Below, piece by piece: positions 1 to 45,489 of a DNA stretch of 45,489 nt. Position 1 is the stretch's first letter; each line of letters begins with the position of its first letter. Source of the stretch: [Clostridium] clostridioforme AGR2157. GTDB lineage: Bacteria > Bacillota > Clostridia > Lachnospirales > Lachnospiraceae. The stretch covers positions 1 through 45,489 of the forward strand of contig NZ_AUJR01000040.1 of assembly GCF_000424325.1 (NCBI RefSeq), written 5' to 3'. The position numbers were made by a program, and so were the translations under genes. The notes under the pieces are model-generated. The model was not told the DNA's origin. It worked only from the letters and a program-made list of their open reading frames with translations, and ran no database searches.

Positions 1-198
1 ATCGGGATGGTCTTTGTAAATCTGGTTTTTAAGTTTCTTAAAAGACGGTCCAAGTTTAAGGGAGAGCTGCTCCAAAAGGACTTTACGGAAAGCCAGGCGC
101 AGGAAGCGATAATCAAAATGAGTATGAGGGCGCCAGGCAGTGAAGTTACCAGCCCCGCCTTGGGAAATCAGGGCATGGATGTAATGTAAAGCTTTACA
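1..198 (-). pseudogene. IS91-type transposase fragment A (partial, runs off the left edge)
   Basis: Read on the minus strand from the palindrome at about 198 to the window edge, there is an open frame with no start codon, preceded by an in-frame stop at 201-199. It begins C-K-A-L-H-Y-I-H-A-L and continues into a basic segment (FRKVLLEQLS, then KKLKNQIYKDHPD) typical of the region after the HUH-type metal-binding motif in IS91/IS801-like (Y2) transposases. The N-terminal part of such a protein is missing, since the homology starts exactly at the palindrome. It faces away from a second, different IS91-type fragment on the plus strand. Family assignment is by motif memory; the fragment is clearly non-functional as it stands in this window. 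Confidence 0.6.
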
Positions 199-209
199 TT
201 ATATCCATG
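174..209. repeat. Head-to-head junction palindrome
   Basis: A 36-base inverted repeat with 17 of 18 pairs matched. Its central 20 bases (182-201) are a perfect palindrome around AATGTAAAGCTTTACATT. It sits exactly between two divergent IS91-type transposase fragments, and each strand reads stop-C-K-A-L-H-Y-I-H outward from the centre. It therefore looks like an inverted junction inside coding sequence rather than a regulatory site. Confidence 0.85.
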
Positions 210-895
210 TACTCTGTACAGGCGGAGGGCTTGACGCAGACCGGAACTGGCATCAGAAAAAGGGAGGTTTCTTCCTGCCCGGAAAGGCAATGGCCACACT
301 TTTCAAGGGGAAATTTCTGTCCGGGCTCAAGGTGCTGCATGAGGCGGGGAATCTTAGTTATGAGGGAGCAGCCGCCAAATACCGTAACCAGTATGAATAC
401 CAGGAACTGCTGGATATCTGCTATGGGAAAAACTGGGTCACGGATATCAGGGAGTCTTTTGCCGGAGCGGAAACCGTGATGCATTACCTTGGGCGTTACA
501 CACACCGGATAGCGGTCAGCAACAGCCGCATCCTGCGCATGGACGAAAACACAGTAACCATAAAGGTAAAGGATTACAAAAGCGGCGGCCAGTGGAAAGA
601 GCTGACCCTGGATGGCGTTGAGTTCGTCCGCCGTTTTCTGATGCATGTCCCTCCGAAAGGGTTTGTCAGGATACGGCACTATGGGATCTTAAGCAATCAG
701 AACAAGCGGAAGCTGATCCCCATATGCAGGAACCTGATCAGCTGCCGTGAGTTTTTGAGACGGTTTAAGAAAGATGACAAGGCACAGGCAATCAGGATAC
801 TGTACAAGAAAGATGTCACTGTATGCCCATGCTGCGGCGGGGCCATGTCCTATGAAGTATGCCCCAGATGGGCTCCCAAAAGAAGCAGCGCCTGA
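185..895 (+). pseudogene. IS91-type transposase fragment B (N-terminus missing)
   Basis: An open frame without a proper start (in-frame stop at 182-184, reading C-K-A-L-H-Y-I-H-V-L-C-T-G-G-G-L) runs to TGA at 893-895. It carries the later part of an IS91/IS801-like transposase: the signature YLGRYTHRIAVSN with its tyrosines, the R-F-L-x-H-V-P-P-K-G-F-V-R-I-R-H-Y-G block, and a C-terminal cysteine cluster CPCCGGAM...CP expected to bind zinc. An internal ATG at 290 would give 201 residues but lies inside the conserved domain, so this is a 5'-truncated gene. The truncation point is the palindrome shared with fragment A. Members of this family move by rolling-circle replication using an HUH nuclease domain. 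Confidence 0.75.
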
Positions 896-1065
896 CCCCA
901 AAGCAACCGGATATGGGACATAAGCTTTGGGGGTAAGGGGGAAGTGCGCTTTAAACCAGTGAATTTTTTTGAAATCTTATTGAAAAACAGCCGACGACTT
1001 TGTTCAATTCGGAAAAACCGAAAGTGTGCTGAATAAGGGGGCAGAAAAGATTGCCCTCTTATTCA
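896..1065. other. Non-coding stretch with two hairpins after the IS91-type fragment
   Basis: No gene is seen between 896 and 1293. A 9-bp inverted repeat (CCCCAAAGC at 896-904 with GCTTTGGGG at 924-932) directly follows the transposase stop. A second hairpin spans 1030-1065, with a 14-bp stem (TGAATAAGGGGGCA with TGCCCTCTTATTCA, one G-T wobble) and an 8-base loop. The second has no U-run, so it may be an IS end structure rather than a terminator. Confidence 0.5.
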
Positions 1066-1214
1066 ACCCACCTCCGGTTCTTTCATTAGAAATTGCTATT
1101 CTTCAATAATTCTTGATAATGCTTATTGAGGATGGTATATCTTTGGACTACGATGGTATGGAAATAGTTTTATAATGATTAAAAATCATTCCTGATATTT
1201 GTTGCAAATATAGA

Positions 1215-1243
1215 TTGACAAATTACAAATGTTATGCAATAAT
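1215..1243 (+). promoter_or_regulatory. Sigma-A-type promoter for the TetR gene
   Basis: TTGACA at 1215-1220, a 17-base spacer and AATAAT at 1238-1243, about 50 bases before the TetR start. The -35 box is a perfect match and the -10 box has one mismatch. Upstream at 1173-1189 is a palindrome, AATGATTAAAAATCATT, that could be an operator. Confidence 0.65.
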
Positions 1244-1293
1244 GGTTATACAACAAATGAAACCGATTTAGGTATAGGAAGGAATGGAGTAAT

Positions 1294-1881
1294 ATGCCAC
1301 CGAAAGCAAAAATAACAAAAAGAATGATTTTGGATACAGTTCTGAAGATCACAAGGGAAACGGGGTTTGATACGGTCAACGCAAGGAGCATTGCAAACAA
1401 ATTACAGTGTTCCACCAGACCGATTTTTACTTGCTATGAAAATATGGACGAGCTAAAAAGTGCATTTTTTGCTTTTGCGTATGAATACTACGAACAGTAT
1501 GTGATTAATTACTGTGATTCAGCAAAAGTCAATTCTTATTTAGTTCTTCCTCTTTCATATATTGAATTTGCTCAGAAGGAAACCTGTTTATTTAAGTTTT
1601 TGTTTATAGATAACATGGATTTGAATATGGCAGATGCAGCAGATTTTTATAAAGAGGTTGATAACGAAAAACGGGCAAAAATTTTTTCTGAAGAAACAGG
1701 AATAGAACTGGAACAGGCAAAGGTAATTTTTTTAGATTTGTTCCTTTATTCCCATGGTATTGCAGTCCTTACAGCAACAAAGAAAATAATATTAGATACA
1801 GATAATGCTAGAAAGATGGTAATCAATGTATTATCCGCTTTTATAAAACAGGAAAAACCGGATTGGAAAATCTCTGTATAA
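1294..1881 (+). CDS. TetR/AcrR-family transcriptional regulator
   Basis: A 195-residue protein of normal TetR length. The N-terminal 60 residues form the helix-turn-helix domain: residues ITKRMILDTVLKITRETGFD lead into SIANKLQCSTRPIF and then Y-x-N-M-D-E-L. The rest is an all-helical, poorly conserved ligand-binding and dimer domain. The ATG at 1294 has an upstream GGAG and a good promoter at 1215-1243. The substitution CSTRPIFTCYENMDEL is a common variant in clostridial members that resemble regulators of small efflux or redox genes. No target gene is evident: the downstream neighbours are a truncated insertion sequence and a methyltransferase, so autoregulation is the safest inference. Confidence 0.85.
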   Translation: MPPKAKITKRMILDTVLKITRETGFDTVNARSIANKLQCSTRPIFTCYENMDELKSAFFAFAYEYYEQYVINYCDSAKVNSYLVLPLSYIEFAQKETCLFKFLFIDNMDLNMADAADFYKEVDNEKRAKIFSEETGIELEQAKVIFLDLFLYSHGIAVLTATKKIILDTDNARKMVINVLSAFIKQEKPDWKISV

Positions 1882-1952
1882 TATTTACAAAGTAAAAGGA
1901 GCTGCCTGTATAATTCAAACATAGGGAATTCCGAGAAAGGTGGTTGAGAAAA

Positions 1953-2024
1953 AGATACCTCAGAGTAAAATAAGATTACTGACTTCGCAGGTTAGAAAAA
2001 ATCTTATTGAACAGAGAGGTATCT
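1953..2024 (+). ncRNA. Possible IS110 non-coding-end RNA (bridge RNA candidate)
   Basis: Just upstream of the IS110 transposase start lies a long imperfect inverted repeat. The left arm is 1953-1977 and the right arm 2000-2024 (25 bases each); the outer AGATACCTC/GAGGTATCT and inner AATAAGATT/AATCTTATT blocks pair perfectly, around a 22-base loop. IS110-family elements carry a structured RNA in a non-coding end that guides target and donor recognition; the position fits. Whether this particular fold is that RNA is inference, and the element is truncated. Confidence 0.35.
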
Positions 2025-2027
2025 GAA

Positions 2028-2795
2028 ATGAATTATAACACGCAGAATGCAAAAATTGCATCCATTACTGAAAAAACTTTGATTGTTGGTATTGATGTCG
2101 GCAGTGAGACCCATTATGCCAGGGCATTTGACTGGCGCAACTTCGAGTACACCAGAAAACCGTTGGAGTTCAGCAACACGGAAGCAGGGTTCCTGACCTT
2201 TAAGGCATGGATGGAGGATATCGCAGAGAAGCACGGTAAAACCGCTGTAATTCCCGGCATGGAGCCGACCGGCCACTACTGGTTTGCCCTTGGGAAATTC
2301 CTGCAGGACATTGGGATGAAGCCGGTGCATGTGAATCCCCATCATGTGAAAAAGTCGAAAGAGCTGGATGACAACAATCCCAACAAGAATGACCGCAAGG
2401 ATCCAAAGACAATCGCTGCGCTGGTCAATGAAGGGCGGTTTTCCTACCCTTACATCCCGACCGGGATTTATGCAGAGGTCAGGAGCTTGTCGAATCTGCG
2501 CTTCCAAACGCAGGAGGAACTCACGAGGGTTAAGAACCGGATTGCCAGATGGTTTGCCATCTACTTTCCTGAATACAAAGACGTTTACAAGGATTTAAAG
2601 GCAGTCAGCGGCAGGATGGTGTTGAAAGCAGCCCCGCTGCCGGAAGATATCGTGAAACTGGGAACGGAAGGTGTGAACCAGATATGGAGAGACGCAAAGC
2701 TGAGAGGCGCTGGAATGAAGAGGGCAAAGACCCTGGTATCAGCGGCAGAGCACAGCGTAGGGAGGATCGTGATATGCAAACCAATCAATATTTAA
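2028..2795 (+). pseudogene. IS110-family transposase, C-terminus missing
   Basis: About 245 residues match the N-terminal DEDD (RuvC-like) half of IS110 transposases: VGIDVGSETHYA (first Asp), the Glu in GMEPTGHYW, and NDRKDPKTIAALV (third and fourth Asp). The homology runs to AKTLVSAAEHSVG and then breaks off near 2760; a full-length protein is about 400 residues and would go on to a second domain with the catalytic serine. The ATG at 2028 is preferred over a TTG at 2007 because AGAGAGGT lies at a suitable distance. The last few codons read through into the start of the methyltransferase gene. The truncation makes it inactive by itself. Confidence 0.85.
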
Positions 2796-3574
2796 TTGAC
2801 TTCTACAATCATTATGATGAAGATGATCGGTTGATCGTAAAGCATGGTTCTGTTGAGTTCCTTACTACTATGCATTACATTGAAAAGTATATAAGACCTG
2901 GTGATTGTATCCTTGAAATTGGAGCCGGTACAGGTCGGTATTCACATGCACTGGCAGAGCAGGGATATACTGTAGATGCGGTAGAATTGGTAGAACATAA
3001 TATAGAGGTGTTCCGTAAAAACACACGACCAAAAGAAAATATAACGATTAGACAGGGAAATGCTCTGGAACTATCCGCTTTTTCCGACAACAAATATGAT
3101 ATTACTTTGATCTTAGGTCCCCTGTATCACTTATACACAATAGAAGATAAACAAAAGGCTTTGCATGAAGCAATCCGTGTAACCAAACCAGGCGGTATAA
3201 TTTTCGCTGCATATGTAATATCAGATGGATGCCTTCTTGATGAAGGATTCATGCATGGTAATATCAATGTTGCTGAATATATAAAAAATGGGCTGATTGA
3301 TTCCGAAACATTTGCTGCAAAATCGGAACCTAAAGATTTGTTTGAACTTGTCCGCAAAGAAGATATTGACAATTTAATGTCTGTATTTCCTGCTGTCACC
3401 CGATTGCATTATGTGGCGGCGGACGGTTCTGCGTTGCTTATGCGTGAAGCAGTAGACAAAATGGATGGGGATACTTTTGACTTGTATTTGAAATATCATT
3501 TTGCTACCTGTGAACGCATCGATCTAGCAGGTATTACAAGTCATGCGATTGACATATTCAGAAAGCAGTCATAG
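2774..3574 (+). CDS. Class I SAM-dependent methyltransferase
   Basis: A 266-residue cytosolic enzyme with the SAM-binding motif I CILEIGAGTGRYSHAL (about residues 45-60), motif II with an acidic end in VDAVELVEHN, and NKYDITLILGPLYHLY as the motif IV region. A K-P-G-G segment follows (VTKPGGIIFAAYV). The methyl acceptor cannot be read from the sequence. The ATG at 2774 is chosen because AGGGAGG precedes it by about 10 bases; an in-frame ATG at 2684 lies inside the IS110 homology and is not real. The gene starts within about 15 bases of the broken end of the IS110 transposase, so the insertion sequence was cut back to this point or the gene was captured there. Its original promoter has probably been lost. 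Confidence 0.85.
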   Translation: MQTNQYLIDFYNHYDEDDRLIVKHGSVEFLTTMHYIEKYIRPGDCILEIGAGTGRYSHALAEQGYTVDAVELVEHNIEVFRKNTRPKENITIRQGNALELSAFSDNKYDITLILGPLYHLYTIEDKQKALHEAIRVTKPGGIIFAAYVISDGCLLDEGFMHGNINVAEYIKNGLIDSETFAAKSEPKDLFELVRKEDIDNLMSVFPAVTRLHYVAADGSALLMREAVDKMDGDTFDLYLKYHFATCERIDLAGITSHAIDIFRKQS

Positions 3575-3638
3575 CAAATAAAACATTATATACTTGTTTC
3601 GGTTTTCCATTTTATGGAATGGTTGCTAAATAGGTAAG

Positions 3639-4032
3639 GTGATTGATTTGAGCAAAGTAATTGTCTTATCATTTTCTGATGGTGAAGAAGATATATATCA
3701 GAGTATGTTACAGGCAGTGAGTAATCATAAAAGTTTTGAATGGTGTAATACTATACCGAAGCCAGAAAATATTCAGTTGGGAGAGTTGACAATAGATTTA
3801 ATTGAAAGGAGTGTAAGGAACAAGAATTGCACTTACTAACAGAGAATTTGATATATTATATTTATTAGCGAGAAGTCCAGGAAGAATCTTTAGCAAGGAG
3901 CAGATATATGATCTTATTTGGCAGGAACCGTATTCTGGAAAGATAGAGGATAATCCGGGCAAGCCACTTTACATACAGACCGTATGGGGCATTGGTTATC
4001 GGTTTAATAAAAATTTAAGCAGCAGTCTGTGA
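3639..4032 (+). pseudogene. OmpR/PhoB-type response regulator output domain, frameshifted
   Basis: Residues LGELTIDLIERSVRN end in a stop at 3837-3839. In the next frame from about 3823 the domain continues as RIALTNREFDILYLLARSPG, RIFSKEQIYDLIWQEPYSG, then IQTVWGIGYRFNKN up to TGA at 4030-4032. This is the winged-helix DNA-binding half of an OmpR-type regulator. The receiver domain is almost absent, there is one frameshift near 3822, and about 16 residues are missing between the QEPYSGKIEDN segment and the PGKPLYIQT segment, where the recognition helix (usually VxxHISxLRRKI) should be. It is a dead gene. Confidence 0.8.
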
Positions 4033-4063
4033 TATGAAAACAGATTGCTGCTTATTTTTTGTC

Positions 4064-4222
4064 TTATACGCCTAAGAGATATTCACAGGATACATGGAAG
4101 AACTCTGCCAGAGCCACCACCTCATAATCCGGGACGAACCTTGTCCCTTTTTCAAATCCAGCAAGCTGGAGCTGTTCTGTAAGAGCTTTCTGTGACAGCT
4201 TTCTTTCCGTCCGCAGTTCCAT
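4064..4222 (-). pseudogene. Small XRE-type HTH remnant
   Basis: A 52-residue frame on the minus strand from ATG at 4222 to TAA at 4064: MELRTERKLSQKALTEQLQL, then AGFEKGTRFVPDYEVVALAE and FFHVSCEYLLGV. The start and end match small XRE/Cro-type repressors (ELRxERxLSQ; LAEFFxVSxxYLLG). The stretch that should hold the recognition helix is shortened to AGFEKGTRF, so an internal deletion is likely. No clear ribosome binding site was found. Confidence 0.55.
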
Positions 4223-4290
4223 TATCAGGTTTTTGGAGTTGCTTTCTTTATTTCAATAGATTTTAATATCCTACCACCTACTTTCTAAAG

Positions 4291-5231
4291 ATGAAGTCCT
4301 TTAAGGGAATTATCTTGTGGAAAGAAAGCCCCACAGCTCTTGTGGCTCTTGGTGTCCCGATTATGATTGGTATGCTGATCAATGCCCTTTATAATCTGGC
4401 AGATGCGTATTTGGTGGGAGGTCTGGGAGAAAGCCCTATGGGTGCGATTTCTATTGTGTTTCCGTTAGGGCAGGTAGTAGTAGGATTGGGATTGATGTTT
4501 GGCAACGGTGCGGCATCATATCTTTCAAGGCTGTTAGGACGTGGGGATAGAGATACTGCGAATAAGGTGGCAAGTACGGCGGTATACAGCAGCGTTGCGA
4601 TTGGTGCAGTTATCATTGTTTCGGCTAATGTTTTTCTGAAACCGATTTTAACCATGCTTGGGGCAACAGATACCATTATGCCTTATGCCCTGACTTACGC
4701 AAGGATCTATGTGGTTTCCTGTATCTTCAATGTGTTTAATGTGACTATGAATAACATTGTGGCGAGCGAAGGAGCAGCGAAAACAACCATGTGTGCCTTA
4801 TTGTTGGGAGCCGTATTAAATATTGGTTTAGATCCGGTTTTCATTTTTGGGCTTGATATGGGGGTTGCGGGAGCTGCGATTGCCACTGCCATTTCTCAAT
4901 TTGTTTCCACACTGGTGTACTTAACCTATGCGCTCCGCAAAAAGAGTGCGTTTTCATTCAGCATAAAGGAATTTAAACCCTCTAAGCAGATCTATACGAC
5001 AGCCTTTCCATAGCATTGATTAACCGGGCGGCAAATGGATATGGCGATGCTGCCATTGCCGGAATGGGAGCAGTCACAAGGGTTACATCTATGGGAACTT
5101 TAGTGGTATTTGGTTTCCTGAAAGGATTTCAGCCGATTGCGGGATTTAGCTATGGGGCAAAGAAGTTCCAGCGTTTGAGAGAGGCGATTAAAATCCAATC
5201 AGGAGCAGCGCATTATAATAGGTGGTCATAA
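4291..5231 (+). pseudogene. MATE-family multidrug exporter, broken
   Basis: The first part (240 residues) is the N-terminal half of a MATE exporter: ALGVPIMIGMLINALYNLAD, then AYLVGGLGESPMGAISIVFP, with about six membrane spans. It stops at 5011-5013. Another frame resumes as SLSIALINRAANGYGDAAIA, GMGAVTRVTSMG and FQPIAGFSYGAKKFQRLREA, the seventh and eighth spans of the second half. A short deletion with a frameshift lies at about 4998-5005, and the homology ends near 5200, so the last four spans are missing. A full MATE protein has about 450 residues and 12 spans. The start lacks a convincing ribosome binding site. Confidence 0.85.
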
Positions 5232-5385
5232 TGATACCAAAACCATCAATTTATCAGAGGGTACATGGTCCTACAACTGTACAGGATTTTCAGCCCCTTT
5301 CACTTTCCGCTTTTATGTTTTTGAACCATATTGTACAACGCCTTTTTTTGTGTTACGATTTAAAAAAACAGGAGCGCGCCCGTCT

Positions 5386-7191
5386 ATGAGGAACAATAGA
5401 AACAGAGGAAAGACAAGTCTGAAAACCCGGCTGATTCTGGCATTTGTCATCACTTCTATTCTGCCGATTATTGTATTGAATTTATTTTCCTATTACAACA
5501 TGTCCCGCATTGTACGCGATAATGTGAACGAGCTGACTCAGATGAATGTACAGCAGACCCGGGCCAGCCTGGATGTCTGGCTGGATTCTTATGAGGATAT
5601 TCTGTTTCAGATTTATATGGATGACGATATCGTAGGACTGCTGAAAAAAATCAACCGGCAGGAGGATTTGCCGGTGAGCCGGAATCAACTGCGCCGGACG
5701 CTCAGGGGGCTGTTTTACACAAAAGAGTATGTAAAATGTATAACCGTGCTGACGGAGAACGGCGATATGGTTTTCTATGATCTGCTCACAGGTTCCATGA
5801 CCCAGACATCCTGGATGGACGACTTCAGTCAGGACCGGCAGACGCTTTATGACAGTATTTCACAGGACAATAATACCCATGTGCTCTCTACGGAAAGAGC
5901 AAAAACAATTAATGCCCGGGAAAACTATCTGTTTCATCTGGGCCATCGCATTATTGACTATAAAAATGTGGATGAGCAGTTAGGGATTGTCATAGTCAGT
6001 ATCGATGAGCAGCTTTTGAAGGATGTGTGCAGAAGCAGCGAAAAGGACTCCAATGGTTTTAATTTTATTGTTGACAGCCAGGGAAAGCTGGTGTCTTACC
6101 AGAATAATACGCTGGTTGGCGAACGGATTATTGAATGGAACCCCGATGTGATGGAGCGGCAGGCGGCATACGGCGCATTTATTACAGAAAACAGCGTATT
6201 TTCGGGTGAATACAGCTCGGTGATCGTAGTCCATGACGATAAGCTGAACTGGGATGTGGTCAATGTGACGAACCAAAATGAGGTGGTGTCCAGACTGAAG
6301 AACCAGCAGAAGATTACGCTTCTCGCACTGGGATTGTCGCTGGGAGCGCTGATCATCCTTATTGTCATACTGATACGAAGCCTTACCGGCTCCCTGCAAA
6401 ATCTGGCGGCGGTTATGAAACAGGCCGGAAAAGGCAATCTGTCGGCGCGGGTGGAAATCAATAAAAAGATGCCCGCCGAGGTAGAGACGATTGCCAATAA
6501 ATTTAACGCAATGCTTGGCCAGTTGGATGCTTCCATGGAAAAGGAATTGAAAGCCACAAGGCGTCAGAAGGATGCGGAAATCGCCGCCTTAGAGGCCCAG
6601 ATTAATCCGCACTTTCTTTATAATACGCTGGATACCATTAACTGGATGGCCATTGACCGTGATGAATACGAGATCAGCAATTCCATTGGCGCCCTGGCCG
6701 CCATTCTTCGGTACGGTATTGATAACAGCAACAGTATCGTGACGGTACGCCAGGAGTGTGACTGGCTCAAGCAATATCTTTTTTTGCAGCAGACCCGGCT
6801 GAAAAATACCTTTGAATGCGAGATCCACGTGGATCCGGAAGCCATGGGCTGTCATATACATAAGCTGCTTTTACAGCCATTTATAGAAAACTCAATTATT
6901 CATGGCTTTGACGGTGTGACACGGACCCATTGCCTGAAGGTGGACATAGGGGTGGAGGAGGCGGCGCTGGATATTTCCATTTACGATAACGGGCGCGGAA
7001 TGAAGGCGGCGATGGTGGAGGCTGTGAATCGCGGCATCTTCGTAAAAACTATGGAAAAGAATCATATCGGCATGGAAAATGCCATAACCAGAATCCATAT
7101 GTACTATGAAAATGCCATTATTAAGATTGAAAGTGAAGAGGGAGAGTTTACACGGGTAACGATAAAAATTCCTGTAAATGAGACGGAGTAG
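5386..7191 (+). CDS. Membrane sensor histidine kinase, YesM/LytS-like
   Basis: A 601-residue kinase. Span one is at about residues 15-36, followed by an extracellular sensor region of about 270 residues, span two at about 310-333, and a HAMP linker at about 335-385 (GKGNLSARVEINKKMPAEVE). The phosphoacceptor is His409 in AQINPHFLYNTLDTINWMAI, which is the His_kinase/YesM type rather than HisKA. The ATPase domain has an N-box at about 494 (LLLQPFIENSIIHG) and a G-box DNGRGM at about 533. The ATG at 5386 has AGGAG 11 bases upstream; an upstream GTG at 5350 is less likely. The response regulator follows 33 bases later, and an ABC sugar importer lies downstream, so sensing of a sugar or of substrate-loaded binding protein is the likely role. 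Confidence 0.93.
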   Translation: MRNNRNRGKTSLKTRLILAFVITSILPIIVLNLFSYYNMSRIVRDNVNELTQMNVQQTRASLDVWLDSYEDILFQIYMDDDIVGLLKKINRQEDLPVSRNQLRRTLRGLFYTKEYVKCITVLTENGDMVFYDLLTGSMTQTSWMDDFSQDRQTLYDSISQDNNTHVLSTERAKTINARENYLFHLGHRIIDYKNVDEQLGIVIVSIDEQLLKDVCRSSEKDSNGFNFIVDSQGKLVSYQNNTLVGERIIEWNPDVMERQAAYGAFITENSVFSGEYSSVIVVHDDKLNWDVVNVTNQNEVVSRLKNQQKITLLALGLSLGALIILIVILIRSLTGSLQNLAAVMKQAGKGNLSARVEINKKMPAEVETIANKFNAMLGQLDASMEKELKATRRQKDAEIAALEAQINPHFLYNTLDTINWMAIDRDEYEISNSIGALAAILRYGIDNSNSIVTVRQECDWLKQYLFLQQTRLKNTFECEIHVDPEAMGCHIHKLLLQPFIENSIIHGFDGVTRTHCLKVDIGVEEAALDISIYDNGRGMKAAMVEAVNRGIFVKTMEKNHIGMENAITRIHMYYENAIIKIESEEGEFTRVTIKIPVNETE

Positions 7192-7224
7192 TTATTTAGA
7201 AATCATGAGGGGATAGTGCTGATT

Positions 7225-8760
7225 ATGAAGGTAATGGTTGTGGAGGATGAAATTTACATCCGTGAGGGCATCAGCCGGCTTCTAACCCGCCTGGGCGGCG
7301 ATTATGAAATGGTTGGAGAGGCTGAAAATGGGTTGCAGGGCTGCGAAATGGCGGTCCAGCTCCGGCCGGATATTATTATTACAGATATCCGCATGCCGGT
7401 CATGGACGGCCTTAACATGCTGGAAAAAATATATGGCGGCGGGGATACGCCCAAAGCCATTGTTCTGAGCGCTTATTCGGAATTTGAGTATGCCCGGCAG
7501 GCATTAAAGCTGGGTGTGACGGAATATCTGCTCAAACCAATCAATCTCAATGATTTTTCTAAAGCGATTTCTAATGCCCGGAGGCAGGTGGAAAAGGAAC
7601 GGATGCACCAGCCGGAGGAAATAGGTTCGCTGGAGCAGATTATCAGCGGTTTCCTATGGGGCGGCCTGACGGCCGATGCATCGGTGCAGACCTATGTGGA
7701 ACAGAAGTATAAGATCGGGCCTGAGACTGCCATGCTGCAGATCTGCGTTTATCTGGGGTCTGGCTATGAACAGCATCTGCATCGGGTGCGGCGGCAGTTG
7801 GAGCTTCTGCTTGCGAATCGCAGAGACATCTCATGGTGCCTTCTGGATGTATCCTATGAGAAATCTGTTTATATTGTTATTTATGGCCCGGCAGAGATTA
7901 ACCGTGTGGAGCGGTGGTTCCAGCATGAGATACTGAACGGCAGCTTCAACAGCGGGGACAGAATCGGAGTAGGTTGTATCCAGAGCCGGGGCATTGTTGG
8001 TATCAGGGAAGCCTTTGAGACGTTAGCCCCCTATATGGAATGGAATATTTCCCTGGGTGATGATGTGATAATTTCGTATCCCAAGATTACAAAGGTGCAG
8101 AATATACCATGCATCTATCCCATAGAACTGGAAAATCAGTTGAAGGTGGCCATATGTACCATGGAACCGGAAAAGATCGGCCGGTATATAGAGCAATTTC
8201 ATGAGAGCTTTCTTTGCGGTAATATTTATGCTCCTAAGGAGATAAAAGAAAATTATGTCCGTTTTTTGTGGTCATTGATCAATATAGCCAAGGAGGTCGG
8301 GAGTCTGGATTATCAGAAGCTGGAACAGCAAAAGCTTTTGGAAGCTGTTATGAACGCCCGTACCCGGCGGGAATTAAAAGAGGCGGCAGACGGGCTTCTG
8401 GAAAAGCTGAAATTTAATCAGGGTACAAAGGATGAGGTCGTTCATCTGACTGTAAAACGCGCCAGGAGCATGATTCATGAATTTTACCAGTCCGGCATTA
8501 CTCTCAATGAAATTGCAGACAAATTAAATATTACGCCGGAATATTTAGGAAGCCAGTTTCATAAGGAGGTAGGTGTCAATTTCAGCACTTATATACGGGA
8601 TTTCCGTATCAGCAAGGCCAAGGAACTGCTCATTGGAACGCAGTTAAAGCTATATAAAATCGCAGAGCAGGTGGGTTACACGGATCCGAAGTACTTCAGC
8701 CGGGTGTTTCGGGAATGTACCGGCCAATTACCGGAGGAGTACCGGAAGTCCCTTAAGTAA
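7225..8760 (+). CDS. AraC-type response regulator, YesN-like
   Basis: A 511-residue protein with a receiver domain at the N-terminus (VMVVEDEIYIREGISRLL; phospho-acceptor Asp54 in IITDIRMPVMDG; conserved Lys in YLLKPI). A long poorly conserved middle region follows, then a C-terminal AraC/XylS DNA-binding domain in the last 100 residues, with two helix-turn-helix units (ITLNEIADKLNITPEYLGSQ and YKIAEQVGYTDPKYFSRVFR). The ATG at 7225 is preferred over a GTG at 7216 because GAGGGG lies at a suitable distance only from the ATG. It is the partner of the upstream kinase. By analogy to YesN it should activate the adjacent carbohydrate transport operon. Confidence 0.93.
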   Translation: MKVMVVEDEIYIREGISRLLTRLGGDYEMVGEAENGLQGCEMAVQLRPDIIITDIRMPVMDGLNMLEKIYGGGDTPKAIVLSAYSEFEYARQALKLGVTEYLLKPINLNDFSKAISNARRQVEKERMHQPEEIGSLEQIISGFLWGGLTADASVQTYVEQKYKIGPETAMLQICVYLGSGYEQHLHRVRRQLELLLANRRDISWCLLDVSYEKSVYIVIYGPAEINRVERWFQHEILNGSFNSGDRIGVGCIQSRGIVGIREAFETLAPYMEWNISLGDDVIISYPKITKVQNIPCIYPIELENQLKVAICTMEPEKIGRYIEQFHESFLCGNIYAPKEIKENYVRFLWSLINIAKEVGSLDYQKLEQQKLLEAVMNARTRRELKEAADGLLEKLKFNQGTKDEVVHLTVKRARSMIHEFYQSGITLNEIADKLNITPEYLGSQFHKEVGVNFSTYIRDFRISKAKELLIGTQLKLYKIAEQVGYTDPKYFSRVFRECTGQLPEEYRKSLK

Positions 8761-8831
8761 ATTTCGGTACTCATCTTAGAATATTTATCCTTTTATAGTT
8801 ATCTCCCATGTTGTGAAGGAAAGAATTTGAT

Positions 8832-8837
8832 TATAAT
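8832..8837 (+). promoter_or_regulatory. Possible -10 box for the sugar-binding protein gene
   Basis: A perfect TATAAT stands in the 282-base gap between the response regulator and the binding-protein gene. The nearest -35-like hexamer, TTGTGA at 8811, is only 15 bases away. A weak -35 would fit activation by the upstream AraC-type regulator, but this is inference. Confidence 0.35.
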
Positions 8838-9042
8838 GATACTATCAATCAATGATGATATGGAGTGACATCCAAGGCTTCACCGGGATGGTCGAGCATG
8901 TAGTTCATCTCACCTCCTCAGATTCTGTAGTTTGCCAGCAGCCTGCAAGAGGAGAATAACACAAAAAAAGACGAAAGGAAGATGGAGTTTGAAATGTTTC
9001 ATAACCCCATCGGTGCCTTTCGCAGAAAGGCGGATTATAACT

Positions 9043-10284
9043 ATGAAATTAAAAAAATTACTGGTTCTGTTATTAACTTCGTCAATGGCGGTCGGTCTGG
9101 CGGCCTGCGGCAGCCCAGCTAAGTCTGAGAGCGTTTCGGAAGCAGGCGGAGACAAGGCCCAGGATGTAGTTATGTGGTATTACTGGGAAAATGAAGGCCA
9201 TCAGAAGGCGCTCAATGAGATGCTTGATAAGTACAATACATCTCAAAGCAGCTACAAGATGACGGCTAAATACGTTCCCTTTGCCGATTTCAAAAAACAG
9301 TTGTCCATCGGCGCCTCGGCCAGCGAACTTCCCGATCTGGTGTTGCTGGATTCCCCTGATCATGCAAGCTACGCGTCCATGGGAATTTTTTCAGACTTAA
9401 CCGGAAAATTTGACATCTCTACATACTATGACGGGCCCGCGGCTTCCTGCAGTATTGACGGAAAGCTGTACGGCGTACCATTTGGAAGTAACTGTCTGGC
9501 TTTATATTACAATACGGATATGTTTAAGAAAGCCGGGATTGAGAATCCGCCTGCGACCTGGGATGAACTGAAGGATGCGGCTGAGAAGCTGACTTCCGGT
9601 ACTGTGAGCGGCTTTGCATTTTGCAGCTTACAGAATGAAGAGGGAACCTTTAATTTTATGCCGTGGGTTTGGTCCACCGGTACTGGCTCCTATGAAATTA
9701 ATTCCGAGGGCGGCATAAAGGCTCTGAAATACGTGAAAAGCCTTGTGGATGACGGCGTTATGAGCAAGGAATGTATTAACTGGACTCAGGGTGATGTAAT
9801 GAATCAGTTTATTTCCGGCAACGTGGCCATGATGATTAACGGACCGTGGCAGATTCCAACCATGAAGCAGGAAGCTCCTGATTTAAAATGGGATGTGACC
9901 CTGATTCCCAGGGATAAAGAATACGCTTCGGACCTTGGCGGTGAAAACTATGCTGTCATTGCCGGAGGCAATGAGGCCGGGGCTCTGGACTTTCTGAGTT
10001 TTGCCACGCAGCCGGAACAGGTATCTTATATGATGAATGTTATGGGCTATATCTCTGCCGATAAAGAAATTGCCAAAACACAGTTCACCTCCGATGAGGA
10101 AAAGGTATACCGGAAATTCATTGAGGAAATGGACTATACAAAGGCAAGAGGGCCGTTAGCCGACTGGCCATCCGTATCCGACGCTATCTCCCTGGCCTTC
10201 AATCAGGTGATGACCGGAGCCGCCGAACCGGAAGGGGCTGCCGCGGATGCACAGGCAACCATCGACAGTATTGTTTCCAAATAA
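9043..10284 (+). CDS. ABC transporter sugar-binding lipoprotein
   Basis: A 413-residue family 1 solute-binding protein. The signal peptide is KKLLVLLLTSSMAVG followed by the lipobox LAAC, so Cys22 should be lipidated and the mature protein anchored outside the membrane. The body has the usual CUT1 pattern: DVVMWYYWENEGHQKALNEM, LPDLVLLDSPDHASYASMGI, PFGSNCLALYYNTDMFKKAG followed by PATWDELKDA, then GNVAMMINGPWQI. The ATG at 9043 is chosen because it opens the signal peptide and has AAAGG upstream; further in-frame codons upstream are not needed. The two permease genes follow after a terminator. The sugar is unknown; the GH31 enzyme downstream suggests an alpha-linked oligosaccharide. Confidence 0.95.
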   Translation: MKLKKLLVLLLTSSMAVGLAACGSPAKSESVSEAGGDKAQDVVMWYYWENEGHQKALNEMLDKYNTSQSSYKMTAKYVPFADFKKQLSIGASASELPDLVLLDSPDHASYASMGIFSDLTGKFDISTYYDGPAASCSIDGKLYGVPFGSNCLALYYNTDMFKKAGIENPPATWDELKDAAEKLTSGTVSGFAFCSLQNEEGTFNFMPWVWSTGTGSYEINSEGGIKALKYVKSLVDDGVMSKECINWTQGDVMNQFISGNVAMMINGPWQIPTMKQEAPDLKWDVTLIPRDKEYASDLGGENYAVIAGGNEAGALDFLSFATQPEQVSYMMNVMGYISADKEIAKTQFTSDEEKVYRKFIEEMDYTKARGPLADWPSVSDAISLAFNQVMTGAAEPEGAAADAQATIDSIVSK

Positions 10285-10310
10285 GTTTTGAAATAACAGA
10301 ACAAAATCAG

Positions 10311-10333
10311 ATAAGCGGCCGCTTATTTTTTTT
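10311..10333 (+). terminator. Intrinsic terminator between binding protein and permeases
   Basis: ATAAGCGGCCGCTTAT (10311-10326) is a perfect 16-base palindrome that forms a 6-bp stem with a GGCC tetraloop, followed by a run of T. Placed here it would let most transcripts stop after the binding protein, giving an excess of binding protein over permease, which is common in such operons. Confidence 0.75.
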
Positions 10334-10382
10334 GGACCCTGAAGCACGTTTTTCTGAAGGATAACCGTGAAAAAAAGGAGTA

Positions 10383-11288
10383 ATGGAATTGAAAAAATTA
10401 AAAAAGCTGATCAGATACGACAATATCGGCCTGCTGTTCGTATTGCCTGCGTTTATCTATATGCTGATTTTCGTGGGTTACCCTATTATGGATAATATAA
10501 TCCTGAGTTTTCAGGATGTGACGACCACTACGCTGACGGCGGCGCATAAGCCGTTTGCCGGGCTGGATAATTATATACAGATATTTAACGACTCTGTTTT
10601 TATAAAAGCGCTGTTCAACACGCTGCTGTTTACCGTCAGCTGCCTTGTAATCCAGTTTATTATCGGCTTTGCACTGGCCGTATTTTTTAATCAGAACTTC
10701 AGGATTGCCAAACCGGTCCGTGGTCTTTTGATGATGCCGTGGATGATTCCCATTACGGTGACGGCGCTGATGTTCAAATTTGTGTTCGGAACGGATGTGG
10801 GGATTCTTAACTATGCGCTGCGAAGCCTTGGGCTCATCACCCGGAATATCGACTGGCTCACTTCCGCCGGTACGGCCATGATCGCTATTATCGTGACCAA
10901 TGTGTGGATTGGCATTCCATTTAACATGATTCTTATTTCCACGGGCCTGACTACCATTTCCCAGGAGCTTTATGAGGCCGCGTCCATTGATGGAGCCAAT
11001 AAGGTCCAGTCCTTTTTCCGGATTACTCTGCCGTTGTTAAGACCTGCCATTGAATCCGTGCTGATTCTTGGATTTATTTACACGTTTAAGGTATTCGATC
11101 TGGTTTACGTCATGACCGGGGGCGGACCGGTAAACTCCACCCATATGCTCTCCACCTACTCCTACAAATTGTCCTTTGAGATGTTCAAATACAGCAAAGG
11201 CTCTGCGGTGGCGAATGTATTGCTTGTGATACTGTTGATTGTAGGCTTCTTCTATCTGAAATCCACGTCCTCGGACGAAGAAGCATAA
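10383..11288 (+). CDS. ABC sugar transporter permease, subunit 1 (MalF-like)
   Basis: A 301-residue membrane protein with six predicted spans, beginning YDNIGLLFVLPAFIYMLIFV. The EAA loop that contacts the ATPase is present near residues 197-220: ELYEAASIDGANKVQSFFRI then TLPLLRP. The ATG at 10383 has AAAAAAGGAG close upstream. It forms a heterodimer with the next permease. No ATPase gene is present in this window; CUT1 importers often share one MsmK-like ATPase encoded elsewhere. Confidence 0.95.
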   Translation: MELKKLKKLIRYDNIGLLFVLPAFIYMLIFVGYPIMDNIILSFQDVTTTTLTAAHKPFAGLDNYIQIFNDSVFIKALFNTLLFTVSCLVIQFIIGFALAVFFNQNFRIAKPVRGLLMMPWMIPITVTALMFKFVFGTDVGILNYALRSLGLITRNIDWLTSAGTAMIAIIVTNVWIGIPFNMILISTGLTTISQELYEAASIDGANKVQSFFRITLPLLRPAIESVLILGFIYTFKVFDLVYVMTGGGPVNSTHMLSTYSYKLSFEMFKYSKGSAVANVLLVILLIVGFFYLKSTSSDEEA

Positions 11289-11301
11289 GGAGGGAGATTC
11301 T

Positions 11302-12144
11302 ATGGAAAAAAAGATTACCGGCAGGAAAAATACGGTATTATGTATCGTATCTGTCATTATTCTGTGCATCCTGATGTTTCCTCTGTTTTGGATCGTCGTG
11401 ACCAGCTTAAAAACCGAGCAGGAAATTTTCAGGATTCCGCCGACGATATTCCCCGAGGTCATTAATATAAAGTCCTATGCCGCCCAGGTGGAAACCGGCG
11501 ATTTTAATATGTTCCGTTCTTTTGGTAACAGTCTCCTGATTTCCGTTGGCGCCACAGTGATTGCCGTTGTTCTGGCGGTCCCGGCCTCCTATGGTATTGC
11601 CAAATACCATTTCAGAGGCAAAAAGATGATGATACTCGGTTTTCTGGTAACACAGATGCTTCCGGTATCCGTATTGCTGACGCCCATGTTTATTCTGTTA
11701 AAGGGCATGCATGTATATAATACGCCGATGGCAGCCATTTTAGCGGATGCCACCATCGGCATACCGTTCTCGGTACTGATCCTTAAAAATTATTTTGCCT
11801 CCATTCCAAATGATTTGGAGGAAGCTGCCTATATTGACGGCTGCAACCGGTTTACGGCATTTATCCGGGTGATCATACCCATTGCAAAGTCCGGCGTTAC
11901 GGTCTGTACCATTTTCTCCTTCCTGTACGCCTGGGGCGACCTGGCATATGGTATGACGTTTATTATGGACCAGCAGAAACGGCCTATGACCGCTGGAATT
12001 TTCAACTTTATGGGGCAGTACGGGACAAAATGGAGCTACTTAACGGCGTTTGCGGTAGTTTCCATTATTCCGGTAGCTCTGATATTTATATTTATGCAGA
12101 AATATATTATCAGCGGTATGACCAACGGAGCTGTAAAAGGTTAA
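11302..12144 (+). CDS. ABC sugar transporter permease, subunit 2 (MalG-like)
   Basis: A 280-residue membrane protein with six predicted spans. The N-terminal span is TVLCIVSVIILCILMFPLFW, with the family's VTSLKTEQEIF segment after it. The EAA loop reads NDLEEAAYIDGCNRFTAFIR then VIIPIAKSG. The start has GGAGGGAG upstream, 13 bases after the first permease. It should pair with that permease to form the membrane channel. Confidence 0.95.
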   Translation: MEKKITGRKNTVLCIVSVIILCILMFPLFWIVVTSLKTEQEIFRIPPTIFPEVINIKSYAAQVETGDFNMFRSFGNSLLISVGATVIAVVLAVPASYGIAKYHFRGKKMMILGFLVTQMLPVSVLLTPMFILLKGMHVYNTPMAAILADATIGIPFSVLILKNYFASIPNDLEEAAYIDGCNRFTAFIRVIIPIAKSGVTVCTIFSFLYAWGDLAYGMTFIMDQQKRPMTAGIFNFMGQYGTKWSYLTAFAVVSIIPVALIFIFMQKYIISGMTNGAVKG

Positions 12145-12192
12145 GTACGGCAGCTGCTAAACTATATAAATAATCGACGGAGGCGGATATTT

Positions 12193-14181
12193 ATGTTATG
12201 GGAACAGGATGGAAAATTAATGTATCACTATGATGCGGAGACGATGGTGATTGAACCGTGGGGAATGAATTCAGTTCGTGTCCGGGCCGCAAAAATGGCA
12301 AAGCCGCCCCAGGAGGACTGGGCGCTTCAGATGGAGAAACCTCAGGTGAAGGTGGAAATTAGAAAGGAAGGCAGCGGCATGTCCATGATTAACGGCAAGC
12401 TGGCGGTACGGGTGACTGACGGCGGTAAGCTGATGATGTTTAATCAAAAGGGCGAGCTGCTTTTGGAAGAATACTGGCGCAACCGTCGGGATCTGACCGA
12501 CCCAAAGTGCAGCGCCATCGAGGTGGAAGCCCGGGAATTCCGGCCCAATACAGGTGGTGATTACCACGTAACCATGCGTCTTGAATCTGTGGATACAAAC
12601 GAAAGGATTTACGGCATGGGGCAGTATCAGCAGCCCTATCTGAATCTGAAAGGCGCGGATCTGGAACTGGCCCACCGCAACTCACAGGCCAGTGTGCCAT
12701 TTGCCATTTCATCTCTGGGCTATGGCCTGCTGTGGAACAATCCGGGCGTAGGCCGTGCGGTCTTCGGCAAAAATATTACGAGCTTTGAAGCCTATGGCAC
12801 AAAGGTTCTGGATTATTGGTTCACCTGTGGGGATACGCCGGCGGAAATCGAGGAGCAGTATGCCGCCGTGACCGGAACCGTACCCATGATGCCGGAGTAC
12901 GGACTGGGCTTTTGGCAGTGCAAGCTGCGTTATCAGACCCAGGAGGAGCTTCTTTCCGTTGCTCGGGAATATAAACGCCGGGGGCTGCCGCTGGATCTGA
13001 TCGTCATCGACTTTTTCCATTGGCCGAAGCAGGGAGAATGGAAATTTGACCCGGTCTACTGGCCCGCCCCGGACAACATGGTGCGGGAACTGAAGGAGAT
13101 GGGAGTGGAGTTGATGGTATCCATCTGGCCCACCGTAGATAAGGAATCTGAAAATTTCGGCGAAATGCTGGAAAAAGGGTATCTGATCCGAACAGAACGC
13201 GGGGTGCGCGTGGGGCTTGATTTTGAAGGCGCCACCATCCATTGTGATGTGACAAATCCAGAGGCCCGGAAATTTTTGTGGAACCGTGTAAAGAAAAATT
13301 ATTATGATAAGGGAATCCGCGTCTTCTGGCTGGATGAGGCGGAGCCGGAATATACAGCTTATGATTATGATAATTACCGCTACTATGCAGGTACGGATCT
13401 GGAGATTGGAAATATATATCCGGTGGATTATGCCCGGACCTTTTATGAAGGGATGGAAGCCGCGGGCCAGGGTAACATCGTCAATCTGCTGCGCTGCGCC
13501 TGGGCCGGAAGCCAGCGGTACGGGGCGCTTGTGTGGTCCGGTGATATCGCCTCCAGCTTTGACAGCATGCGTAACCAACTGGCGGCCGGCCTGAATATGG
13601 GGCTGGCAGGCATTCCATGGTGGACAACCGATATCGGAGGCTTTCACGGAGGCGATCCCAATGACCCGAAATTTCGCGAACTGTTTGTACGCTGGTTCCA
13701 ATGGGGAGCCTTTTGCCCTGTCATGCGTCTCCATGGCGACCGTGAGCCGCGACAGCCCCAGTACGGAACAACCGGAGGTGCCCACTGCCGCTCCGGCGCG
13801 GCCAATGAGGTGTGGAGCTATGGCGATGGCGTCTATGAAATCTGTAAAAAATATCTGGAGCTGAGAGAAAAGATGCGCCCATATACCCGGAAACTGATGG
13901 CGGAAGCTCACGAGAAGGGCACGCCGGTCATGCGGACACTGTTCTATGAATTCCCGGAGGATAAGACTGCCTGGACGGTGGAGGATGAATACTGCTACGG
14001 CAGCGAGCTTTTAGTCGCGCCAATCCTGGAGGCCCGGGCTGTAACCCGGAATGTCTATCTGCCGTTGGGTAATTCGTGGATTTTGACAGATAACGATATG
14101 ATATATGAAGGCGGACAGTGGATTACCGTACCGGTGACGCTTGATACTATGCCGGTATTCAGAAGAAAGCGGATCGATTAA
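12193..14181 (+). CDS. GH31 alpha-glycosidase (alpha-xylosidase/alpha-glucosidase type)
   Basis: A 662-residue enzyme with no signal peptide, so cytosolic. The N-terminal part is the beta-sandwich of GH31, and the TIM-barrel follows from about residue 235 (PEYGLGFWQCKLRYQTQEEL). The likely nucleophile is Asp381 in VFWLDEAEPE and the likely acid/base is Asp451 in LVWSGDIASSFD; the conserved WWTTDIGGFHGG and RLHGDREPR blocks follow. GH31 enzymes retain the configuration of alpha-linked sugars. The DEAEP form of the nucleophile motif is seen in alpha-xylosidase-like members, but substrate cannot be fixed from sequence. It lies 48 bases after the permeases, so the imported oligosaccharide is probably cut here inside the cell. 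Confidence 0.93.
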   Translation: MLWEQDGKLMYHYDAETMVIEPWGMNSVRVRAAKMAKPPQEDWALQMEKPQVKVEIRKEGSGMSMINGKLAVRVTDGGKLMMFNQKGELLLEEYWRNRRDLTDPKCSAIEVEAREFRPNTGGDYHVTMRLESVDTNERIYGMGQYQQPYLNLKGADLELAHRNSQASVPFAISSLGYGLLWNNPGVGRAVFGKNITSFEAYGTKVLDYWFTCGDTPAEIEEQYAAVTGTVPMMPEYGLGFWQCKLRYQTQEELLSVAREYKRRGLPLDLIVIDFFHWPKQGEWKFDPVYWPAPDNMVRELKEMGVELMVSIWPTVDKESENFGEMLEKGYLIRTERGVRVGLDFEGATIHCDVTNPEARKFLWNRVKKNYYDKGIRVFWLDEAEPEYTAYDYDNYRYYAGTDLEIGNIYPVDYARTFYEGMEAAGQGNIVNLLRCAWAGSQRYGALVWSGDIASSFDSMRNQLAAGLNMGLAGIPWWTTDIGGFHGGDPNDPKFRELFVRWFQWGAFCPVMRLHGDREPRQPQYGTTGGAHCRSGAANEVWSYGDGVYEICKKYLELREKMRPYTRKLMAEAHEKGTPVMRTLFYEFPEDKTAWTVEDEYCYGSELLVAPILEARAVTRNVYLPLGNSWILTDNDMIYEGGQWITVPVTLDTMPVFRRKRID

Positions 14182-14398
14182 ATACCGTACATCGGTATCG
14201 TACAGCACATAACCCGTCTGCCTCCCGGAACCAGAATCTGGTATCCACTGTTTTAGACAATGGGTATAATAAGCGGCGGCAGATTTGTTTTAATAGGCAG
14301 ATTGAAAACGAATAAAACCCTAGATTAGAGTAATTGAAAAATGTAATTAGGGTAAAAGGGCCATGCATTAATGATAAACTTAGGTAGAGGTGTTGTTT

Positions 14399-14761
14399 AT
14401 GCATGACAGAATAAAGGAATTGAGAAAGAGTGCCCATTTAAGCCAGAAGAGTCTGGGCAATTTACTTGGAATATCCCAGCAGGTAGTAAGCAGAATAGAA
14501 CGTGACAGCAGCACCATGACACGGGAACATTTAGAACTATATGCTGACTTTTTCAACGTCACGTCTGATTATATTTTAGGGCGTTCAAAAGCAAAACGGA
14601 ATTTAGAAGAGCAAAGAGTGCTGCTTGATAAATTACAGGAAAAGTATAATCTGATACAGGTTTTCGATGCATTAAAGCAGGATTATCAGGAAATTGTATG
14701 GGATTTAATGGATGTTATGACGAGCAAGATGGAAAAGATAGATGATGAAAAGCTTATTTAG
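14399..14761 (+). CDS. XRE-family transcriptional regulator
   Basis: A 120-residue protein with an N-terminal XRE helix-turn-helix (IKELRKSAHLSQKSLGNLLG then ISQQVVSRIERDSSTMTREH, ending FFNVTSDYILGRSK), followed by a helical C-terminal tail that probably dimerises. The ATG at 14399 has TAGAGG at a suitable distance; an upstream GTG at 14390 is less likely. The region before it (14182-14398) holds no gene and no convincing promoter, but it has a split inverted motif (ACCCTA ... TAATT ... AATTAGGGT, about 14317-14353) that could be an operator. A strong terminator separates this gene from the agr-like genes, so control of that cluster is possible but not shown. Confidence 0.85.
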   Translation: MHDRIKELRKSAHLSQKSLGNLLGISQQVVSRIERDSSTMTREHLELYADFFNVTSDYILGRSKAKRNLEEQRVLLDKLQEKYNLIQVFDALKQDYQEIVWDLMDVMTSKMEKIDDEKLI

Positions 14762-14787
14762 TTGAGGACACATGGTTACGTGGAGGT

Positions 14788-14842
14788 AAAAATCTTAAAA
14801 ATTTGCAGTGACCCTATTGCAGATTTTTAAGATTTTTTTTTT
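14788..14842 (+). terminator. Strong intrinsic terminator after the XRE gene
   Basis: A stem of about 19 bp with one mismatch (AAAATCTTAAAAATTTGCA pairing with TGCAGATTTTTAAGATTTT), a loop of about 10 bases, and a run of ten T. It isolates the downstream cluster from read-through and could also work for transcripts on the other strand. Confidence 0.85.
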
Positions 14843-14946
14843 GCACGCAGGAATTTTAAAGTCTTATATATGTCTCATAAGAGTCCGCACAGAAGTTACA
14901 TATATACCATCATTAATTACATGTTAGAAATAATTGTCAATTTTTG

Positions 14947-14955
14947 TGGTATATT
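14947..14955 (+). promoter_or_regulatory. Extended -10 promoter for the agr-like genes
   Basis: TGGTATATT (14947-14955) has the TGn extension directly before a TATATT box, 26 bases before the AgrD start. No good -35 hexamer lies at normal spacing, which fits an extended -10 or an activator-dependent promoter. It is the only promoter candidate seen for the long cluster that follows. Confidence 0.45.
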
Positions 14956-14980
14956 GTAAAAAAATAAGGAGGTTTCAACA

Positions 14981-15130
14981 ATGAAGCTGTTAAAAAAGAT
15001 CAAAATGAATCCATCAGTAATGAACCTTTTTGTTATGGCTATTATGGTTTATGCCGCGAACACCCGCTGTGCCTGGATTGGACATCAGCCTAAGATGCCG
15101 GAAGATGTAAGGAATTTCAAGAGGATGTAA
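14981..15130 (+). CDS. agrD: AgrD-like autoinducing peptide precursor
   Basis: A 49-residue peptide with a perfect ribosome binding site (AAGGAGG). The N-terminal half is an amphipathic or hydrophobic leader (KLLKKIKMNPSVMNLFVMAI then MVYAANTR). The core is C-A-W-I-G around Cys30, and the tail is HQPKMPEDVRNFKRM. Aligned by hand on its conserved prolines with Staphylococcus aureus AgrD (core CDFIM, tail DEPEVPKEL), the spacing from Cys to the prolines is identical. That predicts a five-residue thiolactone ring, Cys30 to Gly34, cut after Gly34. The AgrB gene starts 3 bases later. Membership is well supported; the exact mature peptide is inference. Confidence 0.88.
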   Translation: MKLLKKIKMNPSVMNLFVMAIMVYAANTRCAWIGHQPKMPEDVRNFKRM

Positions 15131-15133
15131 CAT

Positions 15134-15706
15134 ATGGAAAAAATGGCAGCTATGCTGGCAGATCGGTTATATGAAGAAAGCAGCTTTCCCGCTGTGTCAT
15201 ACGAGGCTTTTAAGTATGTTATAGAGTTTGCTCTTGAAATGGCGGCTGGCATCCTTGCAAGCGCTATCATAGCCGTTGGATTCAATATGCGGTGGGAAAC
15301 CGCCGCATTCCTTTTGATATTCTGGGTTTTGCGCTCTTATGCCGGCGGAATACATCTGGACAAGTTCAGCCATTGCTTTATTTTCTCTGCACTTGTGATA
15401 GCGGGGACAATGGCACTTGTGAAATACAGTTACGTTCCTTTATGGTTCTCCCACCTTTTGTTTATTGGGGGAGTCGGTGCCTTTATGCTTACGGATCCGG
15501 AGAGTGACAGGAATCGGAAGGTTGATGAAGAGGAAGATGCATACTTCAGGAAAAAACTGCGGCAGTCCCTTTTTGCAATTGCAGTAGTCTATCTATTTTG
15601 CGCGTTTATGCAGAACAGGAAGTACACATTCCTAATCGCCATTACAATAAGTGTTGTCTATGTGCTTATGATACTGGGTAAGGTGAAAAATGCAAAAAAT
15701 AATTAA
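15134..15706 (+). CDS. agrB: AgrB-like peptide-processing membrane protease
   Basis: A 190-residue integral membrane cysteine protease that cuts the AgrD tail and forms the thiolactone. The catalytic pair is visible as His74 and Cys81 in RSYAGGIHLDKFSHCF, with the same six-residue spacing as His77 and Cys84 of S. aureus AgrB. Several spans follow (FIFSALVIAGTMALV, WFSHLLFIGGVGAFML, SLFAIAVVYLFCAF). It starts just after AgrD. Its last 17 bases overlap the start of the VWA-domain gene, so the two are translated from one message. No AgrC sensor or AgrA regulator lies in the window. Confidence 0.92.
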   Translation: MEKMAAMLADRLYEESSFPAVSYEAFKYVIEFALEMAAGILASAIIAVGFNMRWETAAFLLIFWVLRSYAGGIHLDKFSHCFIFSALVIAGTMALVKYSYVPLWFSHLLFIGGVGAFMLTDPESDRNRKVDEEEDAYFRKKLRQSLFAIAVVYLFCAFMQNRKYTFLIAITISVVYVLMILGKVKNAKNN

Positions 15707-17717
15707 ATCTCTTGTGGTGGCCATATGCAGTATCCTACTTATAACGCCAATTTCCATAATAGCTCACGCGGAGGAATACGCCAGTGAAAAAAACGGGCTG
15801 GATGTGATTTTTGTTATGGATTACAGCGGCTCCATGAAATCAAATGACTCGGAACATATTGCTCAGGCTATGGTAAAGGCATTTATTGATACCGTACATA
15901 GTGCCGACATACGGATAGGATTTGTATCCTATAATGACCGTATTCTCTCTTCTGCTTCACCTGTGGAGGTACAAACGGTCGAACAACGTGAAAGACTGAA
16001 ACAGTTAATTGACGGGGTGGGATATTCCGGTAATACCGATATAGGACTGGGCCTGCGTTACGCGGAGGAACTGATTGGACAGGAAAAGGAGCGGAAGAAA
16101 GCAATTGTTCTGATTTCCGATGGCGAATCTGATTTGCAGGGGTCAGAGACCGGACGGTCTTTGCAGAACTCAGAAATGGATATTGATTACGTGTTGGATC
16201 AATGCAGGGAGCAGAATATACCAATCTATACAATCGCCTTTGGAACTTATGATGGAGACGTACAGAGCCTGTCGGAGCTGTCAGAACAAACCGGAGCGCA
16301 AAACTATACGGTGAAAACACCTGAAAACCTTATTGAAATCCTGTATGGTATTTTCACTACGAACATGAACTATAGTATACAGGAAATAACAACGGGTATA
16401 TATTCACAGGGAATGCAGAATATACGGGTGAGGCTGGATGGGTCATATCTGGACGAACTGGATGTGTTGATGATTTCTCCACAGAAGATAGGAAACACTA
16501 TGGTACTGTATGGTGACCGGCAGATTGAGCCGGTGAACTTAAACAATTACGCGGTAGCTAAAATAACAGATGTGGACAGCCATGTAAATGAACTGACTAT
16601 CCAGACCGAAACGCTTAAAGACCAGGAACTGAAGATGTATTTAATCAGTTATCGTGATCTGACTCCTGTTCTGAGCGTTGTTCCGGCTGTGGAGAAAAAT
16701 TCTCCACTATCATATGAAGTCTATTTTAAGGACAAGAATAACACAATTATTTCAGATGAAAACTTTTATGACAACTTTGACTGCGAATTAAACCTGAAAT
16801 ACGATGGCACACAGGCTGAAAGACAGCAGGCGCTTCCTGTAGTTGTCCGTGATGGCGTGATTGCCGGGGAGACAGTGCTGACTGAATCCGGGACTTATTA
16901 TATTAATGGACGCCTGGATGACAGCATGGGAAGCTGCATATTTGGACCGGTTGCGGTAGAGTCCCATAATGGGAAACCGGTGGGTGGATTGCCGGAGCAG
17001 GAATCGTTTGCAATTTTCAGTAAAGAAAAAAAGTATGTGCTGGATGAATACTTTAAAGACCCAAATGGAGATTCTCTCACTTACACTTTACCAGAATCGG
17101 ACAGTCTCTGTGTGACAGCGGAGATATCAGATAGCGTGCTTTCTGTCAAAGCGAGGAAATCGGGGAGGCAGGTGTTGCAGCTGCTGGTTTCTGATGGCGA
17201 GGATGAGATGCTGTATTCGTGGAATGTTACCGTTCCGCCACTATGGCGTACATACTGGTGGGCTGTTCTGTTACTTTGCGCAGCGGCTATAGCAGCACTC
17301 TGGAAGATATTCTATAAGCCAAAGCCGGAGCTTCAGCAGATAGCGGAGCGAAAGGCAGGAAATCGTTTCGCTGGGAAACTTGATGCTTATGTAACGGTGC
17401 AGCCGGAGGATACGGAAGAAATTACACCGCTCACGTTTCCTATGTATAAAATCAAGGACTCCAGGATTTGTTTGGGAAGTCTGATGAAAGAGTATCAGGA
17501 GCTGTCGGACCATCTGGGATTGGAAAATATTTTTTTGATTGCGGATGAAGAACGCAGGATGATACTCTACCATTCAACATGCTCCACAGTTATGTTGGGT
17601 GGAAGCATTGTATGCAGACAGCTTCAGTATAGTGTGCAGTTTGGCGATGTCATCTATATTACATCACCGGACGGGGCATATGAACTGGAACTCCACTATA
17701 TTGCAGTCATTCAATAA
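15690..17717 (+). CDS. Secreted, membrane-anchored VWA-domain protein
   Basis: A 675-residue protein. A signal peptide (SLVVAICSILLITPISIIAH) leads into a von Willebrand A domain at about residues 38-225, with the MIDAS metal site Asp44-x-Ser46-x-Ser48 in FVMDYSGSMK and the later TDIGLG and SDGE elements. The middle 300 residues are beta-rich and probably extracellular. A span at about 518-537 (WWAVLLLCAAAIAALW) is followed by a cytoplasmic tail of about 135 residues that ends VQFGDVIYITSPDGAYELEL, similar in shape to the end of an FHA domain. The topology would link a surface adhesion-like domain to the cytosol. It overlaps AgrB and heads the injection cluster; an anchoring or sensing role is inference. 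Confidence 0.82.
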   Translation: MQKIIKSLVVAICSILLITPISIIAHAEEYASEKNGLDVIFVMDYSGSMKSNDSEHIAQAMVKAFIDTVHSADIRIGFVSYNDRILSSASPVEVQTVEQRERLKQLIDGVGYSGNTDIGLGLRYAEELIGQEKERKKAIVLISDGESDLQGSETGRSLQNSEMDIDYVLDQCREQNIPIYTIAFGTYDGDVQSLSELSEQTGAQNYTVKTPENLIEILYGIFTTNMNYSIQEITTGIYSQGMQNIRVRLDGSYLDELDVLMISPQKIGNTMVLYGDRQIEPVNLNNYAVAKITDVDSHVNELTIQTETLKDQELKMYLISYRDLTPVLSVVPAVEKNSPLSYEVYFKDKNNTIISDENFYDNFDCELNLKYDGTQAERQQALPVVVRDGVIAGETVLTESGTYYINGRLDDSMGSCIFGPVAVESHNGKPVGGLPEQESFAIFSKEKKYVLDEYFKDPNGDSLTYTLPESDSLCVTAEISDSVLSVKARKSGRQVLQLLVSDGEDEMLYSWNVTVPPLWRTYWWAVLLLCAAAIAALWKIFYKPKPELQQIAERKAGNRFAGKLDAYVTVQPEDTEEITPLTFPMYKIKDSRICLGSLMKEYQELSDHLGLENIFLIADEERRMILYHSTCSTVMLGGSIVCRQLQYSVQFGDVIYITSPDGAYELELHYIAVIQ

Positions 17718-17807
17718 AATATCACAGATGTGAAGGGCGCCTACTGGACGGATATGAATCAGGATGGTGCTCTGCTAGCATAAAATAACTAAAAAGGAAG
17801 TATGCCT

Positions 17808-19976
17808 ATGGAAACAATCACACAGACAAACAGAACACTTTTGTTTGCTGAAATCAATCCGGAGCGTTTGAACCTGCTTACTCTAATTGGAGATGTGCGG
17901 GGGAAGAACAGCCTGGATGATGACAAGGTAAAGGAAATTAATGAGGAATTAGTGGTTTCCAGTTTTGAAGAGTTTCTGGAAAAATTCTCACCGGTTGTAT
18001 ATTCCTGGTGTGATGCTACGTCATCAAGTATCCAGTACAGCCTTGTGAAGCCGGAAAACATTCCGGATAATTGCATTACGGAAATTCCGTTAAATGAGTC
18101 AAATGACCTGCTGAATATGTTGATTACCTTATTGGATGCGAAAGGCGCACAGGGAGTGGCCAACGTAGACTTTAAGTTCAGCAACGTTTTGGATATGATT
18201 TCTCCCAAGAAAATCATGGAAGATATCCGCCAGGTCAGAAGAGAAATCCAGTATACTTATGGCAAATATATGGAACTGGACGAAGGGGACCCCAAACGTC
18301 TGGATTTAGGGGATAAACTGAATTATCAGTTTGAACAGGCCAGCCAGAACTACAATAATGTGCTTGCAATGCTTCCTCTTGCGATTGAAGACATTAAAAC
18401 CCGGTTGTTATTGGGCGATGGGGAGACAAAACAGGGCGGCGGAGATTTTAAAGCCGGACTTCTTAGTATGGGCGATGATGGTGAATTGAAAATCCTGGAA
18501 ATGAAACAGGAGACGAGCACCCAACTGGCCGTAGTAGATGATCATATTAACACCAGCCTGATTGAGACATTCAAAGAGGATTACGATGCATTGAATGAAG
18601 ACCCGTCTGATTATGTCAGAGACTTGGTGGTCCGTACGTTCTGTCCGCTTGGTTCCACGATGGAAAGTACTGTGGATAAAGAGGTAGAGGTAAAAAACTA
18701 CAATGGATATCTGGAGTTCTATAAAAAGAGTAAGGATGATTTTGTGAAGGCGGTAAAACCGTTGATCGAAAAAATCCTTGGAGTTAAAACCTTCTTTGAT
18801 CAGTATCAGGTCAAGGAAAAGGGAATGCAGCCTAAACTCCTGATTTCCAATACATCATTGGACATGCTTGTAAAATCCAGTAATCTTCCAAGGCTTTTGA
18901 CATACTTAAATACGACCAATGACAAAAACGAGTTTGAGAATACGATTTGGTTTAGTATTGTTCCGGATGTGGAACTGAATCAAAGCGGCGGCGGAAAGCT
19001 GCAGAGATTACGATTTGCAGGAAATCAGAAAGTGGAGAAACAGGGAACGAATTCCATGGAAAGCCTTGCGACCCTGATGAATGCCCTGGTTCCTTATAAA
19101 ATCACTACTTTCTTTAGTTTTCGTACCGGCGAGGAGACTACGTTTAACTATATCGCAACAGAGGGAATCGGCATCTTTAAAGATAAGTGTACGCCGCTGA
19201 TGAAGCAGGAATACAGCGAGTTTGTTGTCCCGTGCATTCCAAACGCAACTATCATTCCGAAAGACAAATCCGGTTTAATTTTGGATAAACGCATGGTGAT
19301 GGACGAGGACGGAAATGTTGCGTTATCTGAAGAAAAAGAAGACATCATGAAGATGTGGCTGGAAGGTATTTATGTCAATGCGGCTTATGAGGCAGCAGGT
19401 ATTGTGGCAGCATGGCAGTGTCCGGAGTACTTAAAGGAGCGTTTTAACAACACGAACATGGAATATCCCGGAGTCCGGTTTGACGTAGAGGCAGATGATA
19501 ATGCTCTATTGGCAGCAACAAGCATGACAAAGGAGATTTCTGGGTTTACCAATGCCATTAAAAATTCCATTAATCATACCGGCTTTGGATTTGTTTTCTC
19601 TTCAGATAATGCTCAGTATAAAGGCAGGGAGATTAAGAACATTACTGTCTATAAGGCGAGAAACCTGTTGAGCAATGGCAATGAATTTGAGCCAATTTAC
19701 AAGACGCTGGTGGTAACCTATATTGAACGGATGCTTCGTTTCTACAGTGGGGATTTCAAACAGGATAAGATCCTTAAATTCTTCAGCAGCAATCCAAACA
19801 GCCAAAAGAGCCGCTGGGATGCGGACCGTCAGCATGTAAATTCGATCCTGCAGGATGGGGACGAGCTGGACTTTGAGATTGATGAGAAAAATGGAATCTG
19901 CAATGTTCAGGTAACCTTTGCCAATGTAACGAAGAACCTGAAAGTGCAGCTGACGCGGAAAGCAGGGGGAAAATAA
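17808..19976 (+). CDS. Contractile sheath-like protein (TssB/TssC-like)
   Basis: A 722-residue soluble protein. The early part (SFEEFLEKFSPVVYSW, then LNESNDLLNMLITLLDA) recalls the TssB-like segment of type VI sheaths. The C-terminal third (YPGVRFDVEADDNALLAATS; TLVVTYIERMLRFYSGDF; GICNVQVTFANVTKNLKVQL) has the look of a sheath C-terminal domain as in TssC. It is longer than TssC (about 500) and could be a single-chain sheath subunit. The ATG at 17808 is chosen over 17802 because AAGGAAG sits 7 bases before it. The tube genes follow. The call rests on context and pattern, not on an invariant motif; a fold comparison would decide. Confidence 0.6.
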   Translation: METITQTNRTLLFAEINPERLNLLTLIGDVRGKNSLDDDKVKEINEELVVSSFEEFLEKFSPVVYSWCDATSSSIQYSLVKPENIPDNCITEIPLNESNDLLNMLITLLDAKGAQGVANVDFKFSNVLDMISPKKIMEDIRQVRREIQYTYGKYMELDEGDPKRLDLGDKLNYQFEQASQNYNNVLAMLPLAIEDIKTRLLLGDGETKQGGGDFKAGLLSMGDDGELKILEMKQETSTQLAVVDDHINTSLIETFKEDYDALNEDPSDYVRDLVVRTFCPLGSTMESTVDKEVEVKNYNGYLEFYKKSKDDFVKAVKPLIEKILGVKTFFDQYQVKEKGMQPKLLISNTSLDMLVKSSNLPRLLTYLNTTNDKNEFENTIWFSIVPDVELNQSGGGKLQRLRFAGNQKVEKQGTNSMESLATLMNALVPYKITTFFSFRTGEETTFNYIATEGIGIFKDKCTPLMKQEYSEFVVPCIPNATIIPKDKSGLILDKRMVMDEDGNVALSEEKEDIMKMWLEGIYVNAAYEAAGIVAAWQCPEYLKERFNNTNMEYPGVRFDVEADDNALLAATSMTKEISGFTNAIKNSINHTGFGFVFSSDNAQYKGREIKNITVYKARNLLSNGNEFEPIYKTLVVTYIERMLRFYSGDFKQDKILKFFSSNPNSQKSRWDADRQHVNSILQDGDELDFEIDEKNGICNVQVTFANVTKNLKVQLTRKAGGK

Positions 19977-19981
19977 AGACG

Positions 19982-20086
19982 ATGTATGAATTGGTAGAAA
20001 TGATCGTAACAGCAGCATTTTTCGTGGTGGCGGGAATTGCCATATTTAAGGGATTAAAGAAGAAAAAGGACCAAAAGGACAAATAA
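19982..20086 (+). CDS. 34-residue single-span membrane protein
   Basis: ATG at 19982 to TAA at 20086, starting 5 bases after the sheath gene, with AGGGGG upstream. The sequence has one membrane span (MIVTAAFFVVAGIAIF) and a highly charged end (KGLKKKKDQKDK), so the tail should face the cytosol. It fits neatly between the sheath and tube genes with normal spacing. The family is not recognised. A role at the membrane contact of the apparatus is only a guess from position. Confidence 0.6.
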   Translation: MYELVEMIVTAAFFVVAGIAIFKGLKKKKDQKDK

Positions 20087-20107
20087 GATCAATAGGAGGT
20101 AAAAGGA

Positions 20108-20536
20108 ATGGGATTACGTTTAAAAATCGAAGGAAATGAATCAATCAATCTGCCGGAGACCAGCATTATGACGGTAAAATTTGGTGCGGATATTCCGCAT
20201 GATTCCAATGCCAGGTCTACCGATTTGGGCTCCACCGTGCTGATTAAGGGAAAAATACTGGCGGCGGTTGATGGGGAAGCAGCAGATGATACCAGCAAGA
20301 TCGCAAGATGGTCCCTGGTTCCCGCAGAGAATTCGGACTGCTACCGGAAAGTACAGATTGATGTGGTCAATGCGTCCCAGATTGTCCGTCAGATATCGAT
20401 TCCCAATGCATTTGTTGTTGATTACGAGGAGGACTTTACGGATGACACCGGCGCAGGCGTTTTTACCCTTTTGCTTAAACAGAAGAAGGATAAGATGGCC
20501 AATCTGAAATTCGAGGGCGGCTTTAGCGGAGAATAA
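20108..20536 (+). CDS. Hcp/tail-tube-like protein 1
   Basis: A 142-residue protein beginning MGLRLKIEG, beta-rich throughout, with a conserved central block TDLGSTVLIKGKILAAVDGE and an end block NAFVVDYEEDF ... FTLLLKQKKDKM. Size and pattern fit the Hcp or phage tail-tube fold, which stacks in hexameric rings inside the sheath. AGGAGG precedes the start. The second copy at 20846 shares the same blocks (GLKLK/GFKLK start; IPHDSNARSTD; LVPAE-SDCYRK; NAFVVDY), so the two are paralogues. The order sheath, tube, small membrane protein, tube supports the role. No effector domain is attached. Confidence 0.7.
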   Translation: MGLRLKIEGNESINLPETSIMTVKFGADIPHDSNARSTDLGSTVLIKGKILAAVDGEAADDTSKIARWSLVPAENSDCYRKVQIDVVNASQIVRQISIPNAFVVDYEEDFTDDTGAGVFTLLLKQKKDKMANLKFEGGFSGE

Positions 20537-20554
20537 TGGGGGAGGATCACAGGT

Positions 20555-20803
20555 ATGTACTATATAATCATGTATGGCTCTGTGCTTTTGGGCATTGTCG
20601 GGCTGCTGATTATGGGAATTGGAATGGTAATCACACCAGATGATAAAGTTAAATTGAAACCGGGACAGGATCGTCAGACTGCCGTTAAAAATATGCGTAA
20701 GCAGGGAAAGATATACATTGCAATCTGTGTAGCTATTATAGCGCTGATTGCCTGTGTAGTTGTTATGACAGGGATTGAGTATATACCTGGAATCGGTTAC
20801 TAA
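20555..20803 (+). CDS. 82-residue two-span membrane protein
   Basis: Two predicted spans, YIIMYGSVLLGIVGLLIMGI near the N-terminus and YIAICVAIIALIACVVVMTG near the C-terminus, joined by a basic loop of about 30 residues (KLKPGQDRQTAVKNMRKQGK). GGGGGAGG precedes the start. The gene lies between the two tube genes. The family is not recognised. With the 34-residue protein it is one of two small membrane proteins among the tube genes, which could help attach the apparatus to the membrane; that is inference. Confidence 0.65.
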   Translation: MYYIIMYGSVLLGIVGLLIMGIGMVITPDDKVKLKPGQDRQTAVKNMRKQGKIYIAICVAIIALIACVVVMTGIEYIPGIGY

Positions 20804-20845
20804 GCCTTAAATGCAAGTAAATCTATTTAGAAAAGGAGTATGATT

Positions 20846-21271
20846 ATGGGATTTAAATTAAAAGTAGAAGGACCATCTACCATTGACCTGGGAACCACCA
20901 TTGTTACAGGAGTGAAATTCAGAACAGATATTCCCCATGACAGCAACGCCCGCTCTACTGATATGGGGAGTACCGTAGAGATTACAGGAAAGATTTTGAC
21001 GGCTGTGGACGGGGATCCCTTTGACAGTACAAGACAGTTGGGACTGTGGGCGCTTGTACCGGCGGAGAAGTCCGACTGCTACCGCAAGGCCAGCATTGAG
21101 GTGATTGCGGCATCACAGGTGGTGCGTAAGTATACATATCCGAACGCTTTCGTAGTTGACTATAAAGAAAACTACGGGGATACGGAAGGCGTGGGAACTT
21201 TTACGCTGATCATCAAGCAGAAAAAGGATAAAATGGCGCAGGTTACTGTAGAAGGCGGATACAGCGCATAA
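20846..21271 (+). CDS. Hcp/tail-tube-like protein 2
   Basis: A 141-residue paralogue of the protein at 20108, beginning MGFKLKVEG. Shared blocks include DIPHDSNARSTDMGSTVEIT, LVPAEKSDCYRKASIEVIAA and FTLIIKQKKDKMAQ. The ATG at 20846 is taken, not the one at 20840, because AGGAG is 7 bases from the former and 1 from the latter, and because the start then matches the first copy. Two tube paralogues may form a mixed tube or serve as a tube proper and an adaptor ring. A terminator-like hairpin follows. Confidence 0.7.
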   Translation: MGFKLKVEGPSTIDLGTTIVTGVKFRTDIPHDSNARSTDMGSTVEITGKILTAVDGDPFDSTRQLGLWALVPAEKSDCYRKASIEVIAASQVVRKYTYPNAFVVDYKENYGDTEGVGTFTLIIKQKKDKMAQVTVEGGYSA

Positions 21272-21316
21272 ATATTGCAGGAGCTCCGCAAGCAGCTTCC
21301 GCGGACCATTTTCGAA

Positions 21317-21350
21317 GGGCTGCCTATTCACTTGGGCAGCCCTCTTTCTA
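21317..21350 (+). terminator. Terminator or attenuator after the tube genes
   Basis: GGGCTGCC (21317-21324) pairs with GGCAGCCC (21335-21342), with a 10-base loop and TCTTTCTA after it. The U-run is short, so read-through is likely. It would yield more sheath and tube message than message for the downstream regulatory and baseplate genes, which matches the copy numbers needed. Confidence 0.6.
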
Positions 21351-21387
21351 TAAAAAGAACATTCCTGTAGGACGGACAGAGGTTGAA

Positions 21388-21816
21388 ATGAAAGATTATT
21401 ATAAGATACTTGGGGTATCGGAACAAGCTGCGGAAAAGGATATAAAAGCTGCATATCGAAAACTGGCAAAGCTTTATCATCCAGATGTAGTTAAGGATGA
21501 TGCGGATAAGACACAGCGTATGTATGAGATTCAGGAGGCATATCAGTGCCTTGGAGATGAAGCAAGCCGGAAGGAATACGATAAAGCTCGCGTAAAGACC
21601 TGTTCAAAAGACAGTAATCAGCATGAACAGGAGAACGGCCAACCGGCGCCTGACATGAGTCAGTTTGAACGGTTTTTCGGTTTTCAACCGGGAAAAGGGA
21701 TGGAAACATATCAGGGTAACAACAATGCAGCCAGGAAGCCGGATGGACCAATCAAACCGGAGGAAATGTTTGCAGCCTTTTTTGGCAGACAAAACCATAA
21801 AGGGGACGGGCGTTAG
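21388..21816 (+). CDS. J-domain (DnaJ-like) protein
   Basis: A 142-residue cytosolic protein. Residues 1-66 form a J-domain: DYYKILGVSEQAAEKDIKAA, then YRKLAKLYHPDVV with the HPD motif that stimulates Hsp70 ATPases. The remaining half is low in complexity and polar, and ends PEEMFAAFFGRQNHKGDGR; there is no zinc-finger or client-binding domain of standard DnaJ. A large Hsp70-like ATPase is encoded 3.7 kb downstream in the same cluster, which is the obvious partner. It directly precedes an FHA gene (3 bases). Confidence 0.88.
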   Translation: MKDYYKILGVSEQAAEKDIKAAYRKLAKLYHPDVVKDDADKTQRMYEIQEAYQCLGDEASRKEYDKARVKTCSKDSNQHEQENGQPAPDMSQFERFFGFQPGKGMETYQGNNNAARKPDGPIKPEEMFAAFFGRQNHKGDGR

Positions 21817-21819
21817 AAG

Positions 21820-22377
21820 ATGAAAACAAGAAAAACTATAAAAATAGCAGCAGATATTATCATCTTGTTATGCAGCGGCGTGTTGCTGCTTAGCATTTAC
21901 ACTACAGAAGTGGATAGAAGATGGTTCTGGGCTTTTCTGTGTATTTTGTTCGTGTGCATGATTGGAGCTGTGATAGATTTGACGGTTCAAATTCGTAATA
22001 AACATACAAAATATGAAATGGGTCAACCTACCGATGATACAGCTATACGGCAGTTGATTCTTTTGGATGAGCAAAATAAACCAATCAAATCCTGGGAATT
22101 ATCAGGGAAAATATCGATTGTAATTGGAAAAAAGAATGAAGACGAAGAAGTCGATGTGGATTTGGAGGATTGCGAATACAGCACATTTATTGATCCTCAG
22201 CATGCGGCATTGAATTTTTGTCAGAATTCCTGGTTTGTTGAAGATTTGAATTCACAAAATGGTGTACAAGTCAAGAAAGTGGAAGATGGTGTTTGCTATA
22301 AAGTATTGAACCGTCCGTGCAGAGTGATGCCAGGTGACATTATTTATATTGCAAATACAAAACTTTTGCTGACATAG
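21820..22377 (+). CDS. Membrane-anchored FHA-domain protein
   Basis: A 185-residue protein. Two spans lie at the N-terminus (AADIIILLCSGVLLLSIY; FWAFLCILFVCMIGAVIDL). The cytoplasmic part is an FHA-type beta-sandwich: ISIVIGKKNED, then FIDPQHAALNFCQNSWFVED and LNSQNGVQVKKV, ending MPGDIIYIANTKLLLT. FHA domains bind phosphothreonine. The usual GR...S..H signature is altered (IGKK, PQHAAL), so phosphopeptide binding may be weakened. FHA proteins help trigger assembly in some type VI systems. Its neighbours are the J-protein and another FHA gene. Confidence 0.82.
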   Translation: MKTRKTIKIAADIIILLCSGVLLLSIYTTEVDRRWFWAFLCILFVCMIGAVIDLTVQIRNKHTKYEMGQPTDDTAIRQLILLDEQNKPIKSWELSGKISIVIGKKNEDEEVDVDLEDCEYSTFIDPQHAALNFCQNSWFVEDLNSQNGVQVKKVEDGVCYKVLNRPCRVMPGDIIYIANTKLLLT

Positions 22378-22417
22378 TGATACATTTATATCATCAAAGA
22401 GGGGAGATAAGAGCAGG

Positions 22418-22915
22418 ATGAGTTTAACGAGATGTCCGATCGGACATGTGTATAATGCAAGGCGTTACGGGAAGATATGCCCCTATTGTAACATGAAGGT
22501 TCAGGATGAGAGCGCGGCAACAAAGCCATTGGGATTTGAACCGCCGGTGGAACTGCTTCAGGAAGAAGTACGGCCAGTATGCGGATGGCTTGTCTGTATT
22601 GAAGGAGCGCGGATAGGGATGGATTATAAAATTCATGACGGAAAAAATTTTGTGGGCCGCGGGGATGGGATGGATATTCAGATCCTTGGTGACAATACAA
22701 TCAATCGAAAAAACCATACAATAATTGTCTATGATTCAAAAAAAATGAATACGGTTATCCTTCCGGGTGATGCAGCCGGATTGGCCTATTTAAATGAAGA
22801 AGCGGTTTATGTGCCTACAGAATTAAAACCCTATGATACGATTAGTCTGGGGAAAAGTCGGTTTTTATTTGTGCCTTTGTGTGGAACGAACTTTAGTTGG
22901 GATGATGTGAAATGA
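22418..22915 (+). CDS. Zinc-ribbon FHA-domain protein
   Basis: A 165-residue soluble protein. The N-terminus is a small zinc-ribbon-like motif: RCPIGHVYNARRYGKICPYC, with Cys and His ligands. An FHA-like domain follows: YKIHDGKNFVGRGDGMDIQI, then INRKNHTIIVYDSKKM and LKPYDTISLGKSRFLFVPL. The GRG and N-R-K-N-H elements keep more of the FHA signature than the preceding protein does. GGGGAG precedes the start. Its stop overlaps the next start (ATGA), so it is co-translated with the PP2C-like protein. Confidence 0.82.
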   Translation: MSLTRCPIGHVYNARRYGKICPYCNMKVQDESAATKPLGFEPPVELLQEEVRPVCGWLVCIEGARIGMDYKIHDGKNFVGRGDGMDIQILGDNTINRKNHTIIVYDSKKMNTVILPGDAAGLAYLNEEAVYVPTELKPYDTISLGKSRFLFVPLCGTNFSWDDVK

Positions 22916-23772
22916 TAGAAACCATAATGATTCAAAACGTTGCTGTTGTGCTTTTGATAGCTGCAGTTGTAGTGCGAGTCGTCCTTTGCTGCCAGCGAGA
23001 GAAGCAGGAAAAAATATCGATGACAGGAATCAGTCAGACAAACGGGCGGAAAGAAATCCAGGCGGATGTTGTGATGGCATTTGAAAATGAAGCTGGAATA
23101 ATGGCTGTTCTGGCGGATGGTATTGGAAATGAAAACACGGGCAAAATGTGTGCGCAGCTGGCAGCTGATACGATTATGGACCGTTATGAACCTTATCATA
23201 CCTTGAACAATCCAGACTATTTCTTTAAAAGCACATTTGCTGAAGCAAATAGACGAATTCAGATGACTATAGGGGAGCGCAGAGGCGGAGCAAGCCTTGC
23301 AGCAGTTTTTGTAGATAGAAGCCATTTATACTATGCGGTAGCAGGCAATGTACGCATAGCCTTGAAACGCGGCGAGGAGCTGATTCCATTAAATCGGGGA
23401 CAGACAATGGATGTGCTTGCTGCAGAGGCTTATGAAAATGGTTCCATATCCAGGCAAGAAGCTATCTGGAGTATGGACGAAAAACGTGTATGGAATTATG
23501 TGGGGATGGATGGCTTTCGGGACATTGAGCTCTGTGAGCATCCCATCGAATTAAAACAGGATGATGTAGTTTTAATTGCCAGCAAGGGTATATTTGAAGA
23601 ACTGTCCTGGGGCGAGATGGAAGATATTCTGTTAAGCGGGGCATCTGTTCAGGAACAAGCGGAGGCAATGGTTCGGGGAGCAGAATCAAAATTGAACCCG
23701 GAGATGGATAACGGAAGCGTACTGCTTCTGAATATACAAACGGAGGCAGCAGATGAGAAGAATAAACTCTGA
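22912..23772 (+). CDS. PP2C-like protein 1, membrane-anchored
   Basis: A 286-residue protein with an N-terminal span (NVAVVLLIAAVVVRVVLCC). The PP2C-like domain has the first metal-site region (GRKEIQADVV), the AVLADGIGNENTG motif with its Asp, and the closing DNGSVLLLN with Asp-Asn. The middle motif, normally SDG with a metal-binding Asp, reads IASKGIFEEL, so that Asp is replaced by Lys. The enzyme may therefore be inactive or metal-altered. In type VI systems a PP2C (PppA) reverses Thr phosphorylation of an FHA protein. The gene overlaps the one before it by 4 bases and the next by 20 bases. No protein kinase is seen in the window. Confidence 0.8.
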   Translation: MIETIMIQNVAVVLLIAAVVVRVVLCCQREKQEKISMTGISQTNGRKEIQADVVMAFENEAGIMAVLADGIGNENTGKMCAQLAADTIMDRYEPYHTLNNPDYFFKSTFAEANRRIQMTIGERRGGASLAAVFVDRSHLYYAVAGNVRIALKRGEELIPLNRGQTMDVLAAEAYENGSISRQEAIWSMDEKRVWNYVGMDGFRDIELCEHPIELKQDDVVLIASKGIFEELSWGEMEDILLSGASVQEQAEAMVRGAESKLNPEMDNGSVLLLNIQTEAADEKNKL

Positions 23773-25486
23773 ATTTAAGACCGCCAATATATCGGAGGAA
23801 GGGCAGGAACTTTCCAACAGGGATTATTTCGGATATGTGGAGATGGATGATTTTGCCTGCTATGTCCTGGCGGACAGCTTAGATGTAGAGCCATCTGTTA
23901 ATAGTGCACAGCTGGTCGTTGAGAGTTTGATCCGGAGCTTTACGGAACGCCCTGTAATAGGAAAGCGGAGACTGAAAAGATATCTGGAACAGGCCCATAA
24001 AGAATTGTTGAAACAGCATGGGGGGATGCACCTGAAAGCATCAGTGGTTATGGTTGTGACAGACTATAAAAAAGTCCGGTACTGCTATGCAGGAAACAGC
24101 CGTTTTTACCTTATTCGTAATGCAAGAATACTGGAACGGTCAATTGACCAGTCGCTGACCCAGAATTTGCTGGAAGAGGAGAAAATTCCACTGGATCAGG
24201 CAGCAGCCCATGAAGCCAGGAATAACCTGTACTCGTTTTTAGGAGAGCGCGGAACACCACAAATCCGGATTTCCAGAAAGATAAGGCTGGAAAACGGAGA
24301 TATTTTTGCAATTCTATCGCGTGGGGTATGGGAACGATGCAGCGATCAGGAACTCCTTGATTTTACAAATGAGGCAAAGGAACCTCAGGAAATACTGGAC
24401 CAGGCAGAAGACCTGATATTAAAAGACCAGGAAGAGCGGCATGTTGACAACTATACACTGGCAGTTACTTTTGTTAACAAGACCTATCAATCCCCAAAGA
24501 AAAAATGGACCGTTAAAAAAATACTTATGATAGCTATTCCGGTTTTGTTGATTGTGGGAGGAATCAGTCTCGGCTTTTATCTGCGTCACCGTAGCATACG
24601 GATTAAAAAGGAAAACCTGGCACAGTACATGGACAGCGGAGAAACATACTTAAGATATGACAATTATCAAAAGGCCGCTGAGGAGTATGGTGAGGCTCTT
24701 AAATTAGCAAAGAACTTAAAACGGGAGGAAGATTCCGAGGAAGCAGACCAGTATAAAAAGCTGGCAGAGCAGATTATCCTTTCAGATGAAGCGTTGACAG
24801 CCGGTGAATACCAAAAAGCGCAGGGCTTATATTTGACAGCCCGGGATATGTCCATAGAGGCAGGAAATGTTGGAAGAACTTACATTGATAACCAGTTGAA
24901 ACTGACCAAGGATTATATAGATGTATTTGATTTGATTGAACTGGGTGAGAAGAAGGAAGCCAACGATAATCTTGAAGGTGCTATTGAATCTTACAAAGAG
25001 GCCAGGGATAAAGCGGCGGCCCTTTACTATTCAGCGGGAAAAGAGGAGGCTTTAGCAAAGCAGGCAGCGGCAGAGGAAAAGTTAGATAAGGCAGATCAGC
25101 AGGAAAAAAATGCACAAAAAGAAAGCGAAGAAGCTGTAGCGGCTGAGGTTGCAAAACAGCAGCAGGAGGAAGCGGCAAAAAAGGAACTGGAGAACCAGCA
25201 GAAAGCGAATGATCAGCAGAATGCCATTGAGCTTGAAAATAAAGGAAACGAACTGGTGGCAGAAGGAAAGTATGAGAATGCCATTACATTTTATCAGACA
25301 GCCCAGGCTATTTATATACGTTTGGAATTGGCAGAACTGGCAAATGGTATCAATGGAAAGATTGCAGCGGCAAGAGCTGGGATAGAAGCGGCAAAACAGG
25401 CAGAAGAAGCACAGAAACTTGCCCAGGAACAGGAAAGTGCAGAGACCGAAACGAAGGAGTATGGACCTGGGACAGCTATGCAATAA
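23753..25486 (+). CDS. PP2C-like protein 2 fused to a span and TPR region
   Basis: A 577-residue protein. Residues 1-240 are PP2C-like: NRDYFGYVEMDDFACYVLAD, then SRGVWERCSDQEL and HVDNYTLAVTFV. The DG motif reads ADSLD and the SDG motif reads LSRG, so key residues are changed, as in the upstream paralogue. A span lies at about 254-277 (ILMIAIPVLLIVGGISLGFY). The C-terminal half has four TPR-like units (YLRYDNYQKAAEEYGEALKL; ELVAEGKYENAITFYQTAQA) around a Glu/Ala/Gln-rich coiled coil. TPR parts usually bind other proteins, so the protein may be a scaffold. It overlaps PP2C-like protein 1 by 20 bases. Confidence 0.8.
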   Translation: MRRINSEFKTANISEEGQELSNRDYFGYVEMDDFACYVLADSLDVEPSVNSAQLVVESLIRSFTERPVIGKRRLKRYLEQAHKELLKQHGGMHLKASVVMVVTDYKKVRYCYAGNSRFYLIRNARILERSIDQSLTQNLLEEEKIPLDQAAAHEARNNLYSFLGERGTPQIRISRKIRLENGDIFAILSRGVWERCSDQELLDFTNEAKEPQEILDQAEDLILKDQEERHVDNYTLAVTFVNKTYQSPKKKWTVKKILMIAIPVLLIVGGISLGFYLRHRSIRIKKENLAQYMDSGETYLRYDNYQKAAEEYGEALKLAKNLKREEDSEEADQYKKLAEQIILSDEALTAGEYQKAQGLYLTARDMSIEAGNVGRTYIDNQLKLTKDYIDVFDLIELGEKKEANDNLEGAIESYKEARDKAAALYYSAGKEEALAKQAAAEEKLDKADQQEKNAQKESEEAVAAEVAKQQQEEAAKKELENQQKANDQQNAIELENKGNELVAEGKYENAITFYQTAQAIYIRLELAELANGINGKIAAARAGIEAAKQAEEAQKLAQEQESAETETKEYGPGTAMQ

Positions 25487-25507
25487 AAGGTAAAGCGAGG
25501 GATTAAA

Positions 25508-27982
25508 ATGAGCCGATTTACATATACCCTGAACCGGGAACAGAAAATAGAAGAGCATGCTACGTATAAGCGTAAGGACCTGGAGAAAATGACTTTGTTT
25601 CACTTAAGGGAAATCTGTAGGAAAGAACAGGTGGTGGTGCCATCTGCCCAGTCTGCAGACAGGGAAGGTCTGATCCGTTTGATTATGCGGTTCAGGGGAC
25701 AGAAGGAATATCGGCATATTAATACAGCCCAGGAAACTGGTCTGATGCGTTTGCAGGAATTTGTGCAAAATAATAAGATTCATATTACGGATAAGCAACA
25801 AATTTGGATTCCTGGGACGATTACATTGTATCAGGAAACCGGGATGAATGAATTAGACGGTTACAAGGTGCGGTCGGATAACAAACTTTATGATGGAAAC
25901 TTGATCCTGATTGATGAGATGTTTCAGATTTACACCTGTTTCTATATACAAGAGGTAAAAGGCATCTATTATCTTTTCAAAGGTAAGGATGTCCCTGTAC
26001 GACCACTGGAAAAACATCAGTATTTTATCCTCTACCTTCCAAATGAAAGAGACTCTGAATTTTTCTATGATTGTTATTATGGAAATCGAGTGTCTGCTCC
26101 TGGATATATAGAGGGAATTAAAATACCGCTGCTGGATATACAGGAAAAAGAAATTGTAAAAGCAGAATTGCCACTGGTTATCGACTTTGGAAGTTCCAAT
26201 ACCACCATGGGAATCTGCCTTCCGGATGGAACATCGAAAATTGCATTGGATAAGGGACAAACCATCATTCCCAGTATTATTGGTGTAAAGGGGGTTTTGG
26301 AAGATAAGACGGAGTTCGTGTTCGGGTATGACGCACTGGCACTGACTGGGGAAAATTACCAGGACGAGGACGTCACTGTGTTTTACGATATAAAACGCTG
26401 GATTAGCGATGCGGACAGGAAACAGAGCGTCACTCTGAAAAACGGATATAAGTATCAGATTGATAGAAAAGAAATGCTTAGAGCGTATCTTGACTATCTG
26501 ATTGACCTGGCCCGGCAGCAATTTAAATGCACATTCAGCGGCATACAGCTCCTTGCCCCAATACGTCAAAAGAAGAAGTTTGAGGAGCTTTTTACGCAGC
26601 TCCTTCCAGAATATAATGTCAACTGTGAACTGGATGAAGGTATGGCTGTGTTATTCAATAGTATTAACAATCTGATAAATAACAGCCAGTATGAAAAAGG
26701 TCGATGGTACCATGCACTAATTATTGATTGTGGAGGTGGCACTACAGACTTGACATCGGGGTTGTTCCGAATTGAGAACAATAGAGTTTCCTATATCGTT
26801 GATCTGGAAACAAGATATGAAAATGGAGATACAAATTTTGGCGGAAATAATCTGACTTACCGGATTATGCAGTTGTTAAAAATTCGGATTGCGTATGAAT
26901 TAGGATTTATTAAACAGGAAAGTCTTTTCCGTTCAGAAAGCACATTTTCTTATGAGGATTTAGACGGACTATACCAACAGGCAGAGCAGTATATTCCTAC
27001 CCGTTTTAAAGAATACCAGGAGCGTAGTAGAGAACACTATTTCTATGTGAAAAATAATTATTACTACCTGTTTGAGGTGGCTGAGACCATCAAAAAACAA
27101 TTTTTTCAGTCTCAGTTCCGATATGAACTGCTTGTAGGAACGGATAAAAGTGCTGTAGAAGGAAGGGTATTTCTTGACAGATGGAAACTATCCATTTGTA
27201 CAGAAGGTAATTTTGAACATATTCGTGATTCTGTTGAGTTTTCAATATATTTAAACGAAATAGAGGAACTTTTAAGACCAGACATCTATCAGCTTATGGA
27301 ACGCTTTTTGGGTGAGAAATTTGTTCAAGGTGAATTGCAGGAATACGAGATGATTAAGCTTACAGGACAATCCTGTAAGTCCAGATTGTTTACAGAGGCC
27401 CTTAAACAATATGTACCTGGGAAACTGATACAAAATACGAAACAGGATAGTAGCGGAGTTGAACTGAAGATGTGCTGTCTGGAAGGTGCATTAGCATATT
27501 TCTTAAACTGTAAACGTGGATATATGAAAGTGAATCAACAATATCAGGTGGGAACCCTGCCATATGAAATTATGGCATTTACTCACGAAAATAAGGAAAA
27601 AATCTTGATTAAGAGCTTAGACCGTGAGAACCATATAGGGTATATTTCACGCTTCATGATAGGAAATCAGCTGGACTTATATTTAAACAATGAACGTGGT
27701 GAACGGTTAAAAACATACTATTTCGAATATGATACTTCGAAATTTGAAAAAACAACCCAGGACGAGATTAATCGTAGCTACCAGAATACTGTTATTCAAG
27801 AAGAAACAGACATTATTCTGGAAGGAGAAATGAAATTTTTTGTATGGGTATCAAGAGAACGATGGGGATTTGTGGTACTTCCTATCTTGAGAGAGGGAGA
27901 ATTGCTTTATAAAGGCAAAGAGACATTCTTTGATTTTGAAGATGATACGTGGGAATTGAATTTCTTTGATGGGAGGAAATAA
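25508..27982 (+). CDS. Large Hsp70/actin-like ATPase
   Basis: An 824-residue protein. Residues 1-215 are an extra domain whose start resembles a SAP-type helix-extension-helix (KDLEKMTLFHLREICRKEQV, GLIRLIMRF). The ATPase core follows, with phosphate-1 LVIDFGSSNTTMGI at about 222, phosphate-2 LIIDCGGGTTDLTSG at about 403 and the adenosine motif IKLTGQSCKSRLF at about 617. These nucleotide motifs look intact. The Hsp70 substrate-binding domain is not seen; the last 150 residues are different. With the J-protein it could form a remodelling pair. It might take the place of ClpV, the AAA+ ATPase that recycles type VI sheaths and is not found here; that is inference. Confidence 0.82.
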   Translation: MSRFTYTLNREQKIEEHATYKRKDLEKMTLFHLREICRKEQVVVPSAQSADREGLIRLIMRFRGQKEYRHINTAQETGLMRLQEFVQNNKIHITDKQQIWIPGTITLYQETGMNELDGYKVRSDNKLYDGNLILIDEMFQIYTCFYIQEVKGIYYLFKGKDVPVRPLEKHQYFILYLPNERDSEFFYDCYYGNRVSAPGYIEGIKIPLLDIQEKEIVKAELPLVIDFGSSNTTMGICLPDGTSKIALDKGQTIIPSIIGVKGVLEDKTEFVFGYDALALTGENYQDEDVTVFYDIKRWISDADRKQSVTLKNGYKYQIDRKEMLRAYLDYLIDLARQQFKCTFSGIQLLAPIRQKKKFEELFTQLLPEYNVNCELDEGMAVLFNSINNLINNSQYEKGRWYHALIIDCGGGTTDLTSGLFRIENNRVSYIVDLETRYENGDTNFGGNNLTYRIMQLLKIRIAYELGFIKQESLFRSESTFSYEDLDGLYQQAEQYIPTRFKEYQERSREHYFYVKNNYYYLFEVAETIKKQFFQSQFRYELLVGTDKSAVEGRVFLDRWKLSICTEGNFEHIRDSVEFSIYLNEIEELLRPDIYQLMERFLGEKFVQGELQEYEMIKLTGQSCKSRLFTEALKQYVPGKLIQNTKQDSSGVELKMCCLEGALAYFLNCKRGYMKVNQQYQVGTLPYEIMAFTHENKEKILIKSLDRENHIGYISRFMIGNQLDLYLNNERGERLKTYYFEYDTSKFEKTTQDEINRSYQNTVIQEETDIILEGEMKFFVWVSRERWGFVVLPILREGELLYKGKETFFDFEDDTWELNFFDGRK

Positions 27983-27990
27983 GAATATCT

Positions 27991-29280
27991 ATGGAGCACA
28001 CAGAACAAATTAAAGAGATGATCCGCAACGAAATCCAGTCAATTGAAAATCTAAAAGAGCGAGTTGCCTTTAAAGAATTGATGGAAGGAGTATTCCTTGC
28101 GTTATATGAAACAAATGAACTCATGTATAAGCAACTGGAATCACGGGTGGTCAACGAGTTGGCTTATGATATTAACCGGTATCAGATAAAAACAGGTTTA
28201 ATTGAGCGTAATTATTTAGATCAATCTCATCACCTGATGTCAGCAATCTGTGAAGATGATTTAAACTCGCCTAAGTTTATTGCAAGTGAGTTGCGGGAAG
28301 AGATAAAAGCTGCAGGAAAGGTCCGTCTCGCCACTGTGTTTGTCCAGTGTGACTGTATGGAACTAAAATCCTTTTATGAGAATCAAGGTTCTTTTACAGG
28401 GCTCCTATATTCGGAAAAATCATATCCTGTATCGATTAAGATAGAGCTGAATAAACGGTATCTAGCTAAAATTGAACATTTATATCATCTGTTTATGAAG
28501 AATGGAATTCCGTGGAAAACGGTTAATGCTCCATACCTGTTTAAAATGGCAGATGTATATATTACTGACATACCTGAAGAAATTCCGGATAATGCCCCAA
28601 TCATGAAATTAGGTACAGATTTTGGTGAATACAATCAGTATATCCATTATGACATGATTCCGGTCTGGAATATCCAGAAATTGAAGCTGGATAGCGTAGG
28701 ATTTCCAGTCGCGTGTGGGGATTATGCAAATTATGAGCATACGATATCCATTAGAGAGTATGGAGCAGAACACGCTTATCTGGTGGAGGAGAAAAAGGGA
28801 ATTCGTAACATCAGACAGAGCGGAGATAAACTCATGATAACGGGGCAAATCGCAAATGCAAAAAAATGGGATGTGTACATGATACGAAAGGGATCTGACC
28901 ATAAAATTGACAGATATACATACCCAATCATGGAGAATTTTAAAAAAGATGGATTTGCAGAACGATTCCAGCGACGTTCGGGCCAGCCGGTAAAAACAAA
29001 AGGAGAGCTTCGGCGGATTATTCTTGGGTTTGGCTTGGAGAACTATATTGAATATCAGGATTGTGCATTGATTGAACCGGGAATGGTAACAATTGAAACT
29101 TATTCTATGAATTTTTTCATGCGGGATGAGATACGTGAAAAAGGCGGTAGGAAACTGCTGGTTCTTTATTTTAAGCCGCAGAGCAAAGACACTTGGATTT
29201 TAAGGGATCTCGCCAGTTTTATATCTTCTGAGATTCAGGAATTGTATCCAGAATATGATTGCGGGGGTGTGTTGGTTTGA
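27991..29280 (+). CDS. Unrecognised 429-residue protein, baseplate candidate
   Basis: No family is recognised. The protein is soluble, has no signal peptide and is mixed helix and strand. The N-terminal 90 residues are charged helices (EQIKEMIRNEIQSIENLKER), the middle is strand-rich (HYDMIPVWNIQKLKLDSVGF), and the end is aromatic-rich (FYFKPQ-like segment LLVLYFKPQ). GGGAGGAA precedes the start by about 11 bases, directly after the ATPase gene. The next gene overlaps its stop codon. Position between ATPase and spikes matches where TssF/TssG/TssK-like baseplate genes lie in type VI clusters; this is inference from order only. Confidence 0.55.
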   Translation: MEHTEQIKEMIRNEIQSIENLKERVAFKELMEGVFLALYETNELMYKQLESRVVNELAYDINRYQIKTGLIERNYLDQSHHLMSAICEDDLNSPKFIASELREEIKAAGKVRLATVFVQCDCMELKSFYENQGSFTGLLYSEKSYPVSIKIELNKRYLAKIEHLYHLFMKNGIPWKTVNAPYLFKMADVYITDIPEEIPDNAPIMKLGTDFGEYNQYIHYDMIPVWNIQKLKLDSVGFPVACGDYANYEHTISIREYGAEHAYLVEEKKGIRNIRQSGDKLMITGQIANAKKWDVYMIRKGSDHKIDRYTYPIMENFKKDGFAERFQRRSGQPVKTKGELRRIILGFGLENYIEYQDCALIEPGMVTIETYSMNFFMRDEIREKGGRKLLVLYFKPQSKDTWILRDLASFISSEIQELYPEYDCGGVLV

Positions 29281-29972
29281 ACTACCTATGGGAAGTCATG
29301 TTGAAAGCTAAGGAAGATGGTATTTCTGAAGGTAAAATAAGATTTCAGATGTCCACCAATTTTAGCGCATATATGGAAGTCTCGTGTCCGTATTTGAATC
29401 AGGATACACTGGATGAACTGCCGGTAATTGAGGTGAATCCGTACTATCGATTTTATAATATATTCAAAGAATTATACCATCCAGAACTGACAGAGTATTT
29501 CCAGGCGAGAAAAAGTCTTACCAATTTAATCTTTCATCAATTGGCAGAAAATGATGTACTTTCTGGAATGACAAAAGAAATATATTATAAAAAAAAGCTT
29601 TTCGAAGATTTTATTAACAATTTATATGGTACGGCAGCAATGACAGCAATGCAACTTTTCAATAGGAACGAACAGGAAATCATCCTGAGCGGGGTATTGA
29701 GGCAATATGAAACAGGAAGCTCATTGGACATTTTCAAGGATATGGTGGAAGAATTAATACCAAGGAATATCATATATCGAAATAATGAAAATTTCCATGA
29801 AATAATGGTATTTATAGGTCAAAAACATGATAAAACAATTGCGGCAAAAATGGAACTTTTAATCCAGATGTTTGTGGAGATACCGTACACTGTTGATATC
29901 TATTATGAGTATCATTTTGGAATCATTGGGGTTGATGAGACTCTGAAAATCGATGAAATTGCAATATGCTGA
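29277..29972 (+). CDS. Unrecognised 231-residue protein, baseplate candidate
   Basis: The start is taken as TTG at 29277, which overlaps the preceding stop (TTGA) and has a G-rich run (GGGGGTG) upstream. It reads MNYLWEVMLKAKEDGISEGK, then FQMSTNFSAYMEVSCPYL. The middle is helical (MTKEIYYKKKLFEDFINNLY) and the end is strand-rich (YTVDIYYEYHFGIIGVDETL). No signal peptide, span or known motif. Its size and position would fit a small TssG-like or wedge protein, but this has no motif support. Confidence 0.55.
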   Translation: MNYLWEVMLKAKEDGISEGKIRFQMSTNFSAYMEVSCPYLNQDTLDELPVIEVNPYYRFYNIFKELYHPELTEYFQARKSLTNLIFHQLAENDVLSGMTKEIYYKKKLFEDFINNLYGTAAMTAMQLFNRNEQEIILSGVLRQYETGSSLDIFKDMVEELIPRNIIYRNNENFHEIMVFIGQKHDKTIAAKMELLIQMFVEIPYTVDIYYEYHFGIIGVDETLKIDEIAIC

Positions 29973-29987
29973 TGATGGGGGAAAAGA

Positions 29988-30758
29988 ATGTTCAAATATG
30001 TATATCCTCAATTTGAGAAAAAGCGCCTTTTGAGAGGTGAAATGCTGGAACAGTTACGGGATTATCCGAAAAATTATCTAAAAATGTCTTTTAGAGGATA
30101 TGGGAATGGGATTGTTACCGGATGTGAAATTACATGGGACAATGAACGGCTTACGATTGCACCTGGGATAATATTATACAAGGATAATCTTTATACTATG
30201 GAAATGCCATATGAGATTGAATGTGCAGCACTAGACAGAATACGGTATCTCAAAGTACAGTTTTTGGCGGAAGAGCGGGGAAACAGCAGTGTTGTAGGTA
30301 ATACTCGAATATCCCTGGACACAGAAAAGCCAAATGAAGCTTGCGAAATAGAATTATGCCGGTTCCGCCTGCAGGAAGGTGCAAAGCTTAGAGATGAGCA
30401 CGAAAGCTTTGAAGATTATTCGACCATGTATGACACAATAAATATAATTCATGTACCTTATGCCGCAGATGGTAATAGCACACTGAATCCACGTCTTTTA
30501 ATGACTTTTGCAAAAGAAATGATTTCCAAGGATAGCAGTAATCTCATGGATTGTGTTTTTTCTATGAGCGTTCTCGCAAATAGTGGACATGTCTCAAGAG
30601 ATTTTATCCAAGAATATGTATTTAACAGAACGAGTGAAAGGGCAGATGAGAATTACAGCATATATCGCGGGCTTTTGGATATTTTGAAATCACAGCAATC
30701 GGGTAGAAGTGTAAAGTCAAATAATGCTCAATCAACAAAAGGTGTAATGCTTCTCTAG
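29988..30758 (+). CDS. Unrecognised 256-residue protein, possible TssK-like anchor
   Basis: A soluble protein beginning MFKYVYPQFEKKRLLRGEML. The N-terminal half is strand-rich (FRGYGNGIVTGCEITWDNER; LTIAPGIILYKDNLYTMEMP; RIRYLKVQFLAEE), a layout that recalls the N-terminal shell domain of TssK and phage receptor-binding proteins. The C-terminal half is helical and polar. The resemblance is weak and by eye. GGGGGAAAAG precedes the start. It is one of four co-directional unrecognised genes before the VgrG-like genes. Confidence 0.5.
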   Translation: MFKYVYPQFEKKRLLRGEMLEQLRDYPKNYLKMSFRGYGNGIVTGCEITWDNERLTIAPGIILYKDNLYTMEMPYEIECAALDRIRYLKVQFLAEERGNSSVVGNTRISLDTEKPNEACEIELCRFRLQEGAKLRDEHESFEDYSTMYDTINIIHVPYAADGNSTLNPRLLMTFAKEMISKDSSNLMDCVFSMSVLANSGHVSRDFIQEYVFNRTSERADENYSIYRGLLDILKSQQSGRSVKSNNAQSTKGVMLL

Positions 30759-30775
30759 AAAGAAAGGATAGGAAT

Positions 30776-31432
30776 ATGTTTATTGATGAAAAAATAGCAG
30801 CTATGGACCGTTTACGTAGAAATAATATGAGAGAGGAACGTGAAAGATTAACCTCAAAAGGGGTCGATAAAAAACCACTTTTAGTAGAAGATGCATTAGC
30901 AGGTATTTGTGCAGGAAAGTTGCAATTGGAGGGAATTCCATTATTAGAATTTGACACATATATTATGCCTACACAGAATATTCCTTTTGTTACTTTCAAA
31001 AATTTTTATGATGCAAAGCAGGAGGATGAAGAAGGCGTTATTTTTTTGAAGCGTGCCAAGGAAATAAGTCAGATTATTAGTTGGCCTAAAACGATATTGA
31101 AACCTACCACTTTTGAACAGTGGGGGAATCTTTTGGTTAACGGCATGGCAGCCAATCGTATGAGTGCAGAAATCAAAAAAAAGAAACAGCTTAATCATAT
31201 CGAATATATCTGTTATGAGGTTCCAAGTGGAAAAGGACCGGTCTATAATGTCATGTTCCGTTTTAGGGATAAAGGTTATACAGCATTTGGAAATTATAAC
31301 TGTATGGGAGAGGATCAAGATACATTCGGTATTATATTTGAAGCCATGATGGCCGCGCTAGACCAATGGACTGATGCAAGTATACGGGAGTCACAAGATG
31401 GAAAAAATAAAGAAAGTGGAAATAGGGAGTAA
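30776..31432 (+). CDS. Unrecognised 218-residue protein, baseplate candidate
   Basis: The family is not recognised. The protein begins MFIDEKIAAMDRLRRNNMRE, a charged helix, continues with LLEFDTYIMPTQNIPFVTFK, and has a strand pair near the C-terminus (VMFRFRDKGYTAFGNYNCMG). No signal peptide or span. AAGGATAGG precedes the start. Its end overlaps the next gene by 35 bases if the VgrG-like protein starts at 31398. Position suggests part of the baseplate or a spike chaperone. Confidence 0.5.
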   Translation: MFIDEKIAAMDRLRRNNMREERERLTSKGVDKKPLLVEDALAGICAGKLQLEGIPLLEFDTYIMPTQNIPFVTFKNFYDAKQEDEEGVIFLKRAKEISQIISWPKTILKPTTFEQWGNLLVNGMAANRMSAEIKKKKQLNHIEYICYEVPSGKGPVYNVMFRFRDKGYTAFGNYNCMGEDQDTFGIIFEAMMAALDQWTDASIRESQDGKNKESGNRE

Positions 31433-32966
31433 TATAAATACATCTGGATATGGAGAGATGTATGACCAGGAAGAAAACCCTGGTTACCTGTCCAGGCAGG
31501 ATTCCATGGACATGCTCGACATGGAAAAGATGATGCTTCAGGAGGAAGAGGGTGCCATTACGTACAAGGACCTTTTTCTGTCAACAATGGAGATATCCTA
31601 TTTTGTCGATGTGAATATTACACAGGTTCCAGGAGAACATGCCAGATTATACGTAAAGGCGGTTTTAGACAGCGACATAGATGAAAATGACTTCCACGGC
31701 ATTAGTGATAATGTATCATTACAATACTGGAAGAATGAGAAAGCACATGTTCTGTTTTATGGAATCGTTGAAAACTTATACCTGGATAGAGATGGGGATG
31801 GAAAGGTTTTGGTCTTTACCGCGTGGGATGCAACGATGCAGATGGATATTGAACGGAAAAAGAGAATATTCCAGAATCCTGAGATGGGTGTGCATCAGTT
31901 AGTAGCGGAGATAATGAAAACCTATAGCGGCTCTGACTACAAAATTCATATACCTGATGAGCCTATTGGACAGTTAGTTGTTCAGTATGAGGAGACCGAT
32001 TGGGAGTTCCTTAAACGCTTTTTATCAAAATACAACGAAATGTTATATTCGGATACTACTTATCCAGATATTCGTTTTGAAGCTGGCTTGAATCCACATC
32101 CAGAAGCTTTTTCCTGGGATGACCTGCCGTTTTCCTTATCACAGGATTTAAGCAGGCTTGTTGAATTGAAGGTAAACGGTATGAATCAATTGACTGGTTC
32201 TCAGAACACAGTATTTGAAGTTGCTTCATATGATATTGCCACAATAGGAAGCCAGATTGTATATAAAGGCTCACCATGGTTTATAGAATCAACGGATCGC
32301 TTTATGGAAAACGGTCTTCTTAAGTGTAAATACCAGTTACGCCAACGAGAAAGTTTAAAAGTACTGCCATATTTCAATCAAAAGATTGCGGGAGTTTCTA
32401 TTGATGGTCTTATTGCCGGTGTTCAAAGGGATCGGGTTCAGGTTGATATGGAAATTGCTGCTGGTGATAGTGGTGCTGAAAAATATTGGTTTCCATATTC
32501 TACTGTTGCAGCGTCGTCCGATGGAAGTGGCTGGTATTGTATGCCGGAAACAGGAGAAAGTGTCCGCGTATATTTCCCAATAGATGATGAAAAAGAAGCA
32601 TACGTGGTAACAGCTATAAAGTCGCATGCGCCAGATTCAGGAAATGCGAACGATCCTATGGGAAACCCAAATGTACGCAATATACAGACTGCTCAAGGTA
32701 ATCAGGTTCAGTTTACGGATATTGGTGTGGTCATTGCAGCTGGCGAAAGTAATGGGAGCATCCTTATAAAAAAGAGCGGAGAACTTGTTTTAGATGGACT
32801 GATGGATATTAGCATATCTGCAGTGGAAAACCTTAATGTAACAGCAATAAATGAACTCATAATCAAATCCCAGGAATCAATCAAGGTTGCCAACAGTGCG
32901 GGCGGAGACATAGAAATGAAAAAGGGGACAGTAACCTTACATGGAAAGCTGATTAATGAGAATTAG
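31398..32966 (+). CDS. VgrG-like spike protein 1
   Basis: A 522-residue protein. A gp27/gpD-like region carries the diagnostic LVVQYEETDWEFLKRFLSKY at about 193-212. An OB-type gp5 domain follows at about 333-405 (DGLIAGVQRDRVQVDMEI; then WYCMPETGESVRVYFPID). The C-terminal 70 residues (LVLDGLMDISISAVENLNVT) look like a beta-helix needle. Such proteins form the trimeric spike on top of the tube. Start at 31398 is preferred (GGGAG at 7 bases) over an in-frame ATG at 31374. Compared with T6SS VgrG it is short and carries no extension domain. Confidence 0.82.
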   Translation: MEKIKKVEIGSNINTSGYGEMYDQEENPGYLSRQDSMDMLDMEKMMLQEEEGAITYKDLFLSTMEISYFVDVNITQVPGEHARLYVKAVLDSDIDENDFHGISDNVSLQYWKNEKAHVLFYGIVENLYLDRDGDGKVLVFTAWDATMQMDIERKKRIFQNPEMGVHQLVAEIMKTYSGSDYKIHIPDEPIGQLVVQYEETDWEFLKRFLSKYNEMLYSDTTYPDIRFEAGLNPHPEAFSWDDLPFSLSQDLSRLVELKVNGMNQLTGSQNTVFEVASYDIATIGSQIVYKGSPWFIESTDRFMENGLLKCKYQLRQRESLKVLPYFNQKIAGVSIDGLIAGVQRDRVQVDMEIAAGDSGAEKYWFPYSTVAASSDGSGWYCMPETGESVRVYFPIDDEKEAYVVTAIKSHAPDSGNANDPMGNPNVRNIQTAQGNQVQFTDIGVVIAAGESNGSILIKKSGELVLDGLMDISISAVENLNVTAINELIIKSQESIKVANSAGGDIEMKKGTVTLHGKLINEN

Positions 32967-32977
32967 GAGGCGGAATT

Positions 32978-34384
32978 ATGGCATATGCGGCAGACCAGAT
33001 AATAGTGAATGGGATTCAGCTGAAAATGATTGAAATGCTGGATATAAAAAGTGAAGCAGGAATGCATGGGGAATTGAGTCTTTGTGGCTATCTGGATGGA
33101 GAAAATGGGGTGGAAACTCTATATGGCTTCACTGAAGATGATAGTATATCTGTCTATGCAACCCAGTCATTACTTTTTTCAGGAATTATAACAAAAGTCA
33201 AGATATATGGTTTCGGTGGAATCATAAAGATTGAGATAAAAGCTAAAAGTAGAAGTATCCTGATGGACCGGAAGAAAAAATCCCGTTCATTTCAAGATAC
33301 ATCCATGACTTACAGTCAATTGGTCAGGTTTATTTTGGCAGAATATCCGGGAAGCGATATTATGCTTTCTATTACGGACCATCCTATTGGTGAAATTGCT
33401 GTTCAATACAAAGAGACAGACTGGGAATTCCTTAAGCGTATGCTTTCACAACTACATGCCGTTTTTTCGTGCAGGGTAGCTTCAGATACACTGCAACTAT
33501 ATGGCGGTGTACCAGAAGTAATCAAAGAACCATGGAATTACGAGATAGCGGGGTATCGAAAAGAACTTGGGAAGTATAGTTACTGGCTCCAGCAGGGAAA
33601 GAACATCAGTGATACTGATTTTTTCATTATGAGTATAGTAACAAATCATATTCCAGAATTATTTGAGGAGGTTGCATATTCTGGCAGCCCCCTAATTGTA
33701 CAACGTTACTCATATTCAATGATAAAAGGGATGCTTTATTGCTTTTGTGATCTTCAGAAAAAGGAAGGTATACTGGCTTCACCAGTCTACCCAATGCACC
33801 TTATCGGCGTTGCTCTGGAAGGAAATGTCTTGGAGATATCTGGGACAAAAATAAAGCTTCATCTAAAGATTGATGAAGGAAATAGTCTTGGCGACGTGTA
33901 TTGGTTTCCTTTTTCAACCCTGTCTGCTTCTCCAGATGGAAGCGGTTGGTACTATATGCCGGAAAAAGGTGACAATATCAGAGTATACTTTCCATCTAAA
34001 TTCACCAGGGATGTTATTGCCGTCAGTGCAGTAAGCAATTATGACGGGAAAAGTGGGGGTGTACCGGACCGAATGGGAAATCCCTCTACTAAATATTTAA
34101 GTAATCCAGGCGGACAACAGATGAAACTGGGGGAAGACGGTGTTTATCTGGCGTGTAGTGGTGGGTCGGCTATTGTAAAGATAGGAAATGATGGGGCAAT
34201 CGATATATCGTCACAGAACACAGTGGAGATTTCGGCGAAAAATAATGTCAGTATCGAAGCTGAGGAAGCTGTGACTATCCAAGCAACAGAAAATGCGGTA
34301 ATTTCCTGTTCCAAAGGAGGCACAGTGCAGATGCCTTCAGATGGAAATCTGATCATACAGGGAAGCGAAGTAAAGCTGGACTAG
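32978..34384 (+). CDS. VgrG-like spike protein 2
   Basis: A 468-residue paralogue of the preceding protein. The gpD-like motif reads IAVQYKETDWEFLKRMLSQL at about 140. The OB domain lies at about 275-350 (YWFPFSTLSASPDGSGWYYM then PEKGDNIRVYFPS). The end is a beta-helix-like run of NN- and V-rich strands (ISSQNTVEISAKNNVSIEAE). AGGAGG precedes the start. Two adjacent spike genes, plus a third fused to Rhs, suggest alternative spikes or a heterotrimer. Confidence 0.82.
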   Translation: MAYAADQIIVNGIQLKMIEMLDIKSEAGMHGELSLCGYLDGENGVETLYGFTEDDSISVYATQSLLFSGIITKVKIYGFGGIIKIEIKAKSRSILMDRKKKSRSFQDTSMTYSQLVRFILAEYPGSDIMLSITDHPIGEIAVQYKETDWEFLKRMLSQLHAVFSCRVASDTLQLYGGVPEVIKEPWNYEIAGYRKELGKYSYWLQQGKNISDTDFFIMSIVTNHIPELFEEVAYSGSPLIVQRYSYSMIKGMLYCFCDLQKKEGILASPVYPMHLIGVALEGNVLEISGTKIKLHLKIDEGNSLGDVYWFPFSTLSASPDGSGWYYMPEKGDNIRVYFPSKFTRDVIAVSAVSNYDGKSGGVPDRMGNPSTKYLSNPGGQQMKLGEDGVYLACSGGSAIVKIGNDGAIDISSQNTVEISAKNNVSIEAEEAVTIQATENAVISCSKGGTVQMPSDGNLIIQGSEVKLD

Positions 34385-34392
34385 GAGGCCTT

Positions 34393-35364
34393 ATGAAAAG
34401 AGAAGAAGCATTATGTAAATTCCGAGAGGAAGAATGTGATTATATAAATGAAGTTAAGGCCCGTTTCCTTAGCAATATTCAGGAAAATGCAAATGACATT
34501 GCGGACTGCCTTCAGAAGGTTTTTGCAGAGATTAGAAGGACAGTAGAGAAGGCGGGAAAAAAGGATATTATGTTTATCCATTTTTCAATGTTACGTTTTG
34601 ATTTCTTGAATCATACATACAGATTTCTGGCACAGATTATGAATGCAAAATGGTATATGGATATGGAACCAGTAGAAGTAACCTTTTCATTAGAGGATTA
34701 TTTTTCTGTATTTACTGAGGCTGGTGAGCGGATGGAACTGGACAGTAAAAAGTACATGGGTAAAATCAACCGTTACGACATCAATAATCTTCTAATGGAA
34801 GCGGGGATGGAATGTAATATCATGTTGGCTAATTTGCTCCGTTTTGTATTTCGGGATATTGAAGAAAACCAGGACTTTAAAGCACTGTCCAAATTGAATA
34901 CATGGGGAATCCGCTGGGGAGAATACCGTGATACAAGCGAGCTGATTGCATGTGCTGACAGGGAGAAAAAGAACCAAAAAGATTGGAACAGAGCCCTCAG
35001 AGAAACAAAAGACAATCCGGGACGGTTGGTTTCCTCGTTTTGGTATGAGGCAGAATTACAGGATTCTGACTGTAAGGGATTACCACTGTGCTTTCTTCAG
35101 CTTGAAAAATGTAGATTACAGAATATAAATTTTGAGAATGCAAACCTGATCGGTGCCCGGTTCAGAAATTGTACCCTTTCTACCTGTAATTTTAAGGGAG
35201 CATCTCTACGGCAGACGATTTTTGAAGGATGTAAATGGGAAAAATGCGATTTCCAGGGGGCAGACCTTACCGAATGCATTTTTTATGAGGACGATATTCC
35301 TTTTTTACATCTTGATGCAGAACAACTGCAGGTAATCTTGATTGACAGGAGGGCACAGGAATGA
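34393..35364 (+). CDS. Pentapeptide-repeat protein
   Basis: A 323-residue protein. The first 220 residues are helical and unrecognised (EALCKFREEECDYINEVKAR). Residues 232-300 form a pentapeptide-repeat helix: LQNINFENANLIGARFRNCT, then LSTCNFKGASLRQTIFEGCK and WEKCDFQGADLTECIF. Such proteins are common partners of VgrG/PAAR genes, where they act as adaptors or effectors. AGGAGG precedes the start. Its stop overlaps the next start (ATGA). Confidence 0.8.
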   Translation: MKREEALCKFREEECDYINEVKARFLSNIQENANDIADCLQKVFAEIRRTVEKAGKKDIMFIHFSMLRFDFLNHTYRFLAQIMNAKWYMDMEPVEVTFSLEDYFSVFTEAGERMELDSKKYMGKINRYDINNLLMEAGMECNIMLANLLRFVFRDIEENQDFKALSKLNTWGIRWGEYRDTSELIACADREKKNQKDWNRALRETKDNPGRLVSSFWYEAELQDSDCKGLPLCFLQLEKCRLQNINFENANLIGARFRNCTLSTCNFKGASLRQTIFEGCKWEKCDFQGADLTECIFYEDDIPFLHLDAEQLQVILIDRRAQE

Positions 35365-35894
35365 GATTTTTCACAATGGAACAGGACAGAGCCATACAGG
35401 ATATCATTCAATTCCGTGATTTTGATATTGCTGGGCCAAGACATATCTTTTATAAAGAGGATGCAGAGGATATCGATACTTCTGCAACGCTGTATCTGGC
35501 ACCTAAAACAGGTGAGACAGCTCCAGATTATATTCAGTTCCCCGTGCATATGGTCTCTGATACAGTGAAAAAGGTATTAGATATGTATGAAGATGATATG
35601 GTTTTCCGCACGATTGTTCTTACCAGCAAAGAAAATGATACTCTTAGAGTTTACCATCATCTGCTGTTGGAACGTCTGGATGTGTTCTCAGAACAGACGG
35701 AGTTCTATCCAAATGGGAGTATCAAGCGATTGGTATTAGATGCAAAAAAAATCGGAGAGCATAAAGTGTTTATGCTCAATGATAAAAGATTTACAAATCC
35801 TTATGTGAGCCTGGAGGTTGTAGAAAGTTTGCTTAGGAGAGGTGTGATCGGCATCATCTGGAAAGAAGTGGAGGTGGAAGGATGGCCGAATTGA
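35361..35894 (+). CDS. 177-residue adaptor-like protein
   Basis: A soluble protein (MRFFTMEQDRAIQDIIQFRD; VYHHLLLERLDVFSEQTEFY; SLEVVESLLRRGVIGIIWKE). The mid-to-late part recalls the DUF1629/Imm43 type of small proteins found beside toxins, but only weakly. It starts inside the stop of the pentapeptide gene and its end overlaps the PAAR-like gene by 13 bases. The tight coupling suggests that the three products act together, as a loading adaptor or chaperone for the tip or Rhs protein. This is inference. Confidence 0.55.
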   Translation: MRFFTMEQDRAIQDIIQFRDFDIAGPRHIFYKEDAEDIDTSATLYLAPKTGETAPDYIQFPVHMVSDTVKKVLDMYEDDMVFRTIVLTSKENDTLRVYHHLLLERLDVFSEQTEFYPNGSIKRLVLDAKKIGEHKVFMLNDKRFTNPYVSLEVVESLLRRGVIGIIWKEVEVEGWPN

Positions 35895-36385
35895 CTGATA
35901 CATATGTAGTACATGGTGCGCCAGCAACTTGCACTATGGGAATGCGCTTTAGTTATATTGCTCTTCACCGCACTTACGGAGTATTCCTGAGGCTGCAGCC
36001 TCAGATGACAGTCGAGGATTGCATTGGCAATTATCATGTCCTTAATTTTGGTGGTTGCTATAGCATGGAGAATCCAGATACTCAAAGAGAAGCGGAGAAA
36101 GTCCGGGAGGCGGTTGAGGAACAGTGTCCTGATACGTTTCTGGACAGCGTGATGGGATTGTTTTGCAGTAAGAAGAAAAAAAAGCAACAAGAGGTATCTG
36201 AGGATGTTCCTCAGGTAGTAGGAAAATGCACACCGATTATCATAGGTAATCAGGAATGGGATAATGGAAAAGACGGCGTAAAAACAGATGGTAAAACCCC
36301 GCTCCTTGGCGGAGCAAAGCTACGATGTAAATATGGCGGTGAAATAGAGATTGTCCATTCGGGGCAGCAGGAAGCTGGCGGTTAA
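35882..36385 (+). CDS. DUF4280 PAAR-like spike tip protein
   Basis: A 167-residue protein of the DUF4280 type. It begins TYVVHGAPATCTMGMRFSYI, has NFGGCYSMENPD in the middle, GKCTPIIIGNQEWDNG later, and ends TPLLGGAKLRCKYGGEIEIV. Four conserved cysteines and the final gly-rich strands are the family's hallmarks; PAAR-like proteins cap the VgrG trimer. A basic insert of lysines (SKKKKKQQEV) lies at about residues 97-106. The gene lies directly before the VgrG-Rhs fusion, whose spike it would most naturally cap. Confidence 0.85.
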   Translation: MAELTDTYVVHGAPATCTMGMRFSYIALHRTYGVFLRLQPQMTVEDCIGNYHVLNFGGCYSMENPDTQREAEKVREAVEEQCPDTFLDSVMGLFCSKKKKKQQEVSEDVPQVVGKCTPIIIGNQEWDNGKDGVKTDGKTPLLGGAKLRCKYGGEIEIVHSGQQEAGG

Positions 36386-36400
36386 GGATAGGAGGATTAC

Positions 36401-39400
36401 ATGAAGCTGGAATTTAAAGAGTTAGAAATTGAATTAGGATTAGATGGGCTTATTCAGGTCGAAGCTTTCCATCTGGTGCAGGGACTTAATGACCATGCAT
36501 TTCTTTCTATAAAGTTCCTTATTGAAGAAGACACATCCGAGGAATTTGTCAATCTGGCCTCTGTGTTTCCAGTTGTCATTAGAGAAAACGCTTATACCAA
36601 AGGGCAGATTATATTCCAGGGCAAAGCGGAGAATGTTTATACAAAAGTAGAAAAAGGGCTTTCATATCTCTATTTTGATGCCTATTCTTACTCTAAGGAA
36701 TGGGATCGAATTGAAAAAAGCAGAAGTTTTTTAGATGGAAGCATGTCCTACATGGATGTGGCGAGAAAGGTACTATCTGATTATAGTCAGGCCGATATAA
36801 AAGACGAAATTACACAAGATGCCCTGATACCGGAGATGCTTTTACAGTATGAGGAAAGTGATTGGGTATTTCTTCGGCGTTTGGCAAGCCATTTTGGAAC
36901 CTATCTGATTGCTGATTGCAGAGATACCTTTGGAAAAGTATATTTTGGAATACCTCATATCAACTATGGAACGGTGCTAAATAATCAGGATTATTCGTTG
37001 GAGAAGGATTTTTTACATTACTCCAAAGTGCTTATGCCCGAGGGAATACTTCCGCAGGAAGCATCGCAGTGGAATATTAAAACGCGTAAATTCCTTTTTA
37101 TGGGGGAAGAACTGAAGATAAATCAGATTTCAGCAGTAGTTACGAAACTTAATATCGAGCTGGAAAAGGGAGAATTGGTATACCGTTATACACTTTCCAG
37201 GAGAGAGGGTATACGCAAGGAAAAAGAGAAAAATCCAAGAATTTTTGGGATGAGTATACCGGCAACTGTAAAGGAAAGGTCGGGTAACCGGGTACGTGTA
37301 CAATTTGACATTGATAAAGCATATGACCCTAATGGCAAGTTTTTTACATATGCAATAGAAAGCAGCAGTTTTTATTGTATGCCAGAAGTTGAAAGCAGGG
37401 TTCATGTTTATTTCCCGGAACACGATGAGCAGAGTGCGATTGCTGTACACGCGATAGGGAGTGGAAGCGGTTCGGGGGGAGGTCAAAATCCCGACAATAA
37501 GAGATTTTCAGATCCAAGTGGAAGTGCCATGGATATGACGCCAGATACTCTTTGCTATGTTCCAAATTCTGATGCAAGCAGTAAGTTATTCATGTCAAAT
37601 GAAGGACAGATCTCTCTAACCGGCTTTGATATTAATATTAAGACACAGAAAGGATTAATGGCAGGCGGTGAAAATCCACCTAAAAACGCTTTTCTTTCCG
37701 GTGGGCAAAAGGTAACTCTTCAAATAGGAGATGGGGCTGACGATGTTATAACAATGGAGGCGGGTACTGACATAACCTCTGCAATGATAGAACATACGGC
37801 AGATTTAAAGCCCGCGGCCCAGCCCTCTGCTGACGAGTTGCTTAATCAGGTGCAGGAGATTGCAGGAAATGATGAGGAAAATAGAAATAACATCAATAAT
37901 GCGGTAACACAACAGTTAGTTTCAAATAAAAAAGCAAGTAAACAAAAATTTTTTAGTGGGGTTGTCAGCATTGCTACGATTATAGGTGGAGTTGCCCTGA
38001 CTATTGCCACTGGAGGTACTGCACTTGCCGTAGTTGGCCCGGTGCTGCTTGCTGCTGCGCCAAAAGCAGCATTTGCAGCGGCAGATATAGCCGAAGGGCT
38101 GGACGGCTACAGCAAAGTGAATGCGCTGGATGCCTCGGCACCTTCCAATTTTATTCGCGATAACCTGATGGGCGGGAATCAGGCATTGTACGATGCCAGT
38201 TCCATGGTGGCCGATATCCTGTTTGATGTTGTATCTGGCAAGGCTATTAAAAACGGTGCCTCAGCCAAGGGACTTACCAAGGTATTGTGCTCAGGTTCTG
38301 AAGCTTCTAATATGGTTGCCCAAGTCGGCGGTACAGTTATTTTTGGAGCCGTCAATGAGTATATGGTAAATGGTTCTGTGAACTGGAAAAACCTGCTTGT
38401 TTATACTGGTGCAGGTATTGTGAAAGGCGTAGCAGGTAATTACCTCACAGATAAGGTCCAGGCTGTTGTGGGTTCTGACAGTAAACTTTTAAATAAGGCT
38501 ATTGGTTTAGGGGTAAATACAACTGTTGGTACAGCAATTGATATTAAAACAAATAATATCCTTGGTGTTGAATATGATCCAATGGATGTACTCACTCAAA
38601 ATTTGATAACCAGTGGTGTTGGGCAGCTTTTTGGAGAGCCGATTGATGTAGTGTCCGGAGCATTTTTAATTACCGCTACTGATTTTATACTTTCAGATAT
38701 TCGTGAACCTCTCAAGATTACGAGAAAATACAGCTCGACCAGTAAACATTCAGGTCTTATGGGGCGTGGATGGAAGTTCATGTTTGAGGGCCGTTTATAT
38801 CGTCATGAGGATAAAATTCATGTGGATCTTGATACGGGGTACCATGTTATTTTTGCATGGGAGGATGGAAAGGCGAAAAACATTACGCCCGGCTGCAGCT
38901 GGTATGAACTGGAAGAGTATGGTGATGAGTGGCGAATTAGGGACCGTAAGAAAAAGCGGGTGTACCGCTATAGTCAGACAGGACTATTGCTCTCAATCAC
39001 AGACCAAAACAGCCAGGTGATTCAGTTTGAATATTATAATGACGTTTTGGACAAGATTACAACCGCTCTTGGCTATGAATTGAAGCTTATCTTGCGTGAC
39101 GGACATCTTATCCAGGTAACAGACGGTCTTGGGCGGACGATGCAATACCGGTATGAAAATGGCCTTTTATCTGATGTAATACATATGGATCAGGGCATTA
39201 CCCACTATGAGTATGATGGGAATGGTTATTTGATTAAAGCGGTAGACCAGGCAAAAGTGACATACCTGGAAAACCAGTATGACGATAGAGGGCGTGTTGT
39301 CCTCCAGACCTTGGCTAATGGGGATACTTATGAGGCTGAGTACATTGATGAAGAACGCCAGGTGAGGGTATACAGCAGCATTGGTGATAAAACAGTGCTT

Positions 39401-42400
39401 TATTGCTATGGGAAAGAGTGTCAGATTCTTTCTATGAGTTATCAAGACGGTACGGAAACACTCTTTGATTACAATGAAGCCGGATACAGGATACAGGAAA
39501 TCAACCGTTTGGGACAGAAAACCAGATGGAGTTATGATGAAATTGGCCGTATGACTTCGGAGGAGTCTGCCAGTGGTCTTATTAACGAATACGTTTATGA
39601 TGAAAAGGATGATTTAAAAGAAGAAAAAGACAATTCCGGCAGGTATATACGATATTTTTACGATGAAAATCACAACCTGATTGAAACAAATGAAAAAGTG
39701 TCCCGTAATGGAACCACAATACAACAGATATATCAGTATGACAGGAAAGGGCGCCTGATTCAAAAAACAGATGCCTGTGACGCTGCTATAACATATACCT
39801 ATGAGGATAAATGTGGGAAACCATCTGTAGTGAGATTTGCAGATGGACAAGAAGTACGTTACGAATATGATGCCCTTGGGCGTCAGATGGCTCTGGAGGA
39901 TGACTGTGGCCGGGTTGAGTATGCGTATAATGCAAAGAATTACCGCACTATGGTACGGGATGGAGAAGGAAATGAGTCCCATTATATGTATGATGGAATG
40001 GGGCGTCTTCTTGCCATGTATATGCCGAAGGCATGGAAGGTACGCAAAAATGAGTACATCTACAAATATGATTTTCTGGACCGTCTCATTGATACGATTA
40101 AACCGGATGGAAGCCACGAGCGGCAGATGCGGGATGGGGAAGGCAATATTTTAAAGAAAGTCCATCCCAATGCGTATGATGCTCTTGGGGATGATGGCGA
40201 AGGAATCCGGTATGAGTATGACAGCGATGGCAACAATATCCGCATCCGTTATCCGGATGGGGGCTGCGAGAGGATTTTTTATGACGCAGAGGGGAGTCGG
40301 GTGAAGCATGTCCTTCCAGAATACTATGATCCAGCCATGGACGATGGTAAAGGGACTGCTTATGAATATGATTCAGCCGGCCGACTCACAAAAATCATAC
40401 TGCCAGATGGAAATATAGAGGCTGAATATACCTATGATCCAATCGGCAATATGATTTCCAGGACGGATCCCCTTGGGAATACCAGCTATTACGATTATGA
40501 CTTACGTGGTAATCTGATTCAGAGCCTGAGTCCGTCAAAAGAGGAGGACGGAGACACTCTCTACCAGAAGATTACATACTCCTATGACGGGAATGGGAAT
40601 AAGATAAAGGAGCACAGGCGCAGCGGATACTGGGATAAAGACGGGAACCTGCTGCGTGAGGACGGAACCGGGTTATGCCTTACGTTTACCTATGACTGCC
40701 GGAGCCGTCTGATACGGGTAGAAGATGGGCTTGGCGCTGTCATAAAATATAGGTATGATGTGCGGGGGAACCGGATCTATGAAGAAAAAGCCATAAATGC
40801 AGAGGTGTGCCAGGTTGTTCATTTTGTATATAATAAAGCAGGGCGCCTGATAGAGCGGCGTGAGGAACTGAACAGCGGCCTGGAGCCCATGGCAGGAGAA
40901 CATAAAATCGCTGTCACAACCTATGGATATGATGAGAATGGAAACCGTATCCTGACCCAGACCCCGGAAGGGTACCGCATCACCCGGGAATATGACACCC
41001 TGGACCGGTTGGTCTTGGAGCGGGTAGAGGATAAGCATAATGGTATTGACCGTTCCGTTAGGGTGAGTTATGACCATGCGGGGAACATCACGAAGCTGGC
41101 CCGCCAGGGCAGGAACGGGCAGCCATGGGAAATCAGCTATGATTACGATTTAAAAGACAGGGTTATCCATTCCAACGATTATTTGGGTCCGGTGTTCCAG
41201 TACGAATATGATAAAAATGACCGCCTCTTGAAGGAAACATTATCCGGGACAGAACTAAACCGGTTCTACGCCTATACTTATGACTGCAAGGGAAACCTGG
41301 TGACGGAGACTGACAGTACCGGGACCCTGCAGGAGAAGCACAGCTACCGGGCAGATGGAAAGCTGACAGAGAGCCAGTTCGCAGACGGGAATGAGCTTAT
41401 ATATTCTTACGGCGTGAATGGACAAGAACGTGAAATCCAAACCGCCAGGAGCCGTCAGAAGAACCAGGCAGCCCAGGAATATACCTACGACGCCAGGGGA
41501 AGGATTACCGGGATTCGGGACGGGAACCAGAACCGGACCGGCTATCGCATGGATTCCTGGGGCAGGGTGCATCAGATTGACACGGCAGAGGGCGGGGAGG
41601 AGAAATACACCTATGATTATGCCGGGCATGTCACCAGCACCACAGATGCCAATGGCGGCGTCATCACGTACCGTTACAACAGCCAGGGGAAGGTCTGCGA
41701 GATCATCGATCAGGAGGGCAACAGCGAGACATTCCGCTATGACCGGGAAGGACGCATGGTGTTCCATGTAGACCGGAACGGGAACCAGGTGCGTACCACT
41801 TACAATGTGGATGGGAACCCGGTACTGGAACACGCCTGCGATTATCTGGGAGAAAATGAAGTGACCCGCTCCTGGGAATATGATGACATCGGGAACGTAA
41901 AGAAAGCGATAGCTGGTGGATTCTGCTACACGTATGAATACCGGCCGGACGGGAAGCTGGTGAGAAAATCATCTTCTGGACGGACGCTTGTTTCCTGCAC
42001 CTATCAGGCGGATAAGAAGTTGAAGTCGTTAACAGATGTGTCAGGAAAGACGGTATATTATAGTTATGATACTCTGGGACACTTGGAGCAGATCTGTGAT
42101 GAGGAAGGGACTGAAATCGCCCGTTACAGCCATACAGCTGGCGGAAAGCTGAAAGAAATCCTCCATGGAAATGGGATGCATACGTTCTATGAGTATGATA
42201 CGGATGATAATATCATAAGGTTGACGCTCAAGAACCAGGAGGGTACTATTTTCTCTGATTTCCGGTATGAGTACGACCTGAATGGGAACCGGACATTAAA
42301 ATCAGGAAACTGTATCCTGCCGGGAGAAGAAAGTCTGAAGGAGCAGATGACCTGCTACCAGTATGACAGCATGAACCGTCTGGTTGAAGAGCGGTATGAC

Positions 42401-43657
42401 AATGCGCCTGTCAGGTACAGATATGATCGTTGTGGAAACCGACTGGAAAAGGTAGATATAACTGGAAAAGTAGCGTATAATTATAATTGTAAAAATCAGT
42501 TAACCAGCAGCAAAAATAACACAGAAACCATAGATTACCGGTATGATTTACAAGGGAATGTACTGGAAGAGGTTGGTTTCCTTGAAAAGACGGAATACCA
42601 TTACAATACCTTTAACCAACAAACGGCGGTACTGATGAAGGATGGTGGTATCCAGGAAAACCGGTATGATGCAGAGTACCTGCGTGCCGAAGTGTCTGAG
42701 AACGGCCACAGATCCAGGTTACTGTATTATAATGGGGAGTTACTGGCGGAGTCCGAACCAGATGAAACAGTGACAAGCCGTTATATCCTGGGTTATGGTG
42801 TGGCGGCAGGCTGGCAGAATGGAAGGGAGGGATATCATTCTTATCATCTGGACGAGCAGAACAGCACGGCATATATTACAGATTTAGGTCAGAGGATAGA
42901 AAACAGTTATCAGTATGATGCTTTTGGCGTAATCCGTGGTAAAAATGAAAATATCAATAATCGGATCTTATATACAGGGCAGCAGTATGACCAAGCGACA
43001 GGGCAGTATTATCTAAGAGCCAGGTATTATAACCCGGTTGTGGGAAGGTTCTTGCAGGAAGATGTGTACCGGGGTGACGGGTTAAACTTATATGCCTACT
43101 GTAAAAATAATCCTGTGCTTTATTATGATCCAAGTGGTTGTGTTGTTCGTAACCCTAATGCTGAGCTAAGAGACGACGGAAATTATAATTATCCAGATGG
43201 AAGCGTAAGAGATGGATCGGGCCATTTTATGGGTAACTCAGGAACCAAACCGGGTGATATGGCAGTTGAGAAAGCATCCAAATATTACCAGGATAATGGT
43301 TATAATGTACTTGGAAAAGAAGTTTCTGTTCGAACAGCAGATGGAGAACTTAGACGATATGATTTGGCAGTTCAAAAAAATGAGCCATATGCTCCGGTTA
43401 TTGGTGTGGAGGTTAAAGGGGATAGTGCTGCAAGAGATAAACGTCAAAGAGCAAAAGATAGCCAGCTGATGGATAGTGGAGGATTTGATACAACTCAAGG
43501 ATCATATGACAGAACAAATGTAAGGCGAATAGATTCTGTGGAAGTAGTGCATGTTCAAGATGGGCAAGTTAAGCCGCCTGATCCAAATGAAGTGTCACAA
43601 TATGATACGGATGGAAATAAAAAGAAAAAGAGTTGTAAAGGTGAATCAGATAGTTAG
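36401..43657 (+). CDS. VgrG-Rhs fusion toxin with C-terminal nuclease
   Basis: A 2418-residue protein. Residues 1-365 are VgrG-like: LLQYEESDWVFLRRLASHF at about 146, then an OB domain at 285-360. A hydrophobic stretch lies at about 520-567 (VALTIATGGTALAVVGPVLL). A DUF6531-type entry follows at about 745 (EPIDVVSGAFLITATDF), and then about 1400 residues of YD repeats form the Rhs shell. The core ends YYDPSGC with Asp2243. The variable tip (about 2247-2418) holds Asp2321 (RYDLAV) and Glu2337-Val-Lys2339 (GVEVKGD), a PD-(D/E)XK nuclease pattern. AGGAGG precedes the start. It is predicted to carry its own spike, protect its toxin in the shell and release it in the target. Confidence 0.85.
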   Translation: MKLEFKELEIELGLDGLIQVEAFHLVQGLNDHAFLSIKFLIEEDTSEEFVNLASVFPVVIRENAYTKGQIIFQGKAENVYTKVEKGLSYLYFDAYSYSKEWDRIEKSRSFLDGSMSYMDVARKVLSDYSQADIKDEITQDALIPEMLLQYEESDWVFLRRLASHFGTYLIADCRDTFGKVYFGIPHINYGTVLNNQDYSLEKDFLHYSKVLMPEGILPQEASQWNIKTRKFLFMGEELKINQISAVVTKLNIELEKGELVYRYTLSRREGIRKEKEKNPRIFGMSIPATVKERSGNRVRVQFDIDKAYDPNGKFFTYAIESSSFYCMPEVESRVHVYFPEHDEQSAIAVHAIGSGSGSGGGQNPDNKRFSDPSGSAMDMTPDTLCYVPNSDASSKLFMSNEGQISLTGFDINIKTQKGLMAGGENPPKNAFLSGGQKVTLQIGDGADDVITMEAGTDITSAMIEHTADLKPAAQPSADELLNQVQEIAGNDEENRNNINNAVTQQLVSNKKASKQKFFSGVVSIATIIGGVALTIATGGTALAVVGPVLLAAAPKAAFAAADIAEGLDGYSKVNALDASAPSNFIRDNLMGGNQALYDASSMVADILFDVVSGKAIKNGASAKGLTKVLCSGSEASNMVAQVGGTVIFGAVNEYMVNGSVNWKNLLVYTGAGIVKGVAGNYLTDKVQAVVGSDSKLLNKAIGLGVNTTVGTAIDIKTNNILGVEYDPMDVLTQNLITSGVGQLFGEPIDVVSGAFLITATDFILSDIREPLKITRKYSSTSKHSGLMGRGWKFMFEGRLYRHEDKIHVDLDTGYHVIFAWEDGKAKNITPGCSWYELEEYGDEWRIRDRKKKRVYRYSQTGLLLSITDQNSQVIQFEYYNDVLDKITTALGYELKLILRDGHLIQVTDGLGRTMQYRYENGLLSDVIHMDQGITHYEYDGNGYLIKAVDQAKVTYLENQYDDRGRVVLQTLANGDTYEAEYIDEERQVRVYSSIGDKTVLYCYGKECQILSMSYQDGTETLFDYNEAGYRIQEINRLGQKTRWSYDEIGRMTSEESASGLINEYVYDEKDDLKEEKDNSGRYIRYFYDENHNLIETNEKVSRNGTTIQQIYQYDRKGRLIQKTDACDAAITYTYEDKCGKPSVVRFADGQEVRYEYDALGRQMALEDDCGRVEYAYNAKNYRTMVRDGEGNESHYMYDGMGRLLAMYMPKAWKVRKNEYIYKYDFLDRLIDTIKPDGSHERQMRDGEGNILKKVHPNAYDALGDDGEGIRYEYDSDGNNIRIRYPDGGCERIFYDAEGSRVKHVLPEYYDPAMDDGKGTAYEYDSAGRLTKIILPDGNIEAEYTYDPIGNMISRTDPLGNTSYYDYDLRGNLIQSLSPSKEEDGDTLYQKITYSYDGNGNKIKEHRRSGYWDKDGNLLREDGTGLCLTFTYDCRSRLIRVEDGLGAVIKYRYDVRGNRIYEEKAINAEVCQVVHFVYNKAGRLIERREELNSGLEPMAGEHKIAVTTYGYDENGNRILTQTPEGYRITREYDTLDRLVLERVEDKHNGIDRSVRVSYDHAGNITKLARQGRNGQPWEISYDYDLKDRVIHSNDYLGPVFQYEYDKNDRLLKETLSGTELNRFYAYTYDCKGNLVTETDSTGTLQEKHSYRADGKLTESQFADGNELIYSYGVNGQEREIQTARSRQKNQAAQEYTYDARGRITGIRDGNQNRTGYRMDSWGRVHQIDTAEGGEEKYTYDYAGHVTSTTDANGGVITYRYNSQGKVCEIIDQEGNSETFRYDREGRMVFHVDRNGNQVRTTYNVDGNPVLEHACDYLGENEVTRSWEYDDIGNVKKAIAGGFCYTYEYRPDGKLVRKSSSGRTLVSCTYQADKKLKSLTDVSGKTVYYSYDTLGHLEQICDEEGTEIARYSHTAGGKLKEILHGNGMHTFYEYDTDDNIIRLTLKNQEGTIFSDFRYEYDLNGNRTLKSGNCILPGEESLKEQMTCYQYDSMNRLVEERYDNAPVRYRYDRCGNRLEKVDITGKVAYNYNCKNQLTSSKNNTETIDYRYDLQGNVLEEVGFLEKTEYHYNTFNQQTAVLMKDGGIQENRYDAEYLRAEVSENGHRSRLLYYNGELLAESEPDETVTSRYILGYGVAAGWQNGREGYHSYHLDEQNSTAYITDLGQRIENSYQYDAFGVIRGKNENINNRILYTGQQYDQATGQYYLRARYYNPVVGRFLQEDVYRGDGLNLYAYCKNNPVLYYDPSGCVVRNPNAELRDDGNYNYPDGSVRDGSGHFMGNSGTKPGDMAVEKASKYYQDNGYNVLGKEVSVRTADGELRRYDLAVQKNEPYAPVIGVEVKGDSAARDKRQRAKDSQLMDSGGFDTTQGSYDRTNVRRIDSVEVVHVQDGQVKPPDPNEVSQYDTDGNKKKKSCKGESDS

Positions 43658-43674
43658 AATCCTTAGCGGGTTTA

Positions 43675-43698
43675 TTCCCCGCCGTAAGCGGCGGGGAA
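43675..43698 (+). terminator. Strong hairpin after the Rhs gene
   Basis: TTCCCCGCCG pairs with CGGCGGGGAA around a TAAG loop (10 bp). No U-run follows on the plus strand (AATTTATCC), so it may be a stabiliser, a weak terminator, or act for the other strand. Confidence 0.5.
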
Positions 43699-43795
43699 AT
43701 TTATCCACTTGGTTGACTGTAACAGCATAGCTATCAATATAATGTGTCTATATCAAGCAAATGAATTTTTAAGACAAGATGAATGAGGAAAATGT

Positions 43796-44827
43796 ATGTT
43801 AAAGAAGAAATATGAGGATTTATTGAATTTTATGGAACCATTTTTTTCTCAGGAAGGATACCAAAAACAACGAAAAAAGGGAGAGTATTGTAGACATGTA
43901 GCAAATAAAATCATTAAGATAAAAATTGTTCTTGGTGCAACTATGAGAGGAGGTACGCTAGGAGAAGTCAGAGTTTTTGTAGCTCTCGAATATCCCGAAA
44001 TAGAAAAGCTGGTTTCAGCACTTAAACAAGAACCATATAAGAATGGAAGTAATATTTTTTGCCAGGATATAGATTTATTTTGCGGTGAAAATTCGTATCA
44101 TGCTTTCAATTTTTTTGATGATAGTAACATGGAATATATAGGTAACGTAATAAAAGAAATATTATTTAGGAATATATTCTTAAAAATAAGTAAATATGAA
44201 GATGATAAATATATTATTAAAAAGTTCGAGTGCGAAGATACATCTTGGAGAAAAAATTATTTTTCCGGAGGTCATGCTGATATTAATTTCTATCTAAGGT
44301 GGATATCATTATGTGTGATAAATGGATATATTCGAGAAACTTTGAAAATTCTAGAAAACATTCCTACCTTTTATGACTTGGACAAGGATGTGCAAAATGT
44401 AAAGAAAAACTTAGAATATCTTTGCAGGGATAAAAAACAAAGTAATTCTTTTTATTTATTAATCAATAATAAAATTAGAATAAATCCTACGATGGAGAAA
44501 ATTAAAAAAAATATATTGATGTTGGATGGATTGAATGTATATTATCTCATTTTAGAAAATACCTCAAATGGATATTTACAAATTGCAGGGGGACCAGGAG
44601 AGTTTGTAGTTGAAATTAGAATATATGATGATACTGGGGATAATCATTATCGGGCAGAAAAATATGATTATGACGATAGAATGAAAAAGATTTTATATGG
44701 ATCGAATTATATGGAGTTACAAGTACGTCAGGTTTTATCTATATATCAGGTTTTTGAAATTGTTGACAAATATATATTAAATCAAGAGTTGCATGAAAGT
44801 TATAATTGGATAAAGCTGAATTTATAA
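43796..44827 (+). CDS. Putative immunity protein for the Rhs nuclease
   Basis: A 343-residue soluble, acidic protein. The first 130 residues (KKYEDLLNFMEPFFSQEGYQ; VFVALEYPEIEKLVSALKQE) recall the DUF4304 group of small proteins, some of which occur beside toxins; the rest is unrecognised. It is the first gene after the toxin tip, as expected of a cognate immunity gene. It is markedly AT-rich compared with the Rhs core, a usual sign of horizontally exchanged tip cassettes. A short GAGGA precedes the ATG. The role is inferred from position. Confidence 0.55.
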   Translation: MLKKKYEDLLNFMEPFFSQEGYQKQRKKGEYCRHVANKIIKIKIVLGATMRGGTLGEVRVFVALEYPEIEKLVSALKQEPYKNGSNIFCQDIDLFCGENSYHAFNFFDDSNMEYIGNVIKEILFRNIFLKISKYEDDKYIIKKFECEDTSWRKNYFSGGHADINFYLRWISLCVINGYIRETLKILENIPTFYDLDKDVQNVKKNLEYLCRDKKQSNSFYLLINNKIRINPTMEKIKKNILMLDGLNVYYLILENTSNGYLQIAGGPGEFVVEIRIYDDTGDNHYRAEKYDYDDRMKKILYGSNYMELQVRQVLSIYQVFEIVDKYILNQELHESYNWIKLNL

Positions 44828-44885
44828 ACAATCTCTATCAGACGTGAATACAATGCTTTATGCTGTCTGCTTTTGAAATGAATTG

Positions 44886-45139
44886 AAGATAATCACAATG
44901 GTATTGACCGTTCCGTTAGGGTGAGTTATGACCATGCGGGGAACATCACGAAGCTGGCCCGCCAGGGCAGGAATGGGCAGCTATGGGAAATCAGCTATGA
45001 TTATGATTTAAAAGACAGGGTTATCCATGCCAACGATTATTTGGGTCCGGTGTTCCAGTACGAATATGATAAAAATGACCGCCTCCTAAAGGAAACATTA
45101 TCCGGAACAGAGTTAAAACGGTTCTACACCTATTCCTAT
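44886..45139 (+). repeat. Displaced rhs core fragment (direct repeat of 41028-41281)
   Basis: About 250 bases are nearly identical to the rhs core 3858 bases upstream and still encode YD-repeat sequence (SYDHAGNITKLARQGRNGQL). The copy has a few substitutions, no start of its own and ends abruptly where the insertion sequence begins. Such orphan core segments with downstream tips are typical of rhs loci. Confidence 0.85.
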
Positions 45140-45140
45140 C

Positions 45141-45228
45141 TGTTTTTTGTCAAGCACTTTTCCCTAAAAAAAGCGTCAGAATTCCCTTTTTTCAGCAAGG
45201 GAATTTCCCTGCTTTCGGCGGGCATTGA
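45141..45228 (-). mobile_element. IS21-type element end, downstream of istB
   Basis: The rhs homology stops at 45139 and is followed by TGTTTTTTGTCAAG at 45141, a plausible IS terminus. Between there and the istB stop, GAATTCCC and GGGAATTTC flank a loop (about 45179-45209) and could form the terminator of istB. The far end lies outside the window. Confidence 0.5.
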
Positions 45229-45489
45229 TTATGCGTCCCGGCGCATGAGGGCATGTTCCATCCGGTAGCTCTTTCCTTCAAATATCAGGAGATGTCCATG
45301 ATGGACAAGGCGGTCGATCATGGCTGCGGCCATCTGGTCATCCGTAAAGATACCGCCCCATTTCGAGAACTCCAGATTTGTGGTAAGAATCAAGCTTTTA
45401 CTTTCGTAACTGTCGGATATAACCCTGAATAGCAGCTGTGAACCATCCTTATCAACTGGAACATAGCCCCATTCGTCAAGGATGAGCAG
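45229..45489 (-). CDS. istB: IstB-like ATPase of an IS21-type element (partial)
   Basis: The C-terminal 86 residues, on the minus strand, running off the right edge. LLILDEWGYVPVDKDGSQLL contains the Walker B Asp-Glu typical of IstB (LLILDEhGY), and SLILTTNLEFSKWGGIFTDD with AAAMIDRLVHHGHLLIFEG is the sensor and C-terminal region (TTNxxFxxWxxxF, DRLxHH). It ends at TAA at 45229. IstB is the helper ATPase that works with the IstA transposase, which should lie beyond the window. The element inserted next to, and cut off, the displaced rhs fragment. Confidence 0.9.
   Translation of the reverse strand: MLILDEWGYVPVDKDGSQLLFRVISDSYESKSLILTTNLEFSKWGGIFTDDQMAAAMIDRLVHHGHLLIFEGKSYRMEHALMRRDA

Follow-up and report, generated by a model that had tools for sequence, protein, structure and literature searches.

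A cluster of 21 genes in [Clostridium] clostridioforme AGR2157 probably encodes a contractile injection system (CIS), type VI-like and anchored in the cell, of a class that is new relative to the literature searched (preprints and subscription journals lay outside its scope), where nothing closer was found to the undescribed subtype proposed in the original prediction. Within the window, the 45,489-nucleotide stretch of DNA that was analysed, these genes span positions 15690-43657, lie on the + strand, as do all features given below, and overlap their neighbours or stand at most 131 bases from them; the ORFs of the co-directional cluster of about 28 kb are thus where they had been reported. 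With a tube, spike and tip, an Rhs toxin and what is probably a baseplate protein, the cluster fits its earlier description as type VI-like. The covered part of one account (PMC10066040) presents the type VI secretion system (T6SS) mostly as a Gram-negative weapon and firing through a thick bacterial wall as an open question. The cluster supplies a concrete and widespread injector candidate for gut Lachnospiraceae and for about a third (34/98) of the Fusobacteriota genomes searched.

The tube, spike and tip are the best-defined parts. Two Hcp/TssD-like tube proteins, 60% identical to each other, are encoded at 20108..20536 and 20840..21271, and their Pfam TssD scores (0.0053 and 0.0077) are under Pfam's cut-off. 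Profile-profile alignment with hhalign links the Hcp-like proteins to Bacteroidota TssD (P 1.2e-5, probability 81%) and to the same family pooled with Pseudomonadota Hcp (P 2.3e-4, probability 44%), and the sole PDB profile match, obtained with the first tube protein, is 6bdc 'Hcp1' (E 0.019), a protein of Bacteroides origin. Two VgrG spike proteins are encoded at 31374..32966 (Pfam Phage_GPD 5.4e-9, Phage_base_V 3.5e-7) and 32978..34384 (Phage_GPD 1.3e-9), the cluster's VgrG family matching Bacteroidota VgrG at 1e-28 in profile-profile comparison, and a DUF4280 PAAR-like tip is found at 35882..36385 (Pfam 7.8e-19). Both the Hcp/TssD tube and the VgrG spike with its PAAR-like tip, by which a T6SS is recognized, are therefore present, and these calls, like those of the VgrG-Rhs, J-domain, FHA, PP2C and Hsp70-like proteins, are backed by profiles or motifs.

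A baseplate is suggested by b429 (27991..29280), for which structure prediction had been recommended. Its AlphaFold model (pLDDT 82.6) likely has a baseplate fold, since the first four Foldseek matches in the PDB are all baseplate chains, either of the T6SS TssK-TssF-TssG complex (6n38) or, at ranks 2 and 3, of the Streptomyces CIS (9gtp). Chain I of 6n38 is the best match (E 7.6e-4, probability 0.94) and its chain H has an E-value of 0.013, with TM-scores of 0.31 and 0.33; no fold match exceeds a TM-score of 0.33 and one only has an E-value below 0.001. Chains H and I appear from their length and number to be the TssF pair, the PDB listing giving no chain names, and b429 is read as a probable TssF-type protein; sequence profiles gave no link between b429 and TssF. 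It was undetected in three Streptobacillus-type genomes (G692, G970, G958), which also have no VgrG nearby. The next gene product, b237 (29259..29972; in 26/31 operons), is a core protein and a TssG candidate by position only, with no TssG match by profile and no credible relative in PDB searches; the PPR-protein matches of its PDB profile search look like artefacts, no stretch passing alone. A further core protein, b256 (29988..30758), was found in 19/31 operons, its gene sitting close to that of the Hsp70-like protein or of Hcp, and gave no relative in a PDB search; its identification as TssK, suggested by eye, received no support from profile comparison. For b218 (30776..31432), Pfam, NCBIfam and PHROGs offered no credible family. 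None of the cluster's 21 genes reached E ≤ 1 against the gp25/TssE family, another mark of the T6SS, and profile comparisons with TssE were not significant, the best being those of b218 (P 0.02) and p177 (0.034). Median identities among relatives are 47-51% for b237 and b429, against 83-85% for the sheath-like and Hcp proteins. In the libraries scanned, no model is matched above chance by b429, b237, b256 or the sheath-like protein, and it would be understandable on these grounds that surveys have missed the system.

The cluster also encodes an ATPase together with J-domain, FHA, PP2C and VWA proteins. An Hsp70/actin-like ATPase of 824 aa (25508..27982) carries both phosphate motifs (VIDFGSSNT and DCGGGTTD) and weak DnaK matches (profile E 0.0036), which place it in the Hsp70 superfamily; the gene at its position in the relative L149 matches Pfam HSP70 at 7.2e-50, and the gene was found by profile in 29/31 operons from whole genomes. 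A J-domain protein with its HPD motif is encoded at 21388..21816 (Pfam DnaJ 5.5e-22), followed by an FHA protein (21820..22377; Pfam FHA 1.9e-8) with two hydrophobic N-terminal segments by hydropathy and an FHA-like protein (22418..22915; median identity 79%) with weak matches to Pfam Yop-YscD_cpl (3.8e-5) and FHA (0.0056). Next come a PP2C-like phosphatase with a hydrophobic N-terminus (22912..23772; Pfam PP2C 1.6e-5) and a protein combining PP2C, a membrane segment near residues 252-270 and a weakly matched TPR region (23753..25486; NCBIfam Stp1 7e-16), and in some relatives Ser/Thr kinase genes lie within or close to the operon. The VWA protein (15690..17717; Pfam VWA 4.9e-19), which by hydropathy has a single membrane segment at its C-terminal end besides a hydrophobic N-terminus, is present in 40 of 46 testable relatives and in 10 of 31 whole-genome operons. 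Of two tiny membrane proteins noted earlier, the 82-aa protein at 20555..20803 does have two hydrophobic segments, the other being probably an AgrD-like peptide. The reported lack of TssJLM and ClpV was borne out: a search of the genome for IcmF-related TssM came back empty at E ≤ 1, neither TssJ nor TssL is represented among the families of the cluster genes, which therefore lack the TssJLM complex of T6SS subtypes i and ii, and the same genes include no AAA+ family and hence no in-cluster ClpV/TssH of subtypes i and iii. In the T6SS, ClpV takes the contracted sheath apart, and the Hsp70-like and J-domain proteins may stand in its place.

Comparison with known systems points in several directions. 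The Hcp/TssD and VgrG profiles match best in the Bacteroidota T6SS (subtype iii), from which the cluster differs in lacking the ClpV, gp25/TssE, TssN, TssO and TssR families, in a sheath that could not be aligned to the Bacteroidota TssB and TssC used, and in carrying Hsp70/J, VWA, FHA and PP2C genes instead. With the Pseudomonadota T6SS (subtype i) it shares FHA and PP2C genes, a kinase in some relatives, Rhs and VgrG effectors and the fold matches of b429 to 6n38; unlike that system, it has no TssM, TssB or TssC match in the genome and no AAA+ protein in the cluster. The Streptomyces CIS and extracellular CIS (eCIS) provide the precedent of a CIS in a Gram-positive and the 9gtp chains resembling b429, which could favour a cytoplasmic or released device, assembled free and unanchored and acting on lysis of the producer or after release. 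This reading is unlikely, however: eCIS typically comprise genes for an AAA+ ATPase, a tape measure, LysM proteins and fibres, none of which appears among the Pfam matches of the cluster; its genes also lack a gp25 family and contain an Hcp/VgrG/DUF4280/Rhs set with Hsp70 and phosphatase genes; the Hcp and VgrG profiles point to the Bacteroidota T6SS; the VWA, first FHA and both PP2C proteins bear hydrophobic segments; and relatives of the cluster also occur in Fusobacteriota, which are diderm. The haloarchaeal CIS working in T6SS mode resembles the proposed device in its contact-dependent firing outside Gram-negatives, and its closest Cis11 relatives are placed in Bacillota by the authors; it differs from the cluster in its cis1-16 set and ATPase, Hsp70 and Hcp being unmentioned in the part of the paper covered (PMC11566945). 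An 'Unknown phage-like translocation system' has also been predicted in Firmicutes from DUF4280 (PAAR_H2) genes beside Phage_GPD genes, around which, in the portion of the source covered, no conserved T6SS or eCIS genes were found and the machinery was left unnamed (PMC8651086); the present operon supplies candidate machinery.

The contractile sheath is presumed to be the 724-aa protein at 17802..19976, a call that follows from position, conservation and elimination, no family, PDB or fold result having confirmed the earlier sheath-like label. Hcp is the next ORF after its gene in 31/31 operons from whole genomes, and among 12 genes measured the sheath-like protein and the two Hcp proteins are the most conserved (medians 85, 83 and 85%), the first of these values being inflated by the fetching of loci through sheath similarity. 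Matches at chance level only were returned by Pfam and NCBIfam (single sequence and 16 members), by PHROGs (window sequence) and by two PDB profile searches, the best PDB match (E 0.011), which covers 42 residues of a chain called non-capsid protein NS-1, being taken as chance; the AlphaFold model, built with 19 rows of a 109-sequence family, reached a pLDDT of 38 and has no usable fold. TssB and TssC profiles matched nothing in the genome at E ≤ 10. The N-terminus scored against Pseudomonadota TssB at P 0.025 (0/60 shuffles as high), but against Bacteroidota TssB 9/60 shuffles equalled the observed score, and against TssC between 14 and 48 of the 60 did so. A TssB-TssC fusion had been suggested by eye; among 23 reference profiles compared with the whole protein, TssB ranked only third (P 0.066), after pooled TssE (0.047) and TssF (0.057), and its likeness to TssB is weak and compatible with chance. 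With the sheath presumed, contraction of the device is presumed as well. The protein could instead be the scaffold or secretion platform of a non-contractile Hcp-VgrG exporter powered by the Hsp70 machine, as the lack of detected sheath similarity might suggest, but this is improbable: b429 matches baseplate folds, a TssF-type part belongs to contractile baseplates, and the 724-aa gene adjoins Hcp and is conserved to an Hcp-like degree.

The conserved gene order that had been made a test of the prediction is found in relatives, most of 50 loci keeping it. In these loci, fetched by sheath similarity, Hcp occurs in 48/50, both FHA genes in 47/49, the Hsp70-like gene in 46/47 and b429 in 39/46 testable cases, and with the order kept such co-occurrence is not chance; the core is sheath-Hcp-VgrG-b429-b237-Hsp70-like-b256. 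The AgrBD pair that was said to head the cluster, an AgrD-like 49-aa peptide named by position and size (14981..15130) directly upstream of the AgrB peptide-processing membrane protein (15134..15706; Pfam AgrB 7.4e-26), is present but not conserved, AgrB lying upstream in only 11/46 testable relatives, and is a local neighbour. Among the genomes searched, the sheath-like family was found in 15/299 of Lachnospiraceae, 13/398 of Bacillota and 34/98 of Fusobacteriota, the query for the last of these and for one other search being an alignment of 9 sheath-like sequences with a stray one-residue row; the system is thus not confined to Gram-positives. [Clostridium] aerotolerans DSM 5434 (L021) is one cultured carrier. 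Spread by plasmids or phages was considered and set aside, as 72,556 plasmid and 50,697 phage records gave no sheath match; all that plasmids showed was an orphan spike island and a solo Hcp. A decayed prophage tail or tailocin retained by chance is hardly tenable, for although VgrG and Hcp share tail ancestry and the PHROG scan links the second VgrG to a tail protein (1.4e-4), the phage records hold no sheath match, ten proteins scanned gave no PHROG sheath, tape-measure or fibre match, and conservation is strong and order kept across genera and phyla.

For the anchored type VI-like injector, a mechanism can be sketched in which the 724-aa protein would polymerize as a sheath around the Hcp tube, above a baseplate with the TssF-like protein, VgrG and DUF4280 forming the tip. 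The TssJLM anchor would be replaced by the VWA, FHA and PP2C proteins with their membrane segments, through which threonine phosphorylation might gate assembly, and the Hsp70-like ATPase and J-protein would either assemble the machine or dismantle the contracted sheath, the task of ClpV in the T6SS. Toxins of the VgrG-Rhs and DUF4280 kinds, whose C-termini are interchangeable, would be shot into neighbouring bacteria. More tentatively, with the balance tilting slightly against it, this could be a separate CIS class of Bacillota and Fusobacteriota that fires from monoderm and diderm cells, has a one-protein sheath that differs from known sheaths, and builds or recycles its tail with Hsp70/J-protein instead of a ClpV-type AAA+ unfoldase. 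The DUF4280/Rhs toxins of Gram-positives would gain a delivery route, and a tail cycle driven by Hsp70 would be mechanistically new.

The presumed payload is a polymorphic toxin. The VgrG-Rhs protein (36401..43657; Pfam RHS_repeat 2.6e-79, DUF6531, Phage_GPD 7e-4) shares residues 1-2246 of 2418 with the relatives G693 and G694, the tails differing, and at least four Rhs fragments lie downstream in G693; the conserved core, exchanged C-terminal domain and orphan cassettes of Rhs polymorphic toxins are thus all found. Downstream in the window stand a possible immunity gene, named by position only (43796..44827; no family), and a truncated Rhs fragment (44921..45268), of which 73 aa are 92% identical to Rhs residues 1555-1627. 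Ahead of the tip gene, p177 (35361..35894) is a relative of an Imm11 family protein, the L149 homologue matching Imm11 at 4.6e-5 and the window's own p177 giving no Imm11 match in the Pfam scan. A pentapeptide-repeat protein (34393..35364; Pfam 8.8e-16) is presumed to take part in effector loading; a gene of this kind adjoins VgrG/DUF4280 on a P. polymyxa plasmid too. The variable C-terminus of VgrG-Rhs shows, as read by eye, an E-x-K nuclease-like motif.

The cluster is real, conserved and widespread, and it most likely encodes a type VI-like contractile injection system of a new class, with a presumed sheath and a presumed role for Hsp70. Its 21 genes (15690-43657) run in one direction, overlapping or spaced by no more than 131 bases, and are followed by what may be an immunity gene and by a fragment of Rhs (43796-45268). 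The VWA, DnaJ, FHA, PP2C, DUF4280, Rhs and two VgrG genes are supported by family profiles, which detected no gp25, TssJ, TssL or AAA+ member in the cluster, and nothing IcmF-related (TssM) was matched anywhere in the organism's own genome. AgrD and AgrB (agrBD, 14981-15706) stand upstream at the head of the cluster, and AgrB lies upstream in 11/46 relatives, a placement that makes quorum control of the cluster possible in some lineages.

The 724-aa protein presumed to form the sheath (17802-19976) is not shown to be one by its sequence, because its TssB and TssC profile results stay at a level compatible with chance. Nothing above chance was matched in Pfam, NCBIfam, PHROGs or PDB, TssB and TssC profiles had no match in the genome, and AlphaFold gave no usable model. 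The family profile pairs VDFKFSNVLDMISP with a TssB stretch ending in FSP. Against TssB of Pseudomonadota the first 260 residues gave P 0.025, and 0/60 column shuffles scored as high, the same count being obtained with a pooled TssB set; for Bacteroidota TssB alone 9/60 shuffles scored as high, and for TssC 14-48/60. When the whole protein was compared with 23 reference profiles, TssB came third (P 0.066), below pooled TssE (0.047) and pooled TssF (0.057). The arguments for a sheath are length, position next to Hcp and conservation: the protein is as long as TssB and TssC combined, Hcp is the next ORF of at least 60 aa in 31/31 operons, and median identity is 85%, beside 83 and 85% for the two Hcp proteins, 51% for b429 and 47% for b237 (core proteins, 27991-29280 and 29259-29972), the sheath figure, unlike that of Hcp, being inflated by the choice of the 50 loci by sheath similarity.

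For the tube, Pfam found TssD in both Hcp-like proteins only below its cut-off (0.0053 and 0.0077), and a 15-member family profile retrieved a single PDB entry, Hcp1 (6bdc, E 0.019). With 157 family sequences, the Hcp-like profile matched six Bacteroidota TssD (P 1.2e-5, probability 81%) and, less strongly, these pooled with Pseudomonadota Hcp (2.3e-4, 44%), and did not match Pseudomonadota Hcp alone (0.68). For the spike, the VgrG family profile matched VgrG of Bacteroidota at 1e-28 and of Pseudomonadota at 4e-11.

On the strength of its predicted fold, b429 (429 aa), which has no family match, is likely a TssF-type baseplate protein. Its AlphaFold model, built from 20 sequences (pLDDT 82.6), was matched best in the PDB by chain I of the TssK-TssF-TssG complex 6n38 (E 7.6e-4, probability 0.94), then by two Streptomyces CIS baseplate chains (9gtp, 2.1e-3 and 3.6e-3) and, in fourth place, by 6n38 chain H (0.013), all with TM-scores of at most 0.33. 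Chains H and I (532 and 528 residues), unnamed in the PDB listing, would be the TssF pair. A viral structure library gave no match at 0.001, a gp6-like baseplate wedge protein ranking fifth (0.089), and sequence profiles gave no link between b429 and TssF. No b429 was detected genome-wide in G543 and G769, two of the genomes searched, where it is too divergent for the alignment used. One fusobacterial genome (G966) carries four b429-like genes.

Among testable loci of the 50-locus set, hcp was found in 48/50, each FHA gene in 47/49, the Hsp70-like gene in 46/47, DnaJ in 41/49, b429 in 39/46 and VWA in 40/46. A further 31 operons, read from whole genomes and picked for diversity (four genomes, G692, G693, G694 and G696, overlap with the 50-locus set, and several contigs end early), yielded by family profile Hcp in 31, Hsp70-like in 29, b237 in 26, VgrG in 25, b429 in 22, b256 (29988-30758) in 19, FHA in 17, PP2Cb (one of the two PP2C genes) in 15, DnaJ in 12 and VWA in 10. 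A compact type, with the order sheath-Hcp-VgrG-(b429)-b237-Hsp70 and no detected FHA or PP2C, forms one clade of 12 tips, together with two duplicate records, in the midpoint-rooted sheath tree (support 1.0). Its Hsp70-like genes score low (16 to 43 bits); the Pfam check covered locus L149, which has three HSP70 genes (7.2e-50, 5.4e-34 and 3.6e-86, the last a VWA fusion). In 6/13 compact-type operons an Imm11-like relative of p177 (35361-35894) lies upstream of the sheath gene; the toxin-like gene preceding it matched DUF4280 in two examples (1.9e-6 and 1.8e-7), not in L149, and AHH nuclease at 22.2, 20.9 and 17.8 bits, all below the Pfam cut-off of 22.3. Downstream of one compact-type cluster, three tandem GTPase-like genes were noted by eye (L090:20586-24293, genome G068).

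The sheath-like family occurs in 15/299 Lachnospiraceae and 13/398 Bacillota genomes, both sets including the organism's own, in 42/189 genomes of one other Bacillota family and in 34/98 Fusobacteriota, some matches being fragments (G925 and G951 in Fusobacteriota; G777 and the split G717 in the other Bacillota family). Among named organisms in the genome scan, the closest relative is [Clostridium] citroniae WAL-17108 (98% identity in the sheath-like protein), in taxonomy Enterocloster citroniae, Lachnospiraceae. The 15 fusobacterial tips form no single clade, their common ancestor spanning 95/109 of the sheath tree, and this scatter hints at transfer. In three small-genome Fusobacteriota (G692, which is Streptobacillus notomytis with locus L050, G970 and G958) b429 is absent genome-wide as far as detectable; these systems may have decayed or diverged strongly, because their Hsp70-like genes, in the frames read, lack the phosphate motif. 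In a rabbit metagenome bin the sheath-like frame continues into Rhs (L044:5314-11145), and in the same metagenome set a 429-aa sheath fragment is closely followed by the end of an Hsp70-like gene (L049:9935-11224); these broken versions are either deletion derivatives or assembly chimeras.

The FHA genes and the two PP2C genes of the cluster are reminiscent of the T6SS pathway of threonine phosphorylation. The cluster itself contains no kinase gene, three protein-kinase genes lie elsewhere in the genome, and in relatives Pkinase is found inside the operon (L161, 3.1e-39; L167, 5.1e-12) or some 8 kb downstream (L081, 2.3e-34). The Hsp70-like ATPase (25508-27982, 824 aa) has both phosphate motifs and matches the DnaK profile weakly (0.0036). 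Since a J-protein is encoded nearby and the cluster has no AAA+ gene, a natural guess is that the two recycle or assemble the tail. A short stretch of the ATPase (75 residues, E 5.6e-6) also matches the phage-defence candidate model PDC-M61B.

No published description of this system was recognised in the searched literature, which did not extend to bioRxiv and most subscription journals. Other conflict systems are described as having Hsp70, J-domain, kinase, PP2C and VWA genes in an eLife paper whose text does not mention VgrG (PMC7159879). In the accessible portions of the following sources, a table names firmicutes among taxa with T6SS- and PVC-type toxins and gives no gene cluster (PMC3482391), clpV-annotated genes are reported from Fusobacterium nucleatum (PMC12940168), and haloarchaeal CIS act in T6SS mode, with the closest Cis11 relatives in Bacillota (PMC11566945), so that ordinary cis-type clusters were already known there. 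The excerpts of four others do not describe the present system (PMC8651079, PMC5014421, PMC10066040, PMC13288982).

As judged from its sequence, the Rhs protein is a polymorphic toxin. Its N-terminal region is VgrG-like (28% identical to the second VgrG across 360 residues). The protein shares 88% and 63% identity with two relatives over residues 1-2246, at the end of which the alignments stop; downstream, one of these relatives carries four or more Rhs fragments. Spike genes also occur alone: a Paenibacillus polymyxa plasmid carries an island of pentapeptide, two unknown genes, VgrG, DUF4280, second VgrG, pentapeptide and nuclease fragment (L119:11220-20378), an arrangement like that of orphan VgrG islands in T6SS. 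On a Megamonas funiformis plasmid (L170:3147-4387) a relative of Hcp stands by itself (38% identity, about 203 aa including an extension), with a VWA gene beside it and the rest of the cluster absent. In the fusobacterial genome G938 (L159/L160), some four to five tandem pairs of a lipoprotein-like gene and a 213-233 aa gene, perhaps an immunity array, lie between Hcp and the VgrG-toxin.
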